64,000 nt of DNA from Microglena sp. YARC. Its lineage: Eukaryota > Chlorophyta > Chlorophyceae > Chlamydomonadales > Chlamydomonadaceae. The notes under the pieces were generated by a model. The model was not told where the DNA came from. It saw only the letters and a list, made by a program, of their open reading frames with translations, and made no database searches. A program made the position numbers and the translations under genes. The number at the start of each line of letters is the position of its first letter. Positions within the stretch are counted from its first letter, which is position 1. Of this stretch, positions 1-64,000 are shown in pieces. The DNA lies in assembly GCA_022414725.1 (NCBI GenBank), contig CM039462.1, positions 4,732,125 to 4,796,124 of the forward strand, written 5' to 3'.

Positions 1-2524
1 AAGAAGAGATACCTGACGGATGGGACCCAGGGAACTACAGATGAGAGAGCAGCAGCAGCTCCAGCATTAGGGGAACCCTTCAAATTTGGTGAAGCCTTGA
101 AGTTCAGCCGCCCCGTGCCTGATTACTTGTCAGGTCCCCAATGGCATGTGCTATCCTACCTGGACCCAGCCAGCTTGTGGGATCCAATATATGCATCCTC
201 TCATGCATCAACACAGGTGCAACCAAGAACAGCAAGGGCCAAGGTTGTGAAATATGGTAGGGGAGACCCTTGGGAGGAGCAGCACCCCCCCATCCCTCCT
301 CCTGCACAAGTGACAATCAGCAAAGCCGGGCAGCAGGGTGTGTCTGGTGTCCGTACAAGGGAGCTGGCTGGAGTTGCAGTACGGGAGTACGCAACCATCA
401 ACCCCTCATCAGGAACTTGGACAGGTTACCCCGACAGCTACACCTTGCATGAGCGTCTTGGGACAGCTGAGGCAAGGAAAAGGGATCCAGATGCGACTGC
501 AGCTGCTCTAACAAGATTGAGGGCCCACGCCCATGTTGGGGGACCGTGGGAGTACGACGGGGGCCGAAGGACAGCTATGGCTGACACTGTGGCTCTCCGT
601 GACCAGCAAGCCACCATGACAAGGAGTGGTCCTGCATTTACCATGGGACAGAGGACCAAGGCACTACTACCGGGCCAGTCCCTGCTGCCCCCCCAAGCTA
701 CCGAGGTCCCTGGGCCAGGTAGGGGGAAGCTGGTCAGCACTTAGGTGGTCAGCACTTAGGGGAAGCTGGTCAACAGTTAGCTGGTCAGCACTTAGCTGGT
801 CAGCACTTGGGTTTCGGTGGTTAACGGGTCAGCACTTAAGGGAAGCTGGTGAACAGTTAGCTGGTCAGAACTTGGGGTTCGGTGGTTTAGGTTTTCGGTG
901 GTTAGCTGGTCAGCACTTAGCTGGTCAGCACTTAGGAGAATCTGGTCAACAGATAGCTGGTCAGCACTTGGGTTTCGGTGGTTTAGGTTTCGGTGGCTTG
1001 GGGTTGGTGCAGCTGACACTACCCCAGTCTCGACAAACTCAGCCTGGCCAGCACTTAACTGGTCAGTACTTAGCCGGTCAGCACTTAGCTGGTCAACACT
1101 TAGCTGGTCAGCACTTAACTGGTCAGTACTTAGCCGGTCAGCACTTAGCTGGTCAACACTTAACTGGTCAGCACTTAACTGGTCAGTATTTTGCTGGTCA
1201 GCACTTAGCTGGTCAGCACTTAGCTGGTCAGCACTTAGCCGGTCAGCACTTAGCTGGTCAGCACTTAACTGGTCAGCACTTGACTGGTCAGTACTTAACT
1301 AGTCAGCACTTAGCTGGTCAGTATTTTGCTGGTCAGCACTTAGCTGGTCAGCACTTAGCTGGTCAGCACTTAGCTGGTCAGCACTTAGCCGGTCAGCACT
1401 TAGCTGGTCAACACTTAACTGGTCAGCACTTAACTGGTCAGTACTTAGCCGGTCAGCATTTAGCTGGTCAACACTTAGCTGGTCAGCACTTAACTAGTCA
1501 GCACTTAACTGGTCAGTATTTTGCTGGTCAGCACTTAGCTGGTCAGCACTTAACTAGTCAGCACTTAACTGGTCAGTATTTTGCTGGTCAGCACTTAGCT
1601 GGTCAGCACTTAACTAGTCTGCACTTCACTGGTCAGTATTTTGCTGGTCAGCACTTAGCTGGTTAGCACTTAGCCGGTCAGCACTTAGCTGGTCAACACT
1701 TAGCTGGTCAGCACTTAGCTGGTCAACACTTAGCTGGTTAAAACTTAGCTGGTCGGCACTTAGCTGGTCAGCACTTAGCTTGTCAGCACTAAGCTGGTCA
1801 GCACTTCTTTTCCTAAACCACCCGAACCACCTAAACCTAAACCACCTAAACCCTAAGTTACCAAAACCTAAACCACCTAAACCCAAGTGCTGACCAGCTT
1901 CCTCCTCCCCCTGTACCAGGGCACTACCAGCCTGGGCCTAGTAACAATGCCTCCGGTCCTGCATTCACAATCGGGGGGCGGCCTCGTAATGTGGACCAGT
2001 CTCAGAGGAAGGACAACCCAGGACCAGGTAACAGAATTTGTGTGTATCACTGTTAGGTGTGTGTGAATCACTGTTTTTGTGTGTGTATAACTATTTTTTT
2101 GGTGTGTATCACTGTTTTGTGCGGGTTTAATGTGTCGCAAATTGAGCAACTCGGTGCGACCCCAGTACAACGGGCTGCCCCCTTAACCCCGTGGAGCGCA
2201 AAGCGCGGAGTTTAGGGGGGCAACCCCGCGGAGCGCAAAGCGAGTGGTTTGTGGGGCATTTATGACAAGCTTAGATAGGGGTCATCTCAGTCTTAGTCGG
2301 CTATCCGTGATTTCTTATACTTGTGCCTGGTTAAACGAGATGTAAATTCTCTCTCTAAGAACACTCGAGAGACCCTTCCTGAGCACCACTATTGTAATCG
2401 CTACTCCATATGCTGTCTCCAGGTGCTTCTGGTGCCCACACCCACACACGCACACCCACATCCATACCCACACCCACACCCATACCCCCCCCCCCCCCCC
2501 CGGTACACCCATACGCACACCCAC

Positions 2525-2603
<79 letters not shown>

Positions 2604-4069
2604 TTATGGTGCTCCTGGTCCCCCAGCCATTGGAGCGTCTGGCCCCTCATACACAATGCCCCCCCCCTTACCATCACCGCCCCCCCCCCACCCACCTACC
2701 CACCCACCAACGCCCCCACTCACCCATGCAGGTGCTTATGGTGCTCCTGGTCCCCCAGCCATTGGAGCGTCTGGCCCCTCATACACAATGCGAACACGGC
2801 CATATGAGTGTGCTGAGGATCTACCAGGACCTGGGGAATATGACACATATCGCAACACTAACTCTGGTAAACATGGCTGTTGTTTTGTATCTGGATATTG
2901 TAGCAGCTTCTATGCCCTATGAGTATGCTGAGGATCTACCAGGACCAGGCGAATATGACACATAGTTTTGTTTTGGATGGATATTGTAGCAGCTTCTATG
3001 CCCTATGAGTATGCTGAGGATCTACCTGGACCAGGGCAGTATGACGCATATCGCAACACTAACTATGCTAAGCATGGCTGTTGTTTTGTATCTGGCTATA
3101 GTAGCAGCATCTAGGCCGTATGAGTATGCTGAGGATCTACCAGGACCAGGCGAATAGGACACATAGTTTTGTTTTGTTTTTGTACGTGTTTTGTTGTTTT
3201 GTGTGTGTTTTGTTGTTTTGTGTATGTGTTTTGTGTATATGTTTTGTGTATGTGTTTTGTGCATGTGTTTTGTGTATGTGTTTTGTATTATTACTTGTCT
3301 ACGTGTTTTGTTATTTAGTTTATGTGTTTGTTGTTTTGCGCATGTGTTTTGTTGTTTTATGTATGTGTTTTGTATTATTATTTGTGCATGTGTTTTGTTG
3401 GTTTGTGTATGTGTTTTGCATTATTATTTGTCTTTGTGTATGTGTTTTGTCGTTTTGTTTATGTGTTTGTAACACTAATACACAACTGGCACAACGCTAG
3501 CACAACACTAATACAACACAACACAACACTAACACAACACTAGCACAACATTAACACAACACTAACGCTACACAGCACTAACACAACACTAACACAACAC
3601 TAGCACAACACTAACACAACACAACACTAACACAACGCGACACAACACTAACACAACACTAACGCAACGCTAACACAGGACCTGTCACTATATTGGGATC
3701 CAGGCCAGCACCGGTCGCCATCGATCCTACCCCTGGGCAACACTAGCACACCACAACTCTAACACAACACTAACACAACACTAACACAGGACCAGCCACT
3801 ACATTGGGATCCAGGCCAGCACCGGTTGTTGTCGATCCCACCCCTGGACCTGGAGATTACCAGGGTCATGAACAGCCTGGCAGGGACATGCCCGCGTTCA
3901 CCATGTATGAAAGGTAAGGTGGAGTTAGTCTCTCTAACCAACTAACTAACTAACTAACCAACTAACTAACTAACTAACTAACCAACCAACTAACTAACTA
4001 ACTAACTAACTTTCTGGCATGGACATGCCCGCATTCACCATGTATGAAAGGTAAGGTGGGGGTAGTCTC

Positions 4070-4120
<51 letters not shown>

Positions 4121-4178
4121 TTCTGGCAGGGACATGCCCGCGTTCACCATGTATGAAAGGTAAGGTGGGGGTAGTCTC

Positions 4179-4215
<37 letters not shown>

Positions 4216-4216
4216 G

Positions 4217-4249
<33 letters not shown>

Positions 4250-7200
4250 TTCTGGCAGGGGCATGCCCGCGTTCACCATGTATGAAAGGTAAGGTGGGGG
4301 TAGTCTCACTAACTAACTAACTAACTAACAAACTGACTTACTGGCAGTCTTAACTTGGTATCACTAACGAACGAACGAACGAACGAACGAACTAACGTAG
4401 TAACGTACTAACGTACTAACGTACTGGCAGGGACATGCCCACGTTTACCATGTATAAAAGGTACGGATCCTGTGTGCCCCATCAGAAATTATCATTACAC
4501 TGTCATAGACAGGCCATTGTTCGCCCAAGACGAGCCCGCTCCACAACATCCGGGAGGGCTCTTCCAACAAATCTTTAGAAAATGAAAAGCAATATTGCAG
4601 CAAGCAGTAGCATGCCCCCCAGCCACCCTCCCATCCTTAAACCTCCCTAACTCCTAAACCTCTTAAACCTCTTTAAACCCTAAACCCTCCTATCCTCCCA
4701 CCCTCCGACCCATGCCGCACTCCCACCCTACACACCCATGCCACACGCCCACCTTACATGGCCATGCCAAATTCCCCAGGTAGCACAAACTCAGGCCCTG
4801 AGGGCCCCCCTTGGTATAACAATTGTTTAGGGTTCAGTTCACCAATGATTTTCTTTAAATATGATACGGTAGGTAGGATACCCTATTTGTCCATACAGAC
4901 AAGATATTAGGTCAAACGGCAGTACACCATTAGATTTTGTGAAATGTGAAAAAAGCAATAACACAGTCAAAACAATAAAAACAGTTTCATTCAAAATGGA
5001 ATCACTCCCCCTGAACCCCCTTTCACATCCCCCAGGATTCAACCCAAACAAGACAAAGATGCCCCTGCACCAGGGGAGTATGACATCCCATGTGAGCTGG
5101 GTCGCTCAGGTGCAGCATGGACCATGCGTGGTAGAGCACAGGTGGGCAGTTCTTGCAGATGACATTGTAAATTGGTTATTTAATACAAATTAATGTATTT
5201 TAAACATTCAGTTTTCATAAAATTTGCATGGAGCATGTGTGGTATAACACATTTTTGTTTATTGATTTTTAAAATTTTAATGTACAAGACAAGGATGCCC
5301 CTGCACCAGGGGAGTACGACATCCCATGCGAGCTGGGCCGCTCATATGCATCATGGAGCATGCGTGGTAGAGCACAGGTGGGCACTTTTTGAATTTGAAT
5401 TTGAATTTGAACTGTTACATGCTTTTTCAGCCAACTCTTTCAAGTTGTGCGAAGTCAGCTGGGTCGCTCTGGTGCAGCATGGACCATGCATGGTAGAGCA
5501 CAGATGGGCAGTTCTTGCAAATTTCTTTGTCAAGTGGTTATGTAAAGCAAATTAATGCGTTTTAAACAACCTGAATTAATGTGCTTTAAACAACCTGAAT
5601 TAATGTGTTTTAAACAACCTGAATTAATGTGTTTTAAACAACCTGAATTATTGCGTTTTAAACAACCTGAATTAATGTGCTTTAAACAACCTGAATTAAT
5701 GTGCTTTAAACAACCTGAATTCAGGTGCTTTAAACAACCTAAATTCATGCGTTTTAAACAACCTGAATTAATGTGCTTTAAACAACCTGAATTAATGTGC
5801 TTTAAACAACCTGAATTCATGCGTTTTAAACAACCTGAATTCATGTTTTTTTATCATTCCGGTTTGGCAAAATTGGCAAGGAGCATGCGTGGTAGAGCAC
5901 ATTTTTGTTTATTGCTTTTTAAATTGTTTTGAGTACGAGACAAGCATGCCACTACCGCATGGGGAGTATGGCCTACCATGCAAGCTGGGTCGCTCATTTG
6001 CAGCACGGAGCATGTGTGTTAGAGCACAATTGGGCACTTTTTGAATTTGAATTTGAATTGTTACACGCTTTTTAACCCCACTCTGGGCTCCTCACTGTCT
6101 TCCAATGCCAAGCCCTCCCGTGCGACCCGTAACTATCACAAAAATAAGGGAGCAGATTAGACAGTTTAAAGACTTGTTCAGATTCACTGTTTTTTGTATT
6201 ATGCGACGTGTCGCCATTCCGTTGCTGCATGGCGACGCATAGGTCCGGTTAAACTAGTCAGAAACACCCCCTGTAACCCCCGGGCTCCGCGGGGTTCGGG
6301 GGGGCAGAGCGTCGCACTGGGGTTGCATCGAGTCGCTCAATTTGCGACGCGTCGAATGAAAAAAACATTGTCCCTGGACATGTACTTAAACTGTCTACTC
6401 CGCTTAGTTTGCTCCCTGGTTTCCATGGGTATCGCACGGGGGGACTTGGCACTGGAAGACGGTGAGAAGCCCAGAGTTGGCTGATAAACATGTAACAATT
6501 CAAATTTAAATTCGAATTCGAAAAGTGCCCCAAAAGCATCTTTAGAGACGCACTAACTCATCTGATCCTTTCCTGTCCATCTGCTTGCAGAAACCTTCGC
6601 CCCCCAATTTCCCTAGACCTGGCCAGTGTTGCCCTGTCGACATCCTCGGAACTGAAGGCTGACAGATCGTTATCCTTTCCTGTCCGTCCGGTTGCCATGG
6701 GGGTGCTAATTAACACAAATTAACATGAACACATTAATTTAAATTAACACAATTCATGTGTAATTTACATTAACACATGAATTTAAATTTACTCCAATAC
6801 ATTAATTTAAATTAACACCACTGCATTAATTTAATTTAACATTAACATTAACACATTAAACTTAACATTGACACACATATTTACACAAATTGGCAGCTAC
6901 TAACTAACACTGGCAGCTGTTAGGTTGTTCGGCGTTTAGTTGTTGAGGGGTTCTCTCTTGCCTATTTAAATAGGCATAGGCAGTGCCTTTGCCTTTCCTA
7001 GTCCATCTGCTTGCAGGAACCTTCGCCCCCCGATTTCCATGGACCAGGCCAGTATTGCCCTGTCGACATCCATGAAAGGGAAGGCTGCTAGACCATGCAA
7101 TCAATACAATGAAAAAAACCCAAGCCTGCCTAAATTATGATATTTCTACATGTCCCTCCCCCTTCAGGAAACCTTTGCCCCCAGATTTCCCTGGACCAGG

Positions 7201-10200
7201 CTAGTATTACCCTGTCGACATCCATTCAAGTGAAGGCTGATAGACCAATACAACGAAAGCCCCTAAGCCTGCCTACGATTTGATATTTCTTCATGTCCCT
7301 CCTCCCTCAGGAAACCTGTGCCCCAGGATTTCCCTGGACTAAAACAGTGTTGCCCTGTCATCATCCTTGAAAGTGAAGGCTGATAGACCAATACAACAAA
7401 ACCTCCTAAGCCTGCCTAAGCTATGATATTTCTTCATGTCCCTCCCCCTTCAGGAGGCCAAGCCAATACAATGAAACCTCCTAAGCCTGCCTAAGCTATG
7501 ATATTTCTTCATGTCCCTCTCCCTTCAGGAGGCCAAGCCAATACAACAAAACCTCCTAAGCCTGCCTAAGCTATGATATTTCTTCATGTCCCTCCCCCTT
7601 CAGGAGGCCAAGCCAATACAATGAAACCTCCTAAGCCTGCCTAAGCTATGATATTTCTTCATGTCCCTCCCCCTTCAGGAGGCCAAGCCAATACAATGAA
7701 ACCTCCTAAGCCTGCCTAAGCTATGATATTTCTTCATGTCCCTCCCCCTTCAGGAGGCCAAGCCAATCGATTTCCCTGGACCAGGCCTGTATAGCCCTGT
7801 CAACATCCTTGGAAGTGTAGGCTGATAGACCAATACAACAAAACCCCCTAAGCCTGCCTAAGTTTTGATATTTCTTCATGTCCCTCCCCTTTCAGGAAGC
7901 CAAGCCAATTGATTTCCCTGGACCAGGCCTGTATAAGCCTGTCGACATCCATGAAAGGGAAGGCTGATAGACCATGCAATCAATACACCGAAACCCCCCA
8001 AGCCTGCCTAAGTTATGAAACATTCTTCATGTCCCTCTGCCTTCAGGAAACCTTTGCCCCCTGATTTCCCTGGACCAGGCCAGTACTGCCCTGTCAATAT
8101 CCTTGAAAGTGTAGGATGATAATCCAATACAAGCAAAAAACCCAAGCCTGTCTAAGTTATGATATTTCTTCATGTCCCTCCCCCTTAGGAGGCCAAGCCA
8201 CCCAATTCCCCTGGACCTGGCCAGAACTGCCCTGCCAATATATTTGACCAGTTTACACTTCACACCGATGCACTACCTCATACTATTCCATCTGTCCCTG
8301 TAACCAATCCCTCCACCCTAACCCCCTCCCCCCGCCAGGAAGCCGAGCCACCCCTTTCCCCTGGACCTGGCCAGAACTGCCCTGCCGATATATTTGACCA
8401 GGTTACACTTCACACCGATGCACTACCTCATACTATTCCATCTGTCCCAGTAACTACCTCCTCCCCCCCCACCCCCCTCCAGGAAGCCGAGCCACCCGAT
8501 TCCCCTGGACCTGGCCAGTACTGCCCTGCCGACATCCTTGAGACTGAAGGAGGACCTGCACACACCTTTGGCTCTCGGCCTGGGGAAAAGGAAGAGTCAT
8601 GGTCCCCAGGGCCAGCAGACTACTACAAGTGGGTTGTCATACACTTTTCCCATTTTTCATGCACTTTTCCCATTTTTATATAGTTTCCCATTGGGTACTA
8701 CAAGTGGCTTTCATAGACTTCACCCATTTTCCGTATATTTTCCTTTAGGTACTGCAAGTGGGTTTTCATATACTTTTCCTATTGTTTCTTCTATCCCTTT
8801 CCCTTCTTTGATTTATTTTCGCTTTTTAAGTTCAATGTTTGTCCGCTGCGTAGTATACACCTTTCAGGGATTTTATTTTCAGTTCAGAAAGTGGTTTTTA
8901 TAGCTGTATGGGTTTAGACCTCCTCCAGGGGCAGCGTTCTTTATATATGCAGGGCATGCAGATTACTGCAAGTTTTGTTTTGCTAATTTTCATGCATTTC
9001 TGTTTCTCTGTTTTCACCTTGTCTGGTCCCTGCATACGCCTCTTGACCTGGGAACAAGAAGAAGGAGGCATATGAGTAGGGATCGGCAATTTGATATCAC
9101 ATGATATCATGTCATCATATGAATATATGATATCATGTCATCATATGATATCATGTCATCATATGATATCATGTCATCATATGATTTCATATGATGCCGG
9201 CGGTCTGACTAGGTAATTTTGGCCTGGGGCACCATATCATATGATATTACATCATATGATTTTTGTATGACATCATATGATATCATACTCGTCTTTGGTC
9301 AACATCATATGATTTGCCGTTCCCTACATATGCGTATATGACCCCCAGTGCATGCAGATTACTGCTAGTAAGTATCCCCCCATACCTACACCCACACCCC
9401 CTAAACCCACACCCACCCCTAACCCTACCCACATCTACACCCACGTCCACACCACTAAACCCACACCCACCCCTACCCCTACCCACCCCTACACCCACAC
9501 CCACACCACTAAACCCACACCCACACCACTAAACCCACACCCACACCTACACCCATGCAGGCCTGTGTCAACTTCAGGACCATCCTACACCATCAATGCT
9601 CTTCCCTCTCTTCTGCTACACCCACATCCATACCTACACCCTACCCCTACCTACATCTCCCCCCTCCCCCCCCCCCCCCCCCCCCACACACACATAAATA
9701 CCTACCCCCTACCCCCACCTACATCTACACCCTTACCCTAACTCTAACTACACCCACACCCACACCTACACCCATGCAGGCCTGTGTCAACTTCAGGACC
9801 AGCCTACACCATCAATGCCCGCAATCAGCCAGACGATCCGCGTCTCAAAGAGGCTGCTGCTCTACCCGGCCCTGGTCAGTATGACTATGCTGAGCGTGCT
9901 GATGCACCAGCCTACACCTTTGGGGGCAAGGGTACTGCAGAGGACGCACGCCCAGACAGTCCCGGGCCCGCAGCGTACGATATCGTGGCCAATGAGTCGG
10001 GCCCAGCGTTCACAATCGCAAGCAAGCCACTCCACATTGAGCCGACCGGGTCCCCCGGACCTGCCGAATACGACCTGGACCGTGGAGTTGGCTCCGGTCC
10101 CGCATTCACTATTGCAGCTAGGCACCAAGGGCGCGAGCCCAAGGCTGATCTCCCAGCACCAGGGGAGTACATGCTGCCAAGTGACAGCTGGCGCTGTGGG

Positions 10201-13200
10201 CCTGCCTACACCATGGGGAGAGGAGGGGAGCGATCTGAAGAAGCTGGTCATCCTGACAGCCCAGGTAGGGGTATGGGGAAGTTCGCCTCCACTTCAGTAA
10301 ACCCTAAAGCCTCCTAGACCCTGAACCCTATAACCTAACCCCCCTAAACCCTAAACCTTTGAATCAAAAACTAAACCAATGAACCCTAAACACCCTTAAC
10401 GTAAGGGGAGGCTAACTTAAGTGGAGGCTAACTTCCCTTTACCCCTACCTGGGCTGTCAGGATGAGGAGGCTAACTTCCCCTTACCCAGGTAGGCCACAA
10501 AGCCAGTTGGGCACGTAACCATCAACTATTAAACAACCCAGGGCACAAATCACTCACTCGCGGTCGCACTTCGTGGCGACAAAGAGCATATTTCGCCCTA
10601 AACTCGCACACCTGAGGGTCGCACAAGGGTCGCACCTGGGTTGCACAATGTCCAAACGGTCGCAAAGAACAAAACAATGACTTCCGACCACTAGTGCAGT
10701 ATAGGATGAATTGATGACGATAGGGTTTATAATGATCGATTCTATTTATTATGATTATTTGAGGTTGGGAAATTCGCTTAAGCCTAATTGGCTACCCTTT
10801 GTCCACCCTCCCACCCACCCACCCTCCTTCAGGCCCTGCAGAGTATAATGTCCACCCTCCCACCCACCCTCCCACCCACCCTCTCACCTACCCTCACACC
10901 CACCCTCTCACCAACCATCCCACCTACCCTCTCACCCACCCTCCCACCCACCCTCTCACCTACCCTCCCACCCACCCTCCTTCAGGCCCTGGAGAGTATA
11001 TTGTCCACCCTCCCACCCACCCTCTCACCTACCCACCCACCCTCCCTCCCACCTACCCTCCCACCCACCCTCTCACCCACGCTCTCCCCTACTCTTCCAA
11101 CCACCCTCTCACCTACCCACCCACCCACCCTGCTTCAGACCCTGGAGAGTATATTGTCCACCCTCCCACCCACCCTCTCACCTACCCTCTCACCTACCCT
11201 CCCAGCCACCCTCTCAGCTACCCTCCCACCCACCCTCTCACCTACCCACCCTCCTTCAGGCCCTGGAGAGTATATTGTCCACCCTCCCACCCGCCCTCCC
11301 ACCTACCTTCTCACCTACCCTCCAACCCACCCTCTCACCCACCCACCCACCCTCCTTCAGGCCCTGGAGAATATATTGTCCACCCTCCCACCCACCCTCC
11401 CACCCACCCTCTCATCTACCTACCCACCCACCCACCCTCCCACGTACCCTCCCACCCACCCTCTCACCTACCCACCCACCAACCCTGCTTCAGACCCTGG
11501 AGAGTATATTGTCCACCCTCCCACCCACCCTCCCACCCACCCTCTCACCTACCCACCCACCCACCCTCCCACGTACCCTCCCACCCACCCTCCCACTCAC
11601 CCACCCACCCACCCTCCTTCAGGTCCTGGATAATATGTTGTCCGCCCTCCCACCCCCCCTCCCACCTACCCTCTCACCTACCCTCCCACCCACCCTCTCA
11701 TCCACCCACACACCCTCCTTCAGGCCCTGGAGGGTATATTGTCCACCCTCCCACCCACCCTCTCACCTACCCTCCCAACCACCCTCTCACCTACCGTCCC
11801 ACCCACCCTCTCAGCTACCCACCTACTCTCCCACCCACCCACCCTCCTTCAGGCCCTGGAGAGTATATTGTCCAACCGCCTAGGGATGGGCCTGCCTACA
11901 CCATGGGTCGGCGCGCTGACCCTGTTTCCCCCACTAAGAATGATAGCCCTGGACCCACCGACTACAACACGCGGCCACGACCTGACGGCCCAGCTTACTC
12001 TATGTTTGGAAAGATTGTGGACAAGGAGGCTCCCCCCTCACCAGGCCCAGGGGCGTACCATGGGGAGCTACCACGTGACGGTCCCGCATTCACTATGCGT
12101 CCTAAGCCCCCCCTGCCTGATGATGAGGGGGCAATGGTGGGCGAGCCAGGACCCGGTGCCTACACACCCAGGCTGCCTAAAGAGGCACCTGCATTCTCCC
12201 TTACCAGTCGTCCAAAGGAATCAGCTCCACCAGATTCCCCAGGTACTTTTTTTGTCAGGCTACCTTTTGTTGTCATGTGCCGCTTTTTGGCGGAGCCCCT
12301 ACTTCTGGGGGGTGGGAACCCCCAGTGTTACCCCGTTGTCCGTTTGTGCGACTGAAAAATTGAAGCCTGACACGTCAGCCAACTGTCTCATAGCTAACTG
12401 GCTTCAGTCATCTCGATCATTGCCACCTTTCGTTCCATTGCCAACACACTCCGCCAATTTTCCGCGTCTCTTGCGACGCTGGATAGGGCTTGTTATTGTC
12501 ATGTATCTCTTTCTCTCGTCTTCTCTTACTGTTGATTTCTTTTCTCAGACATTTCAGCTTTGATCACTTACCTATTACCTAGTACCCACTGCCCGGAAAG
12601 AACCTTTTATTTCCCCCCCACCCACACACCCACACACATATACACACACATTTACACACGCACACACAACAAACACACATCACACACAATGCACACACAC
12701 ACAACACAACATACACAAAACAAACACAACACACAGCACACACAACACACTGCACACTCACTGGTCCATCCACCTATCAGAAGACCATGCAACTAGACCA
12801 GGGCCCTGCTTTTACTATTGGCACACACAACACACGCACAACACACTGCACACACGAAGGTCCATCCACCTAACAGAGGACCATGCAACTAGACAAGGGC
12901 CCTGCTTACACTATTGGCACACACAACACACACAACACACACAACACACAGGTCCATCCTCCTATCAGAAGACCCTGCAACTAGACAAGGGCCCTGCTTA
13001 CACTATTGGCACCAAGCCTGCTGTAGCCATGGGCGAGAAGGTCCCGGATTCACCTGGACCTACACAGTACGCGCCCAAGTCATCCAGCCTCGGGGGACCC
13101 GCATTCACCATGGGGGGCAAGCCCAGGCCAGGCAACGAAAAAGACGAGGCGACATCACCAGGGCCTGGTGAATATCACTCACCCAATCGGGACCGTGGTC

Positions 13201-16200
13201 CCGCATTCACAATGCTGGGCAAGTCCCAAGATTTCCAGCGCCCACATTCTCCGGCCCCTGGCGACTACCACAAAGCTGCGGCTGTCAGTGATGGCCCAGC
13301 CTTCTCCATGGCTGGAAAGTAGGTTCATATCCGGGGCCTCGGTCAACCCCTACACAAACCAAGCTTATCTCCAACCCCACCTTCACCCACCCAGCAAACT
13401 TAGCCCAACCAGACCAAACTAGACCAAACCAAACAACCCACATTCTCCGGCTCCTCGAGGCTACCACAAAGCTGCGGCTCTAAGTGATGGACCAGCCTTC
13501 TCCATGGCTGGAAAGTAGGTCGAGCTTCATTTGTATATGGTTATATGGGAATGTGTCAATGTGTGTGTTTGTGTTTGCCCTACACAACTTAACCCAACCC
13601 AACTTAACCCAAACCAATCCAACCCAACCCACCTTAACCCAACCCGACTTAACCCAAACCAACTTAACCAAAGCCAACTTAACCAAGCCAAAAGAAGCCA
13701 AACCAAGCCAAGCCAAATCTCGCACCTGGAGACTACCACACAGCTGCCGCTGCCGGTGATGGCCCAGCCTTCTCCATGGCTGGAAAGTAGGTCAAGCTTC
13801 ATTTGCAAATGCTCACATGAGAATGTCTCAATGTGTATTTGTAGTTGCCCCACCCAACCCAACTTAACCCAAACTAAACCAAACCAATTCATCCCGAATC
13901 CCTCACCTGGAGACTATCGCACAGCAGGGTACTACTAAGCGCGCACGGCAGCGTGGTGCCGCGCTGCCTGTTTGAGCCCCTCTGCGCGTTTTGCGCAGTT
14001 TTTCAACCCCCTGTGGGCACAGCGCGCAGTTTTTGCGCTTTTTGCACTAAAAAGCGCTGGCCAATTTGACGTTTGTGCGCTTTAGGCGCTGACCAAGTTG
14101 GCAAGAAGTAGTACCCTGCCACACAGCTGCCGCACTTTGTGGTGAACCAGCTTTCTGCGTGGCGCGAAAGTAGGTCAAGCTTCATTTTGTACATGCTTTT
14201 GTATGGCTTTTGCTTGCGCAGACCGCTATAGCGCCCGAGCTCGGACTACCGTGCGAGGCTTCTACTGCGCCCGAGCTCGGACTACCGCGCGAGGCTTCTT
14301 TATAAGCTATTGTCTTGGGTCAACTATGGCCTGTCTATGTTCTCGCGATTGTTTGGGGACGGCTTGTTAACCGTTTAACAGATCGTAGTACATCGTAGTA
14401 TTAAATTTCCACTGTAGCACAAAGCCGGGGCCTCCCTCAGTAACGCTTTTGTTTGGGGTTCAGTTCATCAGTGCTTTTTCGTTATGGCCCCTCCTGCCAT
14501 GGTTGGGCAGGTCCCTTTAGCCTATTTGGTCTTCCCCTGGATTGTAACAACTATCTAACTATCACCTTCCCCTCAGTGTTCCAACCATCAGGCCGCACAA
14601 CAATGACTTGAACCCTGCTGTGGAGATCCAGGGTAATGCTCTGCGCTACGATTTAAAATTCTGCTCTTCGATTCAAAACTCGATTCAAAACTCTGCGCTT
14701 AGGTTCAAAACTCGATTCAAAACTCGATTCAAAACTTTATGCTTGGATTAAAAACTCGTGAGCGATGGCCCCACTCCCACATCCACACCCACGCACACTC
14801 TACACGCATGTCCCCCCCTCAGGCCCCACACCAGTGACTTGGACCCTGCTGATGATGACTCCCCTGGTCTGGGTGGATATGGCATCCCTGTTGACCCTGC
14901 AAGGGATCCCATTGGACGCAGTGGACCCTCCTTCACCATCCGCAGTCGCTCTGCAGAAGCCCAACACGACACTGGCCCTTCACCTGGTGGGTTTGGTTTG
15001 CCCTTTTATATATACCAGTACCATTTGTATTTAAAATATACAACACTTATCCCTTATGTACCGCATTGTACTTTATTTCATTCTATCAACGTTTTTTAAT
15101 TATATCGTCAAATTGTAGTTGCGGATTGGATACAGTGGACCCTCCTTCACAATCGGCACTCGCCCTGCCGACGCCCAACATGACACTGGACCGGCACCGG
15201 GTAATTGCTTACTTCCATATCCCCAGTTCTGCCATGCAATCAATCATCATGTGTGTACTCTGTATCATGTCACTCCCATTCTATCACCATATTTCGTGTT
15301 GTATACTTCCATGTCCCCAGTTCTGTCATGCAAGCAATCATCATGTGTGTACTCTGTATCATGTCACTCCCATTCTATCACCATATTTCGTGTTGCATAC
15401 TTCCATGTCCCCAGTTCTGTCATGCCAGCAATAATCATGTGTGTACTCTTTATCATTGCAATCCCATTCTATCACCGCATTTCGTGTTGTATTCTTCCAT
15501 CTGTACCCTGGTCCTGGGGAATATGGCATCCATGTTGATCCTGTCAAGGACCCTATTGGACGCATTGTACCCTCCTTCACAATCGTCAATACCCCTGCAG
15601 ACGCCCAACACAACACTGGACCGGCATCTGGTGGGATTTTGTAACCTTTTCTGTATTGTCAGTTTTGTCATTGTATACAGTTGTTTCATTCAATCAGCAT
15701 AGTCCAATTATATCATGCTAACCTACCTAACTACCCTGTCGACCCTAACCCCTATCTTCTCTAACCCCTATGTAACCTAACCTTTTCCATTTTTCTACTC
15801 AACGTCTTTTAACCTAGCCTGCTTCAACATGGCAAAGCCTAAGCTGACTGAACCCAAACAAACCAAGCCCAACCAAAGCATCATAATGTCCGTCAAGCCG
15901 AGGGCACATTTGGAGTCGTGTAGGGCACCAGGAAAAATGTGAGCATCATCATCATCATTACCATCATCAACTCCCGACTCCTCTGCCCAGGTGACTACCC
16001 AGCCCCTTCCTCCCCCTCTGGACCCTCCTACACAATGGCATCGAAAACTGTACTGCACGACTTGCAGCCAGTGGAAGGCCCTGGCCCTGGGCAGTACGGA
16101 AACCCGGGTCCTAAGACTGGGGAAACAGGTCCCGCATTCACTCTGCGACCCCAATACCCCCTGCCCAAGAAATCATCAGAAGAGGGGCCAGCCCCAGGGG

Positions 16201-17789
16201 ACTACCAGCAGCACAGTGACCTGCAAGGCCCTGCCTATAGCATGAGGACCAGGCCATCAGATCCGGCAGATGCCACTCTACCTGAGCGCCTTGGACAAGC
16301 TGTGGGACCTGGCCAATATCACACTGAGGGAGGGCCCAACGGACCCGCGTACATCATGGCTAGCCGCACTGGTCAATCCAAGAGAGGGCGCAAGAAGAAG
16401 AGCGGTCTTGACCCAGGGCAGTACCACCGCCCCCTGGAGCCCACTGGGCCTGCCCCCACATTTGGGGACAGGCCTAAACAAGCCGCGCCGCAGTACATCA
16501 CTGGGCCGGGTGACTACGACACCTCACAGATGCAGCACCCCGATGGTCCAGCATTCACTCTGAGACCCTTGACCCAACCTCCTAGGGGAGACCAAGTGCC
16601 GGGTCCAGGCCACTACATGACAGTTCCATCCATCCTGAGGACTGGGCCAGCACACACTATGTCGTTTGCAACCGCATTTGTGGGCGAGGATGGTGAGATT
16701 CATGGGGGGCCTCGCCCAAAGAGGGTGAGCTTCACAGGGGACACTCTTTTCCGCGACTCAATGGATGCTGGCATTGCGGCGGTGCCCAGGAGAAGCAACC
16801 AATCAGGTAGGCACTTTTTTGGCAGAGCCCCCCCTCCTGGGGGGCGGCCCCCCCAGATTCATGAACCCCCGAACCCGCCAGGCTCCGCGCTCTGCCATGC
16901 AATGGCTACGCAACAATCCTGAAATCAGGCTCGAGTAGCCCAAGTAGCCGCTCAATTGGCCTACATAAATCTGAAATAAATAAAAAACTGCAGGTAGGGG
17001 GAAGCTGGTCAGCACTTATTTTCCTAACCCACCTAAACCCTAAACCACCTAAACCCAAATGCTGCACAGCTAAGTGCTGACCAGCTTCCCCCTACCAACC
17101 AATCAGGGGAAGACATTGGAAGACTAGCAGCTGCTGCTCGGCCCAAGTCAGATGGACGAAGACCTCCAATTGGGGCCAGGTCCACCAAGAACCCTCCAGA
17201 TTCCGCGCCCCACCGCGTGCGTGCTGAGGAGGTCGCTGCCATGAGAGCAGCACAGCTGCTGAGTGAGCCTGGACTCGGGGGAGGGGGAGGGGGCAGAGCC
17301 CCCTCCCAAGCCCCCCGCCCCCCTACTGCTAGGCAGCCAGGGGGGAAGGAACGCAGGAAGGTGGAGAATGTGAATATGCCCCAAGGGCAAGCGCCCAGCA
17401 GGGGTATGGATGGTGCTGCCCATGAGCGCCTGGTGAATGCATATCTAGGGACCGAACCCGTCCACCGAGTGACTGAGGCACACCAACATGGTGGCAGGGC
17501 TCTGGTGAGAAACAGCGCAGGGGCAAGCTCGAGGCAAGTGGGGGCTGCAGGGAGTGGCGGCGGGCACTATGCTGTGGACAAGGACGGCAGGGGAGTGATG
17601 GTGACAAGCACTCCTAGTGGTGGTGGTGGTGGTGGTGGGAGCAGGGCAGCATCTGTGGGACAGTCTGCCATCGCTGCTAGGGTGGCTGAAGGGCCAGGAT
17701 TGGGTCGGGGTGGAGTTGGTAATGCTGCCAGGCCCTCTGGTGGAATCACAGTGCAGCGCTTCTTGCATGGCATTGATCCAATCCTTTAA
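1..17789 (+). CDS. SHIPPO / sperm-tail PG-rich repeat protein (5' end outside window)
   Basis: Twelve exons join with consistent phase: <1-718, 1920-2027, 2732-2866, 3790-3913, 5036-5141, 8483-8628, 9780-10264, 11853-12242, 12952-13318, 14823-14986, 15991-16806, 17107-17789 (stop TAA). They total 4242 nt, or 1413 aa in the window; the frame is open at base 1, so the N-terminus is missing. About 27 repeats alternate PGPG(E/Q/D)Y with GPA(F/Y)T(M/I), for example SGPAFTMGQR, DGPAYTMGRR and GPSYTMASK. This is the SHIPPO/STPG/ODF3 signature. The family is known from axonemes and sperm tails, so a flagellar microtubule-associated structural role is inferred. The C-terminal ~200 residues lack the repeat and are Gly/Ala/Arg-rich with a Gly run. 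All junctions are GT-AG. Introns 1, 2, 7, 8, 10 and 11 fall after the first base of a Gly codon, most of them inside PGPG. Family call is firm; exon 5 and the exact use of duplicated exon edges are less sure. Confidence 0.9.
719..1919 (+). mobile_element. Intron 1: introner-like inverted-repeat element with 15-bp minisatellite
   Basis: The whole intron is one structure. It opens with GTAGGGGGAAGCTGGTCAGC at the donor. It closes with AAGTGCTGACCAGCTTCC, a CTCCCCC run and TGTACCAG at the acceptor, which is close to the reverse complement of the start. Inside are dozens of copies of a 15-bp unit (GGTCAGCACTTAGCT) at about 740-1800, plus CCACCTAAACC motifs resembling telomere repeat. The splice sites lie in the element's own ends. 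Confidence 0.7.
2128..2250 (+). repeat. Dispersed repeat G, copy 1
   Basis: The segment starting GTCGCAAATTGAGC and running into GCTGCCCCCTTAACCCCG matches, in reverse orientation, the block near 6200-6355. It lies in SHIPPO intron 2. No coding potential is seen. Confidence 0.5.
2416..2731 (+). repeat. Poly-C/(CA)n tract and partial copies of exon 3 start
   Basis: A C-run of more than 40 bases at about 2525-2565 is followed directly by (CA)n. The acceptor and first ~60 nt of exon 3 (CAG then GTGCTTATGGTGCTCC) appear at 2599-2658, before the true exon at 2732. A shorter relic lies at 2420-2434. Confidence 0.75.
2867..3789 (+). repeat. Intron 3: degraded exon 3 ends, T/G-rich and ACACAACACTA arrays, exon 4 start copy
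   Basis: Copies of the exon 3 tail (GAGGATCTACCAGGACC) occur near 2930, 3014 and 3130. Each is broken by a stop or has lost its donor. Then come GTTTTGTGTATGTG repeats (3170-3475) and (ACACAACACTA)n (3475-3680). A copy of the exon 4 start with its acceptor lies at 3677-3735, before the true exon at 3790. Confidence 0.75.
3914..4470 (+). repeat. (CTAA)n array with three 30-nt exon-like cassettes
   Basis: Arrays of (CTAA)n separate copies of the last 30 nt of exon 4. Copies at 4130-4159, 4259-4288 and 4431-4460 each have CTGGCAG before and GTAAGG or GTACGG after. At 30 nt and with intron phase 2 they keep frame, each adding about ten residues (RDMPAFTMYE in the best copy). The copy near 4021-4050 has lost its AG. 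CTAAC also matches a branch-point consensus. Confidence 0.8.
4782..4860 (+). repeat. Dispersed repeat B, 5' fragment
   Basis: GTAGCACAAACTCAGGCCC and GGGTTCAGTTCACCAATG match the 5' half of the repeat B copies at 14413, 31712, 34257 and 46592. Confidence 0.6.
5286..6035 (+). repeat. Exon 5 copies and a 24-bp minisatellite
   Basis: Near-complete copies of exon 5 (true exon 5036-5141) lie at 5286-5381, 5456-5503 and 5938-6030. The first keeps AGCACAG|GTGGGC. Between them at 5553-5845 are about 12 tandem 24-bp units (TTTAAACAACCTGAATTAAT plus GTGC). Confidence 0.75.
6200..6355 (-). repeat. Dispersed repeat G, copy 2
   Basis: The reverse complement (GCGTCGCAAATTGAGCGACT then CAACCCCAGT) matches 2128-2250. 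It is GC-rich and non-coding. Confidence 0.5.
6574..8482 (+). repeat. Array of about 15 copies of the exon 6 acceptor and exon start
   Basis: Units of 60-150 bp carry CCCCTTCAG then GAAGCCAAGCC, often TTCCCTGGACCAGGCC and CCTGTCGACATCC. This is the start of exon 6 (8483, residues EAEPPDSPGPGQY) with its polypyrimidine tract. Five short units (about 7445-7770) keep only the acceptor and first exon bases. AT-rich TTAACACA repeats fill 6710-6900. Confidence 0.85.
8629..9779 (+). repeat. Intron 6: degraded exon 6 tails, MITE, C-rich acceptor region
   Basis: Relics of the exon 6 tail (TACTACAAGTGG and variants) recur near 8695, 8750 and 8960, and as ATTACTGC with GTAAGT near 9355-9372. After a MITE (9077-9326) there are ACCCACACC repeats. 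A copy of the exon 7 start with its acceptor (CATGCAG then GCCTGTGTCAACTTC) lies at 9553-9600, then poly-C/(CA)n at 9665-9692. Confidence 0.7.
9077..9326. mobile_element. hAT-like MITE, family D (palindromic core)
   Basis: Ends are TAGGGATCGGCA and TGCCGTTCCCTA. Flanking 8-mers CATATGAG and CATATGCG match at 7 of 8, as expected for a mutated hAT target duplication. The core is repeated ATGATATCAT palindromes with an internal GATGCCGGCGGTCTGAC also found at 60216-60422. Confidence 0.8.
10246..10480 (+). mobile_element. Inverted repeat spanning exon 7 end and intron 7 start (introner-like)
   Basis: Intron 7 opens GTAGGGGTATGGGGAAGTT. The same sequence returns inverted as AACTTCCCTTTACCCCTAC near 10452. 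It is followed by CTGGGCTGTCAGGATGA, the inverted copy of the exon end TCATCCTGACAGCCCAG. The core is rich in AACCCTAAA-like motifs. Confidence 0.65.
10481..10798 (+). other. Intron 7 segment with GGTCGCAC motifs
   Basis: No gene is seen. GGTCGCAC-type motifs recur (10565-10665), perhaps a relic of a dispersed repeat. The rest is unremarkable. Confidence 0.35.
10799..11852 (+). repeat. Array of exon 8 acceptor/start copies in CCCACCCACCCTC repeats
   Basis: At least eight copies of CTTCAG then GCCCTGGAGAGTATATTG (exon 8 start, PGPGEYIV) are embedded in CCCACC/CTCACC repeats at about 10828, 10982, 11134, 11255, 11357, 11488, 11619 and 11720, before the true exon at 11853. The array is stop-free in the frame of exon 8. 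Confidence 0.85.
12270..12500 (+). repeat. Dispersed repeat J, copy 1
   Basis: Starts TTTTTGGCGGAGCCCC, then CCCCGTTGTCCGTTTGTGCG and CACTCCGCCAATTTTCCGCG, ending near TTGCGACGCTGGATAGG. Other copies: 26952-27180 (+), 55040-55250 (-), 56385-56600 (-), and a 5' stub at 16810-16860. Confidence 0.7.
12600..12951 (+). repeat. (CA)n-rich tract with two exon 9 start copies
   Basis: CACACAA repeats surround copies of the exon 9 start (GTCCATCCACCTATCAGAAG or close) at about 12763 and 12861, ahead of the true exon at 12952. The copies read on through GGGCCCTGCTT. Confidence 0.75.
13319..14185 (+). repeat. Exon 9 tail copies with donor sites
   Basis: The exon 9 end and donor (CTTCTCCATGGCTGGAAA then GTAGGTC) recur at 13430-13525 and 13720-13795. 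A degraded copy at 13898-14180 is split by a MITE. AACCCAACTTAACCC repeats lie between. The first copy has an in-frame stop; the second looks intact over the exon tail. Confidence 0.75.
13923..14118. mobile_element. hAT-like MITE, family C, copy 1
   Basis: Ends are CAGGGTACTACTA and AAGTAGTACCCTG. It interrupts a decayed exon 9 copy, with TCGCACAG before and CCACACAG after (6 of 8 match). The core has GCGCAGTTTTTGCGC-type palindromes. Confidence 0.75.
14413..14550 (+). repeat. Dispersed repeat B
   Basis: From TGTAGCACAAAGCC through GGGTTCAGTTCATCAGTG and GGTTGGGCAGGTCCCTTTAG to CCCCTGGATTGTAACAAC. The 3' tail is CTAA-like. It looks like a short retroposon with a variable simple-repeat tail. 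Confidence 0.65.
14576..14822 (+). repeat. Degraded exon 10 start copy and GATTCAAAACTC repeats
   Basis: GCCGCACAACAATGACTTG near 14592 resembles the exon 10 start GCCCCACACCAGTGACTTGG (14823). About seven GATTCAAAACTC-type units follow at 14645-14760. Confidence 0.6.
15119..15640 (+). repeat. Exon 10 tail copies and ~108-bp tandem repeat
   Basis: Relics of exon 10 lie at 15119-15200 and 15512-15632 (GTGGACCCTCCTTCACAATC and CCCTCCTTCACAATCGTC). The second runs to CTG|GTGGGA like the true exon end at 14986. Between them a ~108-bp unit (CCAGTTCTGTCATGC) repeats about three times. No AG precedes the second copy, so it is probably not used. Confidence 0.7.
16807..17106 (+). mobile_element. Intron 11: introner-like element
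   Basis: AACCAATCAG ends the exon at 16806 and also ends the intron at 17106, like a target duplication that supplies the acceptor. Inside, at about 16993-17097, a near-perfect terminal inverted repeat (GGTAGGGGGAAGCTGGTCAG and its complement) matches the ends of intron 1. The core is CCTAAACCCTAAACC. The first ~55 nt match the start of repeat J. Confidence 0.75.
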
Positions 17790-18180
17790 GAACAAGCAAG
17801 CAAGTAACTAGCTCAGCCAGGTCACGAAGTGTAGTGGTAACAGCGGTGGTTGTGGTAGGACTACTGCCGTTGCTGCTAGGGTGGTGGAGGGACCAGGCTT
17901 AGTTGGGGATGCATCCAGGCCCTCTGGTAGAATCACAGTGCAGCACTTCTTGCATGGCATCGATCCGATCCTGAAAGAACAAGCAAGCAGGTAACTGGCT
18001 TAGCCAGGTCACCAAGTGTAAGGGTAACAACAGTGATTGTGGTAGGACGACTGCCGTTGCTGATAGGGTTGTCGAGGGACCAGGCGCGGGTCGAGGTGTA
18101 GTTGGGAATGCAGCCAGGCCCCTGGTGGAATCACAGTGCAGCGCTTTTCGCATCGCGCCAATCCAATCCTTCAGATTTTG
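17790..18180 (+). repeat. Two downstream copies of the SHIPPO terminal-exon tail
   Basis: The last ~110 nt of the final exon (GGAATCACAGTGCAGCGC, then TTGCATGGCATTGATCC) recur at about 17870-17990 and 18030-18180 with AGCAAGCAGGTAACTGG between. They are broken copies and lie after the stop. Confidence 0.8.
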
Positions 18181-18370
18181 AATTGTTTCATGTGTTTCTG
18201 ACAACTCTGGGTTGCTCGCCGTCTTCCAATTCCAAGCCCCCCCCCCCATGTGATACCGACGAAAGCTAGGGAGCACTGGAAGTGGATTAGACAGTTTAGA
18301 GACATGTCCTGGTCATCGTTTAGGTGGGGATGATGATGAGGGGAGATCCTGGAGCAATGCTAGTTGTGAC

Positions 18371-18523
18371 CAGGGTACTTCAGGGGGACCCCCAGCTCTG
18401 CCGCCCGAGACGCAACCAATTGTATAGCCTGCGTCCTGCGATGCACCATATTCTTCCTTCTGGTCAACAGACCCTCCCCATCTTGTGTCTGCGATGGAGG
18501 ATGCAGCGCCCTGAACAACCCTG
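18371..18523. mobile_element. hAT-like MITE, family E
   Basis: Ends are CAGGGTACTTCAGGG and CCCTGAACAACCCTG. It is related to the element at 41759-41960 (GGGGGACCCCC near the start, CAGCGYCCTGAACAACCCT at the end). The flanking 8-mers match poorly. Confidence 0.6.
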
Positions 18524-18532
18524 GATGGTCCA

Positions 18533-18725
18533 GGCTACTACTAAGCACACGCGGCAGCGCGGTGCCGCGCTGCCTTTTTGAGCCCCTCTGCGCGTTTCGC
18601 GCAGTTTTTTCAACCCCCTGTGGGCGCAGCGCGCAGTTTTTGCGCTTTTTGCACTATAAAGCGCTGACCAATTTGACGTTTGTGCGCTTTAAGCGCTAAC
18701 CAATTTGGCAAGAAGTAGTACCCTG
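18533..18725. mobile_element. hAT-like MITE, family C, copy 2
   Basis: Closely similar to 13923-14118 over the whole length; ends GTAGTACCCTG. Flanking GGATGGTC and GTTTGGTC match at 6 of 8. Confidence 0.75.
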
Positions 18726-18957
18726 GTTTGGTCCCTTCATTTTTTTCACTCCAGGAAGTGTGACCAATTACACAAAACAGCGCCCTCCGGAGATTCAGAA
18801 AGAAAAGCTGAGACATTGAAATTGTTACATCCGTGTAGAACCGTTCTCACAGGACGTGAAGTTAAGGACACCATAGCGTAAGCCGGAGCTAGCTATAGTC
18901 ACCGTAGGGCCATAAAGCTGAGACATTCCTATTAGGTCGGAAAGCTTGTGATCCCGT

Positions 18958-19160
18958 TTCGGCGAATGGTTCAATGGTTGAGCTCGTTGAACCCATGAAG
19001 GTGCTGGGTTTGAACCCCTATGGGTGCGCTTTAGTATTTGCGGTCGCTGTCAACTTCCATGGTAGCTTTACCCAGGTAAAGTAGCAGCCCGCTCCCTACC
19101 GCCGTAAGACAGGGCTCCCTTAATACCACGCTCCACCAGGCGCTATCATTACTTTTGTTT
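18958..19160 (+). mobile_element. tRNA-derived SINE, copy 1
   Basis: The head is tRNA-like: GGTTCAATGGTTGAGCTC (A-box-like), then GGGTTTGAACCCC (B-box-like) about 30 nt later. The body (GCGGTCGCTGTCAAC, CATGGTAGCTTTACCCAGG, GGGCTCCCTTAATACCACG) ends near GCGCTATCATTACTTT. Other copies: 33720, 34088, 55595, 55930 and 57725. Confidence 0.75.
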
Positions 19161-19254
19161 AGGAAAGCTTGTCAGGCTGAAGTTCCCATGGCCTATCCTA
19201 CTGGACCTATAGGATCTCCCCTCATTATTTAGTCTCTGTAGCCAATGTCTACAC

Positions 19255-19395
19255 CTGTAGCACAAACTCAGGTCCCCCGTCGGTAAAGCGATTGTTTGGG
19301 GTTAAGTTCATCGTTTTTTCTTTTTAAGCCCTTCCTAACACGGTTGGGCAAGTCTATAGCCTATTTGGCCTACCCTTGGACTGTAACATACATTC
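19255..19395 (+). repeat. Dispersed repeat B
   Basis: GTAGCACAAACTCAGGTCC to CCCTTGGACTGTAACATAC. Same family as 14413-14550, here with a CATA-type tail. Confidence 0.65.
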
Positions 19396-21755
19396 ATACT
19401 TTCCCTGTATGTATCGTATGCGCAGTATTAATTGGCCATTGACTTGGCAAACGACCCTTTGCCAAACTGAATTCGAGTAGATACTGAGCCGGCTGGGTCG
19501 CTCGCTACCTGGCTCGCATTTGCCAAGTATCTCCAGCAACGTCGGTTACCAACAAACTCCTGAAACCTGTACTCTCTGCAGTACGCCAACCTACCGGTTC
19601 CAAAGGGTCAACAAGTCATAAGTATAGGCATTGCCAGAAATGCCGGTATTCAGCCTGTGGTTAACTGCAATTAGTAACTGGAACTCTTTTTTCTACTGTA
19701 AAACCTGGTTATTAATTGCAACCCATGGCTGGGTATTTGCCCAATGCTGCGCCGCCAGAAGTATTAAAGCCGAGGATGTCCAGCTTGTAGGAGTGGTCCA
19801 GCCTGTGGTTGACTACAATTAGTAACTGGAACTTTTTTTACTGTAAAACCTGGTTATTAACTGCAACCCTTGGCTGGGTATTTCGTACTCTCTCTGTCTC
19901 ACTGTCTCTTTCTCTCCCTCCCTCCCTGGCTAGTTATTTTGACAAGGAAATGTAATTTGGCAAAACTACCCTTAGCCAACTGTTCTGAATGTCCTAAGTT
20001 GGGTCACTTTTTTTAGGTCAAAAAATTCACCTTTGCCAAATTATTTTTGCCATGTAATTTTGAGACGCAATTTTTGACAACAAAACGGTTTTTGCCATTT
20101 TTAATAAGGCCATTTAATGCTGCGCGTACGGTGCTGCTGTTTTCAGGTCTCATCTTAAATAGGTCCAGCCATGGACCTCTTTCACATACACCCCTTTTGC
20201 ATGCTCCTTATCATCAAAAACGGATTTGGCTGAGGAGACGCAAAATTGATGCGGTTGATAGCTTTTTCATATGTTTTTGAGGGCAAGGCACCCGCTATAT
20301 CTCAGAACAGCGTTTAATTCTTCTAAACAAGGACAGGGGGAGGGAGCTGCCTAGAGGCTGCTCCGAGTAGCCCCCAAAAGAAACAGCGCAGAGAGTTCTC
20401 AGGATGCTCAGAATTCTCATTTCTTCAGCCACAATGTTAGAATTTTAGGGCCGATAAGCACGAACTACGAAGTGTTTCGAAAACCCAAATCCAAATCCCC
20501 TGAATGACCCGAAGCACCGGGGGGCCCACCCCCACCTGATCAGCCACCTGATGCCCTTTCGACTTCTTAGGCAGAACACGGGACCTTACTGGCGCCTCGA
20601 GTGTCGACGTCAGCGCTCGGTTGGTAGACAGCAGAGACCAGAGGGGAGGGGTGACACGAGGAGGGGGGCCTTCGATTTCGACCAAGAACAGGTATGATAC
20701 GACCTCAAATGGTCGGGATGGGAAGCCCTCCTTCGAACCTTCGAAATTTCCGTCCTATCAAGTCCTAATCTTGTCAGACCAACCATTTTTCCCATGATCA
20801 AGCATCTCTTCTGGGAAACTTCGCGCAAGTTGCTTGTCGGGATTCTAGTCCCCATGGAGTCACCTCCGGCTTCTTTGGTGGCCGCGGTTAAGAAAAATGT
20901 CAGAATAACAAGCTGGATGTTTTTTTCTTTGTCCCGAGCACCTGCTTTTTAACTTGTCGATGGGAGCAGCGGCCCCTCAGATATAGCTCGCAATGGCAAC
21001 GAGAGCAATCTGTCAGACAAATTGTGCCAATCGGCTCCCGTTGCATGTCATGCAGATGCGCTGGAGAGCCCGAGCGATTGCGCTGCATGCTTGTCGAGCT
21101 CTTTCAACTACCTGCTCATTCTGGCGCTGTTCTGTTCAGCGCAGAAATTTTAGTTTCCGGAAAACTGTCTGGATGCTTCCGATGTGGCTCGGCTTGGCTC
21201 CATCTGCCCGGCTGGCTTGGCTACCTGGGAAACCCACCCACCCCTGCACGAAGACTCGTCTGTGACGAAACGACACTGTCTGGCCAACAAAATCATATAA
21301 GGGGCGCATGAGGCTCCTGCCTACAGCCTACGCAGGTTTTGCGCAACAGCAAGTAACGGCACGAAGCACCATGAGCCGATACGCGTTGGCTGGCCACTTT
21401 CATACCGAAACCTAGGAGGATCAGAAGGCCGGGAAATGAGTTTCTGGGGGGGGGCAAGTTGAAAGCGACGAAGTTTTGTTTGCAACCTCGAATAATCGAA
21501 GCTTGCGAGAAGCTGTTCCGAAAGGCACCTCGCCCATCGAAACCCTATCATAGCGGGTCTGGGTCAAAATCGAAGGGCCCCCTCCTCGTGTCACCCCTCC
21601 CCTCTGGCAGAGACTACTGTCTACCAACCGAGACAACTGTCTCCGGTAGACAGCGGTTGGACAGTTGGCGATCAATTCCCTTGGATCCTACTACGCACCG
21701 TCCCTAGACCGCCTCTTTGACTCCCTCGTTCTATTCGTCTAGCGCATCGCCCGGA
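19396..21755 (+). other. Intergenic region upstream of the epimerase, with an inverted repeat
   Basis: No gene is seen. 20616-20681 and 21564-21632 are near-identical in opposite orientation (GAGGGGAGGGGTGACACGAG on the left arm), with weaker similarity for ~100 bp on the loop side. 19630-19880 contains a duplicated ~50-bp segment (ATTAGTAACTGGAACT). A foldback-type TIR fragment lies near 20340-20390. The epimerase promoter presumably lies in the last few hundred bases. Confidence 0.5.
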
Positions 21756-31666
<9,911 letters not shown>

Positions 31667-31711
31667 ACACTCAGAGGTTGCACATTATTTGCATAACTAA
31701 ATTAATTACTG

Positions 31712-31852
31712 TAGCACGAACTCAGGGCCCATGTCGGTAAAACGATTGATTGGGGTCCAGTTCATCAATGCTTTTTATTTTTAAGCCCTTCCTATTTCGG
31801 TTAGGCAAGTCCCTTCAGCCTATTTAGCCTACCCCTGGACTGTAACATACGG
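31712..31852 (+). repeat. Dispersed repeat B
   Basis: GTAGCACGAACTCAGGGCCC through TTAGGCAAGTCCCTTCAGCC to CCCCTGGACTGTAACATAC, just downstream of the epimerase stop. Confidence 0.65.
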
Positions 31853-32012
31853 TGGTTGGGAGTTTGGTTTGTTTGTCCTCGACACACCCCTGATGTAGTG
31901 GGGTTTTTTGCTTTGTGGGTGCTTTTTCTTTTTGTTTAAAGCACAGAGTCTCATACACCCTCGCGGTGTCAAGTAGACTTTAACATGTAATGTAATGTAA
32001 CATACACATTAT
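31853..32012 (+). repeat. Dispersed repeat H with (TAATG)n tail
   Basis: GGTGGTTGGGAGTTTGGTTT to CAAGTAGACTTTAACATG, then TAATGTAATG. An almost identical inverted copy lies at 51640-51795 inside a hAT-like element. The simple tail suggests a retroposon end. Confidence 0.7.
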
Positions 32013-32157
32013 GCGAATAAATAAATAAATAAATAGTACATCTTATAACGGGGAGTGAGGTTGAGGGGGCCAGCTGGGGGCTTGCACTGGGGCCAACCAC
32101 CACTGCACAAAGTGCAAATGGCATGCAAAGTCCTTTTTGTATTCAAAATGTTTTCAC

Positions 32158-32361
32158 CAGGGTACTTCAAATGGCCAAATTGGCCAGCGCTTTCGCGCAC
32201 TTGAAAACAAAAAAACTGCGCTTTGTAGTGCAAAAAGCGAAAAATTGCTCGCACAGTTGCAGCGCCCACAAGGGGTTGCAAAAAACTGCGCTTAAAGCGC
32301 AGAGGGGGCAAAAAGTCAGCGCTTAAATGCGCAAAAGCGCGCGCTTTGAATTACCCTGCTG
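32158..32361. mobile_element. hAT-like MITE, family C, diverged copy
   Basis: CAGGGTACTTCAAATGG to GAATTACCCTG(CTG). A perfect GTTTTCAC flanks both sides if the right end includes CTG. GCGCTTTGTAGTGCAAAAAG is shared with other copies. Confidence 0.72.
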
Positions 32362-32615
32362 GTTTTCACCCCAAGAGGTGGGACCCCTTGCACAAAACAG
32401 CGCCATGAACTGTTCAGAAAGAAAGGCGGAGATATTCCTACATATGCAGGCAGATGTTGGAATGGCAGGACCTACGAGTGTCCCAACAAACTCAACTAAA
32501 CGTTGTATACTTTGATAGTCGGAAGAATGGAAGACCCCACAGGAAGTTGTGGTGTGGACTTGCCTTGGGTGAACACAGCTGGCCTGCCTATGACAATGTC
32601 ATGTAACGTAATTTG

Positions 32616-32617
<2 letters not shown>

Positions 32618-32654
<37 letters not shown>

Positions 32655-32657
32655 TGT

Positions 32658-32688
<31 letters not shown>

Positions 32689-32695
32689 GGGGGGC
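32618..32695 (+). repeat. (TG)n followed by poly-G
   Basis: (TG)n runs into about 22 G. Same composite structure, inverted, as the poly-C/(CA)n tracts. Confidence 0.9.
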
Positions 32696-32927
32696 GAAAG
32701 TGTCAGTCTCAAACGTGCTTTTTGAAATGTAAATTCTGCTATGCATGTCATATATGGCACCTGCTTTCTGTTCACGCACCTTGTTATATTTCGTCCTGGG
32801 GCTGTCAACAAGAAGAGCTTCAAGGAAACTGCCTATAGCAGCGCTGCCATTACCAAAATGCTGCAGAGACATCTTCAAGCCATAGGCCTACTAGATGGTG
32901 AGACTTCTCATAGCTTTTGTCGTGTAA

Positions 32928-33345
32928 TGTAGCAGCATAGCCTGCTACTAGCCTAACTCGACATCCCAAGACTGTCTTTTCAATGTCCCCATGGCCTAGT
33001 TCGTATTCACTGGGTTCGGACCCTAGTCAAAGGATAATAAAGGGGGGTTCGCATCTCACTGCTGGCAAGGTTCCGTAGTGTTTACGAGTCGAAAGGATAA
33101 GATCGCCATAACAATCATGCACGATGCATCAACGTAAAGTTGGTGTGTACGACGTCCAGTTGTAGGCGGGAGTCTGTCAACGAAGTACGATCAAGAACTG
33201 TCGAAGAATACTTGATTCGAAGGAGTGACGGTTCAATGTAGCCGAAGGTGATGTCCCAGTGAATCCGACCTAGGCTATGGGGACATCGAAAAGACAGTCT
33301 CGAGTGTCAATTTAGGCTTGTAGCAGGCTATCTTGCTACATACGT
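32928..33345. mobile_element. Long-TIR element, ~415 bp
   Basis: About 85-bp terminal inverted repeats: the left holds AGCCTGCTACTAGCCTAA and GACTGTCTTTTCAATGTCCC, the right is their diverged complement. Flanks share CGTGTA. The ~240-bp interior has no gene. Confidence 0.75.
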
Positions 33346-33719
33346 GTAACCTTGCAGAGCACGGCCAGGCAGCATGGAAGCCTGGCAGCAACTCTGGCAG
33401 CAGCAGCAGCAGCAAAGGTCACATCCAAACACCAAGTGTTTTTCCATGGAGGCCATTGCCTATAAGCTAGGGTGCTAGCTTATAGTAGCTAAGTACTTTG
33501 ATCCCAACCAGCCCCACGACCATTGCTCCAGGCGATAACATTGCTAGACATAGCTCTTTCCTTACCCCATTCGATCATTATTATTTCGATGGTCCTGAGA
33601 TAGCCAACCATCATAATTACAAGACTGTTCAGAATTTAGGCACAAGCAACAGTTATTTTCAGAGCTTCCAGATTATTTTTGACCATTGCTTGAACTGGTC
33701 AACACTCGCGTTTAAGAAG

Positions 33720-33925
33720 TATGACCAAGAATCCCCGTTCAATGAATGGCTCAATGGCAGAGCTCCTTGAACTATGTAGGTGCCGGGTACGAACCCCCAC
33801 GGGTGCGCTCAAGTGTTCGCGGTGGCTGTCAACCGCCATGGTAGCTTTGTCCAGGTACAGTGGCAGCCCGTTCCCTACCGTCGTTACGATAATACCACGC
33901 CCCACCAGGCGTTATCATTACTTCA
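33720..33925 (+). mobile_element. tRNA-derived SINE, copy 2
   Basis: A-box-like TGGCTCAATGGCAGAGC and B-box-like GGGTACGAACCCC. The body shares CTGTCAACCGCCATGGTAGC with copy 1 and ends GGCGTTATCATTACTT. Confidence 0.75.
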
Positions 33926-34087
33926 TGACCAAAGTTGTTTTCAAGGTCTGCAGAGTTGTCTTGGACAATATTCAAACGGGTCAACGATTGTGTTCCAGGA
34001 CTAGGGTATAATCAAGACTTGTTTTCAGACCTTCCAGAGTTGCCTTGAACATTGCTCAAACTACTGGTCAACAACTTGTGCTATAGG

Positions 34088-34165
34088 AAGTAACGATAAC
34101 GCCTAGTGGGGCGTGGTATTAAGGGAGCCCTCTCTTCCGGTGCTAGAGAACGGGCTGCTACGCTA
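34088..34165 (-). mobile_element. tRNA-derived SINE, 3' fragment
   Basis: AACGATAACGCCTAGTGGGG through GGTATTAAGGGAGCCC to GAACGGGCTGCTAC is the inverted 3' end of the SINE. Confidence 0.65.
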
Positions 34166-34256
34166 TTGGGATTGAAGTAGAAGCAATACTTGTTTTCAGG
34201 GTTGTCAGAGTTGTATTGAACATTGTTCAAACGGGTCAACAATTGTGTTACAGGAT

Positions 34257-34395
34257 TGTAGCACGAACTCAGGGCGCCCGTCGATACAACGATTGTTGGG
34301 GGGTCAGTTCATGAGTTCTTTTTCGTTAAAGCCCATCTTGTCATGGTTGGGCAAGTACCTTCAGCCTATTTGGTCTACCCCTGGACTGCAACAAC
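34257..34395 (+). repeat. Dispersed repeat B
   Basis: TGTAGCACGAACTCAGGGC to CCCCTGGACTGCAACAAC with a CTAA tail. Confidence 0.65.
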
Positions 34396-34404
34396 TAACA
34401 AACT

Positions 34405-34705
34405 AACTAGGGTGTAATCAAGATTTGCTTTCAAAGTTTCAGAGTAGTCTTGAACATTGCTCAAACGGGTCAGCAATTGTATTGAAGGAGAAATATGTTC
34501 CACCAGAGTCATACCAAATGAACAAACATGGACAATGACCATCATGTAACTTACTAAATAACTAGGGTGTAATAAATATTTGCTTCCAGAGTTTTCAGAG
34601 TGGTCTTGAACATTACTCAAACGGGTCAACGATTGTATTGAAGGAGAAATATGTTCCACCGCAATCATTCCAAATGAACAAACATGGACAATGACCATTG
34701 TGTAA
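34405..34705 (+). repeat. ~152-bp direct repeat, two copies, plus older relics
   Basis: TTGAAGGAGAAATATGTTCC and AACAAACATGGACAATGACC occur in both halves. Diverged copies of the TTGAACATTGCTCAAACGGG part also lie at 33960-34075 and 34210-34240. Confidence 0.75.
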
Positions 34706-34726
34706 CAAGTAAACCCAGATCCACAG

Positions 34727-36775
34727 CTTTTCTTTCCAGCTACGAGCAGCAGCTTCTAGGCAGCTGCCTGAGCCAAGCCCTGGGTCAAGCCACAAGATGT
34801 CAACAGTGCAGGAAAGCTGGTTGTGTCAGCTTCAGGTTGCACCAGGTTTGGCTGGCTAGCCATTCAGGGGAGCTGCCTAGAAGCTGCTGCTTGTAGCTGA
34901 AAAGTATGGAACTGAGGGAAAGCGCCCACAGTTTCTTTTGGGGGCTACATGTAGCAGCCTAGAAGCTGCTGAAAGCGCCCACAGTTTCTTTTGGGGGCTA
35001 CATGTAGCTGCCTAGAAGCTGCTGCTCGTAGCTGAAAAGAAAAACTGAGGGAAAGCGCCCACAGTTTCTTTTGAGGGCTACATGTAGCAGCTTCCATCCA
35101 GCTCCATCAGCCAGCCACTGAGTCAAGTCCAATGCTTTCATCTGCAATGGAATTCCCGCCATGCCAGCTTCCAGGTGCAGTAGCCAGCTTCAGGTTTGGA
35201 TAAAGGCCGGGAAAGGGAGCTGCCCAGAAGCTGCTAAGCGTAGCCCAAAAAAGAAACAGTGTAAGCGCCTTGAATTTGAGGTCCTGGCCAAAAATCTACG
35301 GAGCTAATCTGCTCCTCAAAGCATCCCCTATTTCCTCCTTGATCCGGATGTTTATAGCCATTCAGTGGATGATTTGGGTTCAAGGTTTCTGAAGAACCCG
35401 GACTTCGTACATGAAATCGAGAATTTGGCCTGGAAATCTGAGAATTCTCGCGAGAATCTTCGATAATTGGCCTGGGATTCTGAGAACCAAGTCCGAAGTA
35501 CAAAGAGTGCCTCCCAAATCATCCCCTGAATTGCTATAATGCACTGCAGGGCTTTTCTTTTCTGCTTATCTTAGCAGCTTCTTGGCAGCTCTCTGAACCA
35601 GCCGCCGTGGTACACCCAAATATCTCAGCACTTCTGGAAAGCTGAGTTAGCCAGCCTCAAGGTGCACTAGGTTGCGGTCGGTTTGGCTGAATAGCCAGTC
35701 AAGGGAGCTGCTAAGAAGCTGCTTCTCGTAGGAAAAATGTAAGCACTGAGGCACTGTGCATGCCTTGATAGCAAATCAGGGGACGATTTGGGAGTTGGTT
35801 TTCAAAAAAATGTCATACTTCATATATCAAATTTTGCCTGGCATCTGAGAAGTCTGGGAGCATTCTGGGAGATTTGGCCTAAAAAAGTACGATGCCTGAA
35901 CTCTGAGCCCAATTTATCCCCTGAATTGCCAGTCTGAGTCAGGGGAGCTGCCAAGAAGCTGCTTCTCGCAGTAAAAATGTAAGCACTGATGCACTATTCA
36001 TGTCTGTAACTGCGCCACTCACATCGGAGGTGTCGGGACCTATGAATTGCTTGTATCCTGTGATTTACTTTGGGGGGATGGTCGGAAGACCCCCCCCCCC
36101 ATGGATGTTGTGCAGCGGGCTTGTCTTGGGTCAAATATGGCCTGTCTGACTGGGTGTCCTGTGGGAGCCGGTGTGTGCTCATGCGCATGTGCAGTACATG
36201 TGGCAGTACATGTTCCAGTACGTTCGTGTCAAAAGAGTCAAGTGAACCCTGGGCTCTATCAATCCTGGGCTCATGAGTCGTGGAAGTTGGCCCATAAAAC
36301 GTAGATTTTGGATCATGACTCGTGCAAGTTGGCCCACGAACCTCAGCTTTAGGCTAATGGAATGTAAATGTTAAAAATTGTTATGTCTGAAAACGTATAT
36401 TTTTAAGTACCCTTGAAGAAACCCACCACAGGTCCTTACAACAGCACTGGTGCTCTTCCAGTCTCTATTTCTTTTTTGAGCTATGAGTAGCAGCTTCTTG
36501 GCAGCTCCCTTTCCCCATCCTTCGGCCCAACTCAAAGCTAGCCAGTGCGTCTGAACATAGTTTTTATATTCGATTAAGAGCAGCAGCTTCTAGGCAGCTT
36601 TATGAGCTCTCTCTTCATCCAAATCTTAAGCAACCTAGGCACCTAGAAGCTGATATCGTCAACTTTCCAGTGCTCCTGGAATCTTTGGGTTTGGCCCAGG
36701 GGCAGTCTCAGGGAGCTGCCTAGAAGCTGGTGCTGGTAGCCAAAATGAAAACAGTGCGTCTGGACGCCGACAGGG
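34727..36775. repeat. Cluster of foldback elements F
   Basis: Best copy 34739-34902: AGCAGCAGCTTCTAGGCAGC at the left and its complement GCTGCCTAGAAGCTGCTGCT at the right. Partial or diverged copies near 34950-35040, 35060-35255, 35565-35735, 35940-35985, 36480-36580 and 36585-36745. TTTCTTTT-type borders recur. No gene is seen. Confidence 0.7.
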
Positions 36776-36803
36776 AGAGCTCTTAATGCAGCTGAAAGCT
36801 ATG

Positions 36804-37033
36804 TGTTATAGTACGACTTATACGTTGTACATAGACTGGCCTTGTGAGCCACAGTCTGAGTCCTTCAGGTCTCAGAGCCGCTTGACTAGTAGGGGCGACG
36901 CCCCCCGCCATCAGGTGGGGACGCCGCCTGCCGCACCCTGGCAGTACTCATGGTACTGCTCAGGTCTCCTATATGTTCTTCCGATACCTACTAGTGATAT
37001 CTTTGTGTCTCTTTATAAGCTCCACCTCCGCCA
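36804..37033 (+). repeat. Left LTR of the copia element
   Basis: Begins TGTTATAGTACGACTTATAC. Matches 39563-39793, including CAGGTGGGGACGCCGCCTGC. LTR substitutions can date the insertion. Confidence 0.88.
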
Positions 37034-37086
37034 GGATATAGCCAATCAGGGATTGTTGCTGAACATCACCTGATTGCCTGGGGGAC

Positions 37087-37326
37087 ATGGTGCCTGTCAC
37101 GAAGACCCTCGCCATTGAACCACCACGACTCAACGGCTGCCAAGACTTCAGGTCGTGGGAATCGACCCTCAACCTACGGCTTGACAGGGAGCCAGCATTC
37201 CACAAGATCTGGCAGGACTCTCTCAGTCCCTACCCTCCTCCAAACCAATCAGTGCGTGCATCCCTGTATCCGATCACCCCAGCAGAGAACATCTGTGATA
37301 TAACTCAATTCACTAACATGTGGTGA
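37087..37326 (+). pseudogene. copia gag-like N-terminal fragment
   Basis: A 79-codon frame with RLNGCQDFRSWESTLNLRL, like the start of copia gag proteins, ends early at TGA. It is 54 bp inside the left LTR. The rest of gag is missing, so it is a relic. Confidence 0.6.
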
Positions 37327-37573
37327 ACTTTTGTCATCAACAACTCTCCACAGAATTGCAAAGGGAAGTGGCCCTTGTGACAGATGAAGCCTCATAGATA
37401 ATCAGATACCTGAGGACGGCCTATGACCTACCCTTGCATGCACACCAATACTCATTCAGTGCTTTCCAAGAAAAGCCACCCTCAACTCCAGCCTCAGAAC
37501 AGCATGCCCAACATCTTGCCTTACCCCACTCAACAGGGGTCTAACCAGGCTCACCACCCAAACCCCACTGAAA

Positions 37574-38875
37574 ATGAGATCAACCCTAACAGTCATGAAC
37601 ACAACAACCCTGAACTGGGACACACCAATGGCCATGCCCCAAACCCCCAGCAACTGCCACCCGAACAACCATCGCACCTACCTTGAGCCCCCAGACACCC
37701 CAGCCAACAGGCGATCTGGAAGAACTAATCACCACCCTGGCCAGTACACAGAACGCCAACCCGGCTATGCTGTATTGGCAGCTGATCAAGTTCGCATTCC
37801 CAAGAATCACAAGGAAGCCTTGTCTAGCGAATACTCTGTCGAATGGTCGGCTGCTATGACAGCAGACCTGGCAGCTCTCTCTGAGATGAAAACCTGGACG
37901 CTATCGGAACTCCCACCTGGATCTAAACCCATAAGGACCAAGTGGGTCTTTGACCTCAAGCTCCTCGTCTCGGGAGAGATCGACCGCTTCAAAGCCAGGC
38001 TGGTTGCCAAGGGGTATGCTCAACGACTAGGGATGGACTATAATGAGGTATTCGCACCAGTTGCCAAGCATGCTAACATCCGCTTCATTCTCTCAATGGC
38101 CGCAGACCCTGCAGCTTGCCTTGCGCAGCTTGATGTATCCACGGTATTACTGAATGGTGTAGTTGAAGAAGAAATCTACTGCGCCCAACCGCCAGGATTT
38201 GAAAGAGATCACAGAGTCTGCCGCATGTGGAAGTGTCTATATGGACTCATGCAGACATCCAGACAGTGGTACATCAGAGTCAAGACTTACATGATCTCAA
38301 TTGGATTCAGAGAAGTAGATGTTGACCAAGGACTCTTGATCTTGCCTGGTCCTACCAGCACACCTCTCATCTGGGTCCTCCTCTGGGTTTATGACTTCCT
38401 CCTCCTCTCCTTCCACAAGGACATCCTGGGCAAGTACAAGATGACCATCATGGGTCTCTACAAAACCAGAGATCTCGGGGAACCATCAGTGTTCGTTGGC
38501 TATGAGATCACCAGAGACAGGTCCAAAGGGACCCTCCATACCTGCCAGTCCAGATTCATCCAAGAACTCCTCAAGGCCTACAACATCATGGCTGCATCTG
38601 GCAGTGACAGGTTCCCTATCCCTCTCAAACCTGAAGCATCTCTTCCCTACCCAGAAACAGGTCAACCAGAGACTGGTCTCCCCCTTGCCCAGATTGTAGG
38701 CCCCCTCAACTACCTTGCAATCAACACAAGACCAGACATTGCTCAAGCTGTTAATAGGTTGGCCAGGCATAGTTCACGACCCCTGCATGAGCACATGGAA
38801 GCTGCAACGGGTATTGTCAAGTACCTTGCAGGGACTCCAGACCACGGTATCCTCTACACACACTTCAGCCCATGA
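37574..38875 (+). pseudogene. copia reverse transcriptase, broken
   Basis: 433 codons. RT motifs in order: KWVFDLK (~residue 122), FKARLVAKGYAQ (~140), NEVFAPVAK, LNGVVEEEIY, QPPGFE, then LNYLAINTRPDIAQAV near the end. The usual YVDD catalytic motif is WVYDFLLL here, so a catalytic Asp is lost. The frame ends by frameshift into the RNase H frame. Presumed inactive. Confidence 0.85.
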
Positions 38876-39351
38876 CTGGATATTGTGACTCTAACCATGC
38901 TGCATGCCCCATTACCAGGAAATCCATCACTGGGTGGGTATTCTCCAACCAAGGGGGTGCCATCTCATGGCAATCCAAGATCCAAGCATCTACCACAGAA
39001 CTCTCCAGGACTGAAGCTGAATATGTGGCAGCTACCTCAGCAGCCCAAGAGGCCATGTGGCTCAGAAAGCTGCAACACTGTGCCACTGGAGTACAACCAC
39101 CTGGAATCACCATCTGTGGTGACAACCAAGCTGCACTGAGTGCCTGGAACCAAGAGAAGCTCTCTTCCCGCATGAGACACATGGAGACCAGGTACCACTT
39201 CCTCATGGAGCAAGCCAAAGTGGTAGGTATCAAGCTCCAGTGGGTACCCACAGCTGCAAACATGGCTGACATGTTTACCAAGGCACTCCCCAAGATGAAG
39301 TCCTCCCTCTTCAGGGACATGATTGGTTGCCGAGCCAAGACATCAACTTAA
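38872..39351 (+). pseudogene. copia RNase H segment, frameshifted from RT
   Basis: Starts 4 nt before the RT stop in another frame: GYCDSNHA, GWVFSNQGGAISW, STTELSRTEAEYVA, WVPTAANMADMFTKAL. This is the typical C-terminal domain of copia polyprotein. One +/-1 shift separates it from RT. Confidence 0.85.
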
Positions 39352-39562
39352 ACACTTTTCCAAGACCTTCCTATATTGTATTGAACCTAAACTGTGAACA
39401 CTGTAGGATAAGTTTACCATGTCTTTGATATTGGTAGTACCTCAGGGCGGGGGACCTCTCAGACAGTCTGTTTCTTTAACAGTTTCAATGGTTGAACCGC
39501 TAGTGTCTTATAGTAAAATCCCTGGTATTCTTGTCTACCAGGTTACCAGGGATTGGGGGGGA

Positions 39563-39793
39563 TGTTATAGTTCGACTTATGCGTCGTACATAGACTGGCC
39601 TTGTGAGCCACGGTCTGAGTCCTTCAGGTCTCAGAGCCACATGACTAGTAGGGGCGACGCCCCCGGCCATCAGGTGGGGACGCCGCCTGCCGCACCCTGG
39701 CAGTACTCATGGTACTGCTCAGGTCTCCTATATGTTCTTCCGATACCTACTAGTGCTATCTTTGTGTCTCTTGTAAGAGCGCTACCTACGGCA
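39563..39793 (+). repeat. Right LTR of the copia element
   Basis: Follows the purine tract. Starts TGTTATAGTTCGACTTATGC; same internal sequence as the left LTR. Confidence 0.88.
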
Positions 39794-39849
39794 CCAACCG
39801 AGTCCCTGCATTCCCTGCACCGAATACTAAACTATGGGATTGTCCTAGT

Positions 39850-40600
39850 GACTGGCTGTTGGAGCTGCTTGGGAGCTGCCATGCATAACCCCCAAAAGAA
39901 ACAGTGCTGCCTACTGGACCGGGATAGCAGGTTGAACTGGAAGTTGTGGATTGACTGTGCAATTTAAGGTTGCAAGCTTGTATTTGCATTTTCAAATACA
40001 AGCTTGCAAACTCGAAAATAAAGCTTTGCTGCATTTTTATACAGGCCAGCGAATTAAGTGCAGTATTAGCAGCTTCTAGGCAGCTCCCCTGACTGGCTAG
40101 TCCGCCAAACCTGGTGCAACCTAATGCAGCTTGAAGCTAACACATACAACCAGCTTTCCTGTACTGTTTACATCTTGGGGCTTGACCTAGTGGCTGGCTC
40201 AGGGAGCTGCCTAGAAGCTGCTGCTCTTAGCTGAAAATAAAAGCTATGCTACTGGACAGGCTCTGACTATATATAGTTGGTTGGTTGGAGCAGCACTTTC
40301 TGAGGCCTCCAATGCTGCTGCACCAAACGACCCATGCGGGGGCTGCACCCCCACAGGCACCAATAAGCTTCCGACCATCTTGTTTTCCTCTCTATAAGTC
40401 ACAGTTTCTTTTGGGTGCTCACGTGGCAGCTTCTAGGCAGCTCCTTTCCCCCGTCCTTAGGTCAAACCTGGAGCTGGCTAGTGTGTCTGGAAGCAGACAT
40501 GATGGGCATTCCAATGCAACTGACAGCTTTGGGCGTGGCCCAGTATCTGTCAAATGGAGCTGGCTGGAAGGTGCCATGCGCAGCTAAAATATAACCAGTG
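39850..40600. repeat. Foldback elements F (two to three copies)
   Basis: 40066-40240: AGCAGCTTCTAGGCAGCTCC at the left, GGGAGCTGCCTAGAAGCTGC at the right. A second, more diverged copy at about 40425-40590; a half copy at 39855-39910. Confidence 0.7.
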
Positions 40601-41500
40601 CTACATGTCCTCACCACAGCACTTGTGCTCTGCCTACTGGACTGGCTCTGACTGCATACATAGATGTAGTCAGATTTGGTTTTCCGTTTCAGAAATGGGG
40701 TCTTCTGGTAGCGATCAGGTATTTGGTGTCTTTCAAGGTTGGACTCCTGGTAGCAATTTGGGTAGGCGGCCCGAAGGGCCGGCCCGGTGTGTGGGGGCGA
40801 GATTCGAGTCTCATGGTAGCGGAAGGTTTGTCCAAAACAGGGTCCCATGTAGCGATCGCTACTGGCAGCGGAAAATAGTTGGTTGGCTCTGGTTGTAGTT
40901 GGTTGGAGTGGCGGTTTGTGAGGCCTCCAGTGCTGCTGCACCAAACGGCCCGGGTTAAAAAGGAAAATAAAAGGTAAACACAGGCACCAATATGCTGCCG
41001 ACCATGTGTTCCCTCTCTATATGTCCTCGACAAACAACTGGCGATCTTCCTACTGAGCCGCGATAACCGGAAGTACAAGTTGACCGGAAGCTGTGGATTG
41101 TAAACCGGTATAATAGGTGGTGCAGGTTGGAGCAGTAGGGGGAAGTAAGCCCCCACCCCACCTACAACTCACCTGATTTAATGAGCCAACAAGCCAAGGT
41201 TAGAGCTAGGTATTTCTGCGTCATGTTTCTGATGTGTAAGGGACTCAATACAGCCATTTTGGGGGGCCTTGGGCCCATGCAGCCCTCCACGCCTGGGTTT
41301 GATTTGTTTCTTTGGATACCTGGTCTACTGCCTCTACTGGGTGCATGGAGGCTACAGCCATGATAGCCATTTTAGGGGGGCTAAAGGTCGGTAAGGCCTT
41401 AAGACCATGCATACCTCCTAGATATGATTTTTTTATTTGGATACTTGGTCAACAGCCTCCTCTGGGTGCCTGGAGGCTACAGCCATGATCTTGGAGTGAT
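40601..41500. repeat. Low-copy sequence with two direct-repeat pairs
   Basis: No gene is seen. GAGGCCTCCAATGCTGCTGC (40300s) recurs as GAGGCCTCCAGTGCTGCTGC (40919-40938). GGTGCATGGAGGCTACAGCC (41340) recurs near 41468. A short GTAGGGGGAAGTAAGCCCCC at 41137 resembles the introner-like ends. Confidence 0.5.
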
Positions 41501-41758
41501 TTTGGTCCTGGGCCAAAACGTTGTGAGGCAACCACACATGACATGATTAGTACCGTTATGTGACGTACTTCCCGTAATGTCATGTTTTCCTGTTTTTTTT
41601 TACTTTAGTCAGTGCAGTACACCTTTAAATTGCTATGATCACATTTATAACTGGCCCCCTCAACCTCACGCATCGTAATAAGGCGTATGATTTATTATTT
41701 GTATGGCCCTAGCCTTCAAGGCTGGTCGCCTTCTTTGTCAGTAGCATTAGAATTGAAC

Positions 41759-41960
41759 CAGGGCTATTAAGGGGGACCCCCAAATCTGCTTCTCGGTACG
41801 CAGCCTGTTTCAAAAGCTGCTTCTTGAGACGCATCTAACCCTCTGAGATGCAACAGACCCTCTAAAATCTGCTTCAAGGACGACGCAACCCACCCACTAG
41901 ACCTGCGTCTGCGACGCAACTGACCCTGCAAGGCAGAAAGCAGCGTCCTGAACAACCCTA
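41759..41960. mobile_element. hAT-like MITE, family E
   Basis: CAGGGCTATTAAGGGGGACC to GTCCTGAACAACCCTA. Flanking AATTGAAC and CATTGAAC match at 7 of 8. The core has repeated GACGCA motifs. Confidence 0.75.
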
Positions 41961-42014
41961 CATTGAACCCTTTGATAAATGTGACAATAAACGTGAAGTT
42001 CAAGTATCTGCGTA

Positions 42015-42520
42015 ATACGAACTTCGCCCCCCGTCGTTTACAATTTGCCGGGGTTCAGTTCACGTGTGCTTTTTTAAACTGCCTCCCCTATTCTTAAGGT
42101 TGGGCAAGTCCATTTAGCCCATTAGGATACCACTGGGCTATACAAATACATTCATAGATATCCTTCAATTACTCAACACTGTCAAAAGCCGGTGTCTGAT
42201 TACGTGTTTACAGACAATAGATAGCCAGATCGATGAACAACTCAACACAACTTTCAACAATAAAAACGTGGCAACAAAAACAACATGCAAATAAATTCAT
42301 GAGTATGCCATGACGACAGGTATCCACCACTACATTGGACGCAACTATACATATCCTTGGTAAGTATGCGTAGCTACGTAGTCATAAACACAAACTTAGG
42401 AGCCTCTGTCGATTTGTTTATACTCAGTACATCCGTGGTTGTCTTCTCTTAGGCTCTTCTCATGTTGAGGTTGAGTACGTCCCTCCAGCTTATTTGGCTA
42501 CCCCTGGACTGTAACACACA
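42015..42520 (+). repeat. Two diverged repeat B copies
   Basis: About 42015-42150 (GGGGTTCAGTTCACGTGTGC, GGTTGGGCAAGTCCATTTAG) and 42385-42515 (ending CCCCTGGACTGTAACACAC). A third, worn fragment may lie at 42690-42740. Confidence 0.5.
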
Positions 42521-42784
42521 TACAGGAACCAGTTGTGCGCATTCTGTCCTATCTTATGCACTATAGCGGTGCCCCATACATTGCTAAGCAGAAGCTACTA
42601 TATCCATAAGGTACAATCATCTCATTAAATTCTCGCCTCTTGAGACTCTTACGAGCCTACACCAAAGCAGACCTAGTGTTAGGCATACTTCGGGGAGCCT
42701 ACATGCTTGTCCTTTTGAGCTACCTTGGACTACAACACAAGCACACGAAGTAAGGCAGAACGCTTAGGGCTCATAACAATGGGC

Positions 42785-42905
42785 TCATAACTCCCTGCTG
42801 GTGCACCGTCAATGGTGGGCATGGTGTGACAGGCTGGCGCATTATCAATGGTGGGCATGGGGTGCCAGGCTGGCGCACCGTCAATGGTAGGCATGGGGTG
42901 CTAGT
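42785..42905 (+). repeat. ~46-bp tandem repeat, three copies
   Basis: GTCAATGGTGGGCATGG with GGCTGGCGCA repeats three times. 42906-43168 shows nothing further. Confidence 0.7.
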
Positions 42906-43176
42906 AGTGTTTGCTTACTCATGCGGTCTACCTAGCAGCTGAGTGCATTCAATTTAATTCGCCATTGCTTTGCTATGTCCACAAGCGATACGATATCCAT
43001 GCCTCTCATTTGAATCCCTGGAGGGGATCACCATACCTTGATTTCATAGCATGCTGCTGCATTTCATTGCATGCACGTGTTGTCATTTTTGCTACGTCCT
43101 ATGCGAGGTAGACGAGAGCTAGAGGGATCTGCCCCTAGGATCCCACCAGACACGTGAACAATCAGCCATACATGAG

Positions 43177-43361
43177 TAGGGAACGGCAACTAATATTAGT
43201 GTTTGAAACACTAATATTAACTAATATTATTACAGTGTCACAATAATATTAGTTTTTCAAATAAATTCAAATTTCTGGTGAGGCGGCTCGTCCGACTAAT
43301 ACTATATAATGTTATATAATATTATTTAGTCACTAATATTATATAACATAGCCGACCCCTA
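43177..43361. mobile_element. hAT-like MITE, family D (palindromic core)
   Basis: TAGGGAACGGCA at the left, GCCGACCCCTA at the right, and a perfect 8-bp flanking duplication TACATGAG. The core is built of ACTAATATTAGT palindromes. Confidence 0.88.
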
Positions 43362-43521
43362 TACATGAGCGATGCTGGTGGCAGTAAATATCAGATAGAA
43401 AGCTATTTGCCCTGGGAGTGAACAAACAGGTTTTCAACAGCAGTCAGGCCAGTCACCAGTCAGCAGTCAGGCTGACATTCGACTGCAGTGCATACATGCA
43501 TTGCATCCCACCTAAATTTCA

Positions 43522-44231
43522 TCACGCCATACCTTGAACCACCTTATCTAGTTCGCTCCTTGGGAGCATAGACTGCTTCCCTCTAATGCCAACCAGTTCT
43601 TCTGCACACTCCCTCTTGCCAGTCATGATTTTCCTCAGCAATTTCACCTGGCACTTTCCATAACTAGTGTTGCCATTGAGCAGCCCCAGGCTAACCAACA
43701 CATCCGCAGCCACTGGAGGCAGTGGTGCAGATTTGTCTCTCAGGGACAAGCTCAACAGGGGAGGTGGTGTTCTCTCTCCAGACACATGGTGCTGTTGGGC
43801 ATAGCACAGCAGCATCAGCTGGGGACTCCGAGCTGTTGATGTTGATCCACTCAGCCTGGAAGCACATGCTACCTCCTGCGGTGGCAAATGGAAAGGGAAC
43901 AATAGTATTGTGTCCTTAGGATAGCTGGAAGTTTGTACTTTGCGGGTAAGCGGGTCCCTCTAGCCTATCCGGCTACCCCAAGGTCTGTTGCAAACTACCG
44001 GTTCTAAATACTACTACATCTCTTGCTCACACCTCAACATAGTGTAAACAAACTAAAAGCTATTATTGGACCCCAACGAAGTTGATGTGAGCACTACTAC
44101 TACTGCGCCCACCTGCATAGTTCCCTACCCCTGAGGAGACCAGCAAGGCCCTGGGTAACGAGAACAACTAACAGGTACAGAGTGACGTTTGGTGGGGTAG
44201 CAGGTTTGTGTGTGTGTGTGTGGTGGTGGTG

Positions 44232-44278
<47 letters not shown>

Positions 44279-47200
44279 GGGGGGGGGGGGAGGGGAGTTC
44301 CATACCCCTGAGGAGACCAGCAAGGCCCTGGGTAACGAGGACAGCTAACAGGTAACGCGCGCTTAGGACTCCAACAAAGTTGATGTGAGCACTAATACTA
44401 CTACTACTGCGCCCACCTGTAGAGCATCCGCCTCACGCTCCGACAGCAACAGCACGCAGCCATCTGGCAATAGGAGGAAGCTCTCGACAGGGCGCATGTA
44501 CTCATTGTATAGCCCAGAATTTAGGCTGACAGCGTAGGCAAAGTTCCTTGTGCAGTATACACGCTTTGACCAGCCAATGTTAGGTGCTGCAAGATCCTTT
44601 CCAAGCATCTTGGAAACCATCTGGCTCAGGGTGCGGAGAGGAGCCGAGTTTCCAAGTGCGGAGATAGTCTGAGCAAAGGGTGCTTTCTCGTATGCCCAGT
44701 CTCTCTCGGGGGTGGGGGCTAACCGCGCAGCCTCCCTATCCACCTCCTGTTCCTCCTCCTCCTCCTCCTCCTCAAGCTCCCGCTCACACTCTTCACTGAT
44801 GCTGTGGCCCGACAGGACCTTCTAGCCCTGACCATAGAGGCTAGCTCTCCTTGAGAGCTCAGGCACCATCTTTGCCACGCTTTTGCATATTCCTCTGTCT
44901 CTGAGTACAGGCTTGGCCATATCCTGGGCGTGGGACAAGGCTGATGAGCAACAATGGAATATGTCCAGTGAACGAGGAATGATTGAATATTTTGACGTGC
45001 CTAGTCCAGATACTGATTAGCTCTTGCAGACCAACATTGCGATCTTGTAAATGTTGCGACCACCTAGAGGATAATATATGGGGAGAAGATGACAATGGTG
45101 ACAATGACGACGACCATGATGGCGAGCATGGTGGTGTTGGAAATTGGAAAAGAAGTAAACAGAGGCAGACAGACACTTTTTCTTTTTAGCCCTTCTTATC
45201 ACGGTTGGGCAAGTCCCTTTAGCCTCTTTGGCCTATCCCTGGACTGTAACATACATACTGAGGCAGACAAGGAAGAGAGGCAAGTCAGGTTACTGAGGAG
45301 GAGAGTACATTGCGTATTCACATCGCTTCTCAGACACTCGGCTGACTGCACACACCTCGACCAAGGAGCTCAGCTCTAGCTTCCGCCTTCCACCACCATA
45401 CAGCTGGTCCAGTTGTAGGACCTCATCCTGCAGCAAGAGAGCTGGTCGTCCTTTGGTCCTGATAAAGTGCAGACCTTGGTGGGCCCACTCTGGCACCCCG
45501 AGGATGGTGGCCTTCACTGTGTTGTTCATCACCCACTCCAATACCTGCACGTATGAACAATGTTAATGTAGGAATAGATGCAAGTGGCAATAATGTCCCA
45601 TGGTGCGTATGAAGTGCAGACCTTGGTGGGCCCTCTCTGGCATCCCAACCAACCCTAAGTGCGCCTAATCTTTGGCAGGAGTGGCACCTCCATTCGAACT
45701 GAATCCTCGGTGTCGCTCGTTTGTGTCGGGAGTCTCACCTCCTGGGGTGATTTTTTATTTTATAAGGGGGAAAGGTGGCCTGTACTGTGTTATTCATTAT
45801 CCAGCTCAAAAACTGCACAAGGAATAGCACTCCTCTTGACTTCAATTGTAGTATGTTGTTCAGGGATGATTTTATTATAGTATGTTCGTCAGAGATCCCG
45901 ACCGAATACCAAAGTTCTGTTGTTATGCTGTCATGGCGTTGTGCTTTCTTGTGTGTTTCTCTTCTACTTCAAGGCAAACAAGGAAAACGCTCGGCGTTTG
46001 TCCTGCCCTGGGGCCCTGGGGGTAACCGGTCACCAGGCATATAAACCTTTGCACATTGTTTTGTAAAAATCCACAACACTCCACATACGTTTGCCCAGAC
46101 GTTGGGACACTCATGGAAATGTTCCTCCGCAAAGTTCCCAGAATCGCCTTACTCTTGTTTTAGACGATTTAAGGGATCTCTCAGAGATAATTGGGGGGCT
46201 ACCGAAGCAAGTCCATCAGACAACGCAAATACTGTGCCCAATTGCAATAAACTATTAACTTCCAGACATGCATAAAGGAATCTGCTCACCTGCAGATTGA
46301 AAATTATGAAGGCATAACCCGGGTATAACCTATAAATAACAAGCATCAGGATACACAAATACATACAGGACCAGGATATAAAAATACACAGATGCATAAA
46401 TAACAAGTATCAGGATACATCTTGATATCAAAATGGTAAATGGATGCCCTGAGTGGCCCCTCTGGCATTGAGTTAACACACAATTACAAGCAGACACTTC
46501 TGCTCCCGTATTTGCATGTAGCACCTGGGACAATCCCTCTTGCATCGTGCGATTTTCTCTTATTTGGATTCATCATTGAATTAAATTTCACAGTAGCAAA
46601 AACTTAGGGCCGCTGTCGGTAAACCGATTGTTTAGGGTTCAGTTCATCAGTGCTTTTTCTTTAAAGCCCCTCCTATCATGGTTGGGCGAGTCTCTTTATC
46701 CTATTTGGTCTACCCCTGGACTGTAACAACTAACTAACTAACTAGCACCTGGATCAACACTTGCAGTAAATAAGTGTCTGGGGAGGTATATATTTTCAGG
46801 TTAGCGTACTTTTTGATAGTTTTGTTCTTTTTCCCTGAAGACTTTCTCGAATTAGCTTTCCAGAGTGAACATGATTTTTGTCGTGATGCTTCAGCTAAAC
46901 TAGATCCATCCATCTAGGGTGCTGCAAAACCAAATTAAGATCAACATGTTTTGAGATCACCCAGCCTGGTAAGACAACCCGTAATACATTTTTACACAGC
47001 CTTTATATTACATTGGTTACAAAAAAACATTATTTACTGAAACATTTGCTTTTAGCTCTTCATTGATTCTTGTTACTTGCAGATTGCAGAACCCAATCTT
47101 GTCACATCCTGACCCTGAATGCCCTTACTGTTTTGTAGGAGTGGCAACACTATTCAAACTAAATCCTCGGTGCTGTTGGTTTGTGTCGAGATACCCACCT

Positions 47201-48553
47201 CCTGGTTAAAATTTCTTTCACAAAAAAGAGCCTGCATGATATAAACATGATTGCAAATCACCTGCAGGGAGGAGATTTTCTCGCTAGATGTAACACTTTC
47301 GTTAAATTCTCGAATTTTCAAGCCCACATCATAGGTGCTAACAAAACACAAGCGCTGCCCGCTGTCCAATTGCCTCAGCCGACCAGCTGCCTGCATCATC
47401 TTGTCCTTGACCATGCCTGGCCCGATGGTGAGCATCCCCACAGCATCGCTGCGTAGTTTCATATCTGCCCCACGACACCTGGGGGTTGAGTAAACGGGAT
47501 GGAGTGATGAACCCTTTGTTAAGGCAGGCATGCAAAGATTCACAGCGCATTGGGTTAGAATTGTAAATACTATTTGTGCAGTCTTGTCATAGCTTGGGGC
47601 TGAGTGTGGCCTGTCCACATTATTCAAACAAATAGTAGCAAAACAGAATCTAAACGACATTTGGATGCATGGGAATGGACAAAAACAAAGAGTGGCTGAC
47701 CCGGGCTGGCCCAGATATTTCATTTAGCTGACCCTGATATTTTGTTTTTACCTTGCATCGTCAAAGATTACGAAGGCATCGCGCTCAGCAAGGGGGGAGC
47801 TTTGTAGTGGCTGGCACCTGCCCCTCTGCTCCAGCGCCATCCACATTTGCTGGGAAGTGTCGAAGTAGACCACACCTTTGAAGCGAGCAGTATCCAATTT
47901 GGGAAGCACGTAGTCTGCCGCGTTCCTATTGTTAAGCAGTTGGTGTGTTAGTTTATAGGTTATCAGATTTATATGGGCAATGGGCAAGCAGGGAGCCACC
48001 AGGATGATCTCTATAGCACTGACCATACACACATACATACATACATGCATAATGATTATTTTACTTGTCTGTTTTTTCTTGGTCTGGAAGAGCTGATCTG
48101 CCTCGGGACTCATGCACATACCAACATTTCTCACCGGTTGTTGGTGTCAGCTAAGATAGCCCCACAGTCAATCAGCGCATCATGACCTTCTTGCACTGCA
48201 GAATCCAGAAGCAGTTGCCAGGTCAATTTCTGGTGATCATCGGCCTGTGAGGATAGTTTACTTTTTTAGTTGTGTAAGTTATTTCACCCCAAGAGGTGGG
48301 TCTCCCGACACAAACCAGGGACAGCCAGGACTCAGTTTGAAAGGCGTTGCCACTCCTACAAAAGAGTATGCGCACTTTGCTGACTAGTAGTGCACGCTGA
48401 GTCTTCAAGAGTCGGGGCAGATCAAACAAGGCAAAAATGTAAAATATATATATATATATATATATAAAAAAAATGTATATATATAAAAAAAAAAAAAATA
48501 TATATATATATATATAAAAAATATATATATATATAAAAAATATATATATATAT

Positions 48554-48588
<35 letters not shown>

Positions 48589-48677
48589 ATATATAAAAAA
48601 AAAAAAAAAAATATATATATATACTAGTACGGTAGCCCTTGTGGCCGGTGGCCACACCTACTCTCACGAAGACCCCC

Positions 48678-48708
<31 letters not shown>

Positions 48709-50119
48709 CACACACACACACCCCAATCATAGTACGGTGCCCGTTTGGCCTTTGGCCACACCTATTGGGAGCTGGTTACATAATGGATTACACTTGAAGC
48801 CCCCCCCCATTCACACACCACCACCACCAAACCATTATCCGCCCCCTCCCCCCTTCCCTCCCGTTGGCCACACCTGTTTTGGGCTGGGTTGCAAAACGGT
48901 TTTCTCTGCAGTGCATGCAACTTCAAACATTGACGGATTTGCGATGGTCTCCCTTGTGCACCCACAAGCACACAGACACCACCGTCCTCCCCCCCCCAGT
49001 TATCTCCACCCCCACCCAATTATGTACCCCGCCCACAAACATACTCCCTAACTCTTCCTGACATATTTCCTGACTCCATCTCTTCCCCTACCCCAGCCAT
49101 CCCACCAGCCCCCACCCTCTCCCCACTCTCATCCCTCCCCTCCCTCCTACACGCACCCACCAGCACACACACTATATATCTGCCTCCCTCCACTTCAGCT
49201 GTGGGCTTTGCTATAGCTGAAAGGCAAACGGGACGAAGAGCATCGACAACGTTTGCGCATCATCCGACTCCGCTAAAAGCATCGGACCTGCTTCCCTGCC
49301 ACCTCAGCTGTGATCGATAGTCGACCCCACTGAAAAAGCTGAACCTGCGCAATCGCAACCTTTACATAACTAAAGCATCTTTTTAGCGAGCATGTATTCA
49401 GTTCGGCCGAAGAACAATCCTGTTAACCGCAACTGCTCCCGAAGTCAACTCGATCTGAGACTTGGAAACATCGCTAGGTTCATCCATTCAACTTTGCCGC
49501 GTGCTCGCTATAGCACAATGCACAGCGACGACATGTTTCTCGATGCAGTGGGAAGAAGTTGCAGTCAAGTTGCTGATTTGAGATGTTCGGTCAAGTTAGG
49601 GCGAGAATGCTCAGCGAGATTTTTCATTCGGTCAACTTTGATGCGTACTTGCTATGGCATAATGCGGAGCGACATGTTTCTCAATGCAGTGGGAAGAATT
49701 TGCAGTCAAGTTTGTGACATGGGATGGATGCGATTCGGACATTTCTGACAGGTTGGTTGACTCACCACGTCACCTCCCGTTGTGCGCAGTGACAGGTCTC
49801 TTGACGCAAGGGAAAGGTCTTGCAGAGATGCAGGGGGAAAAGCTTGTAGGAAGACGAACTGTAGCGCTACCGAAATCAGGTGGATGAACTCAGGCGGGAA
49901 AAGGAGAAATCGGGCAGGATGCGCAACAGGTAGAATACGCAAGAGGCGAAGGTTGCTTAAGGCAGAATTCGCAGGAGGCCAATCAGTTGAAGCAGTTGAA
50001 GCAGGAGGGATTAAAAGCGTGAATTGGCTGAGAGGGAATTGGCTGGGCGGGAAATGGCTGGGCGGGAAGTCGGTTAAGTAGGTTACGCGATGACACCACC
50101 ACGACCACGACCATGATTT

Positions 50120-50186
<67 letters not shown>

Positions 50187-53100
50187 AGGTAAGCAATCAA
50201 TACTTGCCCTTTATCATGTAACATATGTAAACCATTCGTCAAATATAAGTCTAGTCACAAGCACACCTGGTGAGATCCTACTGTGGGACAGTGCTAGCCA
50301 CGCGTTATAGTAGTCACGCTGGCTCAGCATTGTCCCGAGTGGCATATGGCCACATGTTGATGACGGAGTGCAAAATGTTGACGCCCCAAAATAAAGTTAC
50401 ACAAGCACACCTGCTGAGATCCTACTGCGGGACAGTGCCAGCCACGCATCGTAGTAGTCCCTCTGGCTGCTCTTCCCCATCCGAAGCAAGTGCCTCAGAG
50501 CATCATGGAACTCCTCCTTGGACAGACCATCAGTGTAGTAGGCCAGCATGGTGAGGGTTAGAGCAACATCGGGTTGGGCAAACTCGCTGCGCTCAGAGGG
50601 TGTGTTAGCTGCCCTGTAGGGCACCCCAAGCCGCTTGCGGGCAGAAGGGGACCTACAGCAGCAATTGATAATAATAGGTGGGATGGGATTATTAATTTGT
50701 TTACAGATGGGTTGCATTATATATAGGTGGGATGGATTTGTTTTACAAATAGCTGAGCAACTTTTGGGGAGTAAGTATACGAGAATCACCAATCTTTGTT
50801 TTCAGGTACTTTTATACAGGAGCCTCTGGACCCACCTTACATGCATACCATTCATCCATGCATGCTTGATAGTTGGCACTACATTTTGCTAGTCAGATAG
50901 CTAGTTAGTTAGTTGGTTTCAACTGTCCAGCTAGTTAGTTAGGTAGTTAGTTGGTTTGAACTGGCCAGCTAGTTAGTTAGCTAGTTGGTTTCAATTGGCC
51001 AGCTAGCTAGTTAGTTAGTTACTTTGTTAGAGCCAACCTACTAACTGATCCATTGGTCACGCTTCAGTCTTCAATACATTATGGGTGTTTAGGGGGGTCG
51101 CTGATCAGCCGCTGAGCCAGGGTCTTTTGCACACCCACTGTATACAGATAGATGCCGGTCCGCATCAAATCGGGCGTTTATATACATTTCTAGGGTTGGG
51201 AAGCAATCGCATGTTTTTATCTTTATAAGCCGTATAAACGTATAAACGCATACATATAGACGTATAAAAACGTATATAAAAATTAGGCACTTCTTGAGAA
51301 AATACTTTTACATGGGTTTAAAGGTATTGACGCGTAGCTAATTTCATTGGCATCACATATCAAGTCTCAGAGAAATAATCAGACAAGTTTAGGTTGTCCA
51401 AATCTCAGAAAAGAAATCACGACCAGAAAGCGCGTCGACCAAGAAGCGCGATGCCAATCTAAGGGAGCCATTAAATGCCAGTTGTTCTATCATATGAATG
51501 TATAAGTGTATAATAATATAAGTACATAACGGTATTGCAATATTGTCCATGTTCACATTGCACTAGGCTTGCACCATCAATCCTTCAATCCCACGTAGGA
51601 GCACAGCTTGTGGAATGGAAGGCTAGGTGACGCTCGGATATTACATTACATTACATGTTAAAGTCTACTTGACACCGCGAGGGTGTATGAGACTCTGTGC
51701 TTTAAACAAAAAGAAAAAGCACCCACAAAGCAAAAAACCCCATTACATCAGGGGTGTGTCGAGGACAAACAAACCAAACTCCCAACCACCGTTTTGGTGG
51801 CGTAGGTATTAAACCCCTTAGAGCAGGACCCAGATCTCAACCACTTACAGTGGCGGAGGTAAGAAGCTAACAAATGAGAAGTCTCAAGAAGAAAAAAAAG
51901 GGATAATAAATTACGGTGCCACTAAGCAGTCCAGGGCTTCCTGTCTTGCTCTTCTACAAGTAGAAAGATAGTCTGTATGTGTGCCATCCTGGCTATCTAG
52001 ATCCTGCCATCTAGATCCTGCCATCCTGGCTATCTAGATCAACCTTTAGGCCAAATGTTTATGAAATAATGCATGTGAATGGTGTATTTCATTGCATATT
52101 GTGATAGAGGAGGTCAAAATCTTTCCAATGAGCTATCTAAATCAAACATATAATGGAAACCAAGAAAGTGAAGTGCTGGGACATGTGCTGTACTTCTCGA
52201 AGTACAGACTATAAGTTCTTATACTATACGTTCTTATAAGGTCGATTTGAGAAAAACTATACGGCGTATTTATACGTATAAACGTATATTATACATTTAT
52301 GTGTCAGCCCAACCCTATACATTTCACATTTTTGCCGGTTCCCCAAGTGGGCCATGGTCCCACCTGTTGACGCCAAAGCATTAACCGTACTTGCTCACAG
52401 TCGAGTTCAGTTTCAATGCTGATAGAGGGCTTACCTAGGCATGCCTGACAGCCTGGACAGCTAGGGATCCAGGCTGGCAGTCGAGCTCAATTTCAACGCT
52501 GAAAGAGGGCATCACCTGTGAGTTCACTGTATAACCGCTAAGCTTCGGCCATGCACAGCCATGCACCCACCTGTTGACGCCAAAGTCCACCGAGTGACGC
52601 TTCTCCAAGCAATGCCGCAACACATTCCGAGCTAGTAGGCCACGGAGTGCCAGGAGCTGGTCCTTCTGGTGTTGAAGGAGTTGGAGCTTGCATAGAAACT
52701 TTGATGCATCTATGCTGTCACACAAAATGCATTCCTGCATAGTAGCCTGCAGTTATATATTGCATTTAGTTAGTTAGTCAGTCAGTCAGTCAGATAGTTA
52801 CTTAGTTAGTTAGTAGCCTGCTCTGTCATATCGCAAATTTGGGAATTCTGTTAATACGTATGAAACAAGACTTGCCCACATCACCACATCTGTGGCAAAT
52901 CTTGCAACCTCCTAAAAAATAAGCGTTATGCCATTGTTTCACCATTAATTGAGAAGTACACCATAACGATATGTACCAGTGATGACTACACATGCAGATG
53001 TTCGGTCTGATGAGCGATAGCTACAGATAAATATGCATAGGGCACATTATTATAGTAATACAAGACCCATGGCTATGTTAATGACCAAACAGGACTGGTA

Positions 53101-56100
53101 ATAAAGGAAGGACATAGACCGCAAGCACAAGCAGGGATTTGGGAGCGCCTGGCGCCATGAGTGTAAGCTCGGTTATGGCGCCATGAGTGTAAGCTCGGTT
53201 ATGGTAAGGACATGAAATAAGGACATAGACAGCAACAAAAAGGAAAAACTCAGTTTCAATACCTGCCTCTCGGGGATTTGGGAGTGCCGTGAGTGTAAGC
53301 TCGGTTATGGTAAGGACCAGGTAAGGACGTAAAGTAAGGACATTGACAGAAACAAATAGGAAACACTCAGTTTCGAAACCTCTCATTTGGGAGCGCCATG
53401 AGTGTAAGCTCGGTTGTGGGAAAGTCCTACATCACATAATTGTTGCTCATGCACAAGGCTTGGATGGAACTTATGAAACATAACATTCCTAACCCACCCT
53501 TAACCTGTGATATTAAAGTGCGCCCACTCTTTTGTAGGAGTGGCAATGCCATTCAAACTGAATCCTCGGTGTTGCTGGTTTGTACGGGAGACCTACCTCC
53601 TGGGGTGAAATATCTTTCACAACTTGAAAAAAGAATTAAGCAACAGGAAACGACAAAGCTATTTCTAGTATCACAACTTCCACAATCGCACTTTGTGGCT
53701 GTCTTCAAACCAGAGAATCCAGGAAAGCTCATATGGTGGGTGTTGAATCAGGGACCTAGCCAGCTGGGAGTGCCACTCAGCTGCCACCTCCTCCAGTTTC
53801 TGGCTAGAGACAAGCCGCAGACGGCGGAATGAGCCTGGAGGCCTGCGTTTATTTGATTTCGCCTTGTTTAAGATATTTAAGATAACTGCAGTCCGCCTCT
53901 ACCAATGTAAGTGATGCTTTTTCTTTTGAAGCCCTTCCTGTCACAGTTGAACAAGTCCCTTCAGCCTATTTGGCCTACCCCTGGACTGAAACACACATAC
54001 ATACAAGTAGGGAACGGCATAGTATGTATCCCTATATATATATGAGTATGCACTTATATATAGCCCCTCCAATAGGGATAATTACCACACAACCTAATTA
54101 GTTGCCATTAGTTGACCAAATCCATATTCAGCCCATCCTGATCATTTGATGTTGATGTTGATGATGATGATGATGACCACTTTTTTTCCTGGTGCCCTAC
54201 TGGACTCCCTTGGTTTGACAGAGTCAAGGAGGACTTACAAACATCATGCAAAAAGAAGAAGAAAAAAAAAATGGAACTTATCTTGATTCGTATTTTTGAT
54301 TGGAAAACCCCCATAGCTGTATGGCTCCACCTGGACTTTCACCAACACACATACATACATACACATGCATTTCACCGGCATATCCCCCGGGTGTGCTATT
54401 CACAGGAACCCTATGTAACCCGAATAAAAGTGGGGAGGGGGACATTCGGGGAACTGGCATTTTTGCGGAATGTAGGCAAAACGCCCGATCTGTATATATC
54501 CGCATCCTACGGAAGGCGATGGGTGTGCAAAAGACCCTCACTCAGCGGCTAATCACTGACCCCGATAAACACCCAGAGCTTTTTGCCTCCATTTCTTATT
54601 TTTGCGAGTTTCCTGAGTGGGAAGGAGGGGGGAGATGCGACCCAAAAGAGGGTGCCCCGAGATGATTTGATGTGTCTGTTCCACTGCTGCGTTACACAGG
54701 GTAACTAAAGAAGAGATACAACTTGCCTATTGGCAGAAGATGTCCATACATCGAGCTTGTGCTCCGACAGAACGTTGGGCTTCGAGGAGTCGTCCATTTG
54801 TTGTGAAACCACATGTAGAAGTGACTGTATGACCTCAGCACGCTGTAGCCTAGCTGGTAGGGCTGACCGCGCCCCAACAGCATACATGAGCTGGTGCCTG
54901 GAAAGGAATGGGGAGAGGCTGGGTAAACCATAACAGTGTTTGGGCAAGCTAAACATGCTGCCTCCACTGCATTGTATGTATGTTCCAGTGCAGGTAGTAG
55001 TAGCCTACAAGACAAAAAGAACTCACCAAACCTCAACAAGTCCTATGCAGCGTTGCAAGTGACGCGGAAAATTGTCGGAGTGTGTTGGCAACGGATTGTA
55101 AGGTGGCAAAGATGGAGCTGACCAAAGCCAGTTAGTTGCAGTAGAGACAGTTGGCTGACGTGTCAGGCTTCCATTTTTTGGTCGGACCAACGTACAAATG
55201 GGTAACCCTGGGGGCTCCCGCTCCACAGAAGGGGGGGCTCCGCCAAAAAGTAAGATTTGCCCGGATTCTGCATTTCTGCATTTCTACAATTCTGCAATTC
55301 TGCATTGTGCAAGTAGTAAGCACTAGCCTTCAAGACAAAAGGAACTCACCAAACCTCATCAAAATGAGATTTGCCCGGATTCACCACACATTATCAGGTT
55401 TACTATGTACAATCGATGTACTTGTATAGTGGTATGTAACAAAAAATGAAGGTCTGAGTGACATTGGAGATAATGTTTGTTCACAGCCCTTTTATAGGGC
55501 AAAGCTAGTAAGTAATTGACCATCATGTAAGATGTTTGACACATCAAATGACAGGATGAATAGGTGATGGCATGATGTTTCATTATGTTTGAAAAAGTAA
55601 TGATAACGCTTGGTGGGGCGTGGTATTAAGGGAGCCCCGTCTTACAGCGGTAGGGAACGGGCTGCTACTTTACCTGGACAAAGCTACCATGGCGTTTGAC
55701 AGCTATCGCGAACACTAAAGCACACCCGTTTGAGGAGCTCTGCCATTTAGCCATTTGTCGAAACGGGGATATTATGTTTGAAAAGAGTAGCACCCAGGGA
55801 ACCGACCAAGTATCTTAAGTCTATTTAGATACGTATCTGCTTAGTTCAAAATATTCTCTCAGATATTTATTTCAGATATTGAACAGATAATATCTAGATG
55901 GCATCAAGATATCACACAGAGTAGAAAGCAATATGACTGATCATCTCGACAACACAGGTGCGGGGTTCGAACCCCCCTGGATGCGCCTGAGCGATCGCGG
56001 TCGCTGTCAACACACGTCCAGGTCAGGTAGCCGCCCGTACTCTACCTCCAAACGATTGGCTCCCTTAATCCCACGCGCCACCGGGCATTATTGTAACATA

Positions 56101-59100
56101 GAAAGCAAGATAACATACGTGTTAGTTAATGGCAGAGTATTGTTTGCTTCCAGTCCTGTGGAAAGTATTTGGATGGTCCCCAAGCCACAGAAAGGTTAAC
56201 AAGAGTAGTACTGCCCTATGTCACAATCTGATGCCGTGGGAGATTAACATCATGTTTCTTATTGCTGTGATCTCTTCCAACATTCCCATGTAGGACAGGT
56301 ACCTGTGGCAGGGCTTTTTTTACTGCTATATACAGCGATCGCTAGTTTTGACCGTTTTGGCAAAAACATCCCTATAAACAGAAGTAAACAAGTCCTATGC
56401 AGCGTCGCCAGCGACGCGGAAAATTGGCGGAGTGTGTTGGCAACAAAATGAAAGGTGGCAACGATGGAGCTGACCGAAGCGAGTTAGTTACGCGACCGTT
56501 GGCTGACGTGTCGGGCTTCAACTTTTTGTTTTTCGGTTGGACAAACGAACAAATGGGTAAACATGGGGGCTCACGCCCCCTTGAAGAGGGGGCTCCGCAA
56601 AAAAAAATGTTTTTTTCTTGTTTGCCCTAAATGGCCCTAAAAGGCTATAAAAGCTTTAAAAAGCTGTAAAAGCACTTAAGCGCTGTTCCTGGAGGAGGCT
56701 TAAAACCTCAAAGCTACAAAAAAAACCTTTTCAGATTTGAAAAAATAAGTGCTGACCTGTGGTGGAGCAACTCATCACTCTCGTCCAATATGTCAAAATA
56801 CGGCAGAGCTTCGAGGGCATCCAGAGCAGCGCTTAATCGTGGGTCTCTTTTTTCAAGAAGCTCAACAGCCTTGAGCTGAAGGGAAAGACGGTGCTCCCTC
56901 GCTACAATCAAAATCCCGCCAGACTGAATACAAGGAGGTGGGGGTAAGTTAGCCCCCAATTAAGTTCATGAGGTTTATGGGGTTTAGGGTTTAGGATATG
57001 ATTAAAAGGTTTAGGGGCTTAGGTTGGTTTAGGGTTTGGGTAAGTGGGGGCTAACTTGTGTGGGGGGTAACTTCCCTCCAGACTGCAAACAAGAAAGCAG
57101 AGGGAGTGGAACATGGTGTGACATGATATACACATGGTTGCACATGGTTCCACATGGTTACACATCATTACGCATGGTTACACATGGTTACACAGACTGA
57201 AAACAAGAAAGCAGAGGGAGCGGAACATGGTGTGACAGGATATACAAAAGATAAGTCGACAAGTCTGGGAAATCTGTGAGAATATACTGTGCGACAATAT
57301 CAATACCACCAGACTGATGAGAAGGAACTACAGTGGGGTGAGCTTGGTCAGACAAGGTGTTCACAAGAGAGCTCGGATCCCTTTCCCTTGGCACTTTACC
57401 GTAGTCAGACTGCTGGCATCATAGGATAGCATTTGATGACATGATATCATATGATATTTAATTGCGGCTCCCTAACCATTGTGCTCACCTTCTGGCAGTG
57501 CGAGAGGCTTGCAGTCATGGCCCTGACATTGCTAACTGTCAACTCCACATCACGGTTGAAGGGCTGGGTGAAGACCTTGCGTTCAGGACACTAGCGCAGA
57601 TGTGGTTGTGCAAGTGCGACCCAGCTTCACTCAGCAGCGTGGACAAGAAGTTCAAGCGCACCTGCATGTGTAAATGATTCCGGTGCAAACATCAGTGTAT
57701 TGGGTCCTTTGTACGTGTATTTTATCCCGTTTCGACGACTGGCTTAATGGTAGAACACCAAGAGGGTACAGTGCTCGAATCCCTACAAGTGCGCTTTAAT
57801 ATTTGCGGTCGCTGTCAACCGCCATGGTAGCTTTGTCCAGGTAAAGTATCAGCCCGTTTTCTACGCTGTAAGATGGGGCTCCCTTAATACCACACCCACC
57901 AGGCATTATCATTACTTTTGTGTGATCATTACATGTATTTGATTATTTATGTACATTACAGTCCAGGGGTAGCCAAATAGGCGACATGGGCCATTTGTAC
58001 ATGTTACAGGCTATCTATCAGTTCAGAGTAGCACAAGGAACTATTGGAAGTATTCTGTCGTGTTTGTCTGCTTTTGTTTTTAGTCCAGATGTAGGTTTAC
58101 CAGCCTTTGGGCTCTCCTTAGCCGTACAATTGTTATTCTTTATGCGGGCCAGTGGGTGGGCCAATCTCTTATAGTGTATCTGGATACCTTCAGACAAAAA
58201 TCCATCCACAAATGGTAAGTTAACAATAGTGATACAAACCCCGCAAGTCCCTGACAAAGAGTGGGCTACGACAGCAGGTGACTTACAAGATTGGCTCCCT
58301 TGGCAAGTTGTAGGCAAAGCATCGGAAGGATGACCCTTGTCTTGCCTTCTCCCATATTCATCTGGGCAATGGATCCGCGATGTTCAATCAGGTGCCTGGC
58401 CACAGCATACTGCTGCGGGCGGATCTGCAGCCCACCCTTAACCTCGAACACCAACCATTCAGGATACTCCGCCACACTCTACTGCCGCCACACTTGCAAC
58501 TCCTGCGGGAAACAAGCCGATGCAGAGTTGCTTATTCTGTTGTCCAATGCAGTGGGCAAGTCATTTCAGCCTGAGGTGTGTATCTGGCTACCTAATCCAG
58601 AATGCATCATATTAGTTACAGATCCTAGGGTAGCAATATAGGCTAAAGGAGCCCGCTAGCTCATCCACACAGAGTGAGGGAGTGAACAAATTCTGAACTA
58701 TCAGGATACATCCGCACTGCAATACATACTACCGCCATACGTACAACGATCTGGCTAAGGGTATTTGTGGAGCACAAGTAAGAATGGAGTGGCAGTGCTG
58801 ATAGTTGACTTGCCATTCAGGCATCCATTACACTTTTGGAACATCTCCTGCTTTTCAAGATTATGAACGTACACTCCTTAAGTAATGGCAACGGTTTGGC
58901 GAATGTCGAACCCTTTGCCAAAGCGGTTTTGGCTCAAACCTGACTCCAGTCTAGCTGGTTTACCGTTGCCAATTTATAACCTAATGGTTACTACTACTCG
59001 TTTTCCAGCGCACTCTGCTGCCTCACATGTGCTCCCTCGCTTGCTCGCTCCCCTCCCCTCCCCTCGCTCCCTCCCCTCGTCGTGCCTCCCCCCACCTCGC

Positions 59101-62100
59101 CTCCCATGATGAAGTAGACACAACGTATGTTAATATGGACCAGGCTCGTACATATGTCATTCCCAGGTCAACATAACTCTTGGCTCTTAGAGCTCTTGCG
59201 ATTTGTCTTGGACGTGGTCATGAAGTGCTTGCTATCCCATCCCCTCATGACATTCTATAACTGTTTTGAATTTACTTGAACTTAAACTTGGTTAAATGGC
59301 TCCAGCCAGAAATTTCCACATCTGCTCCTGATTTGAATGGTTACATGCGCAATCAACATAGGAACCGCTCTTTTACGTGGTTTTACAGCAAGCCTGGTTT
59401 TCAGGTCTCAACTCGAGTCGGTTCCAGCCATGGACTCCTTTGCTATGATATTTTCCATGCTTTATTGAGACCCCTTTCAAGGGAAATGGGACAATAAATG
59501 TTCTTGCCATTACTTAAGGCGAGTATGGTAGTTGGCTGACTCTTTAGTCTTGATCCAGAACAAGTGCATGAGCACGTCTTTACACATGAACAAGTGCATG
59601 AGCACATCTATACACATGAACAAGCAAAGGGTTGTGTAGGAGGGGAACAATCAGCATATTTGTTATGCCCCACTAGCATTTTTACAGATCTAAGACCATT
59701 ATGCAATCCTCTTTAGCAGCCACGTTGTATCCCAAAGTGAAAGTAACCACCCACATAAGTCTAACACATAAAAAAACAAGGGCTGGTATATGAGTCAGCT
59801 CGATACCTGAACAAGTTGCTGTGTTTCTCCGGCCTTGCAGAATAGTTCCATGCGCTCCAGTCTATCCTCTAGCACACACAGTTGCAGCCAGGTGAGGATG
59901 GCTTGGTGGAGGACCCGGCAGGACTGCTTGGTTAGGAATTGGTTGAAGGTGAGCAGGTGGTCAGGCGCATGCAAGGCAGCCTCCACCAGGTCCAAGAGCC
60001 CAGCAGTGGCTGTCCCATCCGCAATCCGTAGCATGCGGAAGCTTCTTCGGATTGAGCCATTGCCGTCACGGACTGACTGGAGCTCAGGGACTGCATGCAG
60101 ACCCTGAAGAAGATACTTCTCGACCTTCTTCCGGTTTTCCGTTACATCGTTCTGTGCCAAGTGAAGAGAATGGTGGATCAACAGTGTGGGGTTAAGGGTT
60201 GGACTTACATACCAATAGGGAACGGCATTATGATATCATGTCATCTTATGATATCATATGATATTTAAATGATGCCGGCAGTCTGACAAGGCTAAAGTTA
60301 CCATATATAAATGGTAATTATAAGGCTATAAGTTACCACATGTATCATATGACGCATTTTGTATGATATTATATGATATCATACTCGCCTTTGGTCAACA
60401 TCATATGATATGCCGGTCCCTATATATCAATGGATGTGACCAGAGATTTTCTTGTGGGCGGAACTTTCAAGGAATACACAATTATAAAAACTTTGAAGTG
60501 GGACATTCCTTTGCTTATTGCCCTTCCAACAATCTCTGGACTACAATATTGTACGAATGCAGCCCTAAAGCAAGATATTCATATTGTATTGTGCACTCCT
60601 GGCCACGTTATGTCTATGCATTGCATGGGAAGTATGGACCCACCTTGGAAGTGGAAATGTGCTCCCTCACAGAATGTATACTGTGGCTCAATTCGAACTC
60701 TGGGGAGGAGTGGTATGCCGTCCAGCTCGCTTTCAGCTCAGCATGCATGACCTTTGCCAAGTATGATTCCTCCCCCTGCTCCCCTCCTACTTGGAGCGGG
60801 TATTGAGGAGCTTGATGTCTTCTAGACCTTGTTTCGGTCACCACCAAGGAAAGCAGCTGCTTCTCTACTTTAACGACAATATCTGGAGGGATGCTGCAGG
60901 CTGGTACCTCAATCTGGCGCAGTTCCCCTTGCTGAATCCAGTGCGGTGGTGCCTGTTTTTTGTTTACCCTCGTGGCGGATTCCTCCTCTGCAGGTTGCAG
61001 CAACATCCTTGAGTTGTGGCACCAGCCTCCATAGTTTCCCAACTCGCTCTATTGCCGATACAGATTGGCATACTGGTGGTTGCAGAGAATGCTAGGCTGG
61101 ACACCTGTTTCAAGAGAGATGCAAACAATGGATCAAAGAACTCACCCTAGGCTTATCAAGTTTACGGGCTACGTAGGGCTGCGTACTAAGGGCTGCGTAG
61201 GGCTACACGGGGCTACGTAGGGTACGTACGACGGGCTACGTAGTTTACGGGCTACGTACGCCGACGCGCTATCTCTCCCCACTTCACCTCTTATCTAGCT
61301 CTACAATTACAGGATTTCTTTTAGTGCTAGCAAGAGCTATTAACGCTAATAGCACTTAACTCCTGCCCCCCCCCCCCTCCACCCACCCACCCACCCACCC
61401 ACCCACCCACCCACACACACAACCCTCCTAGCCCTACGGACAATAAATAAAAGAACTCACGCCAGGCTTATAAACTTTGGCACCTGCGGAACCCACAGCA
61501 CAAGCCCTCCAAATGATATTTAAATTCTGGTACGTCTTGGTGAAATGATGGTGTCCTGTTCAGTTTGATCCCAGGATTGCACATAATGCAGCAAAACTCA
61601 ACAACAGACCTGAATGCTCATGCAAGTGCTTTTGTGTGGAGATGCTCCTCTGAAGCTCAAGACACAGTAGGTGCAAGCCAGGAGCCAGGTGGCCGCCAAA
61701 CCTGGCAACACTCTCCAGATGGCTGCCTTCCTCCGCAGTCAGCGGCCGATTTGTACAGCTCCACCTAACCAGGCGCATAGCCAGCTGTGCACCGGTCATG
61801 CGAGAGCGGGGCTCTGGGAGCAGGGAGCTGGTGGCTGAGTACAAGGCAGCCAGCTGAAGCCTCGACAAGATGGAGGATGCAACAAGGTATCCAAACCTTG
61901 GATGAACCTCATAGCAGTGCACCTAAATGGGGGTGAGTGTGGTGCTTCTTGGTAGGGTAGCGAGCAGTGGGCTGTGGGTTGAAGGTGTTGTTAGGTGAGC
62001 CGTGCAGGGGGGGTGAGGGGGGGGGGATACATGTAGAGGCAACATTCTGAGATGCATGTCTTACCTAGAATCCTCAACACAGGTACGCATGTTTGTATAT

Positions 62101-63321
62101 ATGTGCGCATATGTATTATAAAGCATGGCCGGCCGATCTCAGGTTTCCAACACCATAAATTATGTCAAGCAACACCATAAGCACACCTTGATCAAGGCAT
62201 CAGTTGCTTTGCTTACTGACACGATGGGCATCGCCATCTCATCCGCCCTGTCCAAGGTCACAGGTCCATTCGGCACAATGATCATCAGATTGGATTGCTG
62301 GGCTTGAAATGTATTGCCCTCTTGATGCATGCGCTCAAGGACAAGGTACTGCTGGAAGTTGGGCAGTGTGTAGTCAACACTGCCCTCTACAACATGGTCT
62401 TCCTCGCCTGCAATCAATTGCTCGGAGGGTCAGTATACAGTATGTGTACATTACAGTCTAGTTCATTCATGTAAAGTGTTTGTAAGATACAATCCATGGA
62501 TAGGCAAAGAGCATTAGGGAGCTTTCCAACCTTGGGCAAGTATTGTTATGACATTTTCAGGATGGGCTGATTATAAACACTCAATGGACTGATCCCTGAT
62601 CAAGCTGTGTGGTTGTGTGGGTGTGCGCTTGTGTGAGTGAGTGAGTGGTTGTGGTGTTTCTGTGATCTCCATGTTCGTCCAATTGTCGCCCTGATATATC
62701 TATGCATTCTGTTAGTGTGTGTCTACGTGTTAGTGTGTGTCTATGCTAGTGTGTGTCAGTGTGTGTGTGTGTGTGTGTGGTGGTGGTGGTGGTGGGGGGG
62801 GGGGGGGTCCTGTGTGGTTGTGCGCTCAATGGACTGATCCCCAAACAAGTGGGGGTAAATTTCACCGAGAAAACCCCAATTAGTCTGCCGAGGTGATTAT
62901 ACTTCACTCATTATTCCTGCAGGTTTGTTGAGTCCTTTTCGGCCCATCTATCTACCCGCAAACTCCATTCTTCCATCAGTAAGACAGTATGCCCTACCCT
63001 CCACAGCATGTTCATCCCCACGCACCAATTCTATGGGCAAGTTGTTGCTCGTCTGCAAGCTTGAAGCCAGCATAATCTCTTGAGAGGAAGATTCCATCTT
63101 TTTGTTCGAACTCCAGGCCGTAGCGGGGCAGCTCCCACAGGAGGGACGAGGTCTCTCGAGAGTACGTGTGTATGAACTTGGGGTCCTCCAGCTTGGTCAA
63201 GATGTTCAGACCAAGGGAGGATTGTTGGGCCAAGACAAGCTGATCAGACAGCTCTGCCCTATGCTCTGACAAGAGGGATGGCCAAGGCCTTGATATCAGG
63301 TGCAGGGGGATACGCAAGATG
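43522..63321 (-). CDS. Large DUF3638/DUF3645 protein, partial, possibly damaged
   Basis: Minus-strand exons 5' to 3': 63321-63026, 62407-62187, 61922-61610, 61072-60644, 60151-59807, 58478-58287, 57661-57489, 56923-56757, 54897-54727, 53842-53692, 52746-52571, 50652-50411, (gap), 48244-48135, 47925-47752, 47478-47262, 45544-45356, 44821-44417, 43875-43522. About 1440 codons; phases agree except as noted. Family motifs: LPRYGLEFE, HPEWLVFE-like YPEWLVFE, GGLQIRP, MGEGKTRVILPML (P-loop-like), EHRLSLQLK, DILDESDE, VPYRA, GADMKL, MMQAAGRLRQL. These large proteins occur in fungi and protists; function is unknown. Some databases name them ubiquitinyl hydrolase, which the sequence does not prove. 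Two 1-nt shifts (T6 run 60956-60961; ~57576-57583) and a phase mismatch between 50411 and 48244, where the expected GFSGTND-type segment is missing, suggest a decaying gene or consensus errors. The 5' end is outside. Confidence 0.83.
44100..44416 (-). repeat. Exon-edge copies and (TG)n-G tract after exon 44821-44417
   Basis: GCGCCCACCTG, the complement of the exon's end and donor, recurs at 44105. CCCTGAGGAGACCAGCAAGG occurs at 44129 and 44308. (TG)n then ~30 G fills 44205-44290. Confidence 0.65.
45172..45253 (+). repeat. Repeat B, 3' fragment
   Basis: CCTTCTTATCACGGTTGGGC to CCCTGGACTGTAACATACAT, inside an intron of the minus-strand gene. Confidence 0.6.
45655..45770 (+). repeat. Dispersed repeat I
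   Basis: GCAGGAGTGGCACCTCCATT, GAATCCTCGGTGTCGCTCG, CCTCCTGGGGTGA. Other copies: 47135-47225 (+), 48278-48370 (-), 53520-53625 (+). Confidence 0.6.
46592..46745 (+). repeat. Dispersed repeat B with (CTAA)n tail
   Basis: GTAGCAAAAACTTAGGGCCG to CCCCTGGACTGTAACAAC, then CTAACTAACTAACTAG. Confidence 0.68.
48430..48730. repeat. (TA)n/A-run tract and poly-C/(CA)n
   Basis: Alternating (TA)n and A8-16 blocks (48440-48620), then GGCCACACCT copies with C25 and (CA)n (48672-48720). GGCCACACCT repeats again at 48763 and 48865. In minus orientation this is AGGTGTGGCC, donor-like. Confidence 0.75.
48731..50117 (-). other. Long intron of the minus-strand gene, no exon recognised
   Basis: A C-rich stretch, then 49150-50100 of mixed sequence with a duplicated ~100-bp segment (CGACATGTTTCTC near 49528 and 49669). 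The expected central family segment is not visible. 48890-48990 is open on the minus strand but matches nothing known to me. Confidence 0.4.
50118..50184. repeat. (TA)n microsatellite, ~33 units
   Basis: Uninterrupted TA repeats. Confidence 0.95.
50255..50345 (-). repeat. Copy of the end of exon 50652-50411 with its donor
   Basis: GCACACCTGGTGAGATCCTA and GGGACAGTGCTAGCCACGC match GCACACCTGCTGAGATCCTA and GGGACAGTGCCAGCCACGC at the true exon end (50405). Confidence 0.75.
51191..52317. mobile_element. hAT-like element, 1.1 kb, nested repeat inside
   Basis: TAGGGTTGGG at the left and CCCAACCCTA at the right, with perfect flanking TACATTTC on both sides. Near the ends are CGTATAAACG-type palindromes. 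Inside at 51640-51795 is an inverted repeat H. No transposase is seen. Confidence 0.82.
52345..52570 (-). repeat. Copies of the end of exon 52746-52571
   Basis: CCCACCTGTTGACGCCAAAG (true exon end, 52567) recurs at 52361. A second pair, GTCGAGTTCAGTTTCAA and GTCGAGCTCAATTTCAA, lies at 52402 and 52482. Confidence 0.65.
53915..54008 (+). repeat. Repeat B 3' part with CATA tail, abutting a family D left end
   Basis: AAGTCCCTTCAGCCTATTTG to CCCCTGGACTGAAACACACA, then TAGGGAACGGCA at 54009. No matching right end of the second element is clear. Confidence 0.5.
54721..54726 (-). promoter_or_regulatory. GC-AG 5' splice site
   Basis: Exon 54897-54727 ends AATAG and the intron begins GCAAGT on the minus strand. 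No GT gives the right phase. AG|GCAAGT fits the known GC-AG donor form, and the next exon (53842) continues the frame. Confidence 0.65.
55040..55250 (-). repeat. Dispersed repeat J
   Basis: In reverse: TTTTTGGCGGAGCCCCCCC, GGGTTACCCATTTGTACG, GCCTGACACGTCAGCCAAC, then GACAATTTTCCGCGTCAC. Confidence 0.7.
55595..55775 (-). mobile_element. tRNA-derived SINE, copy 3
   Basis: Inverted copy: AATGATAACGCTTGGTGGGG to GAGGAGCTCTGCCATTTAGC (A-box side). Confidence 0.72.
55930..56095 (+). mobile_element. tRNA-derived SINE, copy 4
   Basis: GGGGTTCGAACCCCCCTGG (B-box-like) then GCGGTCGCTGTCAACAC and GGCTCCCTTAATCCCACGC. The A-box side is diverged. Confidence 0.68.
56385..56600 (-). repeat. Dispersed repeat J
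   Basis: CAGCGTCGCCAGCGACGCGG, TTGGCGGAGTGTGTTGGC and GGGGGCTCCGC mark an inverted, almost full copy. Confidence 0.7.
56938..57075. mobile_element. Introner-like TIR element beside an exon acceptor
   Basis: GGGGGTAAGTTAGCCCCCA at the left, TGGGGGCTAACTTGTG and GGGGTAACTTCCC at the right. The core is TTTAGGGTTTAGG-rich. Both sides carry the exon/acceptor sequence (CCAGACTGAATACAAG and CCAGACTGCAAACAAG). Confidence 0.65.
57060..57320 (-). repeat. Copies of the acceptor and start of exon 56923-56757
   Basis: On the minus strand CAG|TCTGGTGGTATTGATATTGT (57297-57316) imitates the exon start CAG|TCTGGCGGGATTTTGATTGT. Shorter copies lie at 57069 and 57192 with CAAACAAGAAAGCAGAGGGA. Short CACATGGTTA repeats at 57130-57190. 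Confidence 0.7.
57725..57915 (+). mobile_element. tRNA-derived SINE, copy 5
   Basis: TGGCTTAATGGTAGAAC and GTGCTCGAATCCCTACAAG, then CTGTCAACCGCCATGGTAGC and GGCTCCCTTAATACCACACC. Ends CATTATCATTACTTT. Confidence 0.75.
60216..60422. mobile_element. hAT-like MITE, family D (palindromic core)
   Basis: TAGGGAACGGCA to TGCCGGTCCCTA; flanks CATACCAA and TATATCAA match 6 of 8. Core ATGATATCAT palindromes and CTTTGGTCAACATCATATGA are shared with 9077-9326. Confidence 0.78.
61150..61420. repeat. GGGCTACGTAGG repeats and poly-C/(CCCA)n/(CA)n
   Basis: About nine CTACGTAG-type units (61164-61260), then C12, (CCCA)n and (CA)n (61364-61422) in an intron. Confidence 0.75.
62755..62808 (+). repeat. (TG)n-(GGT)n-poly-G
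   Basis: Another TG-to-G composite tract, in an intron of the minus-strand gene. Confidence 0.85.
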
Positions 63322-63344
63322 CTGTAGCGGAAAGTCTAAGCGTC

Positions 63345-63595
63345 ACCGATATGGCTCTGTTCGGAGTCCTCGGACCTCTGTTCCGAGTCCTCGGATCTCT
63401 CTTCGGAGTCCTCAGGTCTCTGTTAGGAGTCCTGGGATCTCTGTTCGGAGTCCTCAGGTCTCTGTTCAGAGTCCTCGGATCTCTGTTCGGAGTCCTCAGG
63501 TCTCTGTTCAGAGTCCTCGGATCTCTGTTCTGAGTCTTCAAGTCTCTGTTCAGAGTCCTCGGGTCTCTGTTCGGAGTCCTCGGATCTCGGCTTGC
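63345..63595 (-). repeat. 24-bp minisatellite, about ten units, possibly coding
   Basis: Units like GAGTCCTCGGATCTCTGTTC. On the minus strand one frame reads EDSEQRPEDSEQRSEDSEQR over most of it, then meets a TAA. It lies just 5' of the first recognised exon of the minus-strand gene and could be coding or intronic. Confidence 0.6.
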
Positions 63596-64000
63596 AGCAG
63601 ATACAGAAGTGGGTGCTGTGACGTAGGAACGAAACAGGACGCACCACAATGATGTTCTCAGACCTGGATGAGATGGGGAAGATTGCTTTGCAATTGTGTC
63701 TGGCATCAATCAAGTGGGGTGAACAGACACTTGAATATTATCTGGGGGTTCAAACTCCAAAGTGCAAGTCATAAATAGCTTACAAAACAGGTATGTCCTA
63801 ATGCCGGACCGATTAGCAATGAATAGGTGGACAAGTAAGAGAGTAAGGCATGGAAGGACTGCGTACCAGACACACATTCTAAAGAAGTGAACAATATGTG
63901 TCAACAAGGGCGTGACCGCCCTTGTGTTGGATTGGACCCATTGGACCAAGGGATCCGGTGGTGGCTGGGGATGGGGATGGGTAGCCCCGCTGTAACCATG

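What the first reader, a model, noticed from the sequence alone, without database searches (positions are those of the whole stretch)
1..63321. Introns in three unrelated genes grow by tandem copying of exon edges with their splice sites
In the SHIPPO gene, the epimerase and the DUF3638 gene the intron next to many exons holds 1 to 15 copies of that exon's first or last 20-110 nt with the adjoining acceptor or donor. Acceptor-side cases: SHIPPO exons 3, 4, 6, 7, 8 and 9; epimerase exons 4 and 5; DUF exon 56923. Donor-side cases: SHIPPO exons 3, 4, 5, 9 and 10; epimerase exon 5; DUF exons 52571 and 50411. Ordinary minisatellites would not keep being anchored on splice junctions. This suggests a recurrent process centred on exon borders, such as local replication slippage or repair, that produces decoy splice sites.
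Basis: seen in the sequence. Interest (0 to 1): 0.93.

Follow-up and report, generated by a model that had tools for sequence, protein, structure and literature searches.

The report
Tandem copying spills across exon edges
This genome, probably a green alga's, carries tandem copies of DNA in many places, and where a copied stretch spans the end of an exon the neighbouring intron holds spare copies of that exon's edge and splice site, which the cell is predicted to pass over in favour of the copy joined to the exon body.

Summary
In three genes, 60 exon-edge copies in 18 families lie inside the adjoining introns; 55 carry the splice junction. Of 64 exon matches, 55 lie in the adjacent intron in sense, one in a non-adjacent intron, none antisense in an intron. 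This is tandem duplication. A process centred on exon borders is not supported: local duplications cross 14 of 68 splice junctions, against 21.0 expected for shifted junctions and 27.8 for random intronic points, and intronic duplication does not peak at borders. Tandem duplication is common elsewhere in the genome, and kinesin and chaperonin genes show the same copies. A tandem duplication that includes exon sequence and spares the protein must include a splice site, so the anchoring would follow from selection. Copies drift without codon bias beside a constrained exon, and divergence from the exon rises with distance. Splicing is predicted to use the exon-proximal copy; two orthologues lack the insert that two decoys would add, though one database model of the gene includes it. 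No RNA was available. Closest known case: one tandem duplication across an intron-exon boundary in potato.

The parts
1..17789 (+). SHIPPO (sperm-tail PG-rich repeat) gene, 12 exons: 1-718 (starts just before the window), 1920-2027, 2732-2866, 3790-3913, 5036-5141, 8483-8628, 9780-10264, 11853-12242, 12952-13318, 14823-14986, 15991-16806, 17107-17789
   Evidence: open frame through all exons to TAA; PF07004 E 2.4e-46; start upstream
2589..2659 (+). copy of SHIPPO exon 3 first 60 nt with acceptor
   Evidence: 0 substitutions in 60, AG kept
2914..3165 (+). three donor-side copies of SHIPPO exon 3 end
   Evidence: one of the three reaches the donor, which is changed
3667..3736 (+). copy of SHIPPO exon 4 first 58 nt with acceptor
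4014..4466 (+). four donor-side copies of SHIPPO exon 4 last 37 nt, GT kept in all four
   Evidence: CTGGCAG lies at 3877, 4123, 4252, 4341, 4424
5284..6039 (+). four donor-side copies of SHIPPO exon 5 end (5284, 5454, 5876, 5935)
   Evidence: of three that reach the donor two have it changed
6588..8397 (+). nine acceptor-side copies of SHIPPO exon 6 (59-73 nt of exon), AG kept in all nine; two are used as extra exons in database model P0188
9549..9599 (+). copy of SHIPPO exon 7 first 39 nt with acceptor
10821..11751 (+). eight acceptor-side copies of SHIPPO exon 8 first 28 nt in a CCCACCCACCCTC-type array
   Evidence: TTGTCCA lies at 10799 in the intron and 11868 in the exon
12753..12920 (+). 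two acceptor-side copies of SHIPPO exon 9 first 61 nt, one with AG changed
13437..14175 (+). three donor-side copies of SHIPPO exon 9 end
14580..14620 (+). acceptor-side copy of SHIPPO exon 10 (not in the finding)
15125..15642 (+). two donor-side copies of SHIPPO exon 10 end
21756..31667 (+). aldose/glucose-6-phosphate epimerase gene, 7 exons: 21756-21785, 23648-23713, 24442-24615, 26826-26940, 29152-29354, 30698-30826, 31562-31667
   Evidence: PF01263 profile positions 2-297 of 299, E 5.9e-50; junctions 29354/30698 and 30826/31562 agree with P0096, which differs at both ends
25488..25754 (+). three acceptor-side copies of epimerase exon 4
27389..29056 (+). ten acceptor-side copies of epimerase exon 5, nine reaching the acceptor
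29405..29873 (+). four donor-side copies of epimerase exon 5 end, all with the same in-frame TAG
43522..63377 (-). DUF3638 gene, 18 exons modelled, with in-frame stops, a frame change and a missing conserved stretch
45774..45818 (-). acceptor-side copy of the DUF exon starting at 45544 (39 nt of exon, 10 substitutions; not in the finding); a second match at 45595-45646 covers exon interior only
   Evidence: reverse-strand 18183-18227 and 18355-18406
50256..50324 (-). donor-side copy of the DUF exon ending at 50411 (58 nt of exon)
   Evidence: reverse-strand 13677-13745
52352..52378 (-). donor-side copy of the DUF exon ending at 52571 (15 nt of exon plus donor)
   Evidence: reverse-strand 11623-11649

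Best explanation
The exon-edge copies are most likely by-products of local tandem duplication that strikes this genome without regard to exon borders: where the duplicated segment spans a border and splicing (predicted, not seen) goes on using the copy joined to the exon body, the protein is unchanged and the other copy of the exon edge, with its splice site, is left inside the intron. Shown: the copies are local, in the same orientation, mostly carry the junction, and in this window are not enriched at borders. Shown: the copies vary without codon bias while the exon is constrained, and on the whole they are more diverged the further they lie from the exon. Inferred: repeated rounds make arrays because the exon is a master copy that selection keeps intact, so a new duplication across the border takes a fresh copy. 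Inferred: duplications wholly inside exons are purged unless they keep the frame, which is why the exon part of a unit starts at a junction. Inferred: the real exon wins over the decoys because only it has both splice sites at exon distance (exon definition). The molecular cause of the duplication (slippage, unequal exchange or template switching at short direct repeats) is not resolved.
For: Exon matches: 55 of 64 in the adjacent intron in sense, 1 in a non-adjacent intron (23 nt), 0 antisense in introns. Junction carried by 55 of 60 copies. Border tests: 14 of 68 junctions crossed vs 21.0 and 27.8 expected; 7 of 57 vs 17.3 masked; coverage not peaked at the border. Tandem duplication elsewhere: local duplication covers 0 to 1.00 (median 0.37) of ten arbitrary 10-kb stretches, and TRF arrays of period 20 or more cover 0.018 to 1.00 of them. 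Same copies in kinesin genes: 9 edge-matched copies at 7 exons in 43 clusters, two loci read as sequence, and one case in a chaperonin gene. Copies neutral, exon constrained: copy-versus-exon substitutions 0.119/0.123/0.200 by codon position; variable columns among copies 49/168, 58/171, 58/168. Divergence rises with distance over 9 families with 48 copies: mean rho 0.48, 3 of 2000 permutations reach it, nearest copy 0.078 vs 0.151. Decoy use would usually break the protein: 7 of 55 decoy sites are in frame and stop-free. The two orthologues aligned, P0189 and P0190, match the model that uses the exon-proximal copy of exon 6. P0096 joins 29354 to 30698, skipping four decoy donors.
Against: No RNA data. 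The border test rests on 68 junctions in three genes, and selection against border-crossing duplications could hide a modest mutational preference for borders; in the masked data exon edges (0.42) are covered more than the last 30 nt of introns (0.30). Splice dinucleotides in the copies are changed less often than neighbouring exon positions (5 of 110 cells vs 14.1 expected, P 0.044), a weak hint that some decoys are kept. Database model P0188 of the SHIPPO gene uses two exon 6 decoys as exons of about 63 nt, although that model also skips exon 2 and reads exon 3 in another frame. Decoy distances are in frame in 27 of 55 cases, above one third (the sites are not independent). One family (SHIPPO exon 8, 8 copies) shows no rise of divergence with distance, rho -0.23. 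Short direct repeats at unit ends are clear in only 3 of 18 families.
Confidence: 0.8

Rival explanations
1. A process centred on exon borders (for example repair or stalled replication at splice junctions) keeps copying exon edges.
For: 18 of 68 junctions in three genes carry copies; some carry 8 to 10, and the nearest copy tends to be the least diverged; in masked sequence exon edges are covered more than the abutting 30 nt of intron.
Against: No enrichment at junctions; intronic duplication does not peak at the border; many arrays lie wholly in introns or intergenic DNA. All four donor-side copies of epimerase exon 5 share one TAG, so they appear to descend from one decayed copy and not from the exon each time.
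Confidence: 0.07
2. The copies are recruited as extra mini-exons or alternative splice sites, so the arrays feed new repeat units into proteins such as SHIPPO.
For: P0188 includes two exon 6 copies as in-frame exons of about 63 nt, each adding a PG-rich unit; five of eight exon 8 decoys are in frame and stop-free; splice dinucleotides are slightly better kept than neighbours.
Against: No codon-position bias among copies; 48 of 55 decoy sites lead to a stop or a frame shift; the two orthologues aligned lack the insert; P0188 contains plain errors, so it is weak evidence of use.
Confidence: 0.15
3. The copies come from introner-like transposons whose target-site duplications repeat the exon edge.
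For: An element with terminal inverted repeats is dispersed in the genome and in SHIPPO introns 1 and 11; 6 of 20 testable loci share 6 or more flanking nt.
Against: The exon parts are 15-125 nt long, almost only in the adjacent intron, in one orientation and repeated up to 10 times; the shared flanks of the element are at most 9 nt.
Confidence: 0.03
4. Assembly artefact.
For: Tandem arrays are hard to assemble, and the DUF gene has stops.
Against: Copies differ from the exon by 0-28% and from each other; similar structures occur on other contigs.
Confidence: 0.02

Closest known systems
Tandem genomic duplication across an intron-exon boundary in the potato RdRp gene (Ma, Lan and Niu 2016, PMC4974935; abstract and Results section read)
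   Same: A direct tandem duplication spans an acceptor and the start of the exon and carries the splice signals with it; the paper also mentions a second tandem duplication inside an intron.
   Different: One event that created a new intron and is backed by RNA-seq; here there are serial arrays at many junctions, on acceptor and donor sides, that enlarge existing introns, without RNA evidence.
[quoted passage not shown] known here only as described in PMC4974935)
   Same: Tandem duplication that moves splice signals.
   Different: That model starts inside an exon and makes an intron; these units include existing junctions.
Dual-specific splice sites in tandem-repeat genes such as UBC (Duan et al. 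2024, PMC10809524; abstract and passages read)
   Same: Tandem repeats whose units carry splice sites; proposed as a route for gene evolution.
   Different: There the intron length is a multiple of the unit and units are spliced variably; here the predicted splice skips the decoys.
Minisatellites (recalled)
   Same: Head-to-tail arrays growing and decaying locally.
   Different: Many units here include coding sequence and a splice site.
Introners (Gozashti et al. 2022, PMC9860276; passages read)
   Same: Bring or duplicate splice sites.
   Different: Dispersed transposon-like elements; the exon-edge copies are local.

Membership tests
Tandem genomic duplication across an intron-exon boundary | copies in the same orientation next to the source | tested here: met
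Tandem genomic duplication across an intron-exon boundary | duplicated segment includes the splice junction | tested here: met
   55 of 60 copies
Tandem genomic duplication across an intron-exon boundary | a new intron is created | tested here: inconclusive
   the predicted effect is growth of an existing intron; P0188 predicts extra introns around two decoys; no RNA
Introner | similar copies dispersed at unrelated sites | tested here: not met
   1 of 64 exon matches in a non-adjacent intron
Introner | terminal inverted repeats or target-site duplication at the copies | not tested
   tested only for the separate hairpin element
Minisatellite / tandem repeat | head-to-tail arrays | tested here: met
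[quoted passage not shown]
   AGGT sites were only listed in four donor arrays
Dual-specific splice-site repeats (UBC type) | variable splicing of units | not testable with these tools
   no RNA data

The most novel reading that the evidence does not exclude
Exons in this genome act as selected master copies that keep seeding their own introns with splice-competent edge copies; the spliceosome sorts up to ten near-identical sites by exon definition, and now and then a decoy that gains a partner site is recruited as a new in-frame mini-exon, so junction-blind tandem duplication becomes a source of new protein repeats, as predicted for two SHIPPO exon 6 copies.
Probability: 0.25. Interest if true: 0.75.

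Novelty: new variant of a known kind. Interest (0 to 1): 0.5.

Why it matters
It gives natural arrays of up to ten similar acceptors or donors next to the real site, in ordinary genes, which makes splice-site choice (first site versus exon definition) directly testable with cDNA. It also suggests a route of intron growth that leaves the protein intact, and a reason why gene prediction fails in such genomes: database model P0096 starts inside an arrayed exon, and P0188 takes decoys as exons. And it shows that apparent anchoring on splice junctions can come from selection alone.

Tried and rejected
Border-centred process: not supported in this window by two junction tests and a coverage profile. 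Coding role of the copies: codon-position test negative; two DUF families lie after the frame change, so 73 of the 3751 cells of the copy-versus-exon count have a wrong codon position. Microhomology at unit ends: an automatic scan gave mixed results; only three families show a clear short direct repeat (TTGTCCA; CTGGCAG; GTGGTNGATGA with one mismatch), so no repair pathway is claimed. A genome search with the SHIPPO family gave 0 matches, also in the 14 control genomes, and says nothing. Ab initio exon finding in the fetched stretches: the codon signal was too weak to add genes. A viral-contig scan for a repeat of the window found nothing. Papers: 10 searches were sent, 9 answered. Those for tandem copying across exon borders listed only the potato case and the UBC paper as relevant by title and abstract; one search found nothing. 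Searches were for introners and for Cymbomonas. I therefore say only that these searches show no report of serial exon-edge arrays.

Full report
What was checked. The window is 64 kb of a 568,105,699-base genome in 2390 contigs (G000:C1:4732125-4796124). The best named relatives of its epimerase and SHIPPO proteins are green algae: Chlamydomonas euryale 57% for the epimerase and Chlamydomonas eustigma 41% for SHIPPO. The SHIPPO gene reads openly through 12 exons to a stop, and the epimerase through 7 exons with a nearly full-length PF01263 match. The DUF3638 gene was modelled with 18 exons from database relatives, 65-86% identical in local alignment (P0001, P0002, P0006, P0017, P0037). The fragment of it given to one search matched no Pfam family; the label rests on the relatives' PF12340 and PF12359 (names recalled). 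It carries in-frame TAG codons at 61051 and 58481 and a stop near 44824, a frame change in the exon 57661-57489, and lacks a conserved stretch of about 114 residues between exons 50652-50411 and 48244-48135, so it may be decayed.

The observation. Exons were compared with the whole window (64 matches other than self): 35 lie in the upstream adjacent intron and 20 in the downstream adjacent intron, all in sense. Of the other 9, four are exon-exon matches within SHIPPO, three lie in intergenic DNA (two of them copies of the last SHIPPO exon just after its stop), one is a 23-nt match in an intron of another gene, and one is antisense within its own exon. Local alignment then gave 60 copies in 18 families at score 44 or more, 55 of which include the splice dinucleotide (one search lists 64 at a lower threshold).

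Is it centred on borders? Local same-strand duplication (offset 20-4000, 30 nt or longer) covers 0.60 of SHIPPO introns, 0.66 of epimerase introns, 0.14 of DUF introns and 0.20 of intergenic DNA. Around borders of SHIPPO and the epimerase, coverage is 0.67-0.75 at 300-1000 nt into the intron, 0.53-0.56 at 50-300 nt, 0.50-0.52 within 50 nt, 0.43 in the first 50 nt of the exon, 0.29 at 50-100 nt and zero beyond 100 nt. In the DUF gene it is 0.03-0.05 at the border, 0.17-0.26 at 100-300 nt and 0.20 falling to 0.08 further in. Duplications cross 14 of 68 junctions (SHIPPO 10 of 22, epimerase 3 of 12, DUF 1 of 34). The expectation is 21.0 (sd 3.0) when the junction set is shifted around each gene, and 27.8 at random intronic points; SHIPPO alone is at expectation (10 against 10.7). 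With low-complexity sequence masked it is 7 of 57 against 17.3; in that masked profile the first 60 nt of SHIPPO and epimerase exons are at 0.42, the last 30 nt of introns at 0.30 and deeper intron at 0.35-0.62. So the arrays run through borders no more often, and rather less often, than elsewhere. One limit: selection against border-crossing duplications could hide a mild preference.

Why it looks anchored. This step is inference. A tandem duplication wholly inside an exon alters the protein and is purged unless it keeps the frame; one wholly inside an intron leaves an intronic array; one across a border leaves the mRNA intact if splicing uses the copy joined to the exon body. Surviving exon sequence in the intron should therefore start at a junction, as in 55 of 60 copies.

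The genome. Ten arbitrary 10-kb stretches (L041-L050) have local duplication coverage of 1.00, 0.23, 0.74, 0.29, 0.33, 0, 0.29, 0.97, 0.40 and 0.72, and TRF coverage by arrays of period 20 or more from 0.018 to 1.00. A search with the kinesin family gave 128 exon matches. Among 113 of them, in 43 clusters, 17 close pairs share profile positions. Nine are copies at 7 exons whose upstream copies share the exon's first profile position (within 1) or whose downstream copies share its last (within 6). One is a near-whole exon pair, two are copy-copy pairs and five I read as neighbouring exons with blurred ends. Two of these loci were read as sequence and show the arrays. The chaperonin family (64 matches) shows one such case, C5:39357802 with 39358262, read by eye. 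Short copies escape such profile matches. The two sequenced loci were chosen because they show copies, so they extend the observation but do not test the border question.

How the copies behave. Copies differ from their exon at 0.119, 0.123 and 0.200 of codon positions 1, 2 and 3, whereas variable columns among copies are even: 49 of 168, 58 of 171 and 58 of 168. I read this as neutral copies beside a constrained exon. Splice dinucleotides are changed in 5 of 110 cells against 14.1 expected (P 0.044), a weak excess of retention. In the 9 families with three or more copies (48 copies), divergence rises with distance from the exon: mean rho 0.48, 3 of 2000 permutations reach it, nearest copy 0.078 against 0.151 for the rest. 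The exon 8 family shows no such trend. All four donor-side copies of epimerase exon 5 share one in-frame TAG, so that array appears to have grown from a decayed copy.

Which site is used. Of 55 decoy sites, 27 would keep the length in frame and 7 would be in frame without a stop. The database holds P0096, whose matching part is identical to this epimerase over half the query and whose junctions 29354/30698 and 30826/31562 agree with my model, skipping four decoy donors; it begins inside the arrayed exon 5 and leaves my last exon near 31651 for sequence at 33349. It also holds P0188, listed without a source, as proteins that the window itself encodes are; it takes two exon 6 copies as exons (about 63 nt each, limits inferred) but also skips exon 2 and reads exon 3 in another frame. 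The two orthologues I aligned, P0189 (Chlamydomonas eustigma) and P0190 (Sanguina aurantia), of 147 proteins found, have no insert there. Exon-proximal splicing is thus the better prediction for the ancestral protein; use of the decoys in this species is open.

Known work. The nearest case I found is a single tandem duplication across an intron-exon boundary in potato, with RNA evidence and a new intron (PMC4974935). Splice sites inside tandem repeats have been proposed to drive repeat-gene evolution in human UBC-like genes (PMC10809524, abstract and passages). Introners (PMC9860276, passages) differ by being dispersed. Two papers on the alga Cymbomonas were read in passages (PMC10675990; PMC5741210) while I was guessing at the host, and bear only loosely on this.

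Verdict. Real, and present beyond the window, but best explained by junction-blind tandem duplication plus selection; a new variant of a known kind, with a testable splicing question attached.

Noticed in passing
window 16993-17096 and 718-1909; loci L001-L030: A hairpin element with a 26-nt perfect inverted repeat around a CCCTAAA-like core is dispersed in the genome (94 matches, a lower bound: 40 of 664 candidates scored), in places in tandem. SHIPPO intron 1 begins with one arm and has the inverted arm near its end. Of 20 loci (of 30) with both arms found, 6 share 6 or more flanking nt (3.3% in shuffled pairs; some loci overlap), and at L011 the shared TGCAGGTG holds AG/GT at what look like the splice sites. 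It looks like an introner family.
   Followed up: partly
window 10248-10303 and 10410-10465: SHIPPO intron 7 holds a 56-nt inverted repeat (89%) of the end of exon 7 plus the intron start, around a CCCTAAA-like core. The DUF intron at 56946-57057 has a similar 17-nt arrangement.
   Followed up: no
window 17864-18171: Two diverged copies of the last SHIPPO exon's coding end lie just after its stop codon, so the tandem copying is not limited to splice junctions.
   Followed up: no
window 43522-63377, - strand: The DUF3638 gene has in-frame stops, a frame change and a missing conserved stretch relative to database proteins 65-86% identical in local alignment; possibly a decayed member of a multi-copy gene.
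   Followed up: partly
window 54727, - strand: The DUF exon ending at 54727 appears to use a GC donor.
   Followed up: no
window 37427-39348, + strand: Open frames that read like a Copia-type reverse transcriptase and RNase H; the label is recalled, no family search was run.
   Followed up: no
window, nine places including 31074-31095 and 53952-53973: A dispersed 22-nt motif (CAAGTCCCTTYAGCCTATTTGG, up to 3 mismatches) occurs nine times against 0.01 expected.
   Followed up: no
L033:5725-6189: An open frame resembling a patatin-like lipase about 24 kb upstream of the window; label recalled.
   Followed up: no
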